Made by a program: the position numbers and the translations under genes. Below the pieces are notes generated by a model. That model was not told the origin of the DNA and did not search any database. It worked only from the letters and a program-made list of their open reading frames with translations. From Streptomyces sp. SAI-127 (GTDB lineage: Bacteria > Actinomycetota > Actinomycetes > Streptomycetales > Streptomycetaceae), in NCBI RefSeq assembly GCF_029894425.1, contig NZ_JARXYJ010000001.1:806001-870000 (forward strand): a stretch of 64,000 bases of DNA. The letters are read 5' to 3'. Positions 1 to 64,000 of the stretch are shown here, in pieces. How positions within the stretch are numbered: the first letter of the stretch is position 1; every line of letters starts with the position of its first letter.

Positions 1-232
1 GGTGGCCGCAGATCTGGTGGACCGACCGGTAAAAGCCGCGCACTTGGGGCTCGATGTGCTGCCGTAGGACAGCCCGCCCGCGGCCGTGGCGCCCCATGTC
101 CACGTCGGGGCGGAAGCAGCCGACCCAGGCGTCCAGGTCGCGGCCGTCCACGGCGAGGGCATAGCGGATGGGCAGCTGCTGGATGGCGAGCTGCGACTCG
201 ATGCGGTCGACACGGTCCTCGATCGACGTCAC
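1..232 (-). CDS. SnoaL-like / NTF2-fold protein (partial, C-terminus outside window)
   Basis: The first 77 codons are visible, starting at a GTG that overlaps the stop of the upstream acyl-CoA dehydrogenase by 4 bp (GTGA), so the two are translationally coupled. The peptide begins VTSIEDRVDRIESQLAIQQL, then LPIRYALAVDGRDLDAWVGCF, the N-terminal pattern of SnoaL-like polyketide-cyclase/hydroxylating-dioxygenase small-subunit folds: helix, a tyrosine before an A-x-A-x-D-x-R-D stretch, then a C-F pair. Members of this fold act as small isomerases, dehydratases or non-catalytic subunits. Being last in an operon with two acyl-CoA dehydrogenases suggests a role on a CoA intermediate, but the specific function cannot be read. 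Confidence 0.65.
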   Translation of the reverse strand, partial: MTSIEDRVDRIESQLAIQQLPIRYALAVDGRDLDAWVGCFRPDVDMGRHGRGRAVLRQHIEPQVRGFYRSVHQICGH

Positions 233-1407
233 GGGCGCGGCTCCTTCGGCAGGCCGAGGACCTGCTCCCCGATGATGTTGCGCTGGATCTCGCTCGACCC
301 GCCGTAGATCGTCTCCGCGAGGGACAGCAGGAAGGAGCGCTGCCGGGTGTCCAGGCCGTAGTCCTCGCCGACGATCTGCCCGGCGGGTCCCGCCAGCTCC
401 GTGGCCAGCTGGCCGAGTTGCTGGTGCCGCGTCGACGCGTACAGCTTCGCGGTGGTGGCCTGCGCGCCCGGAGTGCGGCCGGCGGTCAGTTCGGCGATGG
501 TCCGCAGGTTGGTGGTGCGCATGATGCGTACGGAGATCCAGGCGTCGACGATGCGGCGGCGCAGCATCGGATCGTCGAGCGCGCCCCGCTCGCGGGCCAG
601 GTCGATCAGTGCCTCGGCCTCGCGCTCGAAGGTGAGCTGCTGGGGCAGGAGCGTGGTGCCGCGCTCGATGCCGAGCGTGGCCATCGCGGTGCGCCAGCCC
701 TGGCCGACCTCGCCGACGACCATGTCGGCGCCGGTACGGGCGTCGGAGAGGAACACCTCGGCGAACTCGTCCTGGCCGGCGAGGTTGCGGATGGGGCGGA
801 TCTCGACGCCGGGCTGGTCGGTGGGCACCAGCAGCAGGCTCAGGCCCTTGTGCCGCGCGGACTGGGGGTCGGTGCGGGTCAGGACGTAGAGCCAGTCGGC
901 GTGGATGCCGAATGACGTCCACACCTTCTGTCCGCTGACCACCCACTCGTCGCCGTCGCGTTCCGCCCGGGTGCGCACGGACGCCAGGTCGGAGCCGGCT
1001 CCGGGTTCGCTGAAGCCCTGGCCCCACAGTTCCTCGACGGCGAGGATCTGCGGCAGGAAGCGCTTCTTCTGCGCCTCGCTGCCCATCGCGAGGAGCATCG
1101 GACCGAGCAGGTCGAGGGCGTTGACGGTAGCCCGGTACGGGGCGTTCACCCGGGCGTACTCGTACTCGAAGACGATCTCCTCCAGCAGCCCGAGCCCCCG
1201 TCCGCCGTACTCCTCGGGCCAGCCGACGCCCAGCCAGCCGCCTGCGGACAGTTCGCGGTCCCAGGCGAGGCGGACCTCCCAGGCCGCGCCGTCGGTGGGG
1301 CCGCCCACGCCCCGGTGCTCGGCGAACTCCCCCACCAGGTGGTCCGCCAGCCAGTCCCGCACCTCGTCGCGGAAGTCGCGTACGGCGGGCCCGAAGTCCA
1401 GCTCCAT
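229..1407 (-). CDS. Acyl-CoA dehydrogenase family protein (FadE type)
   Basis: A 392-residue flavoprotein expected to oxidise an acyl-CoA to the enoyl-CoA and pass electrons to ETF. Recognisable are WPEEYGGRGLG (N-terminal helical domain), GFSEPGAGSDLASVRTRA (FAD/substrate-binding loop), GQKVWTSFGIHADW, and C-terminal IYGGSSEIQRNIIGEQVLGLP. The glutamate of the medium-chain type YEGT motif is replaced by G, as in several actinobacterial steroid-type FadEs. The ATG at 1407 was chosen because GGGAGA precedes it; the frame stays open upstream but reads as low-complexity shadow. It lies 19 bp after the next dehydrogenase gene, and the pair probably forms a heteromer as described for mycobacterial ChsE1-ChsE2. 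Confidence 0.92.
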   Translation of the reverse strand: MELDFGPAVRDFRDEVRDWLADHLVGEFAEHRGVGGPTDGAAWEVRLAWDRELSAGGWLGVGWPEEYGGRGLGLLEEIVFEYEYARVNAPYRATVNALDLLGPMLLAMGSEAQKKRFLPQILAVEELWGQGFSEPGAGSDLASVRTRAERDGDEWVVSGQKVWTSFGIHADWLYVLTRTDPQSARHKGLSLLLVPTDQPGVEIRPIRNLAGQDEFAEVFLSDARTGADMVVGEVGQGWRTAMATLGIERGTTLLPQQLTFEREAEALIDLARERGALDDPMLRRRIVDAWISVRIMRTTNLRTIAELTAGRTPGAQATTAKLYASTRHQQLGQLATELAGPAGQIVGEDYGLDTRQRSFLLSLAETIYGGSSEIQRNIIGEQVLGLPKEPRP

Positions 1408-1426
1408 GTCTGCTTCTCCCTGAGGT

Positions 1427-2551
1427 TCAGATACCGAGCCGGGTGGCGAGCAGTTCCCGGTGGTACGACGGTGTGCCGAGCAGTACCTCGGAGCTCTTGG
1501 CCCGCTTGAAGTACAGGTGTGCGGGGTGCTCCCAGGTGAAGCCGATTCCGCCGTGGACCTGGATGTTGTCGGCGGCGACCTTGGTGAAGGCCTCCGAGCA
1601 GACGGCCTGCGCGAGGGCGGCCGCCATCGCGATCTCCGTCTCGTCGCCCGCGTCCAGCGCCCACAGCCCGCCGTACGCGGCCGAGCGGGCGGACTCGATC
1701 TCCATGAGCATGTCGGCGCACTTGTGCTTGATTCCCTGGAACGAGCCGATGGGCCGGCCGTACTGCTCGCGGATCTTGGCGTACGCCACGGCGGCGTCCA
1801 GGGCGGCCGCGGCTCCCCCGACCTGTTCGGCGGACAGGAGTACGGCGGCGGTGGCGAGGGTGCGCTCCAGGGCTGGCCATGCCGCGCCCTCCGGGCCCAG
1901 GAGGCGGGCGGGGGTGTCCGTGAACTCGAGCCGGGCTTGCTTGCGGGTCTGGTCGAGGGCGGGGAGGGGGGTGCGGGTGAGGCCAGGGGCGTCTGAGGTC
2001 TCGACAGCCAGGAGGCTGACGCCACCGGGCGTGCGAGCGGCGACCAGGAGCAGGTCGGCGAGGTGTCCGTCCGGGACGTAGGTCTTCACGCCGGTCAGGC
2101 GCCAGCCGCCGGTTTCGTCGTGGGCGGCGGTGAGCCGGACGCCCTGCTCGTCCCAGCGGCCACTGTCCTCGGTGAGCGCCAGCGTGGCCACCGTCTCGCC
2201 GGACGCGATGCCCGGCAGGAGGCCGTGTCGCGCCTGCTCGTCGGCGCAGCGCAGCAGTGCCTCGGCGGCCAGGGCGACGGTGGCGAAGTACGGGCCGCCG
2301 AGCAGCGCGCGGCCCGTCTCCTCGAAGACGATGCCGAGATCGACGTGGCCGAAGCCGGAGCCGCCGTACTCCTCCGGGACGGCGAGCCCCTGAAGGCCGA
2401 GTTCGCCGGCCATCCGCCCCCAGACGACGGGGTCGTGACCCTGGGGGTCGGCGGCCAGGCGGCGTACGTTCGCCTCGTCGGAGTGCTTGGCGAGGAACGA
2501 GCGGACGACCTTGCGCAGTTCGTCCTGTTCCTCGGTGAAGGTGAGATCCAT
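1427..2551 (-). CDS. Acyl-CoA dehydrogenase family protein, partner-subunit type
   Basis: A 374-residue protein starting MDLTFTEEQDELRKVVRSFL. It carries the signature HGGIGFTWEHPAHLYFKRAK near the C-terminus, shared with the dehydrogenases at 8970 and 30615 and characteristic of one subunit class of heteromeric actinobacterial acyl-CoA dehydrogenases. Motifs include VPEEYGGSGFG and the AYAKIREQYGRPIGSFQ helix. It is the first gene of a leftward operon with the large dehydrogenase and the SnoaL-like gene, and is divergent from the enoyl-CoA hydratase at 2661. The substrate is not predictable from sequence. Confidence 0.92.
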   Translation of the reverse strand: MDLTFTEEQDELRKVVRSFLAKHSDEANVRRLAADPQGHDPVVWGRMAGELGLQGLAVPEEYGGSGFGHVDLGIVFEETGRALLGGPYFATVALAAEALLRCADEQARHGLLPGIASGETVATLALTEDSGRWDEQGVRLTAAHDETGGWRLTGVKTYVPDGHLADLLLVAARTPGGVSLLAVETSDAPGLTRTPLPALDQTRKQARLEFTDTPARLLGPEGAAWPALERTLATAAVLLSAEQVGGAAAALDAAVAYAKIREQYGRPIGSFQGIKHKCADMLMEIESARSAAYGGLWALDAGDETEIAMAAALAQAVCSEAFTKVAADNIQVHGGIGFTWEHPAHLYFKRAKSSEVLLGTPSYHRELLATRLGI

Positions 2552-2616
2552 GCCGAGCTTCCCGTCCTCCGTGCAACGTCACGTGCGGCCCGCTTGCCGC
2601 CCACCGTTCGATACAG

Positions 2617-2635
2617 TTAGATAATTATAGTATCC
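2617..2635. promoter_or_regulatory. Divergent promoter with TAG-N-TAA-type motif
   Basis: The 109-bp gap between two divergent catabolic genes contains an AT-rich island, TTAGATAATTATAGTATCC, in otherwise high-GC DNA. Related islands occur at 5503, 8125, 11994, 15950, 20697, 21934, 37681, 39549 and 45824. It is probably an overlapping promoter and operator; the candidate regulator is the GntR protein encoded at 11132. Confidence 0.5.
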
Positions 2636-2660
2636 ACACTGAATACACCAGGAGCGCGAC

Positions 2661-3482
2661 GTGACCGATCCCTACGCCCCGTTCACGAGCCTGACCTTCG
2701 AGCGGCCCGCGCCCGGCGTGCTCCGGATCGTGCTCGACGCCCCGAACCTCAACGCCGTGGATCCGCGCATGCACGGCGAACTCGCCGACATCTGGTCCGT
2801 CGTGGACCGCGACGAGGAGACCCGAGCGGTGCTCGTCCAGGGGGCGGGCAGGGCGTTCTCGGCAGGCGGGACCTTCGACTCCATCGACGCCATGACCGAG
2901 GACTACGCCGTGCGCGCCCGGGTGATGCGGGAGGCGCGGGACATGGTCTACGGCGTCCTCAACTGCTCCAAGCCGGTGGTCTCCGCGATCCACGGACCGG
3001 CGGTCGGGGCGGGGCTGGTCATCGGCATGCTGGCGGACATCTCCGTCGTCGCCCGCACGGCGAAGATCGTCGACGGGCACACGCGGCTCGGCGTCGCGGC
3101 CGGTGACCACGCCGCCATCTGCTGGCCGCTGCTGTGCGGCATGGCGAAGGCAAAGTACTACCTCCTCACGTGCGAGACCCTCACCGGCGAGGAGGCCGAG
3201 CGGATCGGGCTGGTGTCGAAGTGCGTGGACGACGCGGACGTGCACACCGAGGCCCTGCGGGTGGCGACCGCGCTGGCGGCCGGGCCGGCCAGCGCGATCA
3301 GCTGGACCAAGCGGTCCCTCAACCACTGGTACCGCACGGCCCAGCCGATCTTCGAGGCCTCGCTCGGGCTGGAGTTCTTCGGGTTCGGCGGGCACGAGGT
3401 GGTCGAGGGACTCGCCGCGCACCGCGAGAAGCGGCCCGCGGACTTCGAGGGCGTCAGCGGCAAGCACCCGCTCGACCTGTGA
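2661..3482 (+). CDS. Enoyl-CoA hydratase/isomerase family protein lacking both canonical glutamates
   Basis: A 273-residue crotonase-fold protein with GTG start and a GGAG element upstream. The oxyanion-hole region reads [14 protein letters not shown] and the second glycine helix [16 protein letters not shown]. Where typical hydratases have the two catalytic glutamates, this protein has V (GAGLVIG) and D (GVAAGDHAA). It therefore belongs to the GD-x-A crotonase group and may be an isomerase, hydrolase or retro-Claisen type enzyme rather than a standard hydratase. It leads a rightward two-gene unit with the MaoC protein. It resembles the protein at 8169 closely enough to be a paralogue. Confidence 0.88.
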
Positions 3483-3509
3483 CCACCGTACGAGAGGAAC
3501 CGATCGATC

Positions 3510-4010
3510 ATGGCACCGCAGCCGACCAGCACCGACGTCCCCCTTCTGGTCAAGGGACTGACCTATGAGGAGATGCCGGTCGGGCAGGTCTTCCGGACCG
3601 CCCGCCGCACCATCACGGAGACCGATCTGGTCAACTTCGTCACTTGGGGCGGCTTCACCGAGCCCCTCTTCTGGGACGCCTCGCACGCAGCGGACGGCGG
3701 CTACACGGGGCGACTGGTCCCGGGAGGACTGACGTACTGCATCGCCGAAGGGCTCGTCCTGCAGACGAACGTGCTGCACGGCACCGGCCTCGCCTTCCTG
3801 CACATGGATCTCACCGTGCAAGGTCCGGTGTACGTCGGCGACACCGTGTACGCCGTCGTGGAGACCACGAACTGCCGGCCCTCCAGCAAGCCCGGCCGGG
3901 GCGTGGTGACCAGCCGGATCACGGTACGCAACCAGCGGGACGAGGACGTCCTCGTCTACACGCCGGTGCGACTGATCCGCGGCAGGGACTACGAGGCTCC
4001 GGCATCCTGA
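3510..4010 (+). CDS. MaoC-like hot-dog dehydratase
   Basis: A 166-residue single hot-dog protein. The N-terminus has the characteristic YEEMPVGQVFRTARRTITETD followed by FVTWGGFTEPLFWD and RLVPGGLTYCIAEGLV. In catalytic MaoC/R-hydratases the D-x-N-P-x-H dyad sits at the TEPLFWD position; the histidine is absent, so hydratase activity is uncertain and a heteromeric non-catalytic role is possible. It lies 27 bp after the crotonase gene, same operon. The next gene is convergent. Confidence 0.8.
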   Translation: MAPQPTSTDVPLLVKGLTYEEMPVGQVFRTARRTITETDLVNFVTWGGFTEPLFWDASHAADGGYTGRLVPGGLTYCIAEGLVLQTNVLHGTGLAFLHMDLTVQGPVYVGDTVYAVVETTNCRPSSKPGRGVVTSRITVRNQRDEDVLVYTPVRLIRGRDYEAPAS

Positions 4011-4053
4011 GGCCGGGGCCGGGATGACGAGGGCTCCCGCATCCTGAGCCCGG
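3993..4053. repeat. Imperfect tandem duplication at the 3' end of the MaoC gene
   Basis: CTCCGGCATCCTGAGGCCGG at the MaoC stop recurs about 40 bp later as CTCCCGCATCCTGAGCCCGG, and GGGACTACGAGG is also repeated. This looks like a short slippage duplication in the convergent intergenic gap. Confidence 0.5.
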
Positions 4054-4061
4054 AGCAGGGA

Positions 4062-5477
4062 CTACGAGGTTTTGCCGCCCCGAGTCCGGGGCGCGGCCGG
4101 CACCAGACTCAGACCGGCGGCGCGCCCCGCCTCGGGCACAGCGGGCTCGGCGAAGGCGCCCCGGTGCAGCCAGTCGGAGGGCATCGAGGGACGCGGCGGG
4201 GCCTCGTGGTCCGGGACCGCCATCGCGTACAGGCGGGTGTAGCGGAACTTGGCCTCCAGGTTGTCCAGGACCGACCAGTACTCGTAGCCGCACACCTCCA
4301 CACCGGCCGCGGTGAGTCCGGCCAGCCAGGTGAGCCGGGCGCGGAGGAGGGCGCGGCGCCGGTCGTCGTCGCTGTGTCCCGTGTCGTCGACCAGGTCCAG
4401 GTCGCCCATGCCGTTGTCGATGACGGACAGCGGCGGCAGCACATCGCCGTACAGCTCGTACAGCCCGGCGACGGCGTCGGCGAGTCCTTCGGGGATGATC
4501 GGCCAGCCGTAGGCGGTGGTCTCGACGTCGTCGAACGGGACGATCGCGAAGCCCAGGCCCACGAGCAGGCGGTTCACCTCGTTGAGGGCGCTCTGGCACG
4601 TCCTCGTCGGCAGCACGCGGGGCAGGTTTTCCGGCGCGGTGACACGGAACGGGGTGTGCCAGGACAGGCCCAGCAGGTCCTGCTCGGTGGTGATGGTCTC
4701 CAGGTCTCCGGGGCGCACGCAGCCGGTGTCCTCGACCGGCGAGTCGCCGTCCTCGGTCACCATGTGCTCACCGAGCAGCAAGGGGTCGAGGAAGAGACGG
4801 TTGGTCCAGCTCTCCAGGCGTTCCAGGGCGAGACGGTCGTAGGGGTCCTCGGTGGCCGGGTAGCCGCCCACGAGGGTGACCGTGGTGCCGATCCGGCCTC
4901 GTGCGCCGGCAGCCCGCAGGGCCTGGGTGGCGAGCCCGTTGCCGAGCAGGATGTGGTGGACCGCGGGCAGTCCGGCCCGCCCCGCACCCCGGTTCGGGGG
5001 GTACATTCCGGCCACGTGGTCGGCGAGCGTGGGGCCGGCGAGGTCGGTGGAGGTGATCCAGCGTTCCACCCGGTCGCCGAAACGGCGGCCCAGCTCGGCG
5101 ACGTAGACGGCGAAGTGCTCGGCGGTGTCGCGGGCAAGCCAGCCGCCGGCCGCGTCCAGCCACGGCGGCAGTGCGCGGTCGAGCAGGGTGAGAGCGGGTC
5201 GGGTGCCCTGCGCGAGCAGTGCGTCGAGCGCCCGGTCACAGCGGTCCAGGGCGTCCTGGGCCCAGCTGCCGGGGCCGTCGGGCTGGAGCTGCGGCCATCC
5301 GGCGACCATGCGGTGGGTGTCCGCGACGACGCCGGTCAGCTGCCGGAGGTCTTCGGTCCACTGCCGGAAGTGTCCGCCGCGTTCCGGCGGGGGCGGCAGT
5401 GGCGCCGCGATGGTGTCCGCTGTGGCGACCCCCCAGTCGACACAGCGAAGGGATTCGTGCAGGAAACCATCGCTCAT
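4062..5477 (-). CDS. Glycoside hydrolase family 1-like protein with lost catalytic glutamates
   Basis: A 471-residue protein with the full-length GH1 layout (beta-glucosidase TIM barrel): WGVATAD at the start, WPQLQPDG, GGWLARDTAEHFAVYVAELG, RFGDRVERWIT, AVHHILLGNGLA, NRLFLDPLLLG, PLSVIDNGMGD, and YWSVLDNLEAKFRYTRLYAM. Key residues are changed: the N-E-P acid/base motif reads S-T-D (WITSTDLAG), the T-E-N-G nucleophile motif reads I-D-N-G, and the Y-H-W-D motif before it reads L-L-D-R. It is unlikely to be a retaining glucosidase. The intact frame argues for a retained non-hydrolytic role. It follows its own promoter island at 5503 and converges on the MaoC gene. Confidence 0.8.
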   Translation of the reverse strand: MSDGFLHESLRCVDWGVATADTIAAPLPPPPERGGHFRQWTEDLRQLTGVVADTHRMVAGWPQLQPDGPGSWAQDALDRCDRALDALLAQGTRPALTLLDRALPPWLDAAGGWLARDTAEHFAVYVAELGRRFGDRVERWITSTDLAGPTLADHVAGMYPPNRGAGRAGLPAVHHILLGNGLATQALRAAGARGRIGTTVTLVGGYPATEDPYDRLALERLESWTNRLFLDPLLLGEHMVTEDGDSPVEDTGCVRPGDLETITTEQDLLGLSWHTPFRVTAPENLPRVLPTRTCQSALNEVNRLLVGLGFAIVPFDDVETTAYGWPIIPEGLADAVAGLYELYGDVLPPLSVIDNGMGDLDLVDDTGHSDDDRRRALLRARLTWLAGLTAAGVEVCGYEYWSVLDNLEAKFRYTRLYAMAVPDHEAPPRPSMPSDWLHRGAFAEPAVPEAGRAAGLSLVPAAPRTRGGKTS

Positions 5478-5502
5478 GGTTACCGTCCAGGCGGTGAATG
5501 GT

Positions 5503-5517
5503 TTAGCGCATTCAACT
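5503..5517 (-). promoter_or_regulatory. Upstream motif of the GH1-like gene
   Basis: TTAGCGCATTCAACT lies 26 bp upstream of the ATG. It shares GCATTCAACT with the island in the divergent gap at 8125-8144, suggesting the same regulator. A second CGCTAAC element follows at about 5535. Confidence 0.4.
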
Positions 5518-5591
5518 GAATGTCCGCCGACCGGACGCTAACAGGTCAAACAAACTACGACAATGTTTCGGCCAGATCTCCCGATACGGGA

Positions 5592-7190
5592 TCAGACCGT
5601 GTCCAGGATGAGGTCCGCCGCCCTCCAGGCCATGGCCATGATCGGTGCGTTCAGATTTCCGGACACCATGGTCGGCATGACCGAGCAGTCGACGACCCGC
5701 AGGCCCTCGATGCCGCGTACCCGCAGCCGGCCGTCGACGACGTCGTCGTCGGCCGGGCCCATGGCGCAGGTGCCGATGGCGTGGTAGCCGCAGCGCCCCT
5801 GGTCGAGACCGGCGTCGATGATGTCCTGGTCGTCGCGGACCCCGGGGCCCGGCAGCGTCTCGGCCGTGATCCGGCCGGCGATCGGCTCGGTCTCGAAGAG
5901 GTCCCGCATGCGCCGGAAGAGGGCGGCCCCGACCGTGCGGTCGTGGTCGGAGCCGTAGTAGTTCGGCGTGATCGTGAGAGGGGCGTCGGGGTCGGCCGAC
6001 GTGATGTGCAGGCCGCCCTCGGCGGTGGGGCGCAGGATGTAGCCGAGGCCCATCACCCCGGGCTCGCGTTCCACGCCGGTCTCCTTGCCGGGGACGTCGG
6101 GCAGCAGGGACACCGGCGCGATGAGCAACTGCGCGTCCGGCCGGGCGAGTTCGGGGCGGGTCTTGAAGAAGGCGATGACGTCGAAGGCGGGCGCGGCCAG
6201 CGGTCCACGGCGGGTGGCCAGGTATCTCGCCCCCGACAGGGCCTGCCGCAGCGGTGTGCTCAGGGCCTTGTTGTAGCCGAGGTCGTCCTTCAGCCGGTAC
6301 TGGACGACGAAACAACGGTGCTCGCGCATCCGGCCGCCCATGTGCGGGCTGTCGACCAGGACGTCGACGCCCGCCGATTTCAGCGTCTCGGCCGGGCCGA
6401 TGCCGGACAGCTGGAGGATCTTGGGCGTGGCGATGCTGCCGGCGGAGAGGATCACCTCGCGCCGAGCCCGGAAGTCGGTCTCCCGGCCGTTGCCGCGGGC
6501 GTGCACGCCGACGGCTCTGCCGTGCTCGGCGAGAACGCGCGTCACGACGGTGTCCACCGCCACGGTCAGGTTCGGGCGGTCCGCGACGGGGTGCAGGAAG
6601 GCGCGGGCGGCGCTGAACCGCTGTCCCTTCTTGATGGTGGCCATGGCGTAGCCGATGCGTTCGTCGTCGCTCGCGTTGAGGTCGTCGGTGCGGCGCCAGC
6701 CGAGTCCGGTGCCGGCGGCGATCGCCTCCTCGCAGAGCGGCTCCGTCTGCGGTGCGGTGGAGATGTGGAGCGGGCCGCCCGCGCCCCGGGCCCGGGAGGC
6801 GCCGAGCGCGTTGTCCTCGATCCGCTGGAAGACCGGCAGCATGGTGTCCCAGCCCCAGCCGGGGTTGCCGAGGCGCTCCAGCTCGTCGTAGTCGGCGCGG
6901 TCACCGCGGTTGTAGACCATGCCGTTGACCGAGCTGGATCCGCCGAGCGTCCGGCCCCGGACCCAGTGCTCGACGCGGCGGCCGGGGCCCACCGGCTCGA
7001 CCGGGTAGTGCCAGGCGAACCGGGGATCACCCAGCAACTTGCCGAATCCCTTGGGCATCCTGATCAGGGGTGTGGCGTCCCGGCCGCCGGCCTCGATCAG
7101 GAGCACGGACGTCTTCGGGTCCTCGGAGAGCCGGTTCGCGAGCACGCAGCCCGCGGAGCCCGCGCCGACCACGATGTAGTCGTACGTCAT
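5592..7190 (-). CDS. GMC family FAD-dependent oxidoreductase (choline/alcohol dehydrogenase type)
   Basis: A 532-residue protein. The N-terminal dinucleotide-binding motif is DYIVVGAGSAGCVLANRLSE, followed by LLIEAGG and the GMC signature around GGSSSVNGMVYNRGD; the C-terminus has YHAIGTCAMG with the conserved active-site His and GLRVVDCSVMPTMVSGNLNAPIMAMAWRAA split over two motifs. GMC enzymes oxidise primary or secondary alcohols to aldehydes or ketones. The ATG overlaps the stop of the upstream crotonase by 4 bp. It probably supplies an aldehyde or ketone intermediate to this locus, for example to the aldehyde dehydrogenase at 19160. Confidence 0.92.
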   Translation of the reverse strand: MTYDYIVVGAGSAGCVLANRLSEDPKTSVLLIEAGGRDATPLIRMPKGFGKLLGDPRFAWHYPVEPVGPGRRVEHWVRGRTLGGSSSVNGMVYNRGDRADYDELERLGNPGWGWDTMLPVFQRIEDNALGASRARGAGGPLHISTAPQTEPLCEEAIAAGTGLGWRRTDDLNASDDERIGYAMATIKKGQRFSAARAFLHPVADRPNLTVAVDTVVTRVLAEHGRAVGVHARGNGRETDFRARREVILSAGSIATPKILQLSGIGPAETLKSAGVDVLVDSPHMGGRMREHRCFVVQYRLKDDLGYNKALSTPLRQALSGARYLATRRGPLAAPAFDVIAFFKTRPELARPDAQLLIAPVSLLPDVPGKETGVEREPGVMGLGYILRPTAEGGLHITSADPDAPLTITPNYYGSDHDRTVGAALFRRMRDLFETEPIAGRITAETLPGPGVRDDQDIIDAGLDQGRCGYHAIGTCAMGPADDDVVDGRLRVRGIEGLRVVDCSVMPTMVSGNLNAPIMAMAWRAADLILDTV

Positions 7191-8080
7191 CGCTGACCCT
7201 CCGGCGCCGGGCCCGGCTCCTCAAGGGGGCGGAACTCCTCCTCCTGCCACCAGGGGTAGAGGGGTGGCATGTCCTTGCTGACCCGGCCCGGGAACTCGGG
7301 CGGCCGTTTGGCGAGGAACGACTGGACGCCCTCCACGGGGTCCGGGCCGCCACCGATCTGGCTCATGATCCGGGAGTCGAGCCGGTGGGCGGCCATCGGG
7401 TGCGGCTCGCCCAGCATCCGCCACATCATCTGGCGGGAGAGGGCGACCGAGATCGCGGAGGTGTTCTCGGCGATCTCCCGGGCGAGTGCGTACGCCGCAG
7501 GCAGCAGCTCCTCCGGTGGGTGCACGGAACGGACCAGCCCGGCAGCGAGTGCCTCGTCCGGGCCGAAGACGCGGCCCGTGGCCACCCATTCCATGGCCCG
7601 CTGCATGCCGACGGCCCGGGGCAGGAACCAGCTCGCCGCCGATTCCGGCACGATGCCGCGGCGGGCGAAGACGAAGCCGAACTTCGCCGAGGTCGACGCC
7701 AGCCGGATGTCCATGGGCAGGGTCATGCTGGCTCCGACGCCCGCCGCCGGGCCGTTGATCGCCGCGATCACCGGCTTGGTGCTGGAGAAGAGCCGCAGCG
7801 CGACCCGGCCGCCGGTGTCCCGGTGCCAGGCGCCCGCCTTGCGGTGGTCGAAGGAGGAGCCGCCGGAGCTGACGTCGGCGCCCGCGCAGAAGCCCCGTCC
7901 GGCGCCGGTCACCACGACCACGCGCACGTCGTCGTCGGCGTCGGCCGCGTCCAGGACGTCGAGCAGGTCGGCCATCATCCGGGGGTTGAAGGCGTTGAGT
8001 TTCTCGGGCCGGTTCAGCGTGACGGTGAGGATCCGGTCCGCCACCTCGGCCCGCACGGTGTCGTACTCCTGCTCCGGCAT
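7187..8080 (-). CDS. Enoyl-CoA hydratase/isomerase family protein
   Basis: A 297-residue crotonase with VTGAGRGFCAGADVS (oxyanion hole), NGPAAGVGASMTLPMDIRLAS, and GIVPESAASWFLPRAVG, which keeps a glutamate at the second catalytic position. The first glutamate position is A/S (GVGASMT), a pattern seen in many actinobacterial hydratase/isomerases. It is the first gene of a leftward operon with the GMC oxidoreductase, with a 4-bp ATGA overlap, and is divergent from 8169. Confidence 0.88.
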   Translation of the reverse strand: MPEQEYDTVRAEVADRILTVTLNRPEKLNAFNPRMMADLLDVLDAADADDDVRVVVVTGAGRGFCAGADVSSGGSSFDHRKAGAWHRDTGGRVALRLFSSTKPVIAAINGPAAGVGASMTLPMDIRLASTSAKFGFVFARRGIVPESAASWFLPRAVGMQRAMEWVATGRVFGPDEALAAGLVRSVHPPEELLPAAYALAREIAENTSAISVALSRQMMWRMLGEPHPMAAHRLDSRIMSQIGGGPDPVEGVQSFLAKRPPEFPGRVSKDMPPLYPWWQEEEFRPLEEPGPAPEGQR

Positions 8081-8124
8081 ACGCGTCCTCCGTCACTCCA
8101 GTGAGCCGTTTCCAGAAAGCTTAA

Positions 8125-8142
8125 TTAGTTATAGCATTCAAC
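8125..8142. promoter_or_regulatory. Divergent promoter with TAG-N-TAA-type motif
   Basis: TTAGTTATAGCATTCAAC lies in the 88-bp gap between divergent crotonase genes. It resembles the island at 2617 (TTAG-TA-TATAG-AT spacing) and shares GCATTCAACT with the site at 5508. Confidence 0.5.
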
Positions 8143-8168
8143 TCTACTGACTCGTTCGATGATGACTG

Positions 8169-8966
8169 ATGGCGGTGGAGATGACGGACCTCTTGGTGAC
8201 GGCCGTCGGGCCGATCCGGCTGATCGAGCTGAACCGGCCGGACCAGCTCAACGCGATGAGCGAGGAGCTGCACGCGGGTCTCGCGTCGCTGTGGGACTCG
8301 CTCGCCGACGACCCTCAGGCCCGGGTGGTCGTCCTCACCGGACGCGGCCGGGCGTTCAGCGCCGGTGGCAACTTCGACATCATGACCCGGGTCCAGCGCG
8401 ACCGCGCCTTCCGGGAGCGGAACGTCGACGAGGCGCGGCGGATCATCACCGGCATGGTGCGCTGCCCGCTGCCGGTGATCGCGGCGGTCAACGGGCCCGC
8501 GGTGGGCCTGGGATGCAGCCTGGCCCTGCTGAGCGACCTGGTACTGATCGCCGACGACGCCTATGTCGCGGACCCCCACGTACAGGTCGGACTCGTCGCC
8601 GGCGACGGCGGCGCACTCGTCCTCCCGCTGCTCGTCGGCCTGGCCCGCGCGAAGGGACTGCTGTTCCTCGGCGACCGGGTCGGCGCCGAGGACGCGGTCC
8701 GGCTGGGCATCGCCAACCGTGCCGTGCCCAAGGACAAGCTCCTGGACGAGGCGATGGACCTCGCCGGACGGCTGGCCGCCCTGCCCGCGCAGGCGCTGCG
8801 CGAGACCAAGCGCGCGGTGAACCTGCACCTGGAGCAGGCGCTCGCCACCGTGCTCGAACCCGCACTGCTCGCCGAACAGGAGACCATGCACTCGCCGGAC
8901 CACATCGCCGTCGTCGAGAAGATCATCGCGTCCCGCGCCCGTCGCCGGACCGCCGGAGAGGGCTGA
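8169..8966 (+). CDS. Enoyl-CoA hydratase/isomerase family protein (GD-type crotonase)
   Basis: A 265-residue crotonase with [31 protein letters not shown] and HVQVGLVAGDGGALVLPLL. As in the protein at 2661, both canonical glutamates are replaced (S in GLGCSLA, D in GDGGA). The two are probably paralogues. ATG 8169 is taken; a second in-frame ATG at 8181 is possible. It is followed after 3 bp by an acyl-CoA dehydrogenase in a three-gene rightward operon. Confidence 0.88.
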   Translation: MAVEMTDLLVTAVGPIRLIELNRPDQLNAMSEELHAGLASLWDSLADDPQARVVVLTGRGRAFSAGGNFDIMTRVQRDRAFRERNVDEARRIITGMVRCPLPVIAAVNGPAVGLGCSLALLSDLVLIADDAYVADPHVQVGLVAGDGGALVLPLLVGLARAKGLLFLGDRVGAEDAVRLGIANRAVPKDKLLDEAMDLAGRLAALPAQALRETKRAVNLHLEQALATVLEPALLAEQETMHSPDHIAVVEKIIASRARRRTAGEG

Positions 8967-8969
8967 GGG

Positions 8970-10106
8970 ATGGACTTCGCGTTCAGCGACGAGCAAGAGG
9001 AACTGGGGCGCACCGTACGGGCGTTCCTGACCCACACCTCGCCCGAGACCGAGACACGGCGCCTGATGGAGACGCCCGAGGGCTTCGACCGGGCGCTGTG
9101 GCGCCGGATGGGTTCGGAGCTCGGGCTGCAAGGGCTGGCCGTACCGGAGGAGTACGGCGGTGCCGGGTGCGGGCCGGTCGAAGTGGGCGTGGTGATGGAG
9201 GAGATGGGCCGTGCGCTGCTGTGTGCGCCGTTCCTGTCCTCGGCCGTACTGGCGACGACCACGCTGCTGCGCTGCGCCGACGAGGACGCCCGCAAACGCC
9301 TGTTGCCGGGCCTGGCCTCCGGTGAACTGGTCGGGACACTCGCCCTGACCGAGGACGCCGCCCGCTGGGACGCGGCGGGGGTCCGGCTCACCGCCCGGGA
9401 AAGCAACGGGAGTTGGCTGCTGAACGGGCACAAGATGTTCGTCCTGGACGGTGCCACCGCCGATGTCGTCCTCACCGTGGCCCGCACCGGCGACGGCATC
9501 GGGGTCTTCTGCGTGGACGGCGACGCGACCGGCCTGACCCGTGCACCGCTGCCCACGATGGACCCGACCCGCCGCCAGGCCCGCCTCGACTACCAGGACG
9601 TACCGGCGACCCGGCTGCGTGCACACGGCGACGGATGGGACCTGGTGTCGGAGGTGCTCGACCGGGCCGCGGTGGCGCTGGCCGCCGAGCAGGTAGGGGT
9701 GGCCTCCCGCGCACTCGACATGGCGGTGGAGTACGCCAAGGTGCGCCACCAGTTCGGGCGGCCCATCGGCTCCTTCCAGGCCGTCAAGCATCTGCTCGCC
9801 GACGTCCTCCTCGAGGTGGAGTCGGCGCGCGCCGCCGCCCACTACGCCCTGCTCGCGTCGGAGAACGAGGACCCGGAGCTGCCCGCCGTGGCCAGCCTGG
9901 CCAAGGCGTTCTGCTCCGACGCGTGTGTACAGGCGACCGAGGAGAACATCCAGGTGCACGGCGGCATCGGCTTCACCTGGGAGCACCCGGCCCACCTCTA
10001 TCTGAAGCGGGCCAAGACGTCACAGCTGCTGTTCGGGGATCCGGCGTACCACCGGGAGCTGCTCGCACGGAGAATCGGCATGGAAACGGACAAGGGAGCG
10101 GCATGA
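8970..10106 (+). CDS. Acyl-CoA dehydrogenase family protein, partner-subunit type
   Basis: A 378-residue protein beginning MDFAFSDEQEELGRTVRAFL and ending with HGGIGFTWEHPAHLYLKRAK, the same signature as 1427 and 30615. VPEEYGGAGCG and AKVRHQFGRPIGSFQAVKH are clear. Unlike those two it has no adjacent large-subunit dehydrogenase; it could pair with one elsewhere in the locus or act alone. Its stop overlaps the start of the LLM oxidoreductase by 4 bp. Confidence 0.92.
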   Translation: MDFAFSDEQEELGRTVRAFLTHTSPETETRRLMETPEGFDRALWRRMGSELGLQGLAVPEEYGGAGCGPVEVGVVMEEMGRALLCAPFLSSAVLATTTLLRCADEDARKRLLPGLASGELVGTLALTEDAARWDAAGVRLTARESNGSWLLNGHKMFVLDGATADVVLTVARTGDGIGVFCVDGDATGLTRAPLPTMDPTRRQARLDYQDVPATRLRAHGDGWDLVSEVLDRAAVALAAEQVGVASRALDMAVEYAKVRHQFGRPIGSFQAVKHLLADVLLEVESARAAAHYALLASENEDPELPAVASLAKAFCSDACVQATEENIQVHGGIGFTWEHPAHLYLKRAKTSQLLFGDPAYHRELLARRIGMETDKGAA

Positions 10107-11128
10107 AGGTCGACGGCAAGCTCAACGTGTGGAGCACCACGGAGGTCGTGGAGGAGGCCAGGCACCACGAGAAGGCCGGCTACGACGGCCTGTGGGCGTC
10201 GGAGTCCAAGCACGACCCCTTCCTGCCGCTGGTGCTGGCGGCCGAGCACACCGACCGCCTCGAGGTGGGGACGGCCATCGCGGTGGCCTTCGCCCGCTCC
10301 CCCATGCAGCTCGCGTACACCGCGCACGACCTGCAGACCTACGCGGGCGGACGGTTCTCGCTCGGTCTCGGCAGCCAGATCAAGCCGCACATCGAGCGGC
10401 GTTTCGACATGCCGTGGAGCCGGCCCGCGGCCCGCATGCGGGAGTACGTGAGCGCGCTGCACGCGATCTGGTCGGCCTGGAACGAGGGCGAGAAGCTCGA
10501 CTTCCGCGGCGACTTCTACTCGCACACCCTGATGTCGCCTTTCTTCTCTCCCCCGCCCGCTCCCGGCGGCGCGCCCAAGGTGTTCGTGGCCGCGGTCGGC
10601 CAGGCCATGACCAAGGTGGCGGGCGAGGTCGCCGACGGGCTCCTCGCGCACGGCTTCACCACCGAGCGGTACCTGCGGGAGGTGACCCTGCCGACCGTGG
10701 AGACGGGGCTCGCCGCGTCCGGACGTACGCGGGCCGACTTCGCCGTCTCCCATCTGCTGCTGACCGCGACCGGCCGGACGGAGGAGGAGATGACCCGTGC
10801 GATCGACGGCACCCGCGCCCAGATCGCCTTCTACGGCAGCACACCCGCCTACCGCGGGGTGCTGGAGCTGCACGGCTGGGGCGAACTCGGCGACGAACTG
10901 CACACATTGTCGACGTCCCGGCGCGAGGACAAGTGGGAGGCGATGAGCCGCCTCGTCGACGACGAGGTGCTGCACACGTTCGCGGTCGTGGCGGAACCGG
11001 AGCGGGTGGCGGGTGAGATCCGGCGCCGGTACGGGGCACTGGTGGACCGGGTGTCGTTCTACACGGCGTACGAGATCGACGCCGAGGTGTGGGAGCCCAT
11101 CGTGCAGGAGCTGCGCACACCCGAGTGA
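10103..11128 (+). CDS. LLM-class flavin/F420-dependent oxidoreductase
   Basis: A 341-residue luciferase-like TIM barrel starting MKVDGKLNVWSTTEVVEEAR. Family marks are HEKAGYDGLWASESKHDPFLPL, VGTAIAVAFARSPMQLAYTAHDLQ, GGRFSLGLGSQIKPHIERRF and the C-terminal R-V-S-F-Y. The sequence resembles the F420-dependent group found in mycobacterial catabolic clusters; FMN versus F420 cannot be decided by eye. It may reduce or hydroxylate a CoA-linked intermediate. Start fixed by the ATGA overlap with the dehydrogenase. Its stop lies 3 bp from the stop of the convergent GntR gene. Confidence 0.85.
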   Translation: MKVDGKLNVWSTTEVVEEARHHEKAGYDGLWASESKHDPFLPLVLAAEHTDRLEVGTAIAVAFARSPMQLAYTAHDLQTYAGGRFSLGLGSQIKPHIERRFDMPWSRPAARMREYVSALHAIWSAWNEGEKLDFRGDFYSHTLMSPFFSPPPAPGGAPKVFVAAVGQAMTKVAGEVADGLLAHGFTTERYLREVTLPTVETGLAASGRTRADFAVSHLLLTATGRTEEEMTRAIDGTRAQIAFYGSTPAYRGVLELHGWGELGDELHTLSTSRREDKWEAMSRLVDDEVLHTFAVVAEPERVAGEIRRRYGALVDRVSFYTAYEIDAEVWEPIVQELRTPE

Positions 11129-11131
11129 CGG

Positions 11132-11923
11132 TCAGCCGAGCAGGTCCAGGACGGTGGTCATGGACCTGTTCTGCAGCAGGTAGTCCTCGGCCTCCTGGAG
11201 GTGGAGGCGCCACAGTTCCTCGGCGGCCTCGGTCTGGCGCGCGGCGACGAGCTCGACGAGGGCGCCGTGGGCGCGGAAGCCCCGGCGGTTGGCGCGTACG
11301 TTCTCGGGGCTGCCCGCGTCGAGGTCGACGTGGGACCAGTTCGCCTGGTCGATGATGTGCCGGACCATGCCGTTGAGGACGCTGAGCGTCTCGTTGCCCG
11401 CCAGTTCGACGACCAGCGCGTGGAACTGCATGTGGGCGCGGATGAAGGCCGACGGGTCGTCCATCAGGGTCTCCGCCTCGGCGACGGCGGCTCGCAGCCG
11501 CTCCAGGTCCTCGTCCGTGCGTCCCTCGGCCAGCAGTCCGGCGCACGGTGCCTCGATGACCGTACGGGCGTCGTAGACGTCCTTGAGGGTCGTGCCCCGG
11601 TATTCGAGGACCACGCCGGCGTACCGGGCCGCGACCGTGCCTTCCGGGGTCTGCACCCGTGCCCCGCCCCGGGCGCCCCGGCGCACGCTGATCAGCGACT
11701 CCGACTCCAGCACCCGGAACGCCTCACGCAGCGTCGGCCGGGAGACGGCGAACTCCGCCATCAGCGCCGACTCGGCCGGCAGCGCCTCGCCCTCGGTCAG
11801 TTCTCCGCGCACGATCTTGCGGCGCAGCTGTGCCGCCACCAGCTCGGCCATCTTGGGGACGCGGACCTTGACACCGTTCACGCCCCCACCGCCACCGCCC
11901 TGCCGCCCCGTCGTACTCGTCAC
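11132..11923 (-). CDS. GntR-family regulator, FCD (FadR/VanR) subgroup
   Basis: A 263-residue regulator. The N-terminal winged helix is visible as LRRKIVRGELTEGEALPAES then FAVSRPTLREAFRVLESESLISVRRG; the C-terminal all-helical FCD ligand domain follows with the metal-binding pattern D-x-R (YDARTVIE), H-x-x-x-H-like FIRAHMQFHALVVELAGN and a late R-x-H (GFRAHGALV). The GTG at 11923 is preferred because GGAGG lies 8 bp before it; an in-frame ATG exists at 11947. Its own promoter gap carries the locus motif at 11994, so it is the best candidate for a local, autoregulated repressor responding to a pathway acid or CoA ester. Confidence 0.9.
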   Translation of the reverse strand: MTSTTGRQGGGGGGVNGVKVRVPKMAELVAAQLRRKIVRGELTEGEALPAESALMAEFAVSRPTLREAFRVLESESLISVRRGARGGARVQTPEGTVAARYAGVVLEYRGTTLKDVYDARTVIEAPCAGLLAEGRTDEDLERLRAAVAEAETLMDDPSAFIRAHMQFHALVVELAGNETLSVLNGMVRHIIDQANWSHVDLDAGSPENVRANRRGFRAHGALVELVAARQTEAAEELWRLHLQEAEDYLLQNRSMTTVLDLLG

Positions 11924-11993
11924 CGGGCCCACCTCCGTCCGACCCACAGGTGCGGGGACACAGCCCGAGCACCGGGTAGACGGTTCACTCTAC

Positions 11994-12010
11994 TAGATAA
12001 CTGATTGAAC
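11994..12010 (-). promoter_or_regulatory. Promoter/operator motif upstream of the GntR gene
   Basis: TAGATAACTGATTGAAC forms the core of a partly symmetric element (CTAG at both ends, 11993-12013). It nearly matches the sites at 39549 (GCTAACTGATTGCA), 20697 and 37681. The 3' end of the last conservon gene touches it. Confidence 0.5.
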
Positions 12011-12612
12011 TAGGTTACCGAGTTCGAGTTCGCGGCGATGAGATGTTCGGCCAGCGCGAGCAGCAGATCGCGGCCGACCGACCGCTGCCGCATGTCCCCG
12101 ATCACCAAGGGGACTTCCGGGTCCAGGTCCAGCGCTTCGCGGATCTCCCGCTCGTCGCGTTCCTGGCGGCCGTGGAAGCAGTTGACGCCGATCACGAACG
12201 GGATGCCGCGGCTCTCGAAGAAGTCGATGGACGCGAAGCTGGACTCCAGCCGTCGGGTGTCGGCGACGACCACCGCGCCCAGCGCGCCGTGCACGAGGTC
12301 GTTCCACATGAACCAGAAGCGCTCCTGACCAGGTGTCCCGAAGAGGTAGACCACCAGGCGCGGGTTGACCATGATGCGACCGAAGTCCATGGCCACCGTG
12401 GTGGTGGACTTCCGCTCGACGCCCTCGACGTCGTCGACGCCCACGCTCGCGACGGTCAGGTACTCCTCGGTGCGCAGCGGCGCCACCTCGCTCACCGCCC
12501 CGACCAGGGTCGTCTTGCCGACGCCGAAGCCACCGGCGACAAGGATCTTGACCGCCGCGGGGGCCGAGCCGTCGTAGGCCCGGCCCGCGGGGTCAGAGTC
12601 TGCGAAGGCCAT
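12010..12612 (-). CDS. cvnD: Conservon GTP/ATP-binding protein (CvnD type)
   Basis: A 200-residue Ras-like P-loop protein with Walker A GGFGVGKTT (about residue 28), Walker B/G3 FGTPGQERF, and VVVADTRRLESSFASIDFFE. In Streptomyces conservons the fourth gene encodes such a membrane-associated small GTPase-like switch. It overlaps the DUF742 gene by 20 bp. Symbol denotes conservon position, not a numbered locus. Confidence 0.95.
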   Translation of the reverse strand: MAFADSDPAGRAYDGSAPAAVKILVAGGFGVGKTTLVGAVSEVAPLRTEEYLTVASVGVDDVEGVERKSTTTVAMDFGRIMVNPRLVVYLFGTPGQERFWFMWNDLVHGALGAVVVADTRRLESSFASIDFFESRGIPFVIGVNCFHGRQERDEREIREALDLDPEVPLVIGDMRQRSVGRDLLLALAEHLIAANSNSVT

Positions 12613-12982
12613 CCCTCACCGCCCGAAGAAGTGTCATATCCATTGCGCTTCCTACTGCTACAGCGATCGGTGGACGGGTGGTGGCCCTGCCCAGCGCGAC
12701 CAGGTCGTCGATCAGGATTTTCGTCACCGCCACGGGCAGGTTCAGTTCCGCGGCGATCTCCGCCACCGCGGCGGGTGTGCGGCACTGCTGGAGGATCGAG
12801 CGGTGCTCGGGTTGCAGGCCTCGCAGACCGGCCCGGCCGGGCGCCGGTTCGACGGTTGTCACGAGGGTGATCAGAGTGAGGTCGTCACGCGCGGGTGCTG
12901 TCCGGCCCTGGGTGATCGTGTAAGGCCTGACCGACAGCTCTTCAGCGTCTCCCGCTTCCAGGCCGTCCATCCAGTGGCTCAC
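12593..12982 (-). CDS. cvnC: Conservon DUF742 protein (CvnC type)
   Basis: A 129-residue protein with the DUF742 pattern: VRPYTITQGRT near the N-terminus, LRGLQPEHRSILQQCRTPAAVAEIAAELNLPVAV, then ILIDDLVALGRATTR, a winged-helix-like region. It overlaps CvnB by 4 bp and CvnD by 20 bp, the normal tight arrangement of these four genes. Confidence 0.95.
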   Translation of the reverse strand: MSHWMDGLEAGDAEELSVRPYTITQGRTAPARDDLTLITLVTTVEPAPGRAGLRGLQPEHRSILQQCRTPAAVAEIAAELNLPVAVTKILIDDLVALGRATTRPPIAVAVGSAMDMTLLRAVRDGLRRL

Positions 12983-13413
12983 TCACGTACACCGACCTCG
13001 TCGGCGGGCGCACCGAAGCGTGCCTCGGTGCTCATGCGCTGGCCCACTTGCTGCATGAGGGTGTGCATGGCCACGGCCATCAGTTCGGCGTCCACTTCCT
13101 GGGATGCCACGACTGCCAGATGCGTGCCCCGGCCCGCGGCGGAGATGAACAGCCACAGGTCGGTCAGCTCGACGATGACCTGGTGCACCGAACCGCCGCC
13201 GAACAGCTGCCCGACCCCGCGGGCCAGGCTCTGCTGGCCGGTGGCGATGGCGGCGAGGCGTTCGGCGTCGCCGCGGACGATGGTGCGGGACTGGCTGACC
13301 ACCAGCCCGTCGTCGGACAGCACGATGGCGTGGTGCGTGCCGGGAACCTGTTCGACCAGCCCGTCCAGCAACCAGTCGAGGTCCGGATGGGTGGCGGTCG
13401 TTCGCATTGTCAT
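12979..13413 (-). CDS. cvnB: Conservon Roadblock/LC7 protein (CvnB type)
   Basis: A 144-residue Roadblock/LC7 domain protein: DLDWLLDGLVEQVPGTHHAIVLSDDGL, then RLAAIATGQQSLARGVG and GRGTHLAVVASQEVDAELMAVAM. Such proteins act as a GTPase-regulatory partner of CvnD, comparable to MglB with MglA. It follows the sensor kinase by 2 bp. Confidence 0.95.
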   Translation of the reverse strand: MTMRTTATHPDLDWLLDGLVEQVPGTHHAIVLSDDGLVVSQSRTIVRGDAERLAAIATGQQSLARGVGQLFGGGSVHQVIVELTDLWLFISAAGRGTHLAVVASQEVDAELMAVAMHTLMQQVGQRMSTEARFGAPADEVGVRE

Positions 13414-13415
13414 GG

Positions 13416-15926
13416 TCAGTCTTCCGTCGGGATCCGTCTACGTTGCGGCAGCACGTCGGTGGGTTCGTGGTCGGTCGGGGGAGCATCGCGCCGGACCATC
13501 CGGGACTGGCGTTGGAAGGCGCCGATCGTCGCGCCGGAGCGGGCGGGCGCGGACCGGCGGGCCAGTTCCTGCTCGTCGGGCGAGGGCGCCCGCAAGTCCG
13601 CGTTCGGGTCGCGCAGTTCGTCGGCGAGACTGGCCAGGCGGACCCGTTTGGGCAGTGGTCGCACGTCCGGCGCGGTATTCGCACGGGGTGTCTCGGCCGC
13701 CGCCCGCGGTGCGCCCGCCATCTGCGGCACTCCGTGGGGGCCCGGCGGCCGGGTCCAGACATCGTCGGCGGGCGGCGCGGCGCCGTACGGGCCGACACGG
13801 GCGGTCACCAGCGTGTCCACGTCCAGCGTCGTGGCATGTTCCGTCCCGGGCACGTCCGTCACGGCCGCTTGATGCACCGGCGGCCAGGCGGGGTCGACTT
13901 CCGCGGCTGTGGGGCCGGTCCGTCCGGGGGCGTCGACGACGAGTTCGTCGGGGATGAGGACGACCACCCTGGTGCCGCCGAACGAGGAGGGCCGCAGCTC
14001 CACCTGGATGCCCAGGCCACGCGCCAGCCGGGCGACCACATAGAGGCCGAGCCTGACGTCGTCCGCCCGGGACATGACGTCCATGCGGGGCGGTTCGGTC
14101 ATCAGCCGGTTGGCCGCGTCGTACTGGTCGTCGTCCATGCCCACGCCGCGGTCCTCGATCTCCACCGCGAGGCCGCGCCCCACGCGGGCGGCGTACACCT
14201 CCACCGGCGTCGGCGGCTTGGAGAAGCCGACCGCGTTCTCCATGAGTTCGGCCAGCACGTGGATGACCAGACCGACCGCGCGCTCGGCCAGCCACACGCG
14301 TTCCTCGACGTCGATCTGGATCCGCCGGTAGTCCTGCACCTCGCTCTGTGCGGAGCGCAGCACATCCAGCAGCAGGACCGGTTTGCGCCAGCGGCGCTGA
14401 GGCTGGCCGCCCCCGAGGATCACCAGGTTCTCCTCGTAGCGCCGCAGTCTGGCGGTCAGATGGTCGAGGTCGAACAGGCCCTCCAGTACCTCGGGATCCT
14501 CGTGCCGGCGCTCCAGCTCACTGAGCTTCTTCATCTGGAGACCGATGAGCAGCTGGGTACGCCGGGCGATGCGCTGGAGGAGCTTTTCGAACCCGCGGAA
14601 CTGCGACACCTGCGCCATCGTCGTGTCCAGGGCGCTGTGGCGTGCGAGGTTCAGCGCCTGGCCCAGCTGGCCCAGTTCGTCGTCGCCGTGCTGGATCGCG
14701 GGCAGTTCGGCATCGAGGTCGACGACTTCTCCTCCGCGCAGGCGTTCGACCACGTCCGGCATCCGGGTCTGCAGGTCCAGGGCGGCGGCGCGCAGTGCGG
14801 AGATCCGGCGGCGCAGCGACCGGGTGAGCAGTGCGCTGATGAGCACGACCACGAGCACCGCCGCCGCGCCCAGCACGCTGGTGAAGATCAACCGCACCAC
14901 CATGGCGTGCAGTTCCTTCTCGGTGGCCGCCGTCAGGGTCACGGAGTAGGCGGTGTTGAGCTCCTGGAGCTGGGTAGCGACCGGCCCGACGCTGCCGCTC
15001 CACGTCGTGCCGAGTTCCTTGGAGAACTTGTCCGGGTCGGTCCCGGAGGCGGAGCCGGCCAGCACGTCCTGCTCGGCCGTCGTCTTCTGCTTCCAGGCGC
15101 TGCCCGCCATCAGTTTCCGGTACAGCGCGGCCTGGTCGTCGGGGACGAGGGGCACGATTTTGTTGTCGTAGAGGAAGTGCTGGGAGCCGATCCATCCGGC
15201 GAGCTGCCCGCGTTCGGTGGCGGAGAGCCGTCCGGTCACCGAGCCGCGGGTGAACAGCGCGTTCTCCCGCGAGATCATCTCCATGCCCCAGACCGAGTCG
15301 ATGGCCGGCCGGGCGAGGTAGTCGATGTTGGGCAGACCGACGTGGCTCAGGGTGGTGAACAGGTTCAACTGGCCGGAGATCAGGTTCGTATAGCGGTCGA
15401 ACGTCTGCTGCTGCGAGGCGGTTCGCTGGTCCACCCCGGCCCGGTAGTCGGCCAGTTTCCGAAGGTTCCTGCCCACCTGGACGACGTTGGCGCGGATGTC
15501 GTCCGGGGCGCTCCAGTCGCTGTCGGGCAGTTCCTGGACGGTCGTGACGTCGGCGTCGGTGCGGATGCGCTGCGCGCGCAACGCCTTCTGGTAGCCCGCG
15601 CGATCGGCGAGCTCCGCGCCGCTGAGCCGGCGTTCCTCCTGGAGGTCGAAGAAGGCCGCCATGATCGGACGTGCCGCCGCATTGGAGGCCGCGTTGCGGT
15701 CCTTCTGCTTCTGCCAGTCCGTGTAGAGCTGCGCGGAACTCGCCAGCCACAGGGCCACGAGGGTCACACTGGGCACCAGGGCCAGGATGAGCAGGACCGT
15801 TCGGAGTGACGGCTGTCGCCGGGCTCCGCTGCCCCTTGGGCCTTGTCTCTTCGACGCACGTGCGTGCACTGCCACTGAGGTCCCCAGCGATGCTCCAAGT
15901 GTCAGGCCGCTCCGATGGGCCCGCAC
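13416..15926 (-). CDS. cvnA: Conservon sensor histidine kinase-like protein with nitrate/sulfonate-sensing ectodomain (CvnA type)
   Basis: An 836-residue membrane protein. A first membrane helix (VLLILALVPSVTLVALWLAS, about residue 45) is followed by an extracytoplasmic helical domain of about 280 residues of the NIT type, a second helix (VLGAAAVLVVVLISALLT, about 355), a HAMP-like linker, and an HATPase domain with N-box ELMENAVGFSKPPTP and G1 EIEDRGVGMDD. No clear phospho-acceptor H-box is visible, as in other conservon kinases. The C-terminal 200 residues are proline-rich and low-complexity. An alternative GTG start at 15875 is possible. Confidence 0.93.
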   Translation of the reverse strand: MRAHRSGLTLGASLGTSVAVHARASKRQGPRGSGARRQPSLRTVLLILALVPSVTLVALWLASSAQLYTDWQKQKDRNAASNAAARPIMAAFFDLQEERRLSGAELADRAGYQKALRAQRIRTDADVTTVQELPDSDWSAPDDIRANVVQVGRNLRKLADYRAGVDQRTASQQQTFDRYTNLISGQLNLFTTLSHVGLPNIDYLARPAIDSVWGMEMISRENALFTRGSVTGRLSATERGQLAGWIGSQHFLYDNKIVPLVPDDQAALYRKLMAGSAWKQKTTAEQDVLAGSASGTDPDKFSKELGTTWSGSVGPVATQLQELNTAYSVTLTAATEKELHAMVVRLIFTSVLGAAAVLVVVLISALLTRSLRRRISALRAAALDLQTRMPDVVERLRGGEVVDLDAELPAIQHGDDELGQLGQALNLARHSALDTTMAQVSQFRGFEKLLQRIARRTQLLIGLQMKKLSELERRHEDPEVLEGLFDLDHLTARLRRYEENLVILGGGQPQRRWRKPVLLLDVLRSAQSEVQDYRRIQIDVEERVWLAERAVGLVIHVLAELMENAVGFSKPPTPVEVYAARVGRGLAVEIEDRGVGMDDDQYDAANRLMTEPPRMDVMSRADDVRLGLYVVARLARGLGIQVELRPSSFGGTRVVVLIPDELVVDAPGRTGPTAAEVDPAWPPVHQAAVTDVPGTEHATTLDVDTLVTARVGPYGAAPPADDVWTRPPGPHGVPQMAGAPRAAAETPRANTAPDVRPLPKRVRLASLADELRDPNADLRAPSPDEQELARRSAPARSGATIGAFQRQSRMVRRDAPPTDHEPTDVLPQRRRIPTED

Positions 15927-15942
15927 GATGACGCGCCGATGT

Positions 15943-15966
15943 TATCCATGGATACCGCTATCTAAA
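15943..15966 (-). promoter_or_regulatory. Promoter island of the conservon
   Basis: A perfect 12-bp palindrome, TATCCATGGATA (15943-15954), adjoins an AT-rich stretch that on the minus strand reads TTTAGATAGCGGTATCC, similar to the island at 2617 (TTAGATA, 6 bases, GTATCC). It lies 16 bp upstream of the chosen cvnA start and may place the conservon under the same control as the catabolic genes. Confidence 0.4.
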
Positions 15967-16015
15967 TACACTTAGAGCACCAAACTTTCACCATCATCGG
16001 TTTCAACCGATTCAA

Positions 16016-16411
16016 TCAAGGCTCCGGCACGAAACAGGGCAGCGTGATCTCGTCCGTGAGGGGCCGGAAGTCGACGCGTACGCGCATGCCGATGCCCACG
16101 GCCTCCGGATCGCTGGCGTCGACGTGCGAGAGCAGGGTGCCGCCGTCGTCGAGGTCGATCACGGCGAGCGCGAAGGGCGTGTCGAAGCCGGGGCCGGGGG
16201 CGCGGTACACGACGGTCACCGAGTAGACGGTCCCCCGGCCCACGCTCGGCGCGAAGTGCCAGTCCGGCGCCATGCACCCGGGGCAGGCGGGCTCTGGGAC
16301 GAAGAAGCGCAGGTTGCAGCTCGGGCAGTAGGGGACGACCAGGTCGCCGCGCCGGGCCGCGTCCCAGAACGGTTCGGACAGTTCGGTGGGGACGGGTACG
16401 GGCCGGCTCAT
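16016..16411 (-). CDS. DUF35 OB-fold/Zn-ribbon protein, partner of SCP2-type thiolase
   Basis: A 131-residue protein. The N-terminal rubredoxin-like zinc ribbon is YCPSCNLRFFVPEPACPGC, with four cysteines in two C-x-x-C pairs, followed by an OB fold (GRGTVYSVTVVYRAPGPGF and FALAVIDLDDGGTLLSHV). DUF35 proteins bind CoA substrates in complex with SCP2-type thiolases/aldolases. It overlaps the thiolase gene at 16408 by 4 bp, so the two are expected to form a complex. Last gene of a leftward five-gene set (16016-20650). Confidence 0.93.
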   Translation of the reverse strand: MSRPVPVPTELSEPFWDAARRGDLVVPYCPSCNLRFFVPEPACPGCMAPDWHFAPSVGRGTVYSVTVVYRAPGPGFDTPFALAVIDLDDGGTLLSHVDASDPEAVGIGMRVRVDFRPLTDEITLPCFVPEP

Positions 16412-17559
16412 CGGTTCCTCCCCAGGACGCTCATCTCGTAGTGCTGCGCCCCGGATCCGGCGTTCCCGACGACCGCCAGCTCGGCGCCCTCGACCTGGTG
16501 CACGGCGGTACCGCGCAACTGCCGTACTGCCTCGACGACTTTGAGCGTCATCTGCTGTGTCCCGTTCCAGGCGTACGACAGACAGCCGCCGTCGGGATTG
16601 ACGGGGTGCTTGCCGCCCACGGCGATGGCCCCACTGGCCGCCAGGGGTCCGCCCTCGCCCTCGCCGCACAGGCCGAGTACCTCCAACTGCCTTATGACTT
16701 CGAAGGAGTTGGGGTCGTACAGGGAGAAGACGTCCACGTCGTGCGGGCCGACGCCCGCCATGGCGTAGGCGCGGGTGGCGGCATCCCGGCCGAGCTGCCC
16801 GACTTCCCGGTACAGCGCCGGGTTGGCGTACGCGGCCTGGTGGTACTCCATGCCGCCACCGAGGACGGCGACCGCAGGATGCGGCAGATCGCGGGCCCGC
16901 TCGGCGGTGGTCACCACCATGGCGGCGCCGCCCTCGCCGACGATGCAGCAGTCCAGCAGGTGGAAGGGGGTGGCCACCATCCGGGAGGCGAGGACGTCGT
17001 CGGCGGTGTACGGGCCGCGGCCGTACATCATCGCCTCCGGGTTGGTGGTGCCGTTGTTGCGGATCGTGGCGGCGACCTCGGCGAGCTGACGGGACGTCGT
17101 CCCGTACTCGTGCATGTGCCGTGCCGCCACCAGCGCGAACTGGGCGACGACATAGCTGCCCCACACGTCGGCGAACTCCAGCGGCACACCGGCTCCGACG
17201 GGACCGGCTCCGCGCGAGACCAGCTTGCAGCCGCCGACGACGACGGTGTCCGCGTATCCGGCGCTGACCGCGGCGGCCGCCTTCAGCAGGCCCCGCGAGC
17301 CGGCGTTGTCGAGCATCGAGTCGCTGGTCCAGCGCAGGTCGCGGCCGAGCATCCGCGCCCAGGAGCTACCCTCGCCGGGTACGCCTCCCGGACCGGGCCA
17401 GTCGACCTGCGCGCCGTCGACGTCCGCCGGGGTCAGTCCGGCGTCCGCGATCGCGCCGCGTACCGCTTCGAGGGCGAGGTCCATGGCGTCACGGTCGGGC
17501 AGCATCAGCGCCTGCTCGGTGGCGTGCACGCCGACGATGACGGGTTGGCGGCCGTTCAC
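16408..17559 (-). CDS. SCP2-type thiolase/lipid-transfer protein, active-site Cys missing (probable aldolase)
   Basis: A 383-residue thiolase-fold protein: IVGVHATEQALMLPDRDAMD at the start, MLDNAGSRGLLKAAAAVSAG, HPVNPDGGCLSYAWNGTQQM and NAGSGAQHYEMSVLGR. At the position of the first catalytic cysteine the sequence is N-A-G-S, and the G-H-P motif near the C-terminus is absent. This matches the Ltp-like group that, with a DUF35 partner, performs retro-aldol cleavage of tertiary 3-hydroxyacyl-CoAs rather than thiolysis. The ATG lies 4 bp after the acyl-CoA synthetase stop. Confidence 0.88.
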   Translation of the reverse strand: MNGRQPVIVGVHATEQALMLPDRDAMDLALEAVRGAIADAGLTPADVDGAQVDWPGPGGVPGEGSSWARMLGRDLRWTSDSMLDNAGSRGLLKAAAAVSAGYADTVVVGGCKLVSRGAGPVGAGVPLEFADVWGSYVVAQFALVAARHMHEYGTTSRQLAEVAATIRNNGTTNPEAMMYGRGPYTADDVLASRMVATPFHLLDCCIVGEGGAAMVVTTAERARDLPHPAVAVLGGGMEYHQAAYANPALYREVGQLGRDAATRAYAMAGVGPHDVDVFSLYDPNSFEVIRQLEVLGLCGEGEGGPLAASGAIAVGGKHPVNPDGGCLSYAWNGTQQMTLKVVEAVRQLRGTAVHQVEGAELAVVGNAGSGAQHYEMSVLGRNR

Positions 17560-17563
17560 GAGG

Positions 17564-19153
17564 TCACCGTCCCGCGCCGAGGGTGTCGCCGCCGGGATAG
17601 CCGCCCCCGCCGAAGCGCTCGTCGAGCACCTCGTAGTCCTTGGCGTAGTCCTTGGTGCGCGGCAGGGCGTCGACGAACTCGACCGTTTTCGGCTTCTTGT
17701 ACGAGGCGATCCGCGCCCGGCAGTGCTCGATGACCTCCGCTGCCGTGAGCGGCTCGGCGCCCGGCTGGAGCACGACCACGGCCTTGACGTCCTGGGCCCA
17801 GCGCTCGTTGGGCACGCCGATCACGGCCGCCTCCTTCACGGCTGGGTGGGACTCGATGCAGTTCTCCACCTCGGCCGGAAAGATGTTCTCGGCCGCCGAC
17901 TTGAGCATGCGGGTCGTCGTCCCGAGGAAGCTGATCGTGCCGTCGTCCTCGCGCCTGCCGAGGTCGGTGGTGTGCCACCAGCCGAACCGGAAGCGTTCCT
18001 CGTTGATCTCGGGCCGGTTCCAGTAGCCGAGGTGCACGAGGTCGCCGCGGACACAGATCTCGCCGGCCTCGCCGACCGCACACTCCTGGCCGCTCACGTC
18101 CAGGATGCGTACGGCGGTGAAGGGGCCGGGGCGTCCCGCGTTGCCGGTGCCCGAGCCGCCGTAGGCGCCGGTGACGGCGAAGCCGGTCACCTCGGTCTGC
18201 CCGTAACCGCGGCCCATGCCGCCGCCGTTGCGGGTGAAGCGGCTCTGATCGGTGGGGACGGTGCCCTCCCAGAGTTGCGCGGCGACGCTCGCGCGCAGGT
18301 GGGAGAGGTCGTGGCCGGCCTCGCGGTTCAGGGCGACGAGTTGCGCGATGGTCGGGGGCATCAGGTAGGCATGGGTGCACTGCTCCGCCGCCAAGAGCGG
18401 GAGCAGTTCCTCGGCGACCACGCGGCGGACGACCACGTTCTTGCCGCCGTGGACGAAGGCCGGGACGCCCCAGAACTGGTAGTTGCCGATGTGGAACATG
18501 GGACCGGCGCCGAGGAAGGCGGTCTCCGTGCCGATGTCCCCCATCCAGGCGGCGCTCGCGCCCATGGCGAGCAGGTTGCGGTGCGAGAGCATCGAGCCGG
18601 ACTGCCGGCCGGAGATCGCCGCCGTGTAGATGACAAGGAGCGCCGCGTCGGGGTCGACCTCGGCGACGGGGTCCTCGGGCGAGCCGGCGGCCAGGAAGGA
18701 CTCGTAGGAGTCGGCGCCTTCGGAGTCGTGGCGAAGCCACAACGCCCGGTGGTCGCTGCCGAGTTCGGCCCGCGCCTTGGCGACCGTGTCGCCGATCTCC
18801 TCGTCCTGCCAGACGACGACCTTGGGGTCGAAGTCCTCGACGGCGAAGGCCATCTCGGGGGCGGCCCAGCGCCAGTAGCCGGGGCAGACCATGGCGCCGA
18901 TCTTCGCGGCGGCGCCGAGCAGCTCCCAGATCCGGAAGGAGTTCTGGCCCAGCCACAGGACGCGGTCGCCGGAGCCGACGCCCGCGTCGGTGAGGGCGCC
19001 TGCGAGTCGGTTGGTGCGCTCGTCCAACTGGGGCCAGGTCAGCCGGACGTCGCCGTCGACGAGGGCGACTCCGTCGGGGAAGGACCTTCGGTGCTCACGG
19101 ATGATGTCGCCGAACGTCAGGCGGCGGGCGGGATTCACGTTGTTGCTCCCCAT
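17564..19153 (-). CDS. AMP-dependent acyl-CoA synthetase family protein with atypical P-loop
   Basis: A 529-residue ANL-family protein: LTFGDIIREHRRSFPDG, VLWLGQNSFRIWELLGAAAKIGA, GYGQTEVTGFAVTGAYGG (A5 motif), GWWHTTDLGRREDDG (A7), LKSAAENIFPAEVENCI (A8) and a C-terminus of PRTKDYAKDYEVLDERFGGGG. The A3 P-loop reads YTAAISGRQSGS, with serine where the lysine of T-x-G-x-P-K-G is expected, and the last motif lacks the usual P-T-G-K. It may activate an unusual acid or have altered chemistry. It lies 6 bp after the aldehyde dehydrogenase gene, which supplies an acid. Confidence 0.88.
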   Translation of the reverse strand: MGSNNVNPARRLTFGDIIREHRRSFPDGVALVDGDVRLTWPQLDERTNRLAGALTDAGVGSGDRVLWLGQNSFRIWELLGAAAKIGAMVCPGYWRWAAPEMAFAVEDFDPKVVVWQDEEIGDTVAKARAELGSDHRALWLRHDSEGADSYESFLAAGSPEDPVAEVDPDAALLVIYTAAISGRQSGSMLSHRNLLAMGASAAWMGDIGTETAFLGAGPMFHIGNYQFWGVPAFVHGGKNVVVRRVVAEELLPLLAAEQCTHAYLMPPTIAQLVALNREAGHDLSHLRASVAAQLWEGTVPTDQSRFTRNGGGMGRGYGQTEVTGFAVTGAYGGSGTGNAGRPGPFTAVRILDVSGQECAVGEAGEICVRGDLVHLGYWNRPEINEERFRFGWWHTTDLGRREDDGTISFLGTTTRMLKSAAENIFPAEVENCIESHPAVKEAAVIGVPNERWAQDVKAVVVLQPGAEPLTAAEVIEHCRARIASYKKPKTVEFVDALPRTKDYAKDYEVLDERFGGGGYPGGDTLGAGR

Positions 19154-19159
19154 GGTCGA

Positions 19160-20650
19160 TCAGACGCGGCCGATGCCGACGCCCTTCACGTTGATGAACT
19201 CGTCCAGACCGGCCTTGCCGCCTTCCCGCCCGAACCCGCTCATGCCGACCCCACCGAACGGCGTGGCAGGCGAAGTGATCGGATTCGGGCCGGGGTTGAC
19301 GTAGACCGTCCCGGCCTTCAGGCGCGGCACCAGGCGGTTGACGCGCGCGATGTCACGGGACTGGATGTAGGCGGACAGGCCGTACTCGCTGTCGTTGGCG
19401 AGGGCGACGGCCTGGTCCTCGGTGTCGAACGGGGTGATGGCCAGGACCGGGCCGAAGACCTCCTGCTGGGCGAGGTCGCTGCGGTTGTCGACGTCCGCGA
19501 AGACGGTCGGGGTCACGAAGTAGCCGTCGGATGCGATGCGTTCGCCGCCGTACACGAGTCGGCCGGCACCGTCCTCGACCGCCTTGTCGATCATGCCCTG
19601 GACGCGTTCGCGGGCGGCTTCGTTGATGAGGGGTCCGATGTACGTCGTCGGGTCGAGCGGGTCGCCGACCGGCAGGTGGGCGATCACCCCGGTGACCCGC
19701 GCGATGACCTCGTCGTAGATCGGGCGCTCCACCAGGAGCCGGGTGGGCAGTGCGCAGCCCTGCCCGGTGTTGCTCATGGCGAAGGCGGCGCAGTACGGGA
19801 CGACGGTGTCCAGGTCGGTGTCGGCGAAGAGCAGGTTGGCGGACTTGCCGCCGAGCTCGAACACGACCGGCTTGAGGCTCAGTGCCGCGTCGGCCATGAT
19901 GCGGCGCGCGGTGGCGGGGCCGCCGGTGAAGGAGATCTTGTCGACGCCGGGGTGGGTCACCAGGGCCGATCCCGCGTCGCCGAGCCCGGTGACGACGTTG
20001 ATGACGCCCTCGGGGATGCCGGCCTCGCGGGCCAGGTCGGCGAAGAGCAGCGCGGAGAACGGCGTGGACTCGGCCGGTTTGATGACCACGGTGTTGCCGG
20101 CGGCGAGCGACGGCGGGACCTTCATCGCCAGTGACAGGGCGGGCGAGTTCCAGGTGATGATGTGGCCGATGACGCCGTACGGCTCGGCGATCGTGTACTC
20201 GACGTTCTCGTGCGGGCTGTAGGCCGCGCCGACCATGCCCTCGATCTTGTCGGCCCAGCCGGCGTAGTACTCGGTCCACTCGGCGACGTGCGGTCCGACG
20301 TTGTCCGCCCAGCCGCCGATGCACACGCCGTTCTCCAGCGGGCAGATCGCCGCGAAGTCGGGGATGTGGTCGCGCAGCAGTCCGGCGAAGCGGGTGAGCA
20401 GCCGGCGGCGTTCGGCGGGGCGCATGGTGCCCCACACCTCGAAGGCCTGGCGGGCGGCCGCCACTGCCTGGTCCACCTCGGTGGGCCCGGCGAGCGGGAT
20501 GTGCGCCTGGATCAGGCCGGTCGCCGGGTTGCGGTGCTCGTAGAGTCCGCCGCTGGTGTCGGTGACGTCCTTGCCGCCGATGACCAGCCGTGGTTGCGGC
20601 AGGTCGTGCTCGGCTCTGTCCTGGTGCAGCTTCACATCGACCGTGACCAC
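19160..20650 (-). CDS. NAD(P)-dependent aldehyde dehydrogenase
   Basis: A 496-residue class I/II-like aldehyde dehydrogenase. Visible are ITWNSPALSLAMKVPPSLAAGN, VIKPAESTPFSA, ISFTGGPATARRI, FELGGKSANLLFAD with the general-base glutamate, and NTGQGCALPTRLLV with the catalytic cysteine (about residue 300), then EVFGPVLAITPFDTE. It would oxidise an aldehyde to the acid for the synthetase directly downstream. It is the first gene of the leftward operon, and its upstream gap carries a locus motif at 20697. Confidence 0.95.
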   Translation of the reverse strand: MVTVDVKLHQDRAEHDLPQPRLVIGGKDVTDTSGGLYEHRNPATGLIQAHIPLAGPTEVDQAVAAARQAFEVWGTMRPAERRRLLTRFAGLLRDHIPDFAAICPLENGVCIGGWADNVGPHVAEWTEYYAGWADKIEGMVGAAYSPHENVEYTIAEPYGVIGHIITWNSPALSLAMKVPPSLAAGNTVVIKPAESTPFSALLFADLAREAGIPEGVINVVTGLGDAGSALVTHPGVDKISFTGGPATARRIMADAALSLKPVVFELGGKSANLLFADTDLDTVVPYCAAFAMSNTGQGCALPTRLLVERPIYDEVIARVTGVIAHLPVGDPLDPTTYIGPLINEAARERVQGMIDKAVEDGAGRLVYGGERIASDGYFVTPTVFADVDNRSDLAQQEVFGPVLAITPFDTEDQAVALANDSEYGLSAYIQSRDIARVNRLVPRLKAGTVYVNPGPNPITSPATPFGGVGMSGFGREGGKAGLDEFINVKGVGIGRV

Positions 20651-20696
20651 GGGTACCTCCTAGAGACCGCGCAACACTGCGCACATCCAGGCTAAA

Positions 20697-20713
20697 TAGC
20701 TAACCTATTAAGC
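20697..20713 (-). promoter_or_regulatory. Promoter/operator motif upstream of the aldehyde dehydrogenase operon
   Basis: TAGCTAACCTATTAAGC lies 47 bp upstream of the start in the 102-bp gap before the next dehydrogenase gene. It shares TAG-N-TAAC and ATTA with the sites at 11994, 37681 and 39549. Confidence 0.5.
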
Positions 20714-20752
20714 CAAGGTAGTCAATAAGTTCAGGACACTCCAGGCCGTGGA

Positions 20753-21907
20753 CTACAGGCCCAGCGACCGCCCGATGATCTCCAGCATGATCTCCGAGGT
20801 GCCGCCGAAGACCCGCTGCACCCGGCTGTCCCGCCAGATGCGCGCGATCTCGTACTCGTTGACGTAGCCGTAGCCACCGAAGAGCTGCATGCAGCGGTCG
20901 ATGACCTGCCAGCCGGTCTCCGAGGTCCAGTACTTGGCGGCCGCGGCCTCGTCGGCCGTCAGCTCACCGTGGACCAGGGCCATGATGCAGCCGTCGACGT
21001 AGACCCGGGCGGCGTTCAGCTTGGCCCTGATGTCGGCGAGCGCGAACCGGTTGGCCTGGAACTCCCCGATGGGCTGTCCGAAGGCCGTACGGGTCTTGGC
21101 GTAGTCCAGCGCCAGCACGTAGGCCCGCTCGGCCGCCGCCAGCGAGGAGACGGCGATGGCGAGACGTTCCGTGGGGAGGTTGCCCATCATGTGGTAGAAA
21201 CCGCGACCCTCCTCTCCGATGAGGTTCTCGGCCGGGACCCGGACCTCATGGAAGAAGAGCTCGGCGGTGTCCTGGGCCTTCATGCCGACCTTGTCGAGCT
21301 TGCGTCCGCGCTCGAAGCCCTCGGTGCCGCGCTCGACGACGATCAGACTGATGCCTTTGTGGCCCGCCTCCGGGTCGGTCTTGCAGGCGACGATGACCAG
21401 GTCGGCCAGGATGCCGTTGGTGATGAAGGTCTTGGAGCCGTCGATCACCCACTCGTCGCCGTCCCGGCGGGCGGTGGTGCGGATGGCCTTGAGGTCGGAC
21501 CCGGCGGACGGCTCCGACAGCGCGAGCGCGCAGATCGTCTCGCCGCTGATCACCCCGGGCAGCCAGCGGGCCTTCTGCTCCGGGGTGGTGAGGTGCATCA
21601 GGTAGGGCGGGAGGACGTCGTTCTGCAGCCCGAGTCCGATACCGACCGCGCTGGTCGCCGCCATCTCCTCCGCCATGATGGCGTTGTAGCGGAAGTCGCG
21701 GATGTCCTGGCCGCCGTACTCCTCCGGGAACTGCCAGCCGATGAGTCCGGCCTTGCCCGCCGCCGCCCACGCGGCCCGGCTCACCTGGCCGTCGCGCTCC
21801 CACTGCTCGGCGTACGGGGCGCATTCGCGCAGGTAGAAGGTGCGGGCGGTCTCGCGGAACAGCTCGTGTTCCTCGGTGAAGATCGTTCGGCGCATGCTCG
21901 ACTCCAC
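20753..21907 (-). CDS. Acyl-CoA dehydrogenase
   Basis: A 384-residue member with MRRTIFTEEHELFRETARTF near the start, QFPEEYGGQDIRDF, ALSEPSAGSDLKAIRTTA, KTFITNGILADLVIVA, TRTAFGQPIGEFQ and RVFGGTSEIMLEIIGRSLGL. The position of the medium-chain catalytic glutamate is glycine (FGGTSEIM), as in isovaleryl/long-chain type enzymes where the base is elsewhere. The start could also be the ATG five codons downstream. It is transcribed alone leftward and divergently from the SDR at 21981. Confidence 0.92.
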   Translation of the reverse strand: MESSMRRTIFTEEHELFRETARTFYLRECAPYAEQWERDGQVSRAAWAAAGKAGLIGWQFPEEYGGQDIRDFRYNAIMAEEMAATSAVGIGLGLQNDVLPPYLMHLTTPEQKARWLPGVISGETICALALSEPSAGSDLKAIRTTARRDGDEWVIDGSKTFITNGILADLVIVACKTDPEAGHKGISLIVVERGTEGFERGRKLDKVGMKAQDTAELFFHEVRVPAENLIGEEGRGFYHMMGNLPTERLAIAVSSLAAAERAYVLALDYAKTRTAFGQPIGEFQANRFALADIRAKLNAARVYVDGCIMALVHGELTADEAAAAKYWTSETGWQVIDRCMQLFGGYGYVNEYEIARIWRDSRVQRVFGGTSEIMLEIIGRSLGL

Positions 21908-21923
21908 TCACGCATCTCGCTTA

Positions 21924-21950
21924 TTTAGCTGAAGTAGTTATACGATAGCG
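21924..21950. promoter_or_regulatory. Divergent promoter with TAG-N-TAA-type motif
   Basis: The 73-bp gap contains TTTAGCTGAAG followed by GTAGTTATACGATAGCG (21934-21950), which resembles the island at 8125 (TTAGTTATAGCAT). Both flanking genes are catabolic. Confidence 0.45.
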
Positions 21951-21980
21951 CTGTATCGGGACCTGGGCGAGGGAGGGCGC

Positions 21981-22736
21981 GTGAGCGTACGGGACAAGGT
22001 GGCACTCGTCACCGGAGCGGGACGCGGGATCGGCGAGGCGATCGCCGACCGGCTCGCCGCCCAGGGAGCCGCGGTCGCCGTCTGCGACCTGGACCCGGAG
22101 GCCGCCGCCAAGGTCGCGGGCCGACTCGTCGAGCGATACGGAGTGCGGGCGACGGGGGTCGGCGCGGACATCTCCGACAGCGCGGCCGTGCACGCGGCCG
22201 TGGAGCGGGTGACCGTCGAGCTCGGTCCGGTCGACGTCCTGGTCAACAACGCGGCCGTCGACGTCATCGGCCGCTTCGTCGACAGCACCGCGGACACCTG
22301 GGACCGGATCATCGACGTCAATCTGCGCGGCACGATCACGGTGACCCGGGCCGTACTGGACTCGATGATCCAAAGCGGTGGCGGCCGGATCGTGCACATC
22401 GCCTCGGACGCCGGCCGGGTCGGCTCGTCCGGCGAGGTGGTGTACTCCGCGACGAAGGGCGGGGTCATCGCCTTCGGCAAGGCGCTGGCCCGCGAGGTCG
22501 CCAGGCACGGCATCACCGTCAACAGCGTCTGCCCCGGTCCGACCGACACCGCGCTGCTCGGACAGGTCGCCGACTACAGCCAGAAGATGTACGACGCGAC
22601 CGTGCGGGCCATCCCGCTGCGCCGCGTCGCCCAGCCCGACGAGATCGCCGGTGTGGTGGCCTTCCTCGCGTCCGACGACGCCGCCTACATGACCGGGCAG
22701 ACGCTCTCGGTCAGCGGCGGCCTCACGATGGTCTGA
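21981..22736 (+). CDS. Short-chain dehydrogenase/reductase (3-hydroxyacyl-CoA dehydrogenase-like)
   Basis: A 251-residue classical SDR with GTG start. Cofactor motif TGAGRGIGEAIA, VLVNNAAVDV, catalytic serine in HIASDAGRVG and YSATKGG with the Tyr-Lys pair 13 and 17 residues later; C-terminus TGQTLSVSGGLTMV. It heads the longest rightward operon (21981-27340) and is followed after 1 bp by an enoyl-CoA hydratase, so oxidation of a 3-hydroxyacyl-CoA formed by that hydratase is the natural reading. It also resembles BadH-type hydroxycyclohexanecarboxyl-CoA dehydrogenases in size and context, which is only suggestive. Confidence 0.9.
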   Translation: MSVRDKVALVTGAGRGIGEAIADRLAAQGAAVAVCDLDPEAAAKVAGRLVERYGVRATGVGADISDSAAVHAAVERVTVELGPVDVLVNNAAVDVIGRFVDSTADTWDRIIDVNLRGTITVTRAVLDSMIQSGGGRIVHIASDAGRVGSSGEVVYSATKGGVIAFGKALAREVARHGITVNSVCPGPTDTALLGQVADYSQKMYDATVRAIPLRRVAQPDEIAGVVAFLASDDAAYMTGQTLSVSGGLTMV

Positions 22737-22737
22737 G

Positions 22738-23517
22738 GTGAACACCGTGCTGCGTACCGAACTCCGCGACCGAATCGCCGTGCTGACCCTCGACCGGCCG
22801 GGGCAGCTCAACGCCATCGGCTCCGAGACCGCCGACCAGCTGAAACAGGCTCTCGCCGATGTGCGCGACAACGACGACGTACGCGCCCTGGTCATCACCG
22901 GTGCGGGACGCGCCTTCTCGGCCGGTGCCGACCTCGGTGAGATCGAGTCGTTCACGGCACCCGGGCAGTTCCGTGCCTTCGTGGGGCGCCTGACCGAGGC
23001 GTTCGCGCTCCTGGAGGACTTCCCCAAGCCGTCGGTCGCCGCCGTCCACGGGTTCGCCTTCGGCGGCGGTCTGGAGCTGGCCCTCGCCTGCGACCTGCGG
23101 GTGGCCGAACGCGGCACCCGGCTGGGCCTGCCCGAGATGAAGCTCGGCGTGCTGCCGGGCGCGGGCGGCACCCAGCGGCTGCCCCGCCTCCTGCCGTCGG
23201 CGATCGCCAAGCAGATGATCCTCACCGGCGAGCCGGTCGACGCGGAGCGGGCTCACGCGCTCGGGCTCGTCAACGAACTCGCCGAGCCCGGCGGCGCGCT
23301 CAAGACCGCCGAAGCCCTGGCCGCGAAGCTGACCGCCGGGGCCCCGCTCGCGCTCGCGGCAGGCAAGCGGCTGATCGACTACGGGCTCGGCATGGACCTG
23401 GAGGCGGCGATCGCGTACGAGCGCGAAACCGTCGCGGTGCTGTTCTCCACCGAGGACCGGGCCGAGGGACTCAAGGCCTTCCGGGAACGCCGACCGGGCG
23501 ACTTCCGCGGCGTGTAG
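22738..23517 (+). CDS. Enoyl-CoA hydratase (canonical)
   Basis: A 259-residue crotonase and the only one in this window with both catalytic glutamates: HGFAFGGGLELALACDLR (first Glu) and GLPEMKLGVLPGAGGTQRLPR (second Glu in LPE). [18 protein letters not shown] forms the oxyanion hole. It should hydrate trans-2-enoyl-CoA to 3-hydroxyacyl-CoA. GTG start, with the Shine-Dalgarno sequence inside the end of the SDR gene. Confidence 0.93.
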   Translation: MNTVLRTELRDRIAVLTLDRPGQLNAIGSETADQLKQALADVRDNDDVRALVITGAGRAFSAGADLGEIESFTAPGQFRAFVGRLTEAFALLEDFPKPSVAAVHGFAFGGGLELALACDLRVAERGTRLGLPEMKLGVLPGAGGTQRLPRLLPSAIAKQMILTGEPVDAERAHALGLVNELAEPGGALKTAEALAAKLTAGAPLALAAGKRLIDYGLGMDLEAAIAYERETVAVLFSTEDRAEGLKAFRERRPGDFRGV

Positions 23518-23553
23518 CAGGCGTACAAGCGCCCGATGATCTGGAGGTGGGCC

Positions 23554-24708
23554 GTGCGGCCACTGGAGGGCTATTCCGTGGTCGAGCTGGGCATGTGGGT
23601 GGCGGCTCCGGCCGCGGCCACCATGCTCGCCGACTGGGGCGCGGACGTGGTGAAGGTGGAGGCGCCGACGGGCGACCCCAACCGGTACACGCTCAAGCAC
23701 GTCGGGCAGGACATCGACAGCGCTCCCCCGTTCGAGACCGACAACCGCGGCAAACGCGGGATCGTCCTCGACCTGCGCTCGCAGGAGGGCAAGGACGTAC
23801 TGGAGCGGCTGCTGGAACGCGCCGACGTGTTCGTCACCAACCTCCGCCCGGGCGCCCTGGAGCGGCTGGGTCTCGCGCCGGACGAGCTGCGGGCCCGCCA
23901 TCCCCGCCTGGTCGTCGGCACGTTGACGGGCTACGGCTGGACGGGCGCCGAGCGCGACCGTGCCGGGTACGACGTCTCCGCGTTCTGGGCCCGGCCCGGC
24001 ATCGCCGCCATGCTCAACCCGGCCGGGGAGCCACCGCCCGGCATCCGGCCCGGCCTCGGCGACCGTACGGCCGCCGCCAACCTGGTCGCCGGGGTGCTGG
24101 CCGCGCTGCTGCGACGCGAACGCACCGGCGAGGGCGGGGTGGTCGACGTGTCGCTGCTGCGATCCGGGACCTACGCAAACGGCAACGACCTCGCGCTGCA
24201 GAACTTCTTCGGCAAGCGCGGCCGTACCCGCCACCGCACCGAGCACGAGTCGCCGCTCTACAACTCCTACCGGGCCGCCGACGACCGCTGGTTCTGGCTG
24301 GTCGGTCTGGAGGGCAACCGGCACTGGCCCGGTGTCGTCAAGGCACTCGGCCGCGAGGACCTGGAGACGGACGAGCGGTTCGCGACCGGCAAGGCCCGGC
24401 GCGGCCACGTACGTGAGCTGATCGCCGTGTTCGACGAGGAGTTCGCCAAGCGTCCGCTGGACGAGTGGGCCGAGCGCTTCGACGCCGAGGGCGTGTGGTG
24501 GGCGCCCGTGCAGACCCTGGCGGAGGTCGCGGCCGATCCGCAGGCGGATGCGGTCGGGGCGTTCGTCGAACAGCCGGGCATGGGGGACGCGCCGCCGCTG
24601 CGGACGGTGGCCACGCCCGTCGCCTTCTGGGGCGTCGACGAGAAGCCGCGCGGCGGCGCGCCGACGCTCGGCGAGCACACCGACGAAGTGCTCCGCGAAC
24701 TCAACTGA
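23554..24708 (+). CDS. Class III (CaiB/BaiF family) CoA transferase
   Basis: A 384-residue protein with LEGYSVVELGMWVAAPAAATMLADWGADVVKVE, the family N-terminus, and RPGLGDRTAAANLVAGVLAALL, where the aspartate in GD is the expected catalytic residue. These enzymes move CoA between acids (or racemise 2-methylacyl-CoA in the AMACR branch). The GTG at 23554 is chosen because GGAGG ends 6 bp before it; an in-frame ATG at 23536 lies upstream of that ribosome binding site. Same operon as the SDR and hydratase. Confidence 0.9.
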   Translation: MRPLEGYSVVELGMWVAAPAAATMLADWGADVVKVEAPTGDPNRYTLKHVGQDIDSAPPFETDNRGKRGIVLDLRSQEGKDVLERLLERADVFVTNLRPGALERLGLAPDELRARHPRLVVGTLTGYGWTGAERDRAGYDVSAFWARPGIAAMLNPAGEPPPGIRPGLGDRTAAANLVAGVLAALLRRERTGEGGVVDVSLLRSGTYANGNDLALQNFFGKRGRTRHRTEHESPLYNSYRAADDRWFWLVGLEGNRHWPGVVKALGREDLETDERFATGKARRGHVRELIAVFDEEFAKRPLDEWAERFDAEGVWWAPVQTLAEVAADPQADAVGAFVEQPGMGDAPPLRTVATPVAFWGVDEKPRGGAPTLGEHTDEVLRELN

Positions 24709-24731
24709 ACTCATATATCTGGAGGTACGGC

Positions 24732-25643
24732 GTGGGCATCCTCGACGACAAGGTCGCCATCGTCACCGGCGGCGGAAGAGGCCTCGGACGGGCGCACTGT
24801 CTGGCGCTCGCCGAGGCCGGCGCGACCGTGGTGGTGAACGACCTCGGCTCGGGCATACACGGCGAGCAGACCGGCGACTCCCCCGCCGACGAGGTCGTCG
24901 CCGAGATCACCAAGCTCGGCGGTCGGGCGATCGCCAACCACTCCTCGGTGACCGACTGGGCGGCGACCGAGACCATGGTCGCGGACACCGTCGCGGAGTT
25001 CGGCCGCCTCGACATCGTCGTGAACAACGCGGGGATCGTGCGCGACCGCATGCTGTTCTCGATGACGGAGGCCGAGTTCGACACCGTCATCGCGGTGCAC
25101 CTGAAGGGCACCTTCGCGCTCACCCGGCATGCGTGCGCGTACTGGCGCGAGGCGTCGAAGCGGGGCGAGCGGGTCGCCGGCCGCGTGATCAACACGACGT
25201 CCGGGACCGGCCTGTTCGGCAACCAGGGCCAGTCCAACTACGGGGCGGCGAAGGCCGGGATCGCCGGGCTCACCGTCCTCACCGCCCTGGAGATGCGCCG
25301 CTACGGCGTCACCGCGAACGCCATCTCGCCGATCGCGGCCACGCGGATGACGGACGGCCTGGCCGTGGGCGAGTCGCTCCAGGCCACCGAGGGCTTCGAC
25401 CCGCGCGATCCCGCCAACGCCTCCGGCGTCGTCGTCTACCTGGCCTCCGACAGCGCGGCCTGGCTGACCGGCCAGGTCCTGCGCATCGAGGGCAACCGGC
25501 TGAACCGCCTGCAGGGCTGGACCGTCGCCGCCGTCCACCCCAGCCGGTCCGGACAGGCTCTGACCTACGACGAACTCGTCGACGCGGTACCGCAGTTGTA
25601 CGGCGCCGTCCCCGCGGGACGGGCGACGGGCGTCGGCCAGTGA
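24732..25643 (+). CDS. SDR of the 17beta-HSD4/(3R)-hydroxyacyl-CoA dehydrogenase type
   Basis: A 303-residue SDR with TGGGRGLGRAHCLALAEAG, then VVVNDLGSGIHG followed by SPADEVVAEI, the extended N-D-L-G insert characteristic of peroxisomal multifunctional enzyme type 2. NNAGIVRDRMLFSMTEAEFD and NYGAAKAG complete the active site. It would oxidise a (3R)-hydroxyacyl-CoA. GTG 24732 follows GGAGG at 24721. It is a paralogue of the SDR at 34611 and is coupled by a 4-bp overlap to the DoxX gene. Confidence 0.92.
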   Translation: MGILDDKVAIVTGGGRGLGRAHCLALAEAGATVVVNDLGSGIHGEQTGDSPADEVVAEITKLGGRAIANHSSVTDWAATETMVADTVAEFGRLDIVVNNAGIVRDRMLFSMTEAEFDTVIAVHLKGTFALTRHACAYWREASKRGERVAGRVINTTSGTGLFGNQGQSNYGAAKAGIAGLTVLTALEMRRYGVTANAISPIAATRMTDGLAVGESLQATEGFDPRDPANASGVVVYLASDSAAWLTGQVLRIEGNRLNRLQGWTVAAVHPSRSGQALTYDELVDAVPQLYGAVPAGRATGVGQ

Positions 25644-26152
25644 AGGGCCACGACGCCGCCGCCCTCGTGCTGCGCGCGAGCCTCGGCCCGATGCTCTTCG
25701 CGCACGGCTGGAACAAGGTCGCCGGACCGGGCGGGCTCAAGGGCACCACGGGCTGGTTCGAGGCGCTGGGCCTCAAACCGGCCGAGGTGCACGCCCGGAT
25801 GGCGGCCGGCACCGAGATGGCCGCGGGCGTCGGTATCGCGCTCGGCGCCGCCAACCCGCTCCCCGCGGCGGCGGCCGTCGGCCTGATGACCGTGGCCGCG
25901 CGGACCGACCACCGCGGCAAGGGCTTCTTCGTCTTCAAGGGCGGCTGGGAGTACGCCGGTGTCGTGGGCGGCGCGGCCGTCGCACTGGCCGCGCTGGGCA
26001 ACGGCCGGTACTCGCTCGACGGCCTGCTGGGCCACCAACGCACGGGCACCCGGCACGCGTTGCTGGCGGCCGGAGTCGGCACGGCGAGCGCGGCGGCACT
26101 GCTGGCACTGTGCTACCGGCCCGAGAAGAAGCCCGACGAGACAGATCAATGA
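25640..26152 (+). CDS. DoxX family membrane protein
   Basis: A 170-residue, four-helix membrane protein: LVLRASLGPMLFAHGWNKV, AAGTEMAAGVGIALGAANPL, AAAAVGLMTVAA and VVGGAAVALAALGNGRYSLDGL, the DoxX/DoxD pattern with G-W-x-K in helix 1. DoxX proteins are linked to redox or quinone chemistry but have no firm role here. The GTG start overlaps the SDR stop by 4 bp, so it is co-translated with catabolic enzymes. Confidence 0.85.
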   Translation: MKGHDAAALVLRASLGPMLFAHGWNKVAGPGGLKGTTGWFEALGLKPAEVHARMAAGTEMAAGVGIALGAANPLPAAAAVGLMTVAARTDHRGKGFFVFKGGWEYAGVVGGAAVALAALGNGRYSLDGLLGHQRTGTRHALLAAGVGTASAAALLALCYRPEKKPDETDQ

Positions 26153-26182
26153 GACCGATGAGGGCAACAAGGGAGAGTCGAC

Positions 26183-27340
26183 ATGGACGCGGCTGACTTC
26201 AGCGCGGTGCTGTCCGAGGTCCGGCGTTTCGTCAGGGACCGCGTCGTGCCGCTCGAGGCGGAGATCGACGAGAAGGACGAGATGCCCGCGGACATCCGCG
26301 AGGCGGCCAAGAAGATGGGCCTGTTCGGCTTCGCGCTGCCCGAGGAGTACGGCGGACTGGGACTGTCGATGCTCGAGGAGGCCCAGTTGATGTTCGAGCT
26401 GGGCTACACGACCCCGTCGCTGCGTTCGATGTTCGGCACGAACAACGGCATCGCGGGTCATGTCCTCATGGTCGGCGGGACGGAGGAACAGAAGGCTCAC
26501 TGGCTGCCGAGGATCGCCTCGGGTGACGTTCTGGCGTCGTTCGCGCTCACCGAGCCCGAGGCGGGTTCCGATCCCTCGACGCTGACCACGAAGGCACATC
26601 TCGACGGCGACGAATGGGTGATCAACGGCGCCAAGCGCTACATCACCAACGCCCCGCTCGCCGACGTCTTCATGGTCTTCGCCCGCACCGACCCCGACGC
26701 CCCGCGCACCCGCGGCATCTCCACCTTCCTGGTCCCGGCCGGTACCCCGGGCCTCACCGTGGCCCCCAAGGACCACAAGATGGGCCAGTTCGGCGCCTGG
26801 ACAGCGGACGTGTTCTTCGACGACGTCCGCGTTCCGGCTTCCGCGCTCGTCGGCGGCGCGGAGGGTCTGAACCGGGGCTTCTCCACGGCGATGGGCTGCA
26901 TCGCCCACGGGCGGGTGCACATCTCCGCGCTGATGGTGGGTATGGCCGAGCGCCTGGTCGACGAGTCGGTCGGCTACGCGAGCACCCGCAAGCAGTCAGG
27001 GAAGCTCATCGGCTCCTTCCAGCTCGTCCAGGGCCTGATCGCCGACTCACAGACCGACTACTACGCCGGACGCGCCACCGTCCTGGAGGCCGCCCGCGCC
27101 TTCGACGCCGGCACGGACACCAAGATCGGGCCGTCCTGCACGAAGTACTTCGCCAGCGAGATGGTGTGGCGGGTCGCGGACCGCGCGGTGCAGATCCACG
27201 GCGGCGCGGGCTACATGCGCGGGGTCGCCGTCGAGCGCTTCTACCGCGACGCCCGGCTGTTCCGCATCTACGAGGGCACCAGCCAGATCCAGCAGGTCAT
27301 CATCGCGAAGGCGCTGCTGGGCGAGGCGGCGCGCGGCTGA
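26183..27340 (+). CDS. Acyl-CoA dehydrogenase (canonical catalytic Glu)
   Basis: A 385-residue dehydrogenase. LPEEYGGLGLSMLEEAQLMFE, ALTEPEAGSDPSTLTTKA, GAKRYITNAPLADVFMVFA, QIHGGAGYMRGVAVERFYRDA and FRIYEGTSQIQQVII are clear. It is the only one of the eight with Y-E-G-T, the glutamate used by medium-chain enzymes. ATG preceded by GGGAGAG. Last gene of the operon starting at 21981. Confidence 0.94.
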   Translation: MDAADFSAVLSEVRRFVRDRVVPLEAEIDEKDEMPADIREAAKKMGLFGFALPEEYGGLGLSMLEEAQLMFELGYTTPSLRSMFGTNNGIAGHVLMVGGTEEQKAHWLPRIASGDVLASFALTEPEAGSDPSTLTTKAHLDGDEWVINGAKRYITNAPLADVFMVFARTDPDAPRTRGISTFLVPAGTPGLTVAPKDHKMGQFGAWTADVFFDDVRVPASALVGGAEGLNRGFSTAMGCIAHGRVHISALMVGMAERLVDESVGYASTRKQSGKLIGSFQLVQGLIADSQTDYYAGRATVLEAARAFDAGTDTKIGPSCTKYFASEMVWRVADRAVQIHGGAGYMRGVAVERFYRDARLFRIYEGTSQIQQVIIAKALLGEAARG

Positions 27341-27420
27341 ACCCGCCTGTCATCCCGGACCCCGGCCACACGGACACCGCCGACACCCTGGAGGCGATGC
27401 GCGCCTGGTGCTGGCTCACG

Positions 27421-27448
27421 CGGTGCGCTCCTCCCCGGGTGCGCACCG
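27421..27448. terminator. Hairpin between convergent genes
   Basis: CGGTGCGC and GCGCACCG form perfect 8-bp arms around a 12-nt loop, in the 298-bp gap between two converging genes. There is no clear T-run, so it would be a Streptomyces-type bidirectional terminator. I see no gene in the rest of the gap. Confidence 0.4.
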
Positions 27449-27638
27449 GCAGGGGCGGGGCGTCGGCGATTGACTCGTCGATGGCCGGCGGGGGTCGCTG
27501 GAACCAGGACCCCGCACGTGGTGAGCGCGAGCGATAGCCGGCGTACGGCGCACCCGCGTCGCCGCCGGCTGTAGTCCGACCACGCCGTGTGACAACCCGA
27601 GGCCGTCGAACCCGCCACGTACGGGGCCTGATGGAGGG

Positions 27639-28778
27639 TCAGGCGCCCGGGTGCAGACCGGGCCAGCCGGGTGTCGGGTCACCCTTGACCTCGCCGAAGT
27701 AGAGGGCGAAGGTCTGCTTCAGCCGCTCGACCTGGGCCCGGTCCTCCATGAAGCGAGGGAACCCGTCCACGTTGGCGTTCGGATACTCCCAGATCGGCTT
27801 GAGGCCGGTGGGCGGCGCGATGTCCGTGCGCACGGACCAGCTGTTGGAGGTCTGGCGCTCGGTGGACAGCTGCCAGTTGAGGTAGAGCTTGGCCGCCGTG
27901 GGGTTGGCGGCCTGTTTCAGGATCGCGATTCGCTGTCCCCACGCCATGAACGGGTGCCCGTCGGTCATCATCCAGCGGTTCGGGCTGGTGGCGAGCGGGT
28001 TGCCACCCGCGCCGACGCCGATGATCTTCTCCTTGTTGGTGACCGCGGTGCCGGGGGAGAAGGTGCCGCGGGCGAACTGCGGCTGCTGGGCGGCGAAGTC
28101 GGCCACCCAGTCCCAGCCGTAGGTCTCGGCGTAGAGGGCGAAGAGGTAGAGCACGGCGTCGTCGTCGTGCGGGTAGGAGGAGGCGATGGCGCCCTTCCAG
28201 TGCGGGTCGATCAGGTCCAGTGGCGTCTGCGGCGCGTCGGTCCCGGCCGCCGCCACGTCGTACAGGTAGCTGAAGGCGATGACCATGCCGGCCACCCAGG
28301 CACCGTCCGCGTCCCGGAACTTCTTGTACAGCTTGCTGAAGCCGGCGGGCTTGTAGTGCAGTAGCCGGCCCTGGCGCTTCCAGCGGGTGAAGTCCTGGAG
28401 CGTCTGCAACTGCACCACGTCGGGGACCAGGGTGTCGGTCGCGAACTGGTTGTCCACGCGGACGTCGTGGTACTTGCTGTAGTCCACGATGAGGTTGAGG
28501 TCGATCTGCGGGAATCGCTGGCGGAAAGCGGTTCGGGCGGCGGCGCCGCTGCCCGAGTTGGCGAGGTCGCCGCCCGCGTAGATCACGAGCTTGCCGCCTT
28601 CGGCGATGGCGGCCTGGTACAGCTCGTCGAGGGTCCTGGTCTCCTCGGCGCCGGCGCCGCGCGCGGCTGTGGTGGGGGCTGCCGCGGCAGGGGACGCCGT
28701 GGCGCCGAGCGTGCTGAGGCCGAGCGCGGCGCCCGCTCCGGTAGCCAGGAGTCGTCGTCGACTGGGAATGCTGGTCAC
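27639..28778 (-). CDS. Tat-exported extracellular solute-binding protein (ABC type, orphan)
   Basis: A 379-residue protein. The N-terminus has a twin-arginine leader (IPSRRRLLATGAGAALGL) and an A-x-A cleavage area near residue 34. The body resembles iron(III)/polyamine-type periplasmic binding proteins: YQAAIAEGGKLVIYAGGD, TAFRQRFPQIDLNLIVDYS, DVVQLQTLQDFTRWK and DPHWKGAIASSYPHDDDA. GTG start. No permease or ATPase gene is adjacent, and it borders a stretch of gene relics, so the transporter may have been lost or lie elsewhere. Confidence 0.88.
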   Translation of the reverse strand: MTSIPSRRRLLATGAGAALGLSTLGATASPAAAAPTTAARGAGAEETRTLDELYQAAIAEGGKLVIYAGGDLANSGSGAAARTAFRQRFPQIDLNLIVDYSKYHDVRVDNQFATDTLVPDVVQLQTLQDFTRWKRQGRLLHYKPAGFSKLYKKFRDADGAWVAGMVIAFSYLYDVAAAGTDAPQTPLDLIDPHWKGAIASSYPHDDDAVLYLFALYAETYGWDWVADFAAQQPQFARGTFSPGTAVTNKEKIIGVGAGGNPLATSPNRWMMTDGHPFMAWGQRIAILKQAANPTAAKLYLNWQLSTERQTSNSWSVRTDIAPPTGLKPIWEYPNANVDGFPRFMEDRAQVERLKQTFALYFGEVKGDPTPGWPGLHPGA

Positions 28779-28799
28779 TGGGGTAACCCTTTCTGCGTG

Positions 28800-29088
28800 G
28801 GGGCAGGGGTGGGCCCGGTGTACGGGCGGCTAACCGCCTCGGCCGGGAGGGCGGGAGCGGAAGCAGCGAAGCCGGTGGTCTCGTACGGACTGCGCCTCAG
28901 ACCGGCGGTGAGCTTGCCGGAGTCGAGGATGTCGGAGGCGAGCCGGTGGCCGTCGGCGACCGTCGGCGAGGGTGAGGCCGGCGTCGGTCGGCAGCGCCCT
29001 CCTGCTCACTGTTGACGAGGGTGGCGGTCCTGTTCTTGCTGGCGACCGGAAAGTCCGGATCGAGGCCGGTGAATTCGAGTGTGCTCAT
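28800..29088 (-). pseudogene. Unassigned broken ORF upstream of the binding-protein gene
   Basis: From ATG 29088 (GAAGAG upstream) the minus strand reads MSTLEFTGLDPDFPVASKN and on for about 31 codons. Coding character then seems to jump to another frame, where VADGHRLASDILDSGKLTAG is followed by LRRSPYETTGFAA. Two frames of plausible protein in sequence suggest an ancestral gene broken by indels. I cannot name the family. Confidence 0.35.
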
Positions 29089-29483
29089 CAGGACTCTTCG
29101 CTGTTCCGTCGAGGATGGGGCCCGCTGGAGGCGACCATTCATCTGACGAGACGGTATCTGACACGTCAGATGTTGTGGACATGGGGGCACCCGGTGTGAT
29201 GCGAGTCGCACTGGGTCTGCTGTTGCGGCCACCGTTGGCCGGGTGGGTGGTGCCGTGGCGTGAAGTGCATAGGGCGCCGGTGGAGGTCCGGGCGGAGTTG
29301 GGAGAGATCCTGCGGAGCACCGGGCAGACTGGTGGTGTCCAGGCAGCCGTACTCATGGTGGTCTCCGCCGTGGCGGTCTCGGCCGTATCCAGGCGGGGCA
29401 TCAAGACGTGTCGAGGAAGAGCAGCAGGAAGTCGAGCACGGCGGCAGCGCGGGCCTCGACGGCGGCCGCGCTCGTGGCCTCGG

Positions 29484-29717
29484 GTGCTCCTCGACCACGC
29501 CGACCGGATCCTGGCCGCCGTGCGGGAGGCCGAGAGCGCCTTCGCGGCGGTCAAAGGCACGGTCGGAGCCACTGCCACCCTCGCCGCGTTGCCGTCGACC
29601 GTCGCCCAGATCGTGGCCCCGGCGCTGACTGCACTGCGCTCACACCACACGCAACTCGCCGTGACCTGCGTCGTCACCGACACGGCGCAACTGCGGGGAC
29701 GTCGAACTGTCCGTTGA
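29484..29717 (+). pseudogene. LysR-family regulator relic
   Basis: The frame reads VLLDHADRILAAVREAESAF, AAVKGTVGATATLAALPSTV, then APALTALRSHHTQLAVTCVV, which fits the linker helix and first strand/helix of a LysR effector domain. No in-frame DNA-binding domain precedes it and it stops after about 77 codons, so both ends are lost. Confidence 0.55.
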
Positions 29718-29822
29718 GCAGTGGAATCGCGTTATCGAGCGGGACCTCTTCGGGCTGGAGGGAGACCATCCCGGAGTGAGCGGTCGCACGCTCCTGTCGT
29801 TCCTCATCCGCCGTGTCTCCGC

Positions 29823-30074
29823 TCACGACTTCAACGAGCCGACCCGGACGTCGTCCAGGCCGCACTCCTGCTTCGCACTCTGGAAGCTTTCCTCAACGGC
29901 CCGGCGGCTGCCCGCGATGCGGATCAGCTCGTCCAGCGTGGTGTCGGCGGGGCAGTAGGCGATGTAGTAGGAGATCTGATCGGGCCTGCTGACGCTGCGG
30001 CGGGCGAGACGGTCACCTTTGAAGAGACCCCGCTGGTCGACGTGCACGGTCAGAAGGTCGTGGCTGTCTATCAC
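29823..30074 (-). pseudogene. IS701-type transposase fragment
   Basis: The C-terminal part of a DDE transposase is visible: LARRSVSRPDQISYYIAYCP, ADTTLDELIRIAGSRRAVEE, SFQSAKQECGLDD. The glutamate in AVEE is the third catalytic acid. The usual R-W before A-V-E-E is R-R here, and everything N-terminal is missing. I found no terminal inverted repeats nearby. It marks an old insertion in this decayed stretch. Confidence 0.6.
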
Positions 30075-30075
30075 C

Positions 30076-30246
30076 TCAGAGATGCCCCCGGGGCACGATC
30101 GTGTCCGACCACGTGTCCAGGTTCCGGCCGAACCACTCCGGCAGGCCGTACGGCTTGCTCACCACGTCTCAGAAGTCGTCGAGTGTCTCGATCAGCCGAT
30201 CGCGCAGGTCACCATCAGCTCGCTGTCCGTCAGCGCAGCAGCCCAA
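30076..30246 (-). pseudogene. Barstar-family (barnase inhibitor-like) relic with internal stop
   Basis: Reading leftward from about 30246 gives GDLRDRLIETLDDF, a TGA at 30169-30171, then DVVSKPYGLPEWFGRNLDTW and SDTIV. Family members normally have D-F-W-D-x-x at the stop, so a TGG to TGA change would explain it. LPEWFGRNLD is the hallmark barstar motif. No good start codon is present. It is probably a remnant of an antitoxin/immunity gene. Confidence 0.6.
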
Positions 30247-30614
30247 CCAGCCTCACCACAGTCACTCACCGATCAAAGAGACAGGCTCTCCAGGGGCGCG
30301 CCTGGATGCGCGGCGCGACCATGGCGCTGGAGCCGGGCGGGAGCCTGGTACTGGTGTACCTGCATCCGACGTTCCGGACGGTCGCCACCCTGGATCCACT
30401 CGTCGTCGACTCGCATTACGGCGGGGGCGCACCCCAACGCGAGACGGAAACCGGAACCTAGCCCACCCGGCCTTGACGGCAACAGCCCATCAGAGAGTCC
30501 AGTACCCGTACGCGCTCGGTACCGGCTGCCCTTCGGGGACTCCCATCTGCCGATCCCGTACTCGCTCCGCGCGGTGTCGCCCGGCTCGTACGGTGTGGCC
30601 CGCCCTAGGGACGG
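30247..30614. other. Intergenic remainder of the decayed stretch
   Basis: Short frames exist on both strands, but none shows a recognisable family, ribosome binding site and start together. I see no gene here. Confidence 0.4.
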
Positions 30615-31730
30615 TCAGATTCCGAGCCGGTCCAACAACCGCTCGTGATACACCGCCGGGCCGCCGAACAGCAGCTGGGAGGACTTGGCCCGTCGGAAGT
30701 ACAGATGGGCCGGGTGCTCCCAGGTGAACCCGATGCCGCCGTGGACCTGGATGTTCTCCATGGCGGCGGCCATGTACGCCCGTGAACAGCAGGCGTGGGC
30801 CACGGCCGCGGCGACCGGGAAGTCCGGGGAGTCCTCGTCGGCCAGCCGCGCCGCCTCACGGGAGGAGGCCTCGGCCAGTTCCACCTGGACGAGCATGTCG
30901 GCGCACTTGTGCTTGACCGCCTGAAAGGAGCCGATAGGCCGGCCGAACTGATGCCGGACGCGGGCGTAGTCCGCGCTCGTCTCCAGGCACCGGCGCGCCC
31001 CGCCCGCCTGCTCGGCGGCCAGCCCCACCGAGGCGATGTCGAGGACCTTGGCCATGACGCGTCCGCCCGCTCCCTCCGCCCCGACCCGCGTCGCGGGCAC
31101 GGCGTCGAAGGTCAGCCGGGCCATGGCCCGGGTGCCGTCCAGCGTCTCCATCGGTTCCGCCACGAGTCCCGGGGCGTCCCGCTCCACCGCGAAGAGCGTG
31201 GGGCCGGCCACGGTACGGGCGACGACGAGGATCAGGTCGGCCGTCGTACCGTCGATGACGAAGCATTTGCGTCCGCCCAGCGTCCAGCCGCCGTTCCCGT
31301 CCGGCATGGCACGCGCCGAGACCATGGCCGGGTCCCAGGAACCGTGTTCTTCGGCGACCGCGAGGGTGGCCGTGGTCCGTCCGGAGGCGATGCCGGGCAG
31401 GAGGCGCGCACAGGCCTCCTTGTCGCCCGAGGCCAGCAGGGCCTGGGCGGCCAGGAGCACGGTGGCGAAGAAGGGCGCGCAGAACAGTGCGCGGCCCATC
31501 TCCTCCAGGACGACGCCGAGTTCGACGAGGCCGAAGCCGTCACCGCCGTACTCCTCCGGGATCGCCAGGCCGGGCAGGCGGAGTTGGTCGGCCGCCTGGG
31601 ACCACACCGCCGGGTCGAAGCGCGGCTCGCTCTCCATGAGCTTGCGCACCGCTTCCTCGGGCGACTTGGCCTCCAGAAACTCCCTTACGGACGCCCGCAG
31701 TTCCCGCAGCTCGCTCTCGTCGGCGGTCAC
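30615..31730 (-). CDS. Acyl-CoA dehydrogenase family protein, partner-subunit type
   Basis: A 371-residue protein from a GTG that overlaps the stop of the upstream dehydrogenase by 4 bp (GTGA). It starts VTADESELRELRASVREFLE and carries IPEEYGGDGFG, ARVRHQFGRPIGSFQAVKHK and HGGIGFTWEHPAHLYFRRAK. It matches 1427 and 8970 in class. With the gene at 31727 it probably forms a heteromeric dehydrogenase. Last gene of the leftward operon 30615-37578. Confidence 0.92.
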   Translation of the reverse strand: MTADESELRELRASVREFLEAKSPEEAVRKLMESEPRFDPAVWSQAADQLRLPGLAIPEEYGGDGFGLVELGVVLEEMGRALFCAPFFATVLLAAQALLASGDKEACARLLPGIASGRTTATLAVAEEHGSWDPAMVSARAMPDGNGGWTLGGRKCFVIDGTTADLILVVARTVAGPTLFAVERDAPGLVAEPMETLDGTRAMARLTFDAVPATRVGAEGAGGRVMAKVLDIASVGLAAEQAGGARRCLETSADYARVRHQFGRPIGSFQAVKHKCADMLVQVELAEASSREAARLADEDSPDFPVAAAVAHACCSRAYMAAAMENIQVHGGIGFTWEHPAHLYFRRAKSSQLLFGGPAVYHERLLDRLGI

Positions 31731-32974
31731 GGCCGCACCTCCTTGGCAGCGGTGGTCACCGGTTCCTTGGGCAGGCCGAGGACGCGTTCCGCGAGGATGT
31801 TCTTCATGATCTCCTCGGTGCCGCCGAGGATGCGCAAGGCAGGGGTGGCCAGGAGCAGTTCGGTCCAGGCGTAGGTGCCCCACTGGCCGGTGTCCGCGAT
31901 GATCCGGGGGCCGAGCACGTCGGACACGAAGTGTGCGGCTCGGGTCAGGTTCTGGCCGTACATCAGCTTCGAGACGGACATCTCGGGGCCCGGTGCTACC
32001 CCGCCGCGCAGTTTGCGCAGGGCGCGTGCGTTGAGGTGCTCGGTCGCCATGACGTCCACGAGGAGTTCACCGAGGCGCGCGCGCAGGGCGCGGTCGTCCC
32101 AGGTCCAGGTGGCCCGCATCAGCGCCGAGAGGTGGTCCGGGGACAAGGCAGCGCCCACCGGGCCCACGCCCTCGCTGCCGACCGTCGCGCGCTCGTTCAT
32201 CAGGGTGGTCAGGGCGACCGTCCAGCCGCCGTCGACCTCACCGAGCCGGTGGTCGTCGGGGATGCGGACGTCGGTGAGGAACACCTCGTTGAAGTCCGCG
32301 CCGCCGGTCATCTGCCTGAGCGGCCGGACCTCGACGCCTGGCGTGTCCATGGGGACCAGGAAGGCCGTGATGCCGCGGTGCTTGGGCGCGTCGGGGTTCG
32401 TGCGGGTGAGCGCGAGTCCGATCTGGCTGTGCTGGGCGACCGACGTCCACACCTTCTGCCCGTTCAGCACCCAGTCCCCGCCCTCGCGGACGGCCCGGGT
32501 CGCCACGCTCGCCAGGTCGGATCCCGCGCCCGGCTCACTGAACAACTGGCAGGCGATGGCGTCACCGCGGTACATCGCCGGCAGCCAGCGGTCCTTGATG
32601 TGGGGCTGGGCGTGGGCCAGGATCGTCGGCCCGATCATGCCCAGGCCGATCACACTGAGCACACCGGTGTCGGCGACGTCGTACTCCGACTCGACGGCGT
32701 CGTAGAGGAGGTCGTGGACCGGGGTCAGTCCCCGGCCGCCGTACTCCACCGGTCCGGTGATCCAACCGAAGCCGTTCTCGTGGCGGATCCGCTGCCACTC
32801 CCGGGCGCGTTGCACGAACTCCCGCTCCTCCTCGGGCGGGAGGCTGCTGAAGTACGCCATCGAGTCGTCGCCCTCGCCCCAGGTGACGGTGGTGCGGTCG
32901 GGGGCCTTCGCCACGTGCGCGTCGAGGAAGCGGCGCGCCTCGGCGGCGAAGTCCCGCATGTCGTCGGATTCCAT
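31727..32974 (-). CDS. Acyl-CoA dehydrogenase family protein, large-subunit type
   Basis: A 415-residue protein: MRDFAAEARRFLDAHVAKAP near the start, WITGPVEYGGRGLTPVHDLL, LFSEPGAGSDLASVATRA, GQKVWTSVAQHSQIGLALTR, and ILGGTEEIMKNILAERVLGL. It resembles the large protein at 229 (same G-Q-K-V-W-T-S and V-L-G-L-P-K-E-P end), so the 229/1427 and 31727/30615 pairs look like duplicated modules. It lies 16 bp after the thiolase gene. Confidence 0.92.
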   Translation of the reverse strand: MESDDMRDFAAEARRFLDAHVAKAPDRTTVTWGEGDDSMAYFSSLPPEEEREFVQRAREWQRIRHENGFGWITGPVEYGGRGLTPVHDLLYDAVESEYDVADTGVLSVIGLGMIGPTILAHAQPHIKDRWLPAMYRGDAIACQLFSEPGAGSDLASVATRAVREGGDWVLNGQKVWTSVAQHSQIGLALTRTNPDAPKHRGITAFLVPMDTPGVEVRPLRQMTGGADFNEVFLTDVRIPDDHRLGEVDGGWTVALTTLMNERATVGSEGVGPVGAALSPDHLSALMRATWTWDDRALRARLGELLVDVMATEHLNARALRKLRGGVAPGPEMSVSKLMYGQNLTRAAHFVSDVLGPRIIADTGQWGTYAWTELLLATPALRILGGTEEIMKNILAERVLGLPKEPVTTAAKEVRP

Positions 32975-32990
32975 CGCGTTCGCTCCGCTG

Positions 32991-34139
32991 TCAGGTCGAG
33001 AGGATCGTCACCGCCGACGCGCCGGGCGCGCCGTACAGGTGGGTGTAGCCGACGCGCGGTGTGCCGGGGATCTGGCGCGTGCCCGCCGTACCGCGCAGCT
33101 GGAGGACGATCTCGTGGATCTGGCGCAGCCCTGACGCGCCGATCGGTTCGCCGTTGCCGAGCAGTCCGCCGTCGGTGTTGACCGGGAGCCGGCCGCCGAT
33201 CTCGGTGGCGCCCTCGGCGATGAGGCGTTCCTGCTCGCCGTCCTTGCAGAGGCCGTTCTCCGCCATGTGGATGACCTCCGAACCGGCGTCGGTGTCCTGG
33301 AGCTGGGCGACGTCGACGTCCTCGGGGCCGATGCCCGCGCGTTCGTACGCCTCCCGGGACGCCTCCACGCTCGGGCTGTCCACGGGCTCCCCCACCGGGA
33401 ACGACGGGCTCTGCACCTCGAACGCGCCGAGCCTGCGGCTGCGCAGGGAGGTGGCACGGACCCGTACGGGGGTGGAGGTGTACTTGTGGGCCTGGTCGGC
33501 CCGGCACATCACGACGGCCGCGGCGCCCTCGTTCGGGCCGCAGTACATGAACTGGCGCAGGGGGTAGTTGAGGACCGGGGAGGCGAGGACCTCCTCGGGC
33601 GACAGGGGCGTACGCCGCCAGGCCTTCTCGTTGCCGGCCGCGTTGCGGAAGTTCTTCGAGGCCACGCGAGCCAGCGTCTCGTGGGAGATGCCGTGCTCGT
33701 GCATATAGCGGTTGATCTTCATGCCGAAGAAGTGGGTCGTGAGGAAGAGCCCGGTCTGCCCGTACCAGGAGGGGATGCCGGCCACGGACGGGTCGGCGGC
33801 GAACGCGCCGCGCGGGTGCTTGTCCAGGCCGATCGCGATGGTCAGGTCGTGCTCACCGGTCTCGATCGCGCGGGCGGCCAGCGCCACCGCCGTACCGGCC
33901 GTCGCGCAGCCGTTGAAGACACCGCGCATCGGTATGCCGGTCAGGCCGAGCCGGCCGACGATCGCGTCCGGGTTGGCGACCTCGTAGCTGCCGATGTAAC
34001 CGCCCTGGATCTGCGGCCAGTTCACGCCCGCGTCGGCGAGCGCCAGCCGTACCGCGTCCGCGCCCATGTCCAGCGCGGGCTTGCCGGGGAAGCGGCCGAA
34101 GGGGTGGAGGCCCACCCCGATGATGACGGCCTCGGTCAT
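32991..34139 (-). CDS. SCP2-type thiolase/lipid-transfer protein retaining a Cys at the first active-site position
   Basis: A 382-residue thiolase-fold protein: VIIGVGLHPFGRFPGKPALD, FNGCATAGTAVALAARAIE, YCGPNEGAAAVVMCRAD, PVNTDGGLLGNGEPIGASGL and YTHLYGAPGASAVTIL. C is present in N-G-C-A-T, unlike the paralogue at 16408, but the usual G-H-P-L-G-A-T-G histidine is glutamate (GNGEPIGASG). It may be a thiolase variant or an aldolase. ATG chosen because it overlaps the stop of its DUF35 partner by 4 bp. Confidence 0.88.
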   Translation of the reverse strand: MTEAVIIGVGLHPFGRFPGKPALDMGADAVRLALADAGVNWPQIQGGYIGSYEVANPDAIVGRLGLTGIPMRGVFNGCATAGTAVALAARAIETGEHDLTIAIGLDKHPRGAFAADPSVAGIPSWYGQTGLFLTTHFFGMKINRYMHEHGISHETLARVASKNFRNAAGNEKAWRRTPLSPEEVLASPVLNYPLRQFMYCGPNEGAAAVVMCRADQAHKYTSTPVRVRATSLRSRRLGAFEVQSPSFPVGEPVDSPSVEASREAYERAGIGPEDVDVAQLQDTDAGSEVIHMAENGLCKDGEQERLIAEGATEIGGRLPVNTDGGLLGNGEPIGASGLRQIHEIVLQLRGTAGTRQIPGTPRVGYTHLYGAPGASAVTILST

Positions 34140-34609
34140 GACGCCTCCTCGATCCGGGCGGACTCTTCGATCCGGGTGGCCTCTTCGACCGGGGCGAACG
34201 CGAAGGTGACGACCTCGGTGCCGTCGTCCTGCACGGTGTAGGGCACGAGCGTCAGCCGCATGTCCTGCCCGATCCGCAGCTTCTCCGGGTCGGGTTCGGT
34301 GAGGCGGGCCTCGACCAGCAGCTCGCCGGGGAGTTCGATGTATCCGACGGCGTAGGGCTCGAAGGTCTGGGGGCCGTCGTACGGCGGGGACGGCGGGCGG
34401 AAGTCCTGGGTCGTGTACGTCCAGAGCGTGCCGCGGTCCGCCAGGAGCCGTTCCTTCGACTCGTCGCTCGCGCACCGGACGCAGGTCGCGGCGGCCGGGA
34501 AGCTCACCAGGCCGCACACCCGGCACTCGGAACCGATCAGCCGGAGGGGCGCGGCGGCGGGCGGCCAGGTGAACAGGCCCTCGGCGACGGGGCGTTGTGT
34601 CGTCGTCAT
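34136..34609 (-). CDS. DUF35 OB-fold/Zn-ribbon protein, partner of SCP2-type thiolase
   Basis: A 157-residue protein with a zinc ribbon (SECRVCGLVSFPAAATCVRC) followed by an OB fold (TLWTYTTQDFRPPSPPYDG, FEPYAVGYIELPGELLVEAR). It is coupled by 4 bp to the thiolase gene, repeating the 16016/16408 arrangement with the gene order reversed. The C-terminal tail ATRIEESARIEEAS is an acidic repeat. Confidence 0.93.
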   Translation of the reverse strand: MTTTQRPVAEGLFTWPPAAAPLRLIGSECRVCGLVSFPAAATCVRCASDESKERLLADRGTLWTYTTQDFRPPSPPYDGPQTFEPYAVGYIELPGELLVEARLTEPDPEKLRIGQDMRLTLVPYTVQDDGTEVVTFAFAPVEEATRIEESARIEEAS

Positions 34610-34610
34610 C

Positions 34611-35522
34611 TCAGGCTCCGTTCCGGCTGCCGAGGGCGTCGGCGTTCGGAGCCGCCTTGGCCACCAGGTTCGGGACGACGGAGGACAGCTCCTCCGGGGT
34701 CCAGCGGGTGTCGGCGCTCGCGGCGGGGCCGTTGACCCAGCCCTCCAGCACGGTGATGCGGTTGCCGACGACGCCGAACACCCTGCCGGTGACCTCGCGC
34801 GAGGCTGCCGAGCCCAGCCACACCACCAGGGGCGAGATGGCCTCGGGGGTCAGGTCCTGACTCTCGGCGGCCTGCTTCATCATCTCGATGTCCTCGGTCA
34901 GCCGGGTCAGCGCGGTGGGCGCGATGGCGTTCACCGTCACGCCGTAGCGGGCGAGTTCGGCGGCGGCGATGATCGTGAGGCTGGCGGTGCCGGCCTTCGC
35001 GGAGCCGTAGTTGGACTGGCCGGGGTTGCCGAAGATGCCGGACGGGGAGGTCGTGTTGATCACCCGGGCGTCGTTGGACTGGCCGGCCTTGGCGCGCTCG
35101 CGCCAGTACGCGGCCGCGTGGTGCAGTGTGGCGAAGCTGCCCTTGAGGTGGACGGCGATCACACTGTCCCAGTCCCGCTCGGTCATCGACACGATCATCC
35201 GGTCGCGCAGGATGCCGGCGTTGTTGACCAGCACGTCCAGGCCACCGTAGGTGTCCACGGCCTGCCGGACGAGCCGGCCGGCGCCCTCCCAGGTGGAGAT
35301 GTCGTCCGTGTTGGCCACCGCCTCGCCACCGGCCGCGACGATCTCGTCGACCACGCTCTGCGCGGGCCCGGCGGAGGCGCCCCCGCCGTCCCGTCCGCCG
35401 CCCAGGTCGTTGACGACGACCTTCGCCCCGTGTGCGGCGAACGCCAGGGCGTGCGCCCGGCCGATCCCGTTGCCGGCGCCGGTGACGACCGCGATCCGGC
35501 CTTCGACCACTCCTTCAGACAT
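34611..35522 (-). CDS. SDR of the 17beta-HSD4/(3R)-hydroxyacyl-CoA dehydrogenase type
   Basis: A 303-residue SDR: VVTGAGNGIGRAHALAFAAHG, VVVNDLGGGRDGGGASAGPA, VVDEIVAAGG, NNAGILRDRMIVSMTERDWD, NYGSAKAGTASLTIIAAAEL. The N-D-L-G-G insert marks the MFE-2 type that acts on (3R)-hydroxyacyl-CoA. The C-terminal T-R-W-T-P-E-E-L helix is also typical. It lies 1 bp from the DUF35 gene and is a paralogue of 24732. Confidence 0.92.
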   Translation of the reverse strand: MSEGVVEGRIAVVTGAGNGIGRAHALAFAAHGAKVVVNDLGGGRDGGGASAGPAQSVVDEIVAAGGEAVANTDDISTWEGAGRLVRQAVDTYGGLDVLVNNAGILRDRMIVSMTERDWDSVIAVHLKGSFATLHHAAAYWRERAKAGQSNDARVINTTSPSGIFGNPGQSNYGSAKAGTASLTIIAAAELARYGVTVNAIAPTALTRLTEDIEMMKQAAESQDLTPEAISPLVVWLGSAASREVTGRVFGVVGNRITVLEGWVNGPAASADTRWTPEELSSVVPNLVAKAAPNADALGSRNGA

Positions 35523-35545
35523 GCTCAATTCCTCCATCGGAAAGG

Positions 35546-36256
35546 TCAGTTGGCCTCGGCGAGCAGGACTCGCGGGGTGTCGCTGCCGCAGCCGCACCGG
35601 CCGGTGACGACGCGGCCGGTGATGCCGAGCGGTGTCTCGGGCAGGGGCGAGGTGCGCCCCTCTCCCGATGCCACGGTCAGCTGTCCGTCCCGCTCGCCGA
35701 ACCGCCATTCGGCGGCGTTGACATGTGCGCCGCTCCGCTCGGGGCACTCCAGCGCGAGAGCCGGTCCCACCGCCGAGATCACGGAGGCGGTCACCCCCAC
35801 TCCGCGCAGGACGGGTATGGCGGCGGGCCGGGCCAGCACGACAGGGGTGGACCGGAACATCTCGCCGATGTCGGCCATGCCGGCGAGTCCTTCCAGCGTC
35901 TCCGCCGACAGGCCGATCACCGCGTGCGGGGTGAGCTCGCGGTGGAAGACCGCGGTGCGGCGATGGTCCCAGCCCATCGCCTCGGCGATGCCGTACGGCA
36001 CTTTGAGCGTGCGCAGGGCGCCGATCACCGCGTGTCCCCAGAAGCCCTCGAAGCCGGAGGCGGTCAGCAGGGCCCGTTGCCCGGCGGCGAGGCCGTGCTC
36101 CCGCAGGCGTGCGGTGGCCCACTCGGTGTCCCGGGCGAGTTCCGCCCAGGTCAGCTCCAGGTCCCGGACGCCGTCGGCGGTCGGGAAGCGCATGAGATAG
36201 GCGAGTTCGGGGCGGTCGAGCGTCCTGGCGCGGGCCAGGGTGTCGGCGCGGGCCAT
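35546..36256 (-). CDS. Short PaaK-like (adenylate-forming) protein lacking P-loop and C-terminal domain
   Basis: A 236-residue protein. LELTWAELARDTEWATARLR and ALLTASGFEGFWGHAVIGAL followed by TLKVPYGIAEAMGWDHRRTA and IGLSAETLEGLAG resemble the middle of phenylacetate-CoA ligase-type enzymes; VTGRCGCGSDTPRVLL resembles the C-x-C-G segment seen in the neighbour (CGCGRTHARM). The S-S-G-T-T-G loop and the C-terminal lobe are missing. It overlaps the stop of the full-length PaaK gene by 1 bp (TGATG), so the two are co-translated; a regulatory or partner subunit is plausible. Function not known. Confidence 0.65.
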   Translation of the reverse strand: MARADTLARARTLDRPELAYLMRFPTADGVRDLELTWAELARDTEWATARLREHGLAAGQRALLTASGFEGFWGHAVIGALRTLKVPYGIAEAMGWDHRRTAVFHRELTPHAVIGLSAETLEGLAGMADIGEMFRSTPVVLARPAAIPVLRGVGVTASVISAVGPALALECPERSGAHVNAAEWRFGERDGQLTVASGEGRTSPLPETPLGITGRVVTGRCGCGSDTPRVLLAEAN

Positions 36257-37578
36257 CAGGTCTTCACCACCCGGGGGAACTTGGCGACGCTGGTCATGGT
36301 CTTCAACAGGTCCTCCTCGGTGCGCATGTCGAGCACCGGCTTGACTCCGGTCCGCTCGCGCACGGCCTCGCTCAGGCGTCCGGCCAGGGCGTCGACGTCG
36401 CCGGTGAGATGGGGGTCGTAGCCGACGCGCAGCCGCAGTTCGTCGACCTCGCGCCGGTCCCGGACGATCTGGAAGACCCCCGCGACGGTCTCCGGCTGGT
36501 CCTCCACCGCCTGCCAGACGTCCCGCAGGACGACAGAGCGGCCCTGGACCACCGTCTCGTCGCCGCGCCGCCCGGCCACCCACATGCGGGCGTGGGTACG
36601 GCCGCAGCCGCACGTGTCGCGGGACAGGCGGACGAGGTCCTCGCTGCGGTAACGGATCAGCGGCGCGGCCCGGTTGTCCAGGTCGGTGGCGACCAGTTCG
36701 CCCAGGTCGCTCTCGGGGACGTCGTGCCAGCCGTGCTCGTCGACCTCGACGCACTCGGCGAAGACGGTGTCCTCCCAGATGTGGAAGCCGTCGTGCTCGC
36801 GGCACTCCCAGGCGGTGCCGGTGTCGGCGGCGCTGGTGTACTCGTAGACGTCGATGCCCCAGTCGTCGCGGATCCGCTCGCGCATCTTCCGGCTGAGGGG
36901 CTGGCCGGCGCAGGAGGCGCCCTTGAGGGAGGAGAAGGCTTCCCTCAGGTCGGTCTTCTCGGCCAGGTGCTCCAGCTCCACCATCTGCGGATACATCATC
37001 TGCAGGTAGGCGGGGCGGTAGGTGCGCAGGGCCTCGACGACCTCGGGCATGTTGCCCATCCAGGTGTCCACCTCGATGACCACCGCGCCCAGCGCCTGGA
37101 AGCCGGCGTCCATGAAGTTGCGGAAGGTGCCGGGCGGGCTCAGGACCCGGTCTCCGGGCCTCAGGCCCAGCTCCCACAGGTCACGTACCTGTGCGGTCAC
37201 CAGGGGCGGTGCGTCCTGCCAGATCTCGGCGAAGAACTCCGGGTCGCCGGTGGTTCCGGAACTGGAGGAGACCGAGGTCAGCTCCTCGACCGGGACGCAG
37301 AGCAGGCCGGCGAAGGCATCGCCGGTGCGGCTCCGGTAGGCGCGGATCATGTCCTTGGTGATGAACGGGATGCGTGCCCGGAAGTCCTCCAGGGACCGGA
37401 TGTCGCGCGGGTGGACCCCATGCTCGTCCCACAGCTCGCGGTAGAAGGCCGAGTTGGCGTAGGCGTACTCGACGAGCTCCAGGAGCTGTTTCTCCTGTCG
37501 CGCGCGCAGTTCCTCGCGCGGCATGGTCTCCACCTGGGGCTCGAAGTACCTGTCAGCGGTGTCCCTGTCACCGACCAT
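36256..37578 (-). CDS. Phenylacetate-CoA ligase family protein (PaaK-like)
   Basis: A 440-residue ANL enzyme: LLELVEYAYANSAFYRELWD, FRARIPFITKDMIRAYRS, P-loop SVSSSSGTTGDPEFF, PPGTFRNFMDAGFQALGAVV, EYTSAADTGTAWECREHDGF, PLIRYRSEDLVRLSRDTCGC and a C-terminus ending KFPRVVKT, which corresponds to the PaaK G-K-x-x-R-V. It should activate an acid to its CoA thioester, probably the entry step for the 30.6-37.6 kb operon, of which it is the first gene. Confidence 0.9.
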   Translation of the reverse strand: MVGDRDTADRYFEPQVETMPREELRARQEKQLLELVEYAYANSAFYRELWDEHGVHPRDIRSLEDFRARIPFITKDMIRAYRSRTGDAFAGLLCVPVEELTSVSSSSGTTGDPEFFAEIWQDAPPLVTAQVRDLWELGLRPGDRVLSPPGTFRNFMDAGFQALGAVVIEVDTWMGNMPEVVEALRTYRPAYLQMMYPQMVELEHLAEKTDLREAFSSLKGASCAGQPLSRKMRERIRDDWGIDVYEYTSAADTGTAWECREHDGFHIWEDTVFAECVEVDEHGWHDVPESDLGELVATDLDNRAAPLIRYRSEDLVRLSRDTCGCGRTHARMWVAGRRGDETVVQGRSVVLRDVWQAVEDQPETVAGVFQIVRDRREVDELRLRVGYDPHLTGDVDALAGRLSEAVRERTGVKPVLDMRTEEDLLKTMTSVAKFPRVVKT

Positions 37579-37640
37579 GGCGCCTCCTCGCGGCTCAGTG
37601 CCCAGATCTTCCAGCTATCAGCGCAATCAGTCAACCAATT

Positions 37641-37673
37641 CGACGGATTGAGCGCGAGGCTCGCGCTCCGTCG
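37641..37673. promoter_or_regulatory. Strong hairpin in the divergent PaaK/ETF promoter region
   Basis: GAGCGCGAG-G-CTCGCGCTC (37650-37668) is a perfect 9-bp inverted repeat with a 1-nt centre, extended by CGACG/CGTCG outside a 4-nt bulge. It lies between divergent start codons, so it is not a terminator of either flanking gene. It could be a protein site or a leader structure of the paaK-like transcript. Confidence 0.5.
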
Positions 37674-37680
37674 ATCTATA

Positions 37681-37696
37681 TAGTTAACTATTAGCA
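37681..37696. promoter_or_regulatory. Promoter/operator motif upstream of the ETF genes
   Basis: TAGTTAACTATTAGCA contains the palindrome TAGTTAACTA and matches the locus motif at 11994, 20697 and 39549. It lies 26 bp before the etfB start. Confidence 0.5.
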
Positions 37697-37721
37697 CTCA
37701 TTGAACCACAGGAGGGCTGCC

Positions 37722-38501
37722 GTGAAGATCGTTGTCTGCGTGAAGCACGTTCCCGACGCCACGGCGGACCGCACCTTCACCGAGGACGGCACCACCGACC
37801 GCGCGTCGGTCGACTCGCTGCTGTCCGAACTCGACGAGTACGCCGTCGAGCAGGCGCTGCGCCTGGCCGAATCGGACCCCGACGCCGAGATCACCTATCT
37901 CACCGTCGGCCCCGAAGACGCACGCGACGCCCTGCGCAAGGCACTGGCCATGGGCGGTGACGCGGCGATCCATGTCAGCGACGAGGACATCGAGGGCAGC
38001 GACGCGTTCGGCACGTCACTGGTGCTGGCCAAGGCGATCGAGCGGCACGGCTTCGATCTCGTGCTGTGCGGGATGGCCTCGACGGACGGCACCATGGGCG
38101 TCCTGCCTGCGCTGCTGGCCGAGCGGCTCGGCGTCCCGGCCGTCACCCACCTCGAAGACCTGGCGATCGAGGACGGAACCGTGACCGGCCGCCGCGAGGG
38201 CGACGGCGCCACCGTACGGATCGAGGGCACCCTGCCGGCCGTCATCTCCGTGACCGACCGTTCCGGGGACGCCCGCTACCCCTCCTTCAAGGGGATCATG
38301 GCCGCGAAGAAGAAGCCGGTGGAGACCCTCGGCCTCGTCGACCTCGGCATCGAGGCCGCACAGGTCGGTCCGGCCGGGGCGCGGTCCGCCGTGGACACCG
38401 CGACCAGGCGCCCGCCGCGCACCAAGGGCGAGATCGTCACCGACGAGGGGACGGGCGGCGTCGGACTGGCCGCGTACCTCACCACGAAGAAGTTCATCTG
38501 A
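37722..38501 (+). CDS. etfB: Electron transfer flavoprotein subunit beta
   Basis: A 259-residue ETF-beta: KIVVCVKHVPDATADRTFTE, LSELDEYAVEQALRLAESD, GPEDARDALRKALAMGGDAA, CGMASTDGTMGVLPALLAERL and RYPSFKGIMAAKKKP. With the alpha subunit it carries electrons from acyl-CoA dehydrogenases to ETF:quinone oxidoreductase. GTG 37722 follows GGAGG at 37711; an ATG at 37701 precedes that site and is rejected. The presence of a dedicated ETF pair fits the eight dehydrogenases around it. Confidence 0.96.
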   Translation: MKIVVCVKHVPDATADRTFTEDGTTDRASVDSLLSELDEYAVEQALRLAESDPDAEITYLTVGPEDARDALRKALAMGGDAAIHVSDEDIEGSDAFGTSLVLAKAIERHGFDLVLCGMASTDGTMGVLPALLAERLGVPAVTHLEDLAIEDGTVTGRREGDGATVRIEGTLPAVISVTDRSGDARYPSFKGIMAAKKKPVETLGLVDLGIEAAQVGPAGARSAVDTATRRPPRTKGEIVTDEGTGGVGLAAYLTTKKFI

Positions 38502-38540
38502 CCGCGCCCGCCCTTGAATACCTGAAGGAGTTGCATCACC

Positions 38541-39503
38541 GTGGCCGAGATCCTCGTCCTCGTCGACCACGTCGACGGTGCCGTACGCAAGCCGACCCTC
38601 GAACTGCTCACCCTGGCCCGCCGCTTGGGCGAGCCCTCGGCCGTCTTCCTGGGGCCGGGCGCGGACGCCGCGACCGAGGTGCTCGGCCGGTACGGCGCCC
38701 AGAAGATCTACGTCGTCGACGCCCCCGAGGTCGACGAGTACCTCGTCACCCCGGCAGTGGACGCCCTCACACAGATCGCCGAGCGCACCGGCCCGGCGGT
38801 GATCCTGGTGCCGTCCGGTCCGGACGGCAAGGAGATCGCCGCACGGGTCGCGCTGCGGCTCGGCTCCGGACTCATCACCGACGCCGTCGATGTCACCGCA
38901 GGACCCGACGGGCCGGTCACCGAGCAGTCGGCGTTCGCCGCGACGTACCAGGTCACCGCACACGTCACCCAGGGCGTGCCGGTGATCACGGTCAAGCCGA
39001 ACGCCGCCGCCCCCGAGGCCACCCCCGCCGAACCTGTCATCGAGAAGCAGGACGTCACCTTCGGCCCCGCCTCCGCCGCCGTCCGGATCCTGTCCCGCAC
39101 ACCGCGGGAGCGCGGCGACCGGCCCGAGCTGACCGAGGCCGACATCGTGGTCTCCGGCGGTCGCGGGGTGAACGGCGCCGAGAACTTCGCCCTCATCGAA
39201 CGGGTCGCCGACGCGCTCGGTGCGGCCGTCGGGGCGTCCCGCGCGGCCGTGGACGCGGGCTGGTATCCGCACAGCCACCAGGTCGGCCAGACAGGCACCC
39301 AGGTCTCCCCCCAGCTCTATCTCGCCGCCGGTATCTCCGGCGCGATCCAGCACCGGGCGGGCATGCAGACGTCCAAGACCATCGTCGCCGTCAACAAGGA
39401 CGCCGACGCCCCGATCTTCGAGCTCGCCGACCACGGCGTGGTCGGGGACCTCTTCACGGTGCTGCCGCAGCTGGTGGACGAGATCGAGCGGCGCCGGAGC
39501 TGA
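38541..39503 (+). CDS. etfA: Electron transfer flavoprotein subunit alpha
   Basis: A 320-residue ETF-alpha with GTG start: [40 protein letters not shown], then the C-terminal FAD domain [60 protein letters not shown] and [20 protein letters not shown]. All FAD-binding signatures are intact. It follows etfB by 39 bp with GAAGGAG upstream. Confidence 0.96.
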
Positions 39504-39548
39504 TCTTTCCAGGCCCGGCCTTCCCTTCAGCCAGCCATACAACTAAAA

Positions 39549-39565
39549 TCGCTAACTGATTGCAT
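39549..39565 (+). promoter_or_regulatory. Promoter/operator motif upstream of the amidohydrolase operon
   Basis: TCGCTAACTGATTGCAT lies 35 bp before the ATG at 39601. CTAACTGATTG nearly matches ATAACTGATTG at the GntR promoter (11998-12007). Confidence 0.5.
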
Positions 39566-39600
39566 CCATTGAGCTTGCAGCCCTGACCCGAAGGAGCGTC

Positions 39601-40680
39601 ATGACGAAGATCTGGGTCAACTCCGGGGACTCCCATGTGATGGAACCCGCCGACGTGTGGACCGAGAGGCTGCCCGCTCGGCTCGGCGCCCGCGCCCCGC
39701 GCAGCGAGCGCGGCGAGAAGTACGAGATGCTCTACATCGACGGGGAGCGCATCGACCGCCAGCTCGGCGACTTCATGGACGCCATGCGTCCGCCGGGTGC
39801 CTGGGACCTGAAGGTCCGCCTCAAGGACCTCGACCAGGAGGGTGTGTGGTCCCAACTGGCCTTCCCCTCCATGGGGTTCTGGCTGGTGTCGATCACCGAC
39901 CGGGAGCTGGCCCGGGAGACCGTACGGGCGTGGAACGACTGGGCGCACGAGGAGATCCTCCGCAAGAACAAGCGCGTCATCACCACCGCCTGCCTCTCGA
40001 CCGCCGACATCGACGACGCGGTCGCCGAGGTGGAACGGGTGGCGGAGCTGGGGTTCAAGGCCGTCTTCCTGCCGTGTTCCACGCGGGACGGCGAGGAGTA
40101 CGCCCTCGACCGCTGGGAGCCGCTGTGGACGGCGGTCGAGCGGGCCGGTCTGGTGCTCGCCTTCCACATCGGCACGGGCGGTCAGAACGTCGTCTTCCGC
40201 GGGCCCGGCGGCGCGGTGGTCAACTACATGGAGACGACCTACCCGGGCATGCGGGTGGTCTCCCACATGGTCGCGGGCGGTGCCCTGGACCGTCACCCGG
40301 ACCTGAGGATCCTCATCGCCGAGGGCGGCGCCGGCTGGGTGCCGGCCATCGGCGACCGCATGGACGAGGCCTACCGCCAGCACGGCATGTTCGTCCGGCC
40401 GAAGCTGAGCCGGCTGCCCAGCGAGATCATCAGGCAGCAGGTGTACGCCTCCTTCCAGCACGACAAGAGCTCGGTGGAGATCGTCGAGTCGACGGGCTAC
40501 CGCAACGTGATGTGGGGCGACGACTACCCCCACCTGGAAGGCACCTACGGCCACACCCAGTCCACGCTCCACGACCTGTTCGACGGCGTGTCGGACGACA
40601 TCCGCGAGCGCGTCACCCGCGGCACCTTCAACGAGCTCTTCCGCCTGCCGGAGCAGACTCCCCAGGAGGCGGCCGTCTGA
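39601..40680 (+). CDS. Amidohydrolase family 2 protein (ACMSD/decarboxylase-like)
   Basis: A 359-residue TIM-barrel metalloenzyme: WVNSGDSHVMEPADVWTERL (D-x-H ligands), GLVLAFHIGTGGQ (His), VVSHMVAGGALDRHPDLRIL (His), and NVMWGDDYPHLEGTYGHTQS (Asp). This set fits hydrolases or non-oxidative decarboxylases of the ACMSD branch. ATG follows GAAGGAG. In similar actinobacterial lipid/steroid clusters such genes are common but mostly unassigned; ring or ester hydrolysis of a CoA-locus intermediate is possible. Confidence 0.88.
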   Translation: MTKIWVNSGDSHVMEPADVWTERLPARLGARAPRSERGEKYEMLYIDGERIDRQLGDFMDAMRPPGAWDLKVRLKDLDQEGVWSQLAFPSMGFWLVSITDRELARETVRAWNDWAHEEILRKNKRVITTACLSTADIDDAVAEVERVAELGFKAVFLPCSTRDGEEYALDRWEPLWTAVERAGLVLAFHIGTGGQNVVFRGPGGAVVNYMETTYPGMRVVSHMVAGGALDRHPDLRILIAEGGAGWVPAIGDRMDEAYRQHGMFVRPKLSRLPSEIIRQQVYASFQHDKSSVEIVESTGYRNVMWGDDYPHLEGTYGHTQSTLHDLFDGVSDDIRERVTRGTFNELFRLPEQTPQEAAV

Positions 40681-40718
40681 GCGGCGCCGACGGCGCGAGG
40701 CTTTCGGACGCATCTCCT

Positions 40719-43148
40719 GTGACCACTTCCCCGTACCCCTCGTATCCCGAAGACCTGGAACGGCCCGGACTCGTCAGGACCGGGCGGTCGACCTTCGTCC
40801 GGCCCATCCGGCCCGAGGACGCCGACCGACTGGTCGCGTTCGTCGGCACCCTGTCCCGGGCCACCCTGGCCTACCGCTCCCTCGGCCCGGTGGTCCGCGC
40901 CCGCGACGACGTCATCCGGCGCGGCGCCCACGTGGACTACCTCAACGAGCTGGCGCTCGTCGCCCTGGCCGGTGACGAGATCGCCGGGCTGGTGCGCTAC
41001 GTCCGCGACCCGGAGGAACCGGAACACGCCGAGGTCACGTTCACGATCCGGGACGACCACCAGAGCGAGGGGTTCGGCAGACTGCTCCTGGAGCACGTCG
41101 CCGCCGCCGCGCGCGCACGGGGCATCCGGGTGCTGGAGGCCGACGTCCTCGCCGACAACGCCCGGATGATCAACGTCTTCCTCGGCTCCGGCTACCGGAT
41201 AGAAGCCGGCCCGCCCGGCCAGATCATCCACTTCGAGATCGCCGTCGATCCGCAGGCCCAGGCCGTGGCGCGGGCCGAGCGCCGCGAACAGACGGCCGTA
41301 CGGCGCTCGCTCAAGCCCCTGCTCGAACCGCGCTCGGTCGCCGTGATCGGCGCGAACCGGGATCCGCTGACGATCGGCCACGAGATCGTGGCCAACCTGC
41401 TGCGGGGCGGCTTCGCCGGCAGTGTGTTCCCCGTCAACCCGCGCGCCGGGCAGATCGCCGGGGCGCGGGCCTACGCAAGCGTCCGGGACCTGCCCGAGCC
41501 GCCGGACCTGGCGCTGGTGGCCGTACGCGCCGAGGCCGTACCCGGTGTCGTACGGGAGTGCGCGGAGGCCGGGGTCAAGGCGGTGGTCGTCGTCTCGACG
41601 GGCTTCGGAGAGACCGGAGCCGACGGACGAGCCGGCGAGCTGGAGCTGGCGCGTTTCGCCCGCGCCTCCGGAATGCGGCTGGTGGGCCCGAACTGTATGG
41701 GCGTGGTCAACACGACCCCCGCGGCGCGACTGGCCGCGACCTTCTCGCCCGCCCTGCCGACGCCCGGCCGGGTGGCGATGTCCAGCCAGTCCGGGCCGCT
41801 CGGGCTCGCGGTGCTCGACTTCGCCCGGCGGCTGCGGCTCGGCTTCTCCGGCTTTGTGTCGGTGGGCCACGCCGTCGACGTCTCCACCGACGAACTGCTC
41901 CAGTGGTGGGAGGAGGACCCGGGCACCTCGGTGATCCTGCTGCACGTCGAGACCTTCGGCGATCCGCGCCGGTTCGCCCGCGTCGCCCGCCGGATCGCGC
42001 CGCGCAAACCGATCGTCGCCGTCCATCCGGGCCACGCGGATTCGGCGGTGGGCTCGCTGTTCGCCCAGTCCGGTGTGATCCGCACCCGCAGCCTCCAGGA
42101 GCTGTTCGACGTCGCCCTGCTGCTCGCCCACCAGCCTCCCCCGCCCGGCAACCGGGTCGCCGTGATCACCAACGCGGGCGGCCCGGCCGCGCTGACGGTC
42201 GGCGCGTGCGTGGCGAGCGGTCTGTGCGTGCCCGCGCTCGGTGAGCGCATTCGGCAGACGCTCCGTCCGGCCCTCGCGTCCCACGCCGACGTCTCCAACC
42301 CGATCGACCTGACGCCCACCGCCACGGCTACCCACTACCGGCAGGCGCTGGACGCCGCCCTGGCGGACGACGGCATCGACGCGGCCGTCGTCCTGTTCAT
42401 GCCGCCGCTGGCGGACAAGCCCGACGAGGTGGCGTCGGCGATCCTCGACGCGGCCGCGGCCCGGCCCGACAAACCCGTGCTGGCCAGCTTCCTGGGCGGC
42501 GCGGGCGTCGCCGACCTTCTGCACCGGGGCGACCTGGTGGTACCGACGTACACGTTCCCCGAGGCGGCTGCCACCTCGCTCGGACACGCGGCGGCCTACC
42601 AGGCCTGGCGCAGCACCCCGGCGGGCGTCGTACCCGACCTCGCGGGAGTCGACGTCGAGCGGGCCCGGTCGCTGATCGCCTCCTGTGCCCCCGGCCCGGT
42701 CCCCGCAGCGGTCGCCGCAGAACTGCTCGCCTCGTACGGAATCGCCGTACGCGGGGGTGAACCGGGCCCCGGACCCGACGCGTTCCTCACCGTCCGAGCC
42801 GACCCGGTCTTCGGCCCGGTGGTCGCCTTCGGCCTCACCGGGGACTACGCCGACCTCATGGCGGACGTCGCCCACCGCGTCACCCCGCTCAGCGACCGCG
42901 ACGCCCGCGAGATGGTCCGCTCACTGCGGGCCGCCCCGCTGCTGGACGGCCGGACCGGGGGCCCGGGAGTGGACCTCGCGGCCCTTGAGGAGACCGTCCT
43001 GCGCATCTCGGCGATGGTCGAGGACCACCCGGAGATCGAGGCGCTGGAACTGCGCCCGGTACGGCTCCTGCCGCCCGGGGACGGAGTGGCCGTCGCGCAC
43101 GCGACGATCCGACTTGCCGACAACACAGCAGCAGGAGGCTCCTCATGA
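40719..43148 (+). CDS. Fused GNAT acetyltransferase / NDP-forming acyl-CoA synthetase-like protein with shortened ATP-grasp part
   Basis: An 809-residue fusion. Residues 20-180 form a GNAT domain (TFVRPIRPEDADRLVAFVG, LALVALAGDEIAGLVRYVRD, FGRLLLEHVAAAARARGIRV). Then CoA-binding and ligase domains follow (RSVAVIGANRDPLTIGHEIV, VFPVNPRAGQIAGARAYASV, GPNCMGVVNTTPAARLAATF, SSQSGPLGLAVLDFARRLRL, GNRVAVITNAGGPAALTVGA). The ATP-grasp segment is short: LASYGIAVRGGEPGPGPD runs directly into the final subdomain (VFGPVVAFGLTGDY), losing the usual ATP-binding lysine region. It may be a PatZ-like acetyltransferase rather than a synthetase. GTG start; stop overlaps the LLM gene by 4 bp. Confidence 0.85.
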   Translation: MTTSPYPSYPEDLERPGLVRTGRSTFVRPIRPEDADRLVAFVGTLSRATLAYRSLGPVVRARDDVIRRGAHVDYLNELALVALAGDEIAGLVRYVRDPEEPEHAEVTFTIRDDHQSEGFGRLLLEHVAAAARARGIRVLEADVLADNARMINVFLGSGYRIEAGPPGQIIHFEIAVDPQAQAVARAERREQTAVRRSLKPLLEPRSVAVIGANRDPLTIGHEIVANLLRGGFAGSVFPVNPRAGQIAGARAYASVRDLPEPPDLALVAVRAEAVPGVVRECAEAGVKAVVVVSTGFGETGADGRAGELELARFARASGMRLVGPNCMGVVNTTPAARLAATFSPALPTPGRVAMSSQSGPLGLAVLDFARRLRLGFSGFVSVGHAVDVSTDELLQWWEEDPGTSVILLHVETFGDPRRFARVARRIAPRKPIVAVHPGHADSAVGSLFAQSGVIRTRSLQELFDVALLLAHQPPPPGNRVAVITNAGGPAALTVGACVASGLCVPALGERIRQTLRPALASHADVSNPIDLTPTATATHYRQALDAALADDGIDAAVVLFMPPLADKPDEVASAILDAAAARPDKPVLASFLGGAGVADLLHRGDLVVPTYTFPEAAATSLGHAAAYQAWRSTPAGVVPDLAGVDVERARSLIASCAPGPVPAAVAAELLASYGIAVRGGEPGPGPDAFLTVRADPVFGPVVAFGLTGDYADLMADVAHRVTPLSDRDAREMVRSLRAAPLLDGRTGGPGVDLAALEETVLRISAMVEDHPEIEALELRPVRLLPPGDGVAVAHATIRLADNTAAGGSS

Positions 43149-44119
43149 AGGTGGGCATCTACTTCGACCTGCGCAACCCGCCGCCGTGGCAGCAGAGTTG
43201 GTCGCGCGTGTACGGGTTCGCCCTGGAGATGTGCGAGGAGGCGGACCGGCTCGGCCTCGACTCGGTCTGGTTCTCGGAACACCACGGTTTCGAGGACGGC
43301 TATCTCCCCCAGCCGCTCACCATGGCGGCCGCGGTCGCCGCCCGCACCCGTCGGGTCCGCCTCGGCACCGCGGTCATCCCCGCACCGCTGCACGCGGCCC
43401 CCGAGATCGCCGAACAGGCCGCGCTCGTGGACATCATCAGCGACGGCCGCCTGGACCTCGGGCTCGGCACCGGCTACCGGGTGCCCGAGTACCGGCTGTA
43501 CGGCGGCGACCTCACCAAGCGCTACTCCACGACCGATCAGCGGGTACGGGAGATCCGCGGCCTGTGGGCCGAGTCCCTGGTCACCCCGGGCCCGGTCCAG
43601 GATCCGCTGCCGATCTGGCTCGGCTACCAGGGCCCGCAGGGCGCCCGACGGGCCGGCCGGCTCGGCACCGGTCTGCTGTCGCTCAACCCCGCGCTGCTGA
43701 CGCCGTACCGGGAAGGGCTCGCCGAGAGCGGGTACGACCTGTCGGCGGCCCGTATGCAGGGCTCGTTCACCACCTTCGTCACCGAGGACCCCGACGGCGA
43801 CTGGCCGGTCGTACGCAAGCACCTGGCGTACCAGTGGGACAGCTACCGCCGGTACATGGTGGAGGGCACCGACCAGCCGCTCCCCCGCCCCATCGACCCC
43901 GAGAAGTGGCGGGAGACGGGGCTCAGCGCGACCGGCGTCGGTCAGTTCCTCTACGGCACCCCGCAGGACGTCGCCGATGCCATCAGGGCGTACGTGGCAG
44001 GGTTGCCGGTGGAGGGCGTGTTCCTGTGGGCCTCGCTGGCCGGGATGCCCGAGGAGATGGTGGCCCGGCAGGTCCAGCTCATCGCCGGGAAGCTGCGTCC
44101 GCTGCTTGCCGATGTCTGA
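43145..44119 (+). CDS. LLM-class flavin-dependent oxidoreductase
   Basis: A 324-residue luciferase-like protein: GIYFDLRNPPPWQQSWSRVY, EEADRLGLDSVWFSEHHGFE, TRRVRLGTAVIPAPLHAAPE, ISDGRLDLGLGTGYRVPEYR and GYQGPQGARRAGRLGTGLLS. S-E-H-H and the G-R-L-D-L-G-L-G-T-G-Y motif are characteristic of bacterial luciferase-type monooxygenases. ATG coupled to the upstream stop. A second member of the family after 10103, but in a different subgroup (E-H-H rather than E-S-K). Confidence 0.88.
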   Translation: MKVGIYFDLRNPPPWQQSWSRVYGFALEMCEEADRLGLDSVWFSEHHGFEDGYLPQPLTMAAAVAARTRRVRLGTAVIPAPLHAAPEIAEQAALVDIISDGRLDLGLGTGYRVPEYRLYGGDLTKRYSTTDQRVREIRGLWAESLVTPGPVQDPLPIWLGYQGPQGARRAGRLGTGLLSLNPALLTPYREGLAESGYDLSAARMQGSFTTFVTEDPDGDWPVVRKHLAYQWDSYRRYMVEGTDQPLPRPIDPEKWRETGLSATGVGQFLYGTPQDVADAIRAYVAGLPVEGVFLWASLAGMPEEMVARQVQLIAGKLRPLLADV

Positions 44120-44135
44120 CACGAGGAGTCACAGC

Positions 44136-44657
44136 ATGTCGGAGTCGTCACCGACGGGGCCGTGGGCGGGGGCGGACTTCCAGGAGCCGCCCCGGACCCC
44201 TGGCGGGGTGGCCCTGTGCGGGGCGTGTCGCGCCGCCGGTTCCTGCCGACTGGGAGTGGAGCACGAGCGGCTCGACGAGGACGGGTCGGCGCGGTTCGAG
44301 CTGTCCTGCCCGCGAGACCAGGAGGGCGGGCCCGAGGTCGCGCACGGCGGCTGGACCGCGGCCGTACTGGACGACTGCCTCGGCCATCTGCCACTGCTGC
44401 ACCGGGTGTTGAGCGTGACGGCGGAACTGACGGTGAGCTTCGTGAAGCCGGTGCCGGTGGAACGGCCGCTGGAGGTCCGGGCCTGGGTGGAGAAGCGGGA
44501 GGGCAGGCGCTGGTACATCGCGGGCGAGATGGTGCTGCTGCCGACGCGGGCCGTGTTGGCCCGGGTCTCCGGGATCTGGGTGACCCGGGACCAGGGCCAC
44601 TTCGCACGGCACCAGGAGTGGCTGGCCGGTCAGGACCTGGACGGCGGGGCTCAGTAG
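44136..44657 (+). CDS. PaaI-like hot-dog thioesterase
   Basis: A 173-residue protein. LCGACRAAGSCRLGVEHERL may bind a metal; the hot-dog core shows GPEVAHGGWTAAVLDDCLGH (H-G-G active-site turn) and LTVSFVKPVPVERPLEVRAW. It should hydrolyse acyl- or aryl-CoA and could release CoA from stalled intermediates. Start chosen for GAGGAG 8 bp upstream; an earlier in-frame ATG lies inside the preceding gene. Its 3' end overlaps the convergent dehydrogenase by 7 bp. Confidence 0.85.
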   Translation: MSESSPTGPWAGADFQEPPRTPGGVALCGACRAAGSCRLGVEHERLDEDGSARFELSCPRDQEGGPEVAHGGWTAAVLDDCLGHLPLLHRVLSVTAELTVSFVKPVPVERPLEVRAWVEKREGRRWYIAGEMVLLPTRAVLARVSGIWVTRDQGHFARHQEWLAGQDLDGGAQ

Positions 44658-45808
44658 GACCTGAGCCCCATGCTGCGGGCTATGCCGTTGCGCTGGATCT
44701 GGCTCGTTCCTCCGGAGATCGTGGCCACGATCGACTCCCGGTAGCGGAAGCTCATCACGCTCTCCGTCGAGAACCCGTGGCCCGCGCAGACCTGCATCCC
44801 GAGCCGGGCGGCCGCCACGTACGTCTCCGAGCCCTTCAGCTTCGCCATCGACCCTTCCCGTGTGCACGGCTTGCCCTGGGCGAGCAGCCAGGCCGCCCGG
44901 TAGGCGAGCAGCCGGGCGGAGTCGATCTCGGTCTGCAGGTCGGCCATGGCGTGCGCGAGGGCCTGGAAGTTGCCGATCGGCCGGCCGAAGGCGTGCCGGT
45001 TGCGGGCGTATTCGAGCATCTCGTCGAGCGTGGCCTGCGCGGCGCCCAGATAGCCCCCGCTGATGATCACCTTCTCCAGCTCGATGTTGGAGAGCATCAC
45101 CTTCCAGCCCTCGTCGCGCGGGCCGACGAGGTTCTCCTTCGGCACCAGGGCGTCGTTGAAGAAGACCTCGTTGGTGCCCAGGATGTGCCGGGCCAGTGTC
45201 GGCGTCCGGCGCACCTCGACGCCCTCGGTCGCGGGATCGACGAGCAGCAGGCTGATGCCGCCGTGCTTGGGTTCGCGGGGCCCGGTCCGCACGTAAGTGG
45301 CGATGGTGGTGTCGGGCAGGCCGCCGCCCGTGCACCAGGCCTTCTGGCCACGGACGAGGAAGTTGTCCCCGTGGTCCTCGGCGGTGGTGCGCAGCGCCGC
45401 GGCGTCGGACCCGCTGTCCGGCTCGCTGAGACCGACGGCGAGCCGGTGGCGGCCCGTCATCACCTGCTCGCGGATGAAGTCGCGCTGCGCCTCGCTGCCC
45501 CACCGGAACACCGTGATGCCGGGGATGAGCACTCCGATGTAGCACATGGCGACGTCGAAACTGGCCCGCCCGAGCTCCTCGGCGATCAGGATGAGCTCCA
45601 GTGGTCCGCCGCCGTCACCGCCCTCGTCCTCGGCGAACGGGAGCGAGAACCACCCGAGGTCGGCCATGCCCCGAAACAGCTCGGGCGGTACGACGCTCTC
45701 CTCGTCCCACTGCTTGGCCTTCTCGGCCGGGCACACGTCGGCGACGAACTTCCGAGCCGTCGCACGCAACAGGTCCTGCTCGTCGGTCAGTCCGAAGTCC
45801 ACGGCCAC
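44651..45808 (-). CDS. Acyl-CoA dehydrogenase
   Basis: A 385-residue protein: MAVDFGLTDEQDLLRATARK, GLSEPDSGSDAAALRTTAED, GQKAWCTGGGLPDTTIATYV, NRHAFGRPIGNFQALAHAMA, and ATISGGTSQIQRNGIARSMG. The Y-E-G-T glutamate is absent. LPFAEDEGGDGGGPLE replaces the usual P-E-E-Y-G-G. It is monocistronic, with a locus-motif island upstream, and closes the CoA locus on this side. Confidence 0.92.
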   Translation of the reverse strand: MAVDFGLTDEQDLLRATARKFVADVCPAEKAKQWDEESVVPPELFRGMADLGWFSLPFAEDEGGDGGGPLELILIAEELGRASFDVAMCYIGVLIPGITVFRWGSEAQRDFIREQVMTGRHRLAVGLSEPDSGSDAAALRTTAEDHGDNFLVRGQKAWCTGGGLPDTTIATYVRTGPREPKHGGISLLLVDPATEGVEVRRTPTLARHILGTNEVFFNDALVPKENLVGPRDEGWKVMLSNIELEKVIISGGYLGAAQATLDEMLEYARNRHAFGRPIGNFQALAHAMADLQTEIDSARLLAYRAAWLLAQGKPCTREGSMAKLKGSETYVAAARLGMQVCAGHGFSTESVMSFRYRESIVATISGGTSQIQRNGIARSMGLRSY

Positions 45809-45823
45809 TCCTTGCCAGCACTA

Positions 45824-45857
45824 GGCTATTCATCTATCTAATTGTTCTATGTTAGCG
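45824..45857 (-). promoter_or_regulatory. Promoter island with TAG-N-TA motifs
   Basis: On the minus strand this reads CGCTAACATAGAACAAT followed directly by TTAGATAGATGAATAGCC, two elements related to those at 39549 and 2617. It lies 16 bp upstream of the dehydrogenase start. Confidence 0.45.
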
Positions 45858-45899
45858 GATAGATGGCAACGGTAGTACTGCCGGAACCCCGCTGGGGGG

Positions 45900-46964
45900 T
45901 TACGGCAGGAGGAGCACTTTGCCGGTCTGTCGGTGGCTTTCGAGGTAGGTGTGGGCTTCGGCTGCCTGTTCCAGGGGGTAGGCACGGTCGATGATCGGGG
46001 TGATCTTTCCCGCCGCCAGCAGTTCCAGGCACAGCTGCTGGTCGCGCAGGGTGGCGCCGCGGACGGCGGCGATTTTGACCTGTTGGCCGATGAGCGCGAG
46101 TGCGTCGAGTTCGAGGCGGGATCCCTGGTCGGTGGGTGTGCCCAGGACGATGACGGTGCCGCCGAGCCGTGTACAGGCGAGGGAGAGCTGGAAGAAGTCG
46201 CTGCCTCCGACGCAGTCCCAGACGGCGTCGGCACCCAGGCCGCGTGTCAGCTCCCGTATGTGTGCGGGCAGTTGGGGGTCGGTGGAGTGCACGATGTGGT
46301 CGTAGCCGAGCCTTTTGAGTGCTTCGTCGCGGTCGGGTTTGGTGGTGGTGCCGATGACGGTGGCTCCGCTGAGTTTCGCCAGCTGGGCGCAGGCGATCGC
46401 CATGCCGCCGCTGGCGCCGGTGATGACCACCGTGTCGCCGGGACCGACGGGTGCCTGGCGGGCGCAGTTGAGGGGGGTGGTGTAGGTCCACATGGTGGCG
46501 GCGGCGGTTGGGTAGTCGACGCCGTCGGGGATGGGCAGGATGGCGTCCTGGCGGCGCACGACGTACTGGGCGTAGCCGCCGAAGACCTGGTGTCCGGGGT
46601 AGGCGGTGTCGACGCACAGGTTTTCCAGGCCGCGCAGGCACAGCGGGCAGGTGCGGCACGGCGGGTGCGGGAGCTGTACCGCCCGGTCGCCGGGGCGCCA
46701 GCGGGTGACGTTGTCTCCGGTGGCGACGATTTCACCGGCCGCGTCCCGCCCGAGCTGGAACGGCAACGGCCACGGCGGCCGTCCTGGCAGGGGCTGCGGC
46801 AGGTTGCCCGCACGGTAGCGCAGGTCCCAGCTGTTGACGGCCGTGGCGTGCACGCGCATCAGGACGTCGTCGGGGCCGACCTCGGGAACCGGCGCCTCGA
46901 CGTACTTGAGCACCTCGGGCCCGCCATGTTCGAACAGGCGGACCGCCATCATGGTCTGTTCCAC
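45900..46964 (-). CDS. Zinc-type alcohol dehydrogenase/quinone reductase (MDR family)
   Basis: A 354-residue MDR protein: MMAVRLFEHGGPEVLKYVEA, the structural-zinc loop CRTCPLCLRGLENLC with four cysteines, MWTYTTPLNCARQAPVGPGD, VVITGASGGMAIACAQLAKL for NAD(P) and TGKVLLLP at the end. The catalytic-zinc cysteine position reads V-N-S-W-D, so a quinone reductase-like function without active-site zinc is likely. GTG 46964 is preferred, 8 bp after GAAGGA; GTG 46970 is too close and ATG 46952 also possible. The repeat at 47059 lies upstream. Confidence 0.88.
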   Translation of the reverse strand: MEQTMMAVRLFEHGGPEVLKYVEAPVPEVGPDDVLMRVHATAVNSWDLRYRAGNLPQPLPGRPPWPLPFQLGRDAAGEIVATGDNVTRWRPGDRAVQLPHPPCRTCPLCLRGLENLCVDTAYPGHQVFGGYAQYVVRRQDAILPIPDGVDYPTAAATMWTYTTPLNCARQAPVGPGDTVVITGASGGMAIACAQLAKLSGATVIGTTTKPDRDEALKRLGYDHIVHSTDPQLPAHIRELTRGLGADAVWDCVGGSDFFQLSLACTRLGGTVIVLGTPTDQGSRLELDALALIGQQVKIAAVRGATLRDQQLCLELLAAGKITPIIDRAYPLEQAAEAHTYLESHRQTGKVLLLP

Positions 46965-47058
46965 TCTCACGTTCCTTCAGATCGATACGCAATTCATCGC
47001 AGGCTCCACGCACCCAGCGCTGGCGATCGAAGGCGGGACGAGGAAGCTGCCCAACCAC

Positions 47059-47118
47059 CAGGCAACCGCCGCCCCATAAAACCCGTACCACTCGGCGTAT
47101 GAAGCTTCCATGAAGCCG
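47059..47118 (-). repeat. 60-bp repeat, copy 1, upstream of the MDR gene
   Basis: It matches 51374-51433 at 52 of 60 positions, in the same orientation relative to the leftward gene downstream. The best-kept block is ATGAAGCTTCCATGAAGCCG; on the minus strand it has CTTCAT twice, 11 bp apart. It is probably a shared regulator site or promoter. Nothing else is seen in the divergent gap to 47192. Confidence 0.6.
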
Positions 47119-47191
47119 GGCGCTCCCTGCTCCCGCTATGCCGGGGCTTGCCGGTTGGCGGCGACAGACCCAGCTCGAGGATGATGTTCGC

Positions 47192-47689
47192 GTGATTCGG
47201 GACCTGCCACCATTGCCGTTGCCCCAGTACGCCATCGCGCGCATCGGCTGCTCAGACGTGCCCGACGAGATCGTCGGCGATCTGCGGCAGATGGGCATCC
47301 CGGCCGGGCTGATCGGTCACGAATACCAACCGCTGAGCGAGGCGGCGCTCCTGAACGGGGTCGGTGAGAGCGGTTTGCTCGTCTTCGGGACCAGCGGCCT
47401 GTTCGGGCGGCTCGGCATCGACGTGGCGACCCGTCGCGTGGTGCACATCCCCACGCCCGAGTCCACAACCGCCAACCACGTGAACAGGGACCTCGGAATC
47501 TTCCACGAGTGCGTCGCGGCCACGATCGCCCGCTTCCCGTTCTACGAGGAAGGCGAGGAGGAGAGATTCCAGGCGGCGGCGGACGAGCTGCGCGAGCTTG
47601 TCACCACCCTTGATGACACCGCACTCGCCCACAACGGGTTCTGGGAGACCCTGTGCGACGACGTAGCGATGGGCGATTACGCGAACTGA
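47192..47689 (+). CDS. SUKH-4-like immunity protein
   Basis: A 165-residue protein: IRDLPPLPLPQYAIARIGCS, LRQMGIPAGLIGHEYQPLSE, GLLVFGTSGLFGRLGIDVAT, VVHIPTPESTTANHVNRDLG and FHECVAATIARFPFYEEG. The sequence of early G-x-P, L-L-V-F-G-T, I-D-x-x-T-x-x-V and V-N-x-x-L-x-x-F matches SUKH-4 of contact-dependent or polymorphic toxin immunity systems. GTG 47192 follows GAGG; an ATG at 47138 without such a site is an alternative. No toxin gene is adjacent. Confidence 0.65.
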   Translation: MIRDLPPLPLPQYAIARIGCSDVPDEIVGDLRQMGIPAGLIGHEYQPLSEAALLNGVGESGLLVFGTSGLFGRLGIDVATRRVVHIPTPESTTANHVNRDLGIFHECVAATIARFPFYEEGEEERFQAAADELRELVTTLDDTALAHNGFWETLCDDVAMGDYAN

Positions 47690-48816
47690 GGGGAGACCAA
47701 AGGCAGGCCGCCCCCGGGAACGTGATCCTGCGGTAGGTGCAAGGTGATCGTCGCTCCCTTGCCCAGGCCGGCGGATTCCGCGGTGATGTCTCCGCCGTGG
47801 GCTCGGGCGATGCCCCTGGCGATGGTCAGGCCGATGCCGCTGCCGCCGGCGGCAGCGGGCCGGCCGGGATGCTCAAGGCGTTCGAAGCGGTGGAAGATGC
47901 GCTCCAGGTCGTGTTCGGCGATGCCGATGCCGTCGTCCATGACGCGGACGATCACATGGTGCGCGGGAGACGGTTCAGCGTGCACGGACAACGCCACATG
48001 TCCCTGCCGATCGCATGCGGCCAGTGCGTTTCCGAGCAGGTTCACCAGGACCTGGCTGATCCGGTCGGGGTCGCAGAAAGCCGCGACGGGTGTGCCTGCG
48101 TCAACGGCAAGGGTCACCTTCTGATCGTCGTACTGGGGGCGCAGTCGCTCGGCTGTGCTCCGAGCCAGCATGGCCACGTCGGTGGGCTTGCGGCGAAGAT
48201 CGAAGGCGCCCTCCTCCGACCGGGACAGGCTGGAGAGGTCGCCTGCCAGGCGCTGCAGCCGGTCGAGGTCGTCGGCGAGGGAGGCGAACATCGCCTCGTC
48301 GGGGATGAAGATGCCGTCGGCCATGCCCTCAATCTGGCCGCGAAGGATGGTGATGGGGGTGCGCATCTCGTGGGCGACCTCGGAGATCAGCCGGGCGCGG
48401 CGGCGCTCGGTGTCGGCGAGGGCGGCAGCCAGCTTGTTGACGTCCTCGACCAGTGCTGCCAGGCCCGGTTCGCTGGGAAGTTCGAGGACGTCGTCGTAGT
48501 GTCCCTCGGCGAGCCGGCGCGTGGCGGCGCGCACCCTGTCGAGCGGACGCAGCAGAAACCGTGACAGGGCGACGGAGGCCGGGAAAGCCGCGGCCCCTCC
48601 GAACAGAAGGCCGACCTGCAGGACCACGTCGCCCTCGATGTCGGCAAAACCGAGCCACACCTCGATCAGCGCGCTGATCGCCGCCATGGCCGCAAGTGCC
48701 AGGAGGAGCACCATGATGTGCGAGAGCACCAGCCGGTTGCGGAGCGACAGACGCTCCTTGATGCGGCGCAGCCGCGCACGAGACCGGTGGTAGGCCGGAA
48801 AGCCGGAGGCAGGCAT
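47677..48816 (-). CDS. Two-component sensor histidine kinase (HAMP, HisKA, HATPase)
   Basis: A 379-residue membrane kinase: two helices (SHIMVLLLALAAMAAISALI and LFGGAAAFPASVALSRFLLR) with only a short loop between them, HAMP region ATRRLAEGHYDDVLELPSEP, H-box SEVAHEMRTPITILRGQIEG (His about 155), N-box LVNLLGNALAACD, G1 VMDDGIGIAEHD and G2 GGSGIGLTIARGIARAHGGD. The small extracytoplasmic loop suggests sensing in or near the membrane. It lies 22 bp after its response regulator; its 3' end overlaps the convergent SUKH gene by 13 bp. Confidence 0.93.
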   Translation of the reverse strand: MPASGFPAYHRSRARLRRIKERLSLRNRLVLSHIMVLLLALAAMAAISALIEVWLGFADIEGDVVLQVGLLFGGAAAFPASVALSRFLLRPLDRVRAATRRLAEGHYDDVLELPSEPGLAALVEDVNKLAAALADTERRRARLISEVAHEMRTPITILRGQIEGMADGIFIPDEAMFASLADDLDRLQRLAGDLSSLSRSEEGAFDLRRKPTDVAMLARSTAERLRPQYDDQKVTLAVDAGTPVAAFCDPDRISQVLVNLLGNALAACDRQGHVALSVHAEPSPAHHVIVRVMDDGIGIAEHDLERIFHRFERLEHPGRPAAAGGSGIGLTIARGIARAHGGDITAESAGLGKGATITLHLPQDHVPGGGLPLVSPQFA

Positions 48817-48838
48817 GGGCGGGTGTCCTTCCTGACCG

Positions 48839-49543
48839 CTAGGCGGGGCGCCCGATGAACCGGTAGCCGATGGTGCGGACGGTTCCCACGAACAGGGGTG
48901 CGCCCGCGTCGTCGCCCAGCGCGCGTCGCAGAGTGCGGATGTGCACGTCCACGACGCGCTCGTCGCCGAAGAAGTCATCGCCCCACACCTGGGCCAGCAG
49001 GCCGCGCCGCGTGAAGACCCGCCCGGGGGCACGGGCCATCGCGAACAACAGATCGAAGTCGAGGGCGGACAGCTCCACCGGCCGGTCGGCGTCGACCAGC
49101 ACGGTCCGTGTCCCGGGATCGACAGTCAGTCCGTCGAAGCGCAGCACGCCGTCCTCGTGGTCCGCCTCGGACCGGCTGTCGGTGCGCCGCAGGATGGCGC
49201 GTACGCGCAGTGCCAGTTCGCGGGGGCTGAACGGCTTGGTGACGTAGTCGTCGCTGCCGGTGGTGAAGCCGATCAGCCGGTCGACCTCCTCGTCCCGGGC
49301 GGTGAGCATGATCACCGGAATCCGGCTCGCCTCCCGGATGCGGCGCAGGACCTGGAATCCGTCCAGGCCCGGAAGCATCACGTCGAGCACCACGAGGTCC
49401 GGCCGGTGGCGGGTGACCGCCTGCAGGGCGGACGGCCCGTCCGCGGCTTCGACGACGTGGAACCCGTCCGCCTCCAGGTAACCGCGCACGGTCATGCGGA
49501 TCTTGGGCTCGTCATCGACGACCAGAACCCGCTGCGTACTCAT
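48839..49543 (-). CDS. OmpR/PhoB-family response regulator
   Basis: A 234-residue regulator: receiver domain VLVVDDEPKIRMTVRGYLEA, phospho-acceptor in LVVLDVMLPGLDGFQ, TARDEEVDRLIGF and YVTKPFSPRELALRVRAI; then a winged-helix domain with LTVDPGTRTVLVDADRPVEL, VFTRRGLLAQVWGDDFFGDE and VDVHIRTLRRALG. ATG 49543 is the conserved start of the receiver. It is the first gene of the two-component operon. The target genes cannot be told from the sequence. Confidence 0.94.
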   Translation of the reverse strand: MSTQRVLVVDDEPKIRMTVRGYLEADGFHVVEAADGPSALQAVTRHRPDLVVLDVMLPGLDGFQVLRRIREASRIPVIMLTARDEEVDRLIGFTTGSDDYVTKPFSPRELALRVRAILRRTDSRSEADHEDGVLRFDGLTVDPGTRTVLVDADRPVELSALDFDLLFAMARAPGRVFTRRGLLAQVWGDDFFGDERVVDVHIRTLRRALGDDAGAPLFVGTVRTIGYRFIGRPA

Positions 49544-49849
49544 CGTGCTCGCTTTCCATCGCCGAGGTGGGAAGAGGGAGGGGCAGCCGTCATGCTGCGG
49601 GGCAGCCGCGGCATGGAGGCAGAGGGCCTCGAATGCCGCCAGCGTACGGTGTCTGTCGTGGCCGGCGACGGCCTGCGGGGGGCGACCGATGCACCGTGAT
49701 CCTTCTCCACGCCGACCTGCCCACCGGCCTCCGCCGCCGGGCAGATCAGGCACCGGCTGCCCCAGCCTGCGTCCGCGCTCGCCCGCCCGGGCGACGTCGA
49801 TCTCCGTCGATGTTCCCCGCCGTCAGCCGCGCCGGCGTACGGTCGCAGT
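49544..49849. other. Gap upstream of the two-component operon
   Basis: About 300 bp that should hold the two-component promoter and the 3' end of the amidohydrolase transcript. A GC-rich inverted repeat, TCGCCCG-CC-CGGGCGA (49779-49794), may help end that transcript. No gene is supported. Confidence 0.35.
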
Positions 49850-51034
49850 TCAGCGAGAGGCGGAGCGGCGTATACGCGCCTTCAGCTTCGGGAACTGCTC
49901 GAGGGCGTTGTTCCGCTCGAGAGCGATCCGCTGGCGCCGGTTGTAGATCTCGTCGACGGTCGGTTCCGGGTCGCCTGCCCGGAGAAGCGGCAGGCTGCCC
50001 TTGAGGAAGGGCATCGTCTCGACGTTGTCGGCCGCGTAGAGGTGGCGGGTCGCCGGCCAGTCGCTGCCGAACATGATGTGCTCGGCGGGCACCAGCGAGG
50101 CCAGCGGCTGCAACTGCGCGGCGGTGAACGCCTGTGCGTCGTCGAAGTACAGCCGCTTGATGTACTTCAGGGGGCCTTCCGGCAGCACCTCGTTGAAGGG
50201 CGGGAAGGCCGAGTGCCGGGTCGCGAGCCGGTAGGCCAGGAACGGCAGTGCTCCGCCGCTGTGCGTGAAGTGCCAGCGGATGCTGGGGTAGTCCCGCAGG
50301 ACACCGTTGTAGATCAGGCTCGTCATCGCACGGGTCGCGTCGAAGGTGTACTCGAAGACGTTGTTCCCGGCCGGGATGTCGGGGCCGAAGCAGAGCTTCG
50401 GAGCCGGGTTCACCTCCGGACCCGTCGGGTGGACGTAGACGTAGGCACCGCGGTCGTTGAGGATCTCGTACAGCGGCGCGAACGAGGGGTCCCCCAGGTA
50501 GGTGCCCTTGTAGTTGGTGAGAAGGCAGATGCCGTCGAGGTCCAGTTCGCCGAGCGCGCGGTCCACCTCGGCCACCGAGCCTTCGATGTCGGGCATCGGG
50601 GTGACCGCGAAGATCCCGAACCGGTCACCGCGGGTCTGCACGAGGTCGCGGGCGTAGTCGTTGACCGCTCGGGCGGTGGCGCGCCGGTCGTCGACCGGGC
50701 CGACGGTGACCTGGAGGTCGCCGAAGGACAGGACGCTGGCCTGGATCCGGTACTGGTCCATGAAGGCCAGGTGCCGATCGACCGACCACGGACCGTACGC
50801 ACCGGTGATGGCGCCGAGGAGGCCGTAGCGCTTCAGGTAGTCGTTGTACACGTCCGGGGAGTAGTGCGCGTGGGTATCGATACGCCAGTTGCCCTTCGGC
50901 AGCCCCGGCCCGGACGCTGCCGTCTCCGGACTGGCCATGGCAGCAGGCACCGTGGCCGCAGCCGCCGTGACGAGCGCCGCGGCCGATGCCCCTTCGATCA
51001 TCCTTCGACGCGAGATGTTCCCTCGCAGGTTCAT
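49850..51034 (-). CDS. Tat-leader amidohydrolase family 2 protein
   Basis: A 394-residue protein. A twin-arginine leader (ISRRRMIEGASAAALVTAAA) precedes an ACMSD-type barrel with intact ligands: IDTHAHYSPDVYNDYLKRYG (H-x-H), AYVYVHPTGPEVNPAPKLCF (His), WHFTHSGGALPFLAYRLATR (His), IMFGSDWPATRHLY (Asp). Most characterised relatives are cytoplasmic decarboxylases or hydrolases, so export is unusual. The C-terminus is basic (ARIRRSASR). Substrate unknown; nearness to salicylate genes hints at an aromatic acid. Confidence 0.88.
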   Translation of the reverse strand: MNLRGNISRRRMIEGASAAALVTAAAATVPAAMASPETAASGPGLPKGNWRIDTHAHYSPDVYNDYLKRYGLLGAITGAYGPWSVDRHLAFMDQYRIQASVLSFGDLQVTVGPVDDRRATARAVNDYARDLVQTRGDRFGIFAVTPMPDIEGSVAEVDRALGELDLDGICLLTNYKGTYLGDPSFAPLYEILNDRGAYVYVHPTGPEVNPAPKLCFGPDIPAGNNVFEYTFDATRAMTSLIYNGVLRDYPSIRWHFTHSGGALPFLAYRLATRHSAFPPFNEVLPEGPLKYIKRLYFDDAQAFTAAQLQPLASLVPAEHIMFGSDWPATRHLYAADNVETMPFLKGSLPLLRAGDPEPTVDEIYNRRQRIALERNNALEQFPKLKARIRRSASR

Positions 51035-51373
51035 TTCCGGGTCTCCTCTTCGTTCTGTGTGCGAGTCAGGTCGTATGTGCGTGCGTCACGGTGTCGCCGT
51101 CAGGTCGGCAGGTCGACAGATCGACACGGGGAGCGCAAGCGGCCAAGTCGCCCCTTGACCGGGCCTGTTGCCGCCAGCAGGTCGATCCGGTGCTCAGGCG
51201 TGGGAGCCCCACGGCGCCGACGTAAACGCGTCGGCCGGCAGTCGGCTCTGGAGCGGACCCGCGAGGATCACGACGGAACCGGACACCGCGGTGCCAACCG
51301 CCGACGTCAGGTGTCGCACAGCAGGGTGATCAACGTGGTCCACCAGCGGGACGAGGCGTACGTGCATGACCGT
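51035..51373. other. Long 5' gap of the amidohydrolase gene
   Basis: Between the amidohydrolase start and the repeat copy at 51374 I see no convincing gene. Short frames on both strands lack family features. A long leader or a lost small gene are both possible. Confidence 0.3.
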
Positions 51374-51433
51374 CAGACAACTGCCGCCCCATAAAGCACC
51401 TACCACTCAGCACATGAAGCTTCCATGAAGCCG
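51374..51433 (-). repeat. 60-bp repeat, copy 2, upstream of the amidohydrolase gene
   Basis: Matches 47059-47118 at 52 of 60 positions without gaps, including CCGCCCCATAAA and ATGAAGCTTCCATGAAGCCG. Here it lies 340 bp upstream of the amidohydrolase start and 44 bp downstream of the tetR stop. Confidence 0.6.
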
Positions 51434-51476
51434 ATCGCCGGACTGGCGCCCGTACCGCCCGTACCTACGAGAGCGA

Positions 51477-52079
51477 CTACTCCCGGAAGTCCCGCGGCGC
51501 GTCGGCCGGCTGCAGCGTGGTGAGCCATTGGGCCACGACGGCGTCGATGAAGGCGTCGGTGACCTGGCCGCGGTCGAGGAAGAGCCGGGCGAGGACGGGC
51601 CCGTACAGCAGGGTGAACTCGTCTTCGCTGATCTGGATGCCCGCAGGCTCCAGCAGCCTGTTGAAGCCGACGTAGCGGTCTTCACCGATGCGGACGAGCG
51701 CCCGGGCGCTGTCGGGATCGTGGTCGGCCTGGGCGGTTACGGCCAGGGCCGCGGCCCGCACGGCCGGCACGCTGACGCCGGCGCGCAGGCTCTTCAGCCA
51801 GGCGGTGGCCACGGCGCCCACGTCGCTGCCCGGTTCGGGATAGGTGCCGAGGTCGGGGCCTTCGAGGACGAGGTCGAAGAGCAGCGCGGCTCGGGTGGGC
51901 CAGTGCCGGTACAGGGTCTGACGGGTGACGTCCGACCGCTCGGCCAGCAGGGCGTAGGTCAGCCCGGCCGGTCCGACCTGAGGCAGCAGTTCCCGGGCGA
52001 CGGCCAGCACACGGTTGCGGGTGCGCTGCACGCGCGGGTTGCTCTGGGTCGGCTGCCGGCGGTGGAGGGGCTGCTTCAT
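51477..52079 (-). CDS. TetR-family transcriptional regulator
   Basis: A 200-residue regulator. The helix-turn-helix is RVLAVARELLPQVGPAGLTY, ALLAERSDVTRQTLYRHWPT, RAALLFDLVLE; the C-terminal helical domain (LLEPAGIQISEDEFTLLYGP, LARLFLDRGQVTDAFIDAVV) is of the common actinobacterial TetR_C type. It is divergent from the alpha/beta hydrolase at 52222, and the gap holds two sets of GTGTGA inverted repeats. It most likely represses both genes. Confidence 0.92.
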   Translation of the reverse strand: MKQPLHRRQPTQSNPRVQRTRNRVLAVARELLPQVGPAGLTYALLAERSDVTRQTLYRHWPTRAALLFDLVLEGPDLGTYPEPGSDVGAVATAWLKSLRAGVSVPAVRAAALAVTAQADHDPDSARALVRIGEDRYVGFNRLLEPAGIQISEDEFTLLYGPVLARLFLDRGQVTDAFIDAVVAQWLTTLQPADAPRDFRE

Positions 52080-52106
52080 GCGGCCACCCTACCGGCACAT
52101 CATACG

Positions 52107-52176
52107 GGGCGTGTGATTGACGTCACACGCCCGAATCATACGCTCCGTGTGATAGACCTTGGGAAGTAATCACACG
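52107..52176. promoter_or_regulatory. TetR operator pair in divergent promoter
   Basis: Site 1: GGGCGTGTGA and TCACACGCCC, perfect 10-bp arms with spacer TTGACG (52107-52132). Site 2: CGTGTGAT and ATCACACG, 8-bp arms 15 nt apart (52146-52176). The spacer TTGACG of site 1 with TACGCT 16 bp later could be the -35 and -10 of the hydrolase promoter, so binding would block transcription. Confidence 0.65.
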
Positions 52177-52221
52177 CACTGGATGATTCTTGCGTGTCGG
52201 CCCTTCGAAAGGCAGACGGCC

Positions 52222-53016
52222 ATGTCACCTCGTAACCTGACCGCACCCACGTTCGCCCGCACTCGCCTCGGCTCCGGCTCTGGTCTTCTCCTCGCCCACG
52301 GCGCCGGCAGCAGCCTGGCCGGTACCTACGGCCCGGTCCTGGAAGCCCTCGCCGCCCGCCACACCGTCGTCGGCATCGACTACCCCGGGAGCGGAGACAC
52401 CCCGCGTTCCGCGACCCCGCTGTCCGTCGACGACCTCGCCGACCAGCTCGTCGCCGCCGCCGACGCGGAGGGCCTCGACCGCTTCGCCGTGTCCGGCTAC
52501 TCCCTCGGCGGCCCGGTCGCCATCCGTGCCGCGGCCCGCCACCCCGAGCGCGTCACCGCACTCGTCCTGACCGCCGCCTTCCCGCACCGCGACAACCGGC
52601 TCGCTCTTGCCTCTTCGATCCAGAGCAAGATCGCCGCGTCCGGAGACCGCGAGCTGCTCGCCGAGTTCCTGCTCATGATGGCCCTCGGCACCCAGGCACT
52701 GGAGTCGATGCCTGCCGAGCAACTGCGGCAGACCCTCGGCTACACCGCCGGCTCCGTCGCCGACGGCAGCTCCGAGCAGACCGACCTCGTCGGCCACGTC
52801 GACGTCCGGGACGACCTCGCCGGCATCACGGTCCCCACTCTGGTCGTCTCGACCACCGACGACCGGCTCGTCTCCACCGACCTGCACCGCCGGCTCGCCG
52901 AGACCATCCCCGGCGCCCAGCTCGCGGAAATCGCCACCGGCCACCTGCCGATGCTGGAGCGGACCGCCGAGTGGCTGCAGCTCATCACCGACTTCCTCGA
53001 CAAGCACCACGCCTGA
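52222..53016 (+). CDS. Alpha/beta hydrolase
   Basis: A 264-residue alpha/beta-hydrolase: LLLAHGAGSSLAGTYGPVLE (oxyanion region), VVGIDYPGSGDTPRSATPLS, nucleophile elbow FAVSGYSLGGPVAIRAAARH (Ser in G-Y-S-L-G), VPTLVVSTTDDRLVSTDLHR (Asp) and EIATGHLPMLERTAEWLQLI (His). Complete triad. ATG 52222 follows GAAAGG; an in-frame ATG at 52159 would place operator DNA inside the gene and is rejected. Substrate unknown; followed by a small monooxygenase gene, likely co-transcribed. Confidence 0.9.
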   Translation: MSPRNLTAPTFARTRLGSGSGLLLAHGAGSSLAGTYGPVLEALAARHTVVGIDYPGSGDTPRSATPLSVDDLADQLVAAADAEGLDRFAVSGYSLGGPVAIRAAARHPERVTALVLTAAFPHRDNRLALASSIQSKIAASGDRELLAEFLLMMALGTQALESMPAEQLRQTLGYTAGSVADGSSEQTDLVGHVDVRDDLAGITVPTLVVSTTDDRLVSTDLHRRLAETIPGAQLAEIATGHLPMLERTAEWLQLITDFLDKHHA

Positions 53017-53101
53017 ACGCAGACCTCGGGCGGGGGCCGCAGGGCGTGGCCCCTCACCCGGACCGATCACAACTCACTACACACGAGTCCATGGAGGAAC
53101 C

Positions 53102-53473
53102 ATGCTCAGCTTCGGCCACCTCGACGAGTCCACCCACTTCCACGACCAGCAGAAGGAGACGGCCGGCCCGGTCACCATCATCAACACCTTTGTCGCCCCG
53201 GAAGGCAAGGAGGATGAGGTGGTGGCCGCCTGGACGGGCGACGCGGAGTACATGAAGAAGTCGGGGAGCCTCCTCTCGGTGCAGCTGTACCGGGGTATCG
53301 GCGGCAGCCGGCTCTTCACCAACGTCGCGGTCTGGAAGTCGACCGAGCACCTCCGTGCGGCACTCGGCACGCCGGAGTTCGCCTCGCACCTGGGGCGCTA
53401 CCCTGCCGGCACCGTCGCCTACCCGCACCTCTACCAGAAGTTCGCTGTCGAGGGCATCTGCGAAGGAGAATGA
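53102..53473 (+). CDS. Antibiotic biosynthesis monooxygenase (ABM)-fold protein
   Basis: A 123-residue dimeric alpha+beta barrel protein: GPVTIINTFVAPEGKEDEVV, AAWTGDAEYMKKSGSLLSVQ, LYRGIGGSRLFTNVAVWKS and LRAALGTPEFASHLGRYPAG. These small cofactor-free oxygenases or haem-binding proteins act on quinol-like substrates. GGAGGAAC precedes the ATG. Same direction as the alpha/beta hydrolase, 85 bp downstream, so probably in the TetR-controlled unit. Confidence 0.85.
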   Translation: MLSFGHLDESTHFHDQQKETAGPVTIINTFVAPEGKEDEVVAAWTGDAEYMKKSGSLLSVQLYRGIGGSRLFTNVAVWKSTEHLRAALGTPEFASHLGRYPAGTVAYPHLYQKFAVEGICEGE

Positions 53474-53506
53474 CGACCGCTGAGGTGATGGCGGCGGCGA
53501 ACGCCG

Positions 53507-55168
53507 TCACACCGCCTCGACGGAGTCCGCCTTGCCGCGGACGACATCCCGCAGCCGCTTCTTGTCGATCTTGCCGACCTTCGTCAGTGGCAACTCGTCC
53601 ACGACCAGCAGGTCTTCGGGCAGCTTGTACCGTGCCACCTGCATCGCGGTGAGGGCGGCACGGACCGATTCGAGGCTCAAGTGGGTCCCCGGCTCGACGA
53701 CCACGACCGCGCACACCCGCTCCCCCAGGTCGGGGTCGGCCTTCGCGACGGCCGCGACGCGGGCGACACCGGGGAGGCGGTAGATGAGGTTCTCGACCTC
53801 CTCGGCGGAGATCTTCTCGCCGCCCCGGTTGATGAGGTCCTTGTCCCGTCCTTCGACGACGAGATTGCCCGACGGGTGGAGCCGGACGACGTCACCGGTG
53901 CGGTACCAGCCGTCGGGGGTGAACGCACGGGCGTTGTGCTCGGCGGCCCGGTAGTAGCCGCGCGGGGTGTACGGGCCGCGGGTGAGCAGGGCGCCCATCT
54001 CGCCGGTCGGGACCGGGCTGTCGGAGGCGTCGACGACGAGGATCTCGTCGTCCGGGCACATGGGGCGCCCCTGCGTCTCGATCCTGATGTCGTCGGGGTC
54101 GTCGGGGCGCGTGTAGTTCAGGAGCCCCTCTGCCATGCCGAACACCTGCTGGAGCGTGCCGCCGAGCACGGGTTCGGCGCGGCGGGCGACCTCCGGCGCA
54201 AGGCGGGCGCCACCCACCTGCAACAGCCGTAGTGCGGGCGGGGCGGGGTGGCGGCCGGCGGCCACCGCGTCGATCCAGCGGTGGACGACGGCCGGCACCG
54301 CGGCGGTGGCCGTCACTCCCTCGGCGGTCATCAGCGGCAGCACCTTGCCGGGTTCCGGGGTGCGGGCCAGGACGACCCGGCCGCCGTTCATGAGGGTGCC
54401 CAGGATGCCGGGGCAGGCCAGGGGGAAGTTGTGTCCGGCGGGCAGTGCCACCAGGTACACGGAGTCGGAGTCGAGGCCGCAGACCTCGGCGCTGCGCCGC
54501 GCGTTGTACTCGTAGTCGTCATGAGTGCGGGTGATGAGCTTCGGCAGTCCGGTCGTGCCGCCGGAGAGCAGGAAGACGGCGATGTCGCCGCTGTCCGGGG
54601 CGATCCGGTCGAGCCGGGCCCGTGCGGCGACCGGGTCGTCGGCCGGTTCGGCAAGGGCGCGCAGATCCGTGGCGTCGGCGCCTGCCGTGCCACCCGCGAC
54701 GAGCAACAGCCGTACGCTCGGGGTGGCTTCGGCGACTTCCCGCCCCAGGGCCTGGTGGTCGAAGTCGCCGAGTCGGTCCGGTACGGCGATCGAGGTGACC
54801 TCGGCGTGAGCGGCCAGGTAGCGCAGTTCGTGACCGCGGTGCGCGGGCATCGCCATCACGGGAGCGATTCCGGCCCGCAGACAGGCAAGGGTGAGGGTGA
54901 CGAACTCCCAGCCGTTGGGCAGCTGGACGAGCATCGCGTCACCGGGGTTGAGACCACTGTCCAGCAGACGGCACGCCAATCCGTCGGCCCTGTCGATGAG
55001 TTGACGGTACGTCAGGCGAGTGTCGCCGTCCACGACGGCCACCGTGTCGCCGTAGGTCTCGGCCCATTCGTGCAGGTACGAGCCGAGCGGCCTGCCACGC
55101 CAGTACCCGGCCTCGCGGTAGCGGTCGGCCGCCTCCTTGGGCCAGGGCACGAATCCCTCACGCGTCAT
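53507..55168 (-). CDS. sdgA: Salicylyl-AMP ligase (EntE/DhbE-like)
   Basis: A 553-residue aryl-acid adenylating enzyme very like EntE/Dhb[21 protein letters not shown] at the start, P-loop [20 protein letters not shown], aryl-acid pocket [68 protein letters not shown] and [16 protein letters not shown] with the catalytic Lys. In the Streptomyces WA46 salicylate pathway SdgA forms salicylyl-AMP. ATG 55168 follows AAGGAGG and overlaps the upstream stop by 11 bp. The gentisate genes in the same operon argue for catabolism, not siderophore synthesis. Confidence 0.88.
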
Positions 55169-57215
55169 CGGATCCTCCTTGATCCCGGGGGTCACGCAGC
55201 AGCAGTACGGCGTCGAGCGCGACGACGTCGCCGTCGGGCAGGACACGCAAAGGGTTGATCTCGCACTCGGCCACGGCGTCGTCGGCGGCGAGGGAGGCCA
55301 GGGCGAGCAGCACGTGGGTGAGCCGCGCGCGGTCGACCGGGGTGGCGCCGCGCGCGCCGAGGAACACCTGGCGGGTGGCGAGTTCGTCGAGCATCGCGTG
55401 TGCCTCGTTCGCGGACAGGGGCGCGAGGCGCAGGGAGACGTCGCCGAGGATTTCGGCGGCCGTTCCCCCGGCGCCCAGAGCCAGCACAGGGCCGAAGACC
55501 GGGTCGCGGCGTATGCCGACGATGAGTTCGGGTCCCGCCGGGGCCACCTGTTCGACCAGCAGCGCGGGGCTTGCGGGCATACGAATGAGAGCTTCGTCGA
55601 GCTCCTCATGCGTGCGGATGCCGACCTGGACCCCGCCGACCTCCGTCTTGTGCAGGATCTCCGCGTCGAGGATCTTCACAACGACCGGTCCGTCGAGCTC
55701 GTCGAGAGCCGCGTGCGCCGCGGCGGGGTCGGCGCACGCGCGCCGTACGGGCGTACGGATGCCCAGGTCCGCGAGGACGGTCTTGGCGGTGTGCTCGTCG
55801 ACCGGCCCCGGCGGGGGCAGGGTGGGTGCGTCGGAGGCGGTGACGACGGCCTCGAGCCGGGTGCGGGCGGCCGCGTCCTCGACGAGCGCGCGTACCATCA
55901 CCGATCCGGAGGCCGGCGTGGCCGCGCAGGGAATGCCGGCTTCGCCGAGTTCACGGCGGGCGCGCCGCGCCTGCTCCACGGGTCCGCCGACGACGGCGAC
56001 GAGCGGGGTGGCCGTACGGGCGGCGGTCAGCACCGCCGGGAGGTCCACCGCCGTGAGTTCCAGCAGGCCGTACACGGCGGTGACGTCGATGGCGGGGTCC
56101 TCCGAGACCCGCTCCACCACGTGCGTGAGCGCGGGCGAAGGGCGGCCGGTGTCGACGGGGTTGTTCAGATAGGTGAGTGCCGGGAGCAGCTCACGCAGCT
56201 CTTTCACTGTCCGTTCGACCAGCGGCGGAACCTGGATGCCGTGGGAGCGCAGGTCGTCCGTGAGCAGCAGTCCGGGTCCGGCCTGTGCGGTGACCAGGCC
56301 GATGCCCGGGCGTGGGTTGGCCGGGAGCCGTACGCGGCTGAGCGCGGTGACGGCGTCGACGAGGTCGCGCTCGTCGTCGACGAGGACGGCTCCGGCCTGG
56401 CGCAGGGCCGTCCTGGTCACGCGCCAGGAGGTGGCCAGGGCGCCGGTGTGGGAGCGGGCGAAGTCGCCGATGTCGCTACGGCCCACGACCAGGGCCACCA
56501 CGGGGACACGATCGGTCAGGCGTCGTACCGCCTCGGTGAGGCGGCGGCCTTCCGCGGCGGTCTCCACGTGCAGGGCGACGGCCCGTACGCCATCGTCCTC
56601 GGCGAGGTGGCGCAGGACGTCTGCCTGGGTGACGTCCAGGCTGTTGCCGAGGCCGACCCCGAGGCGCAGGCCGATGCCGGCCTCGGCCAGGGCGAACGCC
56701 AGCGCGTGGTTCACGCCGCCGCTCGCGGCCACGACCGCCACCCGACCCGGTTCCAGGTCGGACGCGCCGGGGACGAAACTGGCCGTGAGCCGTCGGTGGG
56801 GGGCCAGGAAGCCCGAGGTGTTCGGTCCGAGGACCCGGATGCCGGTGTCCCGCACCACCTCGGCCAACGCCTGCTGGTGTCGCGCACCGTCGCCCCCGGC
56901 TTCCGCGAACCCGCCGGCGCACACGAGTGCGGCGCGGGCACCGACTGCTGCCGCCTCGCGCAGGGCGTGGGTGGTCACGGCGGCCGGAATGCAGGAGACG
57001 ACCAAGTCGGGTGTGATGCCGTGGGCTGCGGCGGCCTCGCCGACGGTGGGGAAGAAGCCCCGATCGGGATCCGGGCGGCCGGAGTTGACCTTCATCACCG
57101 GCTCCGGGAAGGAAGCCAGAGAGTCGGTCATCGCCGCGCCGAGCTTCCCGGGCGTGGCCGATGCGCCGAGCACGGCGATGGCTCGGGGTGCGAACAACGC
57201 GTCCAGGGCGCTCAC
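55158..57215 (-). CDS. NDP-forming acyl-CoA synthetase family protein (candidate salicylyl-CoA synthetase)
   Basis: A 685-residue single-chain protein: ALFAPRAIAVLGASATPGKL (CoA-binding Rossmann), CIPAAVTTHALREAAAVGAR, VLGPNTSGFLAPHRRLTASF, VAVVAASGGVNHALAFALAE and a full ATP-grasp domain with PVVVKILDAEILHKTEVGGV and LIVGIRRDPVFGPVLALGAG. It sits between the salicylyl-AMP ligase and the 5-hydroxylase, where WA46 encodes SdgB, so conversion of salicylyl-AMP to salicylyl-CoA is inferred by position. In contrast to 40719 its ATP-grasp part is complete. Coupled to the hydroxylase by a 4-bp overlap. Confidence 0.82.
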   Translation of the reverse strand: MSALDALFAPRAIAVLGASATPGKLGAAMTDSLASFPEPVMKVNSGRPDPDRGFFPTVGEAAAAHGITPDLVVSCIPAAVTTHALREAAAVGARAALVCAGGFAEAGGDGARHQQALAEVVRDTGIRVLGPNTSGFLAPHRRLTASFVPGASDLEPGRVAVVAASGGVNHALAFALAEAGIGLRLGVGLGNSLDVTQADVLRHLAEDDGVRAVALHVETAAEGRRLTEAVRRLTDRVPVVALVVGRSDIGDFARSHTGALATSWRVTRTALRQAGAVLVDDERDLVDAVTALSRVRLPANPRPGIGLVTAQAGPGLLLTDDLRSHGIQVPPLVERTVKELRELLPALTYLNNPVDTGRPSPALTHVVERVSEDPAIDVTAVYGLLELTAVDLPAVLTAARTATPLVAVVGGPVEQARRARRELGEAGIPCAATPASGSVMVRALVEDAAARTRLEAVVTASDAPTLPPPGPVDEHTAKTVLADLGIRTPVRRACADPAAAHAALDELDGPVVVKILDAEILHKTEVGGVQVGIRTHEELDEALIRMPASPALLVEQVAPAGPELIVGIRRDPVFGPVLALGAGGTAAEILGDVSLRLAPLSANEAHAMLDELATRQVFLGARGATPVDRARLTHVLLALASLAADDAVAECEINPLRVLPDGDVVALDAVLLLRDPRDQGGSDDA

Positions 57216-58765
57216 TTGCTGCCTCCGACGAGGTCGGCCCGGCCGGAGAGCACGAGCGTGGTCGCGGTGTCGTCGTCGTACGCGCCGGTGATCACGGCGG
57301 GAAGGCTGTGCACGAGCCGGGCCTGCTCCGCGACCAGTACGCGGGTCAGCGCCGTACCGCCGCGGACGCCGATGAGCAGGACGCCTGCCTCTGCCGTCTT
57401 ACGCACCTGGTCGAGCGCGAGCGGCAATCCCTCCTCGGTGTCCGGCGCGTCGATCCACACGCCCGCCCCGAACGACTGACCGCTGAAGGGGACCATCGGG
57501 ATGCCGGTGCCGTCGGTCCCGGTCAGGAGGTCGTCGCGAACCGTCACCCGGCGCGAGGGAAGGCGGTACGGCCCGACACGGAAAGGCGTCTTCAGGGGCC
57601 CCGCCTCATGGTGTCGCCGCCACCACCCGTCGACGCGGTCCACGTACGACGCGTCGCGTACGGCGAGTTTGCCGCGCGGGATGCTGCGGGTGAGGAAGTG
57701 GAAGGCGAACTGCGTCGGATCGTCGAAGGAGCGGACGTAGCGACCGAAGTGTTCCCACCAGGACAGGCTGGGCCGTGCCGAGTTCTGGATCCTCTCGACC
57801 TTGGGGCGGCGGCGCTCCTCGTACAGGTCGAGCGCCTCCGGCACGCTGGGTGACGGCTCCCCCAGGGCCTCGGCCAGCGCGACCGCGTCCTCCATGGCCA
57901 TCTTGGTGCCGGACCCGACCGAGAAGTGGGCGGTGTGCGCCGCGTCGCCCAGCAGCACCCACTTTCCCCGCCGCCACGAACTGGCCCTGCGCGTGGCGAA
58001 GTTGGCCCAGCGGGAGTTGTTGCCGACCAACTGGTGCCCGTCGATCTGTTCGCGGAACAGGTCTTCCAGGTAGCTCTTGGTCTTCTCGTCGCTCGTGCCC
58101 GGCGGGGTCGAGGGATCGAAGGTGTCGAGACCGGCCCTGGCCCAGGAGTGGGCGTCGGTCTCGACGATGAACGTGCTCAAAGAGTCGCTGATCGGATAGG
58201 CGTGGGCGGCGAAGACACCGTGGGGGCCGTCCTGGTGGACGAAGGTGAGCCCGTCGAACATGTAAGTGGTGCCGAACCAGATGAACTTCGCGCTCGCCAC
58301 CTCGGCGGTCGGTCCGAAGTCGTCGGCGAACAGGGTGCGGAAGCGGCTGTTGGCGCCGTCGCACACCACGACCACGTCGAAGTCGTCCAGTTCGGCGGGA
58401 TCGCGGACCTCATGCTCGAAGCGCATCCGCACGCCCTCGGCGCGGGCCCGTTCCTGCAGCAGGCTCAGCAGCGTCTTGCGTACGACGGCCGCCATGCCCA
58501 TGCCGCCGACGCGCTCCCGAGCGCCGTGCACGCGGACCTCGATGTCGTCCCAGTGCCGGCCGTCCTTCTCCAGCGCTTCGCTGAGGACGGGATCGGCGGC
58601 GTCGATGGCGTCGAGGGTGGCGTCGGAGAAGACCACTCCGAAGCCGAACGTGTCGTCGGGGCGGTTGCGTTCGAAGACCACGACCTCGGCGCCGGGCCGG
58701 CTCCGCTTGAGCAGGGTGGCGAAGAACAGTCCTCCGGGACCTGCGCCGATGCAGGCAACTTTCAT
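57212..58765 (-). CDS. sdgC: Salicylyl-CoA 5-hydroxylase (FAD monooxygenase) with shortened OYE-like tail
   Basis: A 517-residue protein. N-terminal FAD domain: MKVACIGAGPGGLFFATLLK, VVFERNRPDDTFGFGVVFSD, VVVCDGANSRFRTLF and GDAAHTAHFSVGSGTKMAME, all typical of salicylyl/anthraniloyl-CoA 5-hydroxylases. The last 130 residues (LKTPFRVGPYRLPSRRV, then AEAGVLLIGVRGGTALTRVL and TTLVLSGRADLVGG) look like the start and end of an old-yellow-enzyme barrel with the middle lost. The expected product is gentisyl-CoA. ATG fixed by GAAGGAA upstream and the 4-bp coupling downstream. Confidence 0.87.
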   Translation of the reverse strand: MKVACIGAGPGGLFFATLLKRSRPGAEVVVFERNRPDDTFGFGVVFSDATLDAIDAADPVLSEALEKDGRHWDDIEVRVHGARERVGGMGMAAVVRKTLLSLLQERARAEGVRMRFEHEVRDPAELDDFDVVVVCDGANSRFRTLFADDFGPTAEVASAKFIWFGTTYMFDGLTFVHQDGPHGVFAAHAYPISDSLSTFIVETDAHSWARAGLDTFDPSTPPGTSDEKTKSYLEDLFREQIDGHQLVGNNSRWANFATRRASSWRRGKWVLLGDAAHTAHFSVGSGTKMAMEDAVALAEALGEPSPSVPEALDLYEERRRPKVERIQNSARPSLSWWEHFGRYVRSFDDPTQFAFHFLTRSIPRGKLAVRDASYVDRVDGWWRRHHEAGPLKTPFRVGPYRLPSRRVTVRDDLLTGTDGTGIPMVPFSGQSFGAGVWIDAPDTEEGLPLALDQVRKTAEAGVLLIGVRGGTALTRVLVAEQARLVHSLPAVITGAYDDDTATTLVLSGRADLVGGSK

Positions 58766-58781
58766 GGCATTTCCTTCGCGC

Positions 58782-59507
58782 TCACAGCCACGCGGGCAGT
58801 GTCGGCAGGGATCCCCCGCCGGTCGGATACAGGGGGCCGGGCACGGGCCGTCCGGTCGCGTAGGCGGCCAGGCTGGGCAGGTCACCGCTCACCACGACCG
58901 GCTCGACGCCGGCCGAGTCGCCCAGGAGCCAGGTGTGGGCACCGTCCTCGGACCGCAGCCGGACGGAGGGGCAGTCCGGTCGCGCCCGGAAGGAGGCGGC
59001 CACGTCGTCGACGAGGGCCGCGCACATGTCGTGCGGCACGTCGTCGAAGCTGGTGTCGATGTCCAGGTCGACGGCGTGGATCCACACCTCACGCGCCCGC
59101 ATCCAGGGGACCTGCGAGGCGGGAACCTCACGCCCTCGCGCGGTGCGGACGGTCGCCGCCCAGCACTCGTCGGGCAGCGCGGCGACTTCCTCGGCGAGAC
59201 GGCTGTCGGCCGCGAGCAGCTCGGCACGCAGCTCCTCGGCCGGCCGCCGGGCGCCCTCCTCTATCTCACGTGCACGCTGGTCGCCACTTGTGTACATGGG
59301 CGTCTCGACGCCTGTCCGCGCCCAGGTCAGCAGGTTGACGAGCGCGTCGGCGTTGCGGGCGACGTGAGCGACGACGTGGGCCCGGCTCCAGCCCGGCAGG
59401 TACGAGGGCCTGGTGAATCCCGGGTCGGTCAGCCGGTGCACGGCGGCTTCGAAAGCCGCCGTGCCCTTGGCCGCCCGCTCCAGCATCGTGGCCGGGCGTG
59501 CGCTCAC
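58782..59507 (-). CDS. Maleylpyruvate isomerase, mycothiol-dependent type
   Basis: A 241-residue DinB-fold protein: YLPGWSRAHVVAHVARNADA with the metal histidine, DQRAREIEEGARRPAEELRA and MRAREVWIHAVDLDIDTSFD with the Glu and second His, then the C-terminal SCP2-like domain. It isomerises maleylpyruvate, the gentisate ring-cleavage product, to fumarylpyruvate using mycothiol, the actinobacterial thiol. It overlaps the fumarylpyruvate hydrolase stop by 4 bp. Confidence 0.9.
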   Translation of the reverse strand: MSARPATMLERAAKGTAAFEAAVHRLTDPGFTRPSYLPGWSRAHVVAHVARNADALVNLLTWARTGVETPMYTSGDQRAREIEEGARRPAEELRAELLAADSRLAEEVAALPDECWAATVRTARGREVPASQVPWMRAREVWIHAVDLDIDTSFDDVPHDMCAALVDDVAASFRARPDCPSVRLRSEDGAHTWLLGDSAGVEPVVVSGDLPSLAAYATGRPVPGPLYPTGGGSLPTLPAWL

Positions 59508-60334
59508 CGTGTCTCGAGGCGGCAGGTGTTGCGGGTCTCGCCGATCCCCTCGATCCGGGTGACGAGGAGTGAACCGTCCTGCAGATAGCGGGCGGGCTTG
59601 CGGGCGTGGCCGACCCCGCCCGGAGTGCCGGTGGCGATCACGTCGCCGGGCACAAGGGTGACGATCTCGGACAGGTACGCGACCAGTGCGACCGGGTCGA
59701 AGACGAGGTCACCGGTGTCGGCCTTCTGGACCGTGTCGCCGTCGACCTCACAGGTCAGGCTCAGGCCCTGGGCGGAGACCGCGGGGTCGTCGGCGGTCAC
59801 CAGCCATGGTCCGACGGGGGTGGTGGCCTCGAAGGTCTTGCCCTGGTCCCACTGGGTGGTGCGGTACTGCCAGTCGCGGGCGGTGACATCGTTGAGCACG
59901 GTGTACCCGGCGATCGCGGCCCGCGCCTGCTCCGAGTCGGCGTGCCGGACCTCGGCACCGATGACGACACCGAGTTCGGCTTCCCAGTCCATCTGCGTGG
60001 AGGAGGCGGGCAGGGTCACGTCGTCGTAGGCGCCGACCAACGCCCGCGCGAACTTGGAGAACAGTGTGGGGTGCGAGGGGAGTTCGCGGCCCATCTCCAG
60101 AATGTGGGTGCGGTAGTTGAGGCCGACGCACACGACCTTCTCCGGCGCGACGACGACAGGGGCGTAGTCCAGGGCGCCTTCGTACGTCTCACCGTCGGCG
60201 TCCGCGGCACGCGTCGCCCAGTCCCGGTGGCGCAGGAAGGCCACCAGGTCGTTCTCACCGAGGTCGACGGCCTTGTCCTCGTCGACGCGGACGGCGCGCG
60301 TGGTGCCGTTGACCCGGATGGTGGCGAGCTTCAC
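59504..60334 (-). CDS. Fumarylpyruvate hydrolase (FAH family)
   Basis: A 276-residue FAH-fold protein: KVVCVGLNYRTHILEMGREL, PTLFSKFARALVGAYDDVTL, QMDWEAELGVVIGAEVRHAD (metal-binding E-x-E), GYTVLNDVTARDWQYRTTQW, GLSLTCEVDGDTVQKADTGD and GDVIATGTPGGVGHARKPAR. It cleaves fumarylpyruvate to fumarate and pyruvate, the last step of the gentisate pathway. GTG 60334 overlaps the dioxygenase stop (GTGA). Confidence 0.93.
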   Translation of the reverse strand: MKLATIRVNGTTRAVRVDEDKAVDLGENDLVAFLRHRDWATRAADADGETYEGALDYAPVVVAPEKVVCVGLNYRTHILEMGRELPSHPTLFSKFARALVGAYDDVTLPASSTQMDWEAELGVVIGAEVRHADSEQARAAIAGYTVLNDVTARDWQYRTTQWDQGKTFEATTPVGPWLVTADDPAVSAQGLSLTCEVDGDTVQKADTGDLVFDPVALVAYLSEIVTLVPGDVIATGTPGGVGHARKPARYLQDGSLLVTRIEGIGETRNTCRLETR

Positions 60335-61407
60335 TTGTGTTCTCCTCGGGAGGTACGGGCGAGGCCGAGGGCCTCGTAGACGGGCTCGTCGCTGAAGCGG
60401 AACAGATCGACCTGGGTACGGGCGGACAGCGAGACCTCGCACCAGGACGGGACGACGAACAGGTCGCCCTTGGCGATCTCGAAGACCTTGTCGCCGACGT
60501 GGGCGACCGCCTCGCCCTCGAACACCTGCCAGATCGCGGAGCCGACCGTGCGCACCGGAGCGGTCCGGGTGCCGGCCCGCAGTCGGCGCATCTCGGTGCG
60601 CATCGTGACCAGGGCGTCCCTGCCGGTGGTGGGGTTGGAGAAGCGGACTCCGGCGTGTCCGGGCTCGAGCACGCCGGGCACGCCTTCCTGCTCCAACTCC
60701 AGCTGGGCGGTCAGGGCGGCGTCGGTGTGCTCCCAGCGGTAGGCGTTCAGCGGGGAGTTGGGCTGGTCGGGCCGTCCGATCGGGCGCAGCCCGGGGTGGC
60801 CCCACAGCCGTTCGCCGCGCGAGCGCTCGGGGGTTTCGCGGGTGGAGAGCTCGTCGCGGCCGAACTCGAAGAAGCCGGCGTCAAGTTTGGAGACGAGCGG
60901 GATGTCGAGGCCGTCGAGCCAGGCCATCGGCTCGTCGGTGACGTTCTGGTGCTCATGGAAGGCCCAGCTCGGTGTCAGCAGCAGGTCACCCCGCCGCATC
61001 GCCACCGCGTCCCCGTCGACGTTGGTCCACACGCCCTCGCCTTCGACGACGAACCGGAAGGCTCCCTGGCTGTGCCGGTGGGAGGGGGCGACCTCGCGCG
61101 GGCCCAGGTACTGGATCGCGGTCCACAGGGTCGGAGTGGCGTAAGGGAGGCCGGGGAAGCCGGGGTTGGACAGGGCCATGGCACGGCGCTCGCCGCCACG
61201 CCCCACCGGCACGAGCTCTCCGGAGCGCTGTGCGATGGGCAGCAGCTCCGTCCACCGCCACAGGTGCGGAACCGCTGCGGGCTGCGGCGACATCGGCATG
61301 AGGCCGTCCACCTGGGTCCACAGCGGGATCAGACCCGCGTCCTCGAAGTCCGCGTACAGCTCGTCGAGCAGCTTGCGCTCGGTCTGTTCGCTGGTGGTGT
61401 CGGTCAC
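60331..61407 (-). CDS. sdgD: Gentisate 1,2-dioxygenase
   Basis: A 358-residue bicupin. N-terminal cupin: VAPSHRHSQGAFRFVVEGEG with H-x-H and ligand spacing of ring-cleaving cupins, then FHEHQNVTDEPMAWLDGLDI; C-terminal cupin: SAIWQVFEGEAVAHVGDKVF and GDLFVVPSWCEVSLSARTQV. It opens the ring of gentisate with O2 and Fe(II) to give maleylpyruvate. GTG 61407 is preferred because GGAGG lies 7 bp upstream; a longer frame begins at 61473. First gene of the leftward salicylate operon. Confidence 0.93.
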   Translation of the reverse strand: MTDTTSEQTERKLLDELYADFEDAGLIPLWTQVDGLMPMSPQPAAVPHLWRWTELLPIAQRSGELVPVGRGGERRAMALSNPGFPGLPYATPTLWTAIQYLGPREVAPSHRHSQGAFRFVVEGEGVWTNVDGDAVAMRRGDLLLTPSWAFHEHQNVTDEPMAWLDGLDIPLVSKLDAGFFEFGRDELSTRETPERSRGERLWGHPGLRPIGRPDQPNSPLNAYRWEHTDAALTAQLELEQEGVPGVLEPGHAGVRFSNPTTGRDALVTMRTEMRRLRAGTRTAPVRTVGSAIWQVFEGEAVAHVGDKVFEIAKGDLFVVPSWCEVSLSARTQVDLFRFSDEPVYEALGLARTSRGEHK

Positions 61408-61499
61408 GGAAACCTCCACGTCGTGTGTTCGGCGACCGCCGGAAGAAGCGCGCATCGTTCCGCGCTGTTCCATGACGTTACGCCGCGGTTTCCCCTCAC

Positions 61500-61525
61500 C
61501 GGAATCCTTGAAGGGTAGGATTCCG
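61500..61525. promoter_or_regulatory. IclR-site inverted repeat overlapping the regulator's ribosome binding site
   Basis: CGGAATCCT and AGGATTCCG form perfect 9-bp arms around an 8-nt spacer, ending 2 bp before the iclR ATG. The spacer and right arm include GAAGGG and AGGA, the likely Shine-Dalgarno. It lies in the 120-bp gap between the sdg operon and the regulator and is the obvious operator candidate. Confidence 0.65.
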
Positions 61526-61527
61526 CT

Positions 61528-62301
61528 ATGGAGAATTCAGCGGTTGGTTCGCCCGGTCCCACGTATCCGGTGAGTGCCGCCGGCAACGCCCTGCGCGTCG
61601 TCCGGCTGCTGCACGAGCTCGACGAACTGCGGGTGATGGACGTCGCCGACCGGCTCGGCGTCGCGCGCTCGACCGCGCACCGGGTCCTCGCGATGCTCGT
61701 CTTCGAGGGATTCGCCGTGCAGGACCGCCACAAGGTGTACCGGCCGGGGCCCGCTCTGCAGGCGATCAGGGGAAGCCAGGCCGCCCCTCCCCCGGACCTG
61801 ATCACCATCGCCCACCCTCACCTGCAACGACTGGCGGACGCCGTCCGGGAGACGACCCACCTGATGGTGCTCGAGGGCAACGGCAGCCGCTTCCTCGACG
61901 GTGTGGAGGGTTCCCAGGCGCTGCGCGTCAGCTTCCGCACGGGCACACTCCTGCCCGCGCACGTGACCTCGGGCGGCAAGGCCCTGCTCGCGGCACTGCC
62001 GGCCGACCGGCTCCGGGCCCTCTACCCCAATGGCCTTCCCGAGGAGGGGACCAAGGCTTCCAAGGACTTCGAGAGCCTGATGAACGAGCTGGTGTCCGTG
62101 CGCCGCCACGGCTACGCCATCAATCTCCAGGAGAGCGAGCGCGGAGTGCACGCCGTCGGCGCGTGTGTACGCGACCGCACGGCCACCGCCGTCGCTGCCG
62201 TGGTCGTGGCGGCTCCGTCCGTTCGATGCACCCGCGCAAGGCTCGCCGAACTGTCCGAACCTCTGCTCGCGACCGCGCGGGACATCGGTCAGGGTCTGTG
62301 A
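61528..62301 (+). CDS. IclR-family regulator of the salicylate/gentisate operon
   Basis: A 257-residue protein. The winged helix is NALRVVRLLHELDELRVMDV, ADRLGVARSTAHRVLAMLVF, EGFAVQDRHKVYRPGPALQ; the GAF-like effector domain has ITIAHPHLQRLADAVRETTH, LRVSFRTGTLLPAHVTSGGK, ALLAALPADRLRALYP and GYAINLQESERGVHAVGACV. IclR members commonly sense aromatic acids. Its divergent position to the gentisate dioxygenase makes it the probable pathway regulator, responding to salicylate, salicylyl-CoA or gentisate. Confidence 0.92.
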   Translation: MENSAVGSPGPTYPVSAAGNALRVVRLLHELDELRVMDVADRLGVARSTAHRVLAMLVFEGFAVQDRHKVYRPGPALQAIRGSQAAPPPDLITIAHPHLQRLADAVRETTHLMVLEGNGSRFLDGVEGSQALRVSFRTGTLLPAHVTSGGKALLAALPADRLRALYPNGLPEEGTKASKDFESLMNELVSVRRHGYAINLQESERGVHAVGACVRDRTATAVAAVVVAAPSVRCTRARLAELSEPLLATARDIGQGL

Positions 62302-62308
62302 ACGGCGG

Positions 62309-62347
62309 CGCCGCACGCCACCTCAAACCGCGTGGTGGCGTGCGCCG
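62309..62347. terminator. Bidirectional hairpin terminator
   Basis: CGCACGCCACC (62312-62322) and GGTGGCGTGCG (62334-62344) are perfect 11-bp arms with an 11-nt loop, extended by outer pairs after one mismatch. It starts 8 bp after the iclR stop in the 142-bp gap to the convergent amidohydrolase gene. Confidence 0.75.
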
Positions 62348-62443
62348 TAGGGCCTTCAGGGCGTGTCATACGACCTCCGCGAAGGGCACTTCGGTGAACG
62401 CGGCCGGCGTGGAGCGGGGGCTCCCTTCCGACATCGTCGCTCC

Positions 62444-63706
62444 TCACAGCCCCAGAACGCGCTCGGCGTTGCCGTGCGCGATGCTCGCGAGATCGGCCGG
62501 GGCGTACGGTGCGGAGCGCAGGAATCCCACCGCCTCAGCGCTGGACTCGAACGGGTAGTCGATGGAGAACAGCACCCGGTCGACACCCACGGCATGGACG
62601 GCACCCAGCAGCGCGGCATGCGACATGACGCCGCTGGTGGTGACGTACACGTTGTTCCGCAGGTAGTACGAGGGCAGGTGTTGCACCCTGTGCTCGGCGG
62701 GCACCTGGTCGTAGCGGCTGTCGAGCCGGGCCATCTGGAACGGCAGCAGCTCGCCCATGTGGCCCAGCATCACCGACGCGCGCGGGAACTCGTCGAACAC
62801 TCCGCCGTAGATCAGCCGGAGCGCATGGGCACCCGTCGTCGCGGTCCACCCCCACGACGGCCCGACCAGCACGGGATACCCGTCGAAGACATGCCAGTTG
62901 TCGGCCGGAACGACAGCCGGATGCAGATACAGCGTCACACCGAGGCGCTCCAGTTCGGCCCATACCGGCCTGAACTGCGGCTCGTCGAGGTAGTGCCCCC
63001 GCACATGGTCGTTGTGGAGGACGCCCTTGAAACCGAGCTCCGCCACCGCCCGGCGCAGCTCCACGACCGCGGCCTTGGGATCCTGCAACGGAAGGGTGGC
63101 AAAGCCCGCGAAGCGGGTCGGATGGGCGGCGATCGCCTTGGCGAGATGGTCGTTGATCCGCCGCGCGGCAGCCACGGCCTCCGCGGGATCCTCGATCACT
63201 TCGACGCCCGGCGTGGAATACGAGAGGACCTGGACGTCGACGCCGTTGGCGTCCATGTCCGCAAGCCGCAGCCCGGTCAGATCGTCCAGGCGCCGGAACC
63301 ACTCCTGCTTGATCGCCGGCGGCACCGCCATGTGCTGACGGATCGCTTCCTCCTGCCGGATGGCTCCGGGAACGGAGAACGCCTCTTCCACGGCCACCAT
63401 GCGCATCTTTTCCTCCGAGGTGTTCCGATGGCTCTTCGAGCGGCCGCCTGAGGGCCGTGGCGGCGGACCTGACTCCGGGCGCTTGGGGTCGGTTCCTTGA
63501 ACGCCGGAGAACGCCGTGGAGACAGGGCTGCCGGGCGCGGCGTCGGCTGCCCGGGCGGGCGACCCCGCGACCAGACCACCGACCACGGCGGCTCCTGAAG
63601 CAGCGGCGGTCGCGGCGATGAATCTTCGCCGGGTGGCCTCGACAGGAGGCTCGGGGCGGGGCTCGGCGGGCGGAGTAACGGCTTGGAAGGGACGGTCGTC
63701 GGGCAT
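62444..63706 (-). CDS. Tat-leader gamma-resorcylate decarboxylase-like amidohydrolase
   Basis: A 420-residue protein. The N-terminus has VEATRRRFIAATAAASGAAV and an A-R-A cleavage site, then a proline-rich linker and the barrel: MRMVAVEEAFSVPGAIRQEE, LRLADMDANGVDVQVLSYST, GVTLYLHPAVVPADNWHVFD, VMLGHMGELLPFQMARLDSR and VLFSIDYPFESSAEAVGFLR. Gamma-resorcylate decarboxylases have E-E-H near the start; here it is E-E-A, so one metal ligand is missing. The His in Y-L-H-P and Asp in S-I-D-Y-P-F-E are kept. ATG 63706 follows GGGAGAG. It may act on dihydroxybenzoates, outside the cell if exported. Confidence 0.82.
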   Translation of the reverse strand: MPDDRPFQAVTPPAEPRPEPPVEATRRRFIAATAAASGAAVVGGLVAGSPARAADAAPGSPVSTAFSGVQGTDPKRPESGPPPRPSGGRSKSHRNTSEEKMRMVAVEEAFSVPGAIRQEEAIRQHMAVPPAIKQEWFRRLDDLTGLRLADMDANGVDVQVLSYSTPGVEVIEDPAEAVAAARRINDHLAKAIAAHPTRFAGFATLPLQDPKAAVVELRRAVAELGFKGVLHNDHVRGHYLDEPQFRPVWAELERLGVTLYLHPAVVPADNWHVFDGYPVLVGPSWGWTATTGAHALRLIYGGVFDEFPRASVMLGHMGELLPFQMARLDSRYDQVPAEHRVQHLPSYYLRNNVYVTTSGVMSHAALLGAVHAVGVDRVLFSIDYPFESSAEAVGFLRSAPYAPADLASIAHGNAERVLGL

Positions 63707-63925
63707 GTCCACTCTCCCTCGAGGGCGCGCGGTTGATTGCCGGGGTCCTGCCAATGGCTGTTGCGCTCCGCGAGGGTGCGCGTCGTGACCAGCTGGAGGT
63801 CAGGCAGTTCTCTCGGCGATCGCCGACGCCCATGGCTCATGCCGCTGCAGAGCGCTCCCGGGAGACGAGGGGCCGCCGCTGCCCGCTCTCTTGAACCTGA
63901 GCCAAGCTAGTTCTAGGGTGATTTC

Positions 63926-63986
63926 GAGTCAAGACCAGTAAGGAAGCAGATTGGGCACGACTCCGCCTCATGACTCGGAGTCAAGA
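63926..63986. promoter_or_regulatory. GAGTCA repeat elements at the right edge
   Basis: TGACTC-G-GAGTCA (63971-63983) is a near-continuous palindrome, and GAGTCAAGA occurs both at 63926 and 63978 as a direct repeat. The region upstream of the amidohydrolase start (63707-64000) holds no gene I can support; these sites may belong to its promoter or to a divergent gene beyond the window. Confidence 0.4.
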
Positions 63987-64000
63987 ATGCCTGTTCCTCT

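Follow-up and report, generated by a model that had tools for sequence, protein, structure and literature searches.

A palindromic operator of a GntR/FCD regulator subfamily proposed for an acyl-CoA catabolic gene cluster in Streptomyces

Introduction

The operators of FadR-subfamily GntR regulators were reconstructed by Suvorova et al. 2015 (PMC4494728). In the sections of that work drawn on here, they share the consensus TKGT/ACMA, and an Arg at position 28 of the helix-turn-helix (HTH) goes with a preference for G/C at site 6/14, where A/T is avoided. Two described systems lie close to the present one: according to the parts of the sources used, GntR1 and GntR2 of Corynebacterium glutamicum control gluconate and sugar genes (PMC2230225), and HypR of Streptomyces coelicolor acts on hydroxyproline genes through the motif CTNTGC(A/C)ATGTCAC (PMC6608401).

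We analyzed a window of 64,000 nucleotides from Streptomyces sp. SAI-127, together with its flanks (negative positions lie to the left of the window). An initial annotation had described a TAG-N-TAA promoter motif shared by ten gaps over 43 kb and lying only in promoter gaps, and had proposed a single regulon read by the GntR protein encoded at 11132. In our analysis the shared sequence is very probably the operator of a GntR/FCD regulator subfamily, two paralogues of which would read an acyl-CoA cluster.

Results

The shared motif is a palindrome

The six sequence strings quoted by the initial annotation were all recovered on the plus strand, exactly where it had placed them. Ten AT-rich islands within 2576-45903 were searched de novo with our own script (not MEME). 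At width 17 they scored 68, versus 46 +/- 2.5 (max 53.9) for 20 sets of background islands and 44 +/- 2.4 for 20 dinucleotide shuffles. The motif thus outscored shuffles and other AT-rich islands; it also outscored permuted matrices. A palindromic search forced to the even width of 20 gave nnAattaGnTAnCtaatTnn, and the operator itself is a 16-bp palindrome, AATnAGTTAACTnATT. Controls belong to width 17 for the ten-island search and to width 16 for the left-flank and other-genome searches only. The width-17 palindromic search read ntAnctnAnTnagnTan (40.7 versus controls of 24.8 +/- 2.1 and 23.0 +/- 1.1), since an even palindrome has no centre at odd width.

Alignment of 43 sites gave nnAATnAGTTAACTnATTnn, which is AT-rich with a GT-TA-AC core and two-base spacing. 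The core is degenerate, as position -3 is G at 0.57 and T at 0.39. The annotation was right about a shared motif, but TAG-N-TAA is half of the palindrome and was rejected as the motif itself: the genome holds three copies of TAGNTAACNNATT, two within the window.

In the whole genome (10.7 Mb), all four exact matches to AWTNAKNTANMTNAWT fall inside the locus. Specificity was lost when two mismatches were allowed (66 places versus 40 for the reversed control), and a 14-mer with three mismatches was of no use for counting (78 versus 128). A 20-base covariance model (R1) gave no match at E <= 10 genome-wide, in line with its low information content.

Operators and genes in the window

The scan matrix was fixed on the ten training islands. 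Because one of these islands had been truncated, its training site (5547, one of ten) was erroneous, and the weak site at 5495 was found by the scan only. The operators are listed without strand.

2609..2628, operator, 24.4 bits, divergent gap 2552-2660 between acyl-CoA dehydrogenase 1427-2551 (-) and enoyl-CoA hydratase 2661-3482 (+)
5495..5514, weak operator, 15.5 bits, upstream of GH1-family gene 4062-5477 (-)
8121..8140, operator, 25.6 bits, divergent gap 8081-8168 between two enoyl-CoA hydratase operons
11989..12008, operator, 24.4 bits, upstream of gntR1
15950..15969, operator, 19.2 bits, upstream of the conservon 12010-15926 (-)
20692..20711, operator, 25.2 bits, upstream of the aldehyde dehydrogenase-ligase-thiolase-OB-fold operon (20650 down to 16016, -)
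21930..21949, operator, 17.0 bits, divergent gap 21896-21980 between acyl-CoA dehydrogenase (-) and SDR operon (+)
37623..37642, second, weaker operator, 16.4 bits, divergent gap 37579-37721, CoA-ligase operon side (-)
37676..37695, operator, 25.4 bits, upstream of electron transfer flavoprotein genes 37722-39503 (+)
39544..39563, operator, 23.0 bits, upstream of amidohydrolase_2 gene 39601-40680 (+) and genes to 44119
45826..45845, operator, 25.4 bits, upstream of acyl-CoA dehydrogenase 44651-45802 (-)

The genes most concerned are the following.

11132..11881, minus strand, gntR1, GntR winged HTH plus FCD, proposed reader of the operator (the ORF can start at 11947)
-21976 to -21173, gntR2, paralogue of gntR1, inside the array
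12010..15926, minus strand, conservon-type module preceded by an operator: NIT sensor kinase, Roadblock, DUF742, ATP_bind_1 GTPase
16016..20650, minus strand, operon behind operator 20692: aldehyde dehydrogenase, AMP-binding ligase, thiolase-like, OB-fold ChsH2-like protein (Pfam)
30615..37578, minus strand, gene run behind operators 37623/37676: PaaK-like ligase (by NCBIfam, below cut-off), SDR, thiolase-like, two acyl-CoA dehydrogenases (the Pfam basis leaves out 34136-34609 and 35546-36256)

All ten gaps named by the annotation share the motif, nine at 17.0-25.6 bits and the tenth (5503, site 5495) weakly, at 15.5. Comparison of orthologous gaps, a check it had proposed, revealed operators better conserved than the rest of their gap: 0.97 versus 0.85 identity for 2609 (19 gaps), 0.99 versus 0.74 for 8121 (22 gaps) and 1.00 versus 0.90 for 21930 (18 gaps). 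Among 13 relatives, operator 20692 was present in all (21.6-26.3 bits) and 5495 in nine (15.5-17.4 bits; none above 15 in the other four), while 15950 reached 16.2-19.2 bits in the four that bear the conservon.

Conservons are Streptomyces signalling modules whose purpose is poorly known. We take the term to mean consecutive genes for a sensor kinase, a Roadblock protein, a DUF742 protein and a GTPase, as found at 12010..15926 (Pfam matches to NIT, HATPase_c, ATP_bind_1, Robl_LC7 and DUF742). Where it is inserted between gntR1 and its operon, operators stand before both, with 13/13 loci consistent.

Extent of the array

The array does not end with the 43 kb first described but continues 47 kb to the left of the window, where the window-trained matrix predicted seven sites in sequence outside its training set.

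-47392, -39050, -22117, -22006, -21123, -2365 and -2300, left-flank operators found by the scan

Searched de novo, the left flank alone gave a related palindrome (46.5 versus a shuffle maximum of 24.3). The whole array spans 93 kb (94 kb scanned) and comprises 18 sites, distributed over 15 gene gaps, whereas random stretches of this genome totalling 1.2 Mb hold 2 matches of at least 15 bits. These two (L205:7642, L228:4091) have a TetR gene and an ArsR-type gene as neighbours according to Pfam, and we take them as sites of other regulators or chance. The placement in promoter gaps was confirmed: 18/18 matches above 15 bits fall between called genes, although gaps make up 9.6% of the 93 kb. In 16/18 cases the site centre lies 20-54 bp upstream of a start codon. 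Among the 34 promoter-type gaps of at least 60 bp in the same 93 kb, 19 carry no motif.

The two GntR paralogues

On ORF 11132-11947, the GntR domain PF00392 matched at 6.7e-18 (64.5 bits, cut-off 27) and the FCD domain PF07729 at 4.2e-22 (79.3 bits, cut-off 24.3), which places the protein in the FadR (FCD) subfamily of the GntR family. In an AlphaFold2 model (mean pLDDT 83.1), residues 11-76 form three helices plus two strands, and helices run through 99-235, the FCD region. Homologues are numerous (3,341 proteins at E <= 1e-30 among 8,000 candidates scored); among the 120 listed as matches, names go as far as the family at most. The recognition helices of gntR1 and gntR2 are identical (14/14), the wing residues differ slightly (RGARGG versus RGAHGG) and the FCD regions share 65/151 residues.

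As the annotation had noted, the gap of the regulator's own gene carries the motif (11989, 24.4 bits). In all 13 relatives examined, gntR1 has its own operator or belongs to an operator-bearing operon; the four with a site directly upstream are the same four with an inserted conservon. Such a site, at most 300 bp upstream, was found in 7/24 gntR1 loci of Streptomyces. In the source genome gntR2 is also preceded by sites; immediately upstream of the gntR2-type gene of Actinomadura locus L133, no site exceeds 15 bits.

Comparison across genomes

Matches with at most one mismatch numbered 7-14 in 11 GntR-bearing genomes (drawn from 15) versus 0-5 in 10 of the same genus lacking this GntR (picked from 278 genomes without a match). 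The reversed-pattern control gave 0-6 and 0-3, respectively. The same palindrome emerged de novo from Actinomadura (63.2 versus a maximum of 25.6 in six shuffles), a Streptosporangiaceae MAG (46.6 versus 24.9) and Streptomyces CME 23 (59.1 versus 31.5). The Actinomadura loci of both paralogue types, L113 and L133, are rich in sites.

Only distant loci separate GntR from the locus, because both come and go together within Streptomyces, where S. canus DSM 40017 is one carrier of the locus. Around distant GntR homologues, 44 matches of at least 16 bits were found in 15/20 loci, 9 of the 20 having been chosen with a match already known; the other five had none. Control stretches of the same genomes gave 2 matches in 2/20, and 40 permuted matrices a mean of 8.2 and a maximum of 21. 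In the 11 loci without a previously known match, there were 12 matches in 6, versus 0/11 in controls (Fisher p = 0.006). AT-island content was twice that of controls (0.0054 versus 0.0026). These operators occur in other families, around non-orthologous genes. In shorter loci (2.2-3.8 kb, n=26), a match of at least 16 bits was present in only 8.

For Frankia/Protofrankia, none of 8 named GntR loci had a 15-bit site in the 300 bp that precede the gene; single-consensus matches of at least 15 bits lay 332-386 bp upstream in five of the eight. The pooled Frankia islands of the eight loci, from related species, gave a related palindrome, tnattGntanCaatna (43.0 versus a shuffle maximum of 29.2), which is a lead rather than a result.

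Discussion

The motif, its palindromy, placement and conservation, and its association with the GntR subfamily come directly from the computation. The margin over controls, the left-flank sites, the genome-wide counts and the Actinomadura palindrome support, at the level of sequence, one regulon with its own operator. Comparative genomics supports the reader type given by the annotation: the operator occurs around distant GntR homologues, is scarce in same-genus genomes that lack the protein and fits the published contact rule. The reader cannot be narrowed to the 11132 protein, because two paralogues have the same recognition helix.

Could the islands be ordinary AT-rich -10 sequence with only an apparent likeness, an explanation that the annotation had named as one that would refute its claim? 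Their AT-richness and position 20-54 bp before the start codon (16/18 sites) are promoter-like. However, background islands of the same genome reach 46 +/- 2.5 against 68, random stretches hold 2 matches in 1.2 Mb against 18 in 94 kb, the motif is palindromic, and 19/34 promoter-type gaps do without it. This explanation fails on both the island and the random-stretch controls, and we give it almost no credence.

A real operator might also have another reader: a linked TetR, encoded at -24311 to -23625, or some unlinked protein, for example of MarR type. A palindrome by itself fixes no regulator family, MarR-type operators can resemble TTAG-N4-CTAA, and the TetR gene lies 1.6 kb from gntR2. Yet in the 10 other GntR-bearing genomes tested, relatives of this TetR do not exceed 46% identity, and L110, L111, L113, L114 and L133 gave no match to it (60% coverage, E <= 1e-15); we therefore reject it as the reader. 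More generally, the motif tracks GntR homologues among non-orthologous genes, and its GT-TA-AC core matches the two-base spacing reported for FadR-subfamily operators in the excerpted PMC4494728, so that another reader is improbable. Somewhat more weight, though still a minor share, goes to a single paralogue reading the sites while the other binds elsewhere. The divergent FCD regions (65/151) and wings would allow this; identical recognition helices, sites near both gntR1 and gntR2, and the site-rich loci of both types in Actinomadura speak against it.

With both GntR/FCD paralogues as the preferred readers, we infer binding, repression, a ligand and shared use of the sites as follows. Ligand-free regulators would repress about 15 promoter regions of the acyl-CoA catabolic cluster (uptake, CoA ligation, dehydrogenation, hydration, thiolysis, electron transfer) as well as their own. 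A bound dimer would cover the promoter, since most sites centre so close to the start codon. The two products probably compete for or share the sites and respond to different ligands by way of their divergent FCD domains, and an acyl-CoA or acid intermediate would release them. More tentatively, and with less than even confidence, one may imagine an actinomycete-wide code: a GntR/FCD subfamily lacking Arg-28 would keep AATnAGTTAACTnATT and become attached repeatedly to unrelated acyl-CoA clusters, paralogue pairs that share a recognition helix but differ in sensor domain would read two metabolic signals per promoter, and a conservon would be drafted into the regulon in some lineages.

For a GntR subfamily whose relatives are numerous, this work puts forward an operator together with a testable regulon; it also links actinomycete acyl-CoA clusters to one kind of regulator and ties a conservon to a catabolic regulon. 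No title or abstract on this operator or subfamily was found in the literature, which is weak evidence of absence as most subscription journals lie outside the search.

The locus also offers a natural test of the published amino-acid/base contact rule. Position 6/14 is A at 0.84 (61 sites, counted in both orientations) in place of the K of TKGT/ACMA. The residue that we take to be HTH position 28, assigned via the FadR sequence, is S/T/A/P/I/L in 124/124 alignments, many of them near-identical (redundant), and never Arg. Under the contact rule, as excerpted from PMC4494728, A at site 6/14 goes with a non-Arg residue.

Escherichia coli NanR also combines a GntR winged HTH with an FCD-type domain, and its chain 6on4 is the closest solved structure (profile match 4e-22). 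In contrast to the present proteins, NanR has Arg in the SER position of the alignment and, according to the portion of PMC4494728 used, binds direct repeats; the NanR model NF003011, the best in NCBIfam, scored 119.7 and 111.8 bits, against a cut-off of 260. HypR (PMC6608401, in part) resembles the proposed system as a GntR/FadR-type autorepressor with several targets, and differs in motif and target genes. The C. glutamicum GntR1/GntR2 pair (PMC2230225, in part) likewise consists of GntR-type paralogues at one set of catabolic promoters; in the present case shared use is presumed, the genes serve acyl-CoA catabolism and the two FCD domains have become divergent. The FadR operators of PMC4494728, as far as its excerpts go, are likewise AT-rich palindromes with a GT/AC core; several groups have two-base spacing, single sites lie near the middle of divergent gaps, and weak extra half-sites occur nearby. 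The present operator departs from their consensus in K -> A (AGT-TA-ACT), in its conserved AAT/ATT flanks and in a position 28 that is not Arg in the homologue alignments examined. In core and spacing it matches a FadR-type GntR box that carries A in place of the usual G/T.

Identification of a putative operator

The initial annotation had described a TAG-N-TAA motif shared by ten promoter gaps; its six quoted strings were all found in place on the + strand. Ten AT-rich islands up to 45.9 kb, defined mechanically by at least 54% AT per 50 bases, were analyzed with our own ZOOPS expectation-maximisation motif finder. The best width-17 motif scored 68; 20 equal-sized island sets taken from another 400 kb of the genome scored 46 ± 2.5, and 20 dinucleotide shuffles scored 44 ± 2.4. 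When forced to be palindromic, the width-17 motif scored 40.7, versus 24.8 ± 2.1 and 23.0 ± 1.1 for the controls. The palindrome-forced width-20 motif was nnAattaGnTAnCtaatTnn, with a score of 60.3 (the controls were run at width 17 instead). TAG-N-TAA is therefore half of a palindromic motif. The sharing of the motif is thus confirmed, but its form has to be corrected.

A palindromic matrix fixed on the ten islands was used to scan the window (G000:C1:806001-870000), its flanks and random stretches of the genome (10.72 Mb, three contigs). One training site, 5547, was wrong, its island having been cut. Matches of 15.5 to 25.6 bits were present in all ten gaps, and a weak site outside the training set was found at 5495. 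Seven sites were predicted in the unseen left flank (-47392, -39050, -22117, -22006, -21123, -2365 and -2300, counted leftwards from the window), three of which outscore every training site. With these, the array is about twice as long as the 43 kb first proposed.

The 94-kb locus contained 18 matches of at least 15 bits, versus two across 1.2 Mb of randomly chosen sequence (60 stretches of 20 kb), and the flanks beyond it (118 kb right, 52 kb left) gave no match above 14.8 bits. Above 18 bits, 14 matches were obtained in the locus with the true matrix, versus at most 6 with 200 column-permuted palindromic matrices. All 18 matches lie in gaps between gene calls, which represent 9.6% of the locus; 15 of the 38 gaps of at least 60 bp contain a site. 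Site centres are 20-54 bp from the start codon in 16 cases. The two exceptions precede gntR1, a GntR/FCD regulator gene at 11132-11881, and the following feature:

12010-15926, - strand: conservon with its own operator, between the acyl-CoA operon and gntR1

With the longer ORF starts 11947 (gntR1) and 15926 (conservon), the distances become 51 and 33 bp.

Searched genome-wide, the pattern AWTNAKNTANMTNAWT is matched exactly at four places, all inside the locus, with one mismatch at six (three inside) and with two at 56 (at least ten inside); being derived from these same sites, it does not give independent genome counts. Specificity is lost within two mismatches (66 places, versus 40 for the reversed control). 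Two random stretches each contained a 20.3-bit palindrome, adjoining a TetR gene (L205:7642) and an ArsR-type gene (L228:4091); these are perhaps the neighbouring regulators' own sites.

Genes of the array

Among the products of the genes behind the sites are acyl-CoA dehydrogenases and enoyl-CoA hydratases, thiolase-like and OB-fold proteins, CoA ligases and transferases, a thioesterase, ETF, amidohydrolase_2 proteins, luciferase-like/F420-type oxidoreductases and a branched-chain-type ABC transporter. Inside the array, no sites were found in what looks by eye like a sugar-transport cluster (-31 to -26 kb) or in a squalene/phytoene-synthase cluster (-19 to -8 kb):

L008:1606-10738 (window -18394 to -9262): squalene/phytoene synthase cluster, with its own B12-binding MerR and sigma-70-family factor

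Operators are also lacking at a solute-binding protein gene (27639-28778, - strand) and in about 1.8 kb with few coding calls (28779-30614). At 40719-43148 (+ strand), a CoA-ligase-type protein (CoA-binding, Succ_CoA_lig, ATP-grasp) carries a fused N-terminal GNAT acetyltransferase domain.

Thirteen relatives were examined from 24 Streptomyces gntR1 loci. In nine, gntR1 comes immediately after the aldehyde dehydrogenase-ligase-thiolase-OB-fold operon and shares operator 20692 with it; the remaining four resemble the window in having conservon genes (NIT kinase, Roadblock, DUF742, GTPase) between that operon and gntR1. Extra sites before the conservon and before gntR1 occur in exactly these four, indicating that, in these 13 loci, gntR1 stays behind an operator either way. 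Across all 24 loci, the 300 bp upstream of gntR1 contain a site in seven. An Actinomadura stretch (L113:12800-16950) has matches to two of the four conservon-type genes, about 5 kb away from gntR1 and close to sites.

Conservation of the operator

Orthologous gaps were compared, as the initial annotation had suggested: in three gaps with 18-22 Streptomyces orthologues each, the 16-bp operator is 0.97-1.00 identical, versus 0.74-0.90 for the remainder. The same palindrome was recovered de novo from the islands of loci fetched via their GntR in Actinomadura (two loci; 63.2 versus a maximum of 25.6 in six shuffles), a Streptosporangiaceae MAG (46.6 versus 24.9) and Streptomyces CME 23 (59.1 versus 31.5). 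The Actinomadura stretch L133 shares much of the gene set in shuffled order, with five sites of 21.8-28.3 bits, and GntR is the only regulator among the matched genes of its 20.7 kb (matched stretches only).

Candidate proteins reading the operator

Among named genomes, S. canus and S. pseudovenezuelae have the closest gntR1 (98% identity). The genome contains a single close paralogue of it, gntR2 (-21976 to -21173), which is 55% identical and has site -22006 on one side and site -21123 on the other. The two proteins share 14/14 residues of the recognition helix and 65/151 of the FCD region.

GntR-bearing genomes (11 of 15 with a gntR1 match, four with only more distant homologues being excluded) had 7-14 pattern matches (mean 10.7), versus 0-5 (mean 1.6) in ten same-genus genomes picked from 278 without a match (Mann-Whitney p = 5e-5, related genomes not being independent); the reversed control averaged about 2 in both groups. 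This comparison alone does not separate the protein from the locus. To separate the two, we turned to homologues with 43-63% identity to gntR1 and took the 13-20 kb around them, 20 loci in 19 genomes, where the neighbouring genes are for the most part different acyl-CoA genes. Matches of at least 16 bits were present in 15 of the 20 (44 in total), versus 2 of 20 same-genome control stretches (2 in total), and permuted matrices gave a mean of 8.2 and a maximum of 21. When these loci were hand-picked, a match close to the gene had already been seen in nine; the other eleven gave 12 matches in six loci, versus none in the controls (Fisher p = 0.006).

Five of the 20 loci had no match of at least 16 bits, and 8 of 26 shorter homologue loci had one. 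No site of at least 15 bits was found within 300 bp upstream of the GntR gene in the named Frankia loci. Around ten remoter FCD relatives encoded in the genome of the window, no match exceeded 12 bits. None of the ten other GntR-bearing genomes tested had a relative of the linked TetR that was more than 46% identical. In Frankia/Protofrankia (L136, L145-L151), GntR is kept, its neighbours hardly and the operator not; their pooled islands yielded a related palindrome with ATTG/CAAT arms.

Altogether, the initial observation is right, and its interpretation as one GntR-read regulon, with putative binding and repression, is supported by these sequence comparisons, but gntR2 has to be added as a second candidate reader. 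A literature search, with limited coverage of subscription journals, found no description of this operator.

Comparison with FadR-subfamily operators

Pooling 61 sites in both orientations gave the consensus AATtAgtTAacTaATT, in which position 5 is weak, and a weak AGnT at -13 to -10. Overlapping site pairs 13 bp apart occur in L110 (18911-18943) and L111 (13121-13153), and at window -22117/-22104 (14.0 bits for -22104); perhaps two dimers sit side by side. HTH position 28 was assigned by aligning PAES here with PAER of FadR. In all 124 homologue alignments, many of them near-identical, the residue there is one of S, T, A, P, I and L; of nine other FCD proteins of the genome, four have R. Arg occupies position 38 throughout.

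According to Suvorova et al. (2015; PMC4494728), the FadR-subfamily box is TKGT/ACMA with a GT-AC spacing of 3 bases, or 2 in several groups, and at site position 6/14 Arg at HTH position 28 accompanies G/C and avoids A/T. The present operator resembles the box in its GT-TA-AC core with two-base spacing, but has A at 6/14 where the box has K (PMC4494728). An A there, together with a non-Arg residue at HTH position 28, fits that contact rule. Its weak AGnT and 13-bp site pairs likewise resemble the extra half-sites described for FadR-subfamily operators (PMC4494728).
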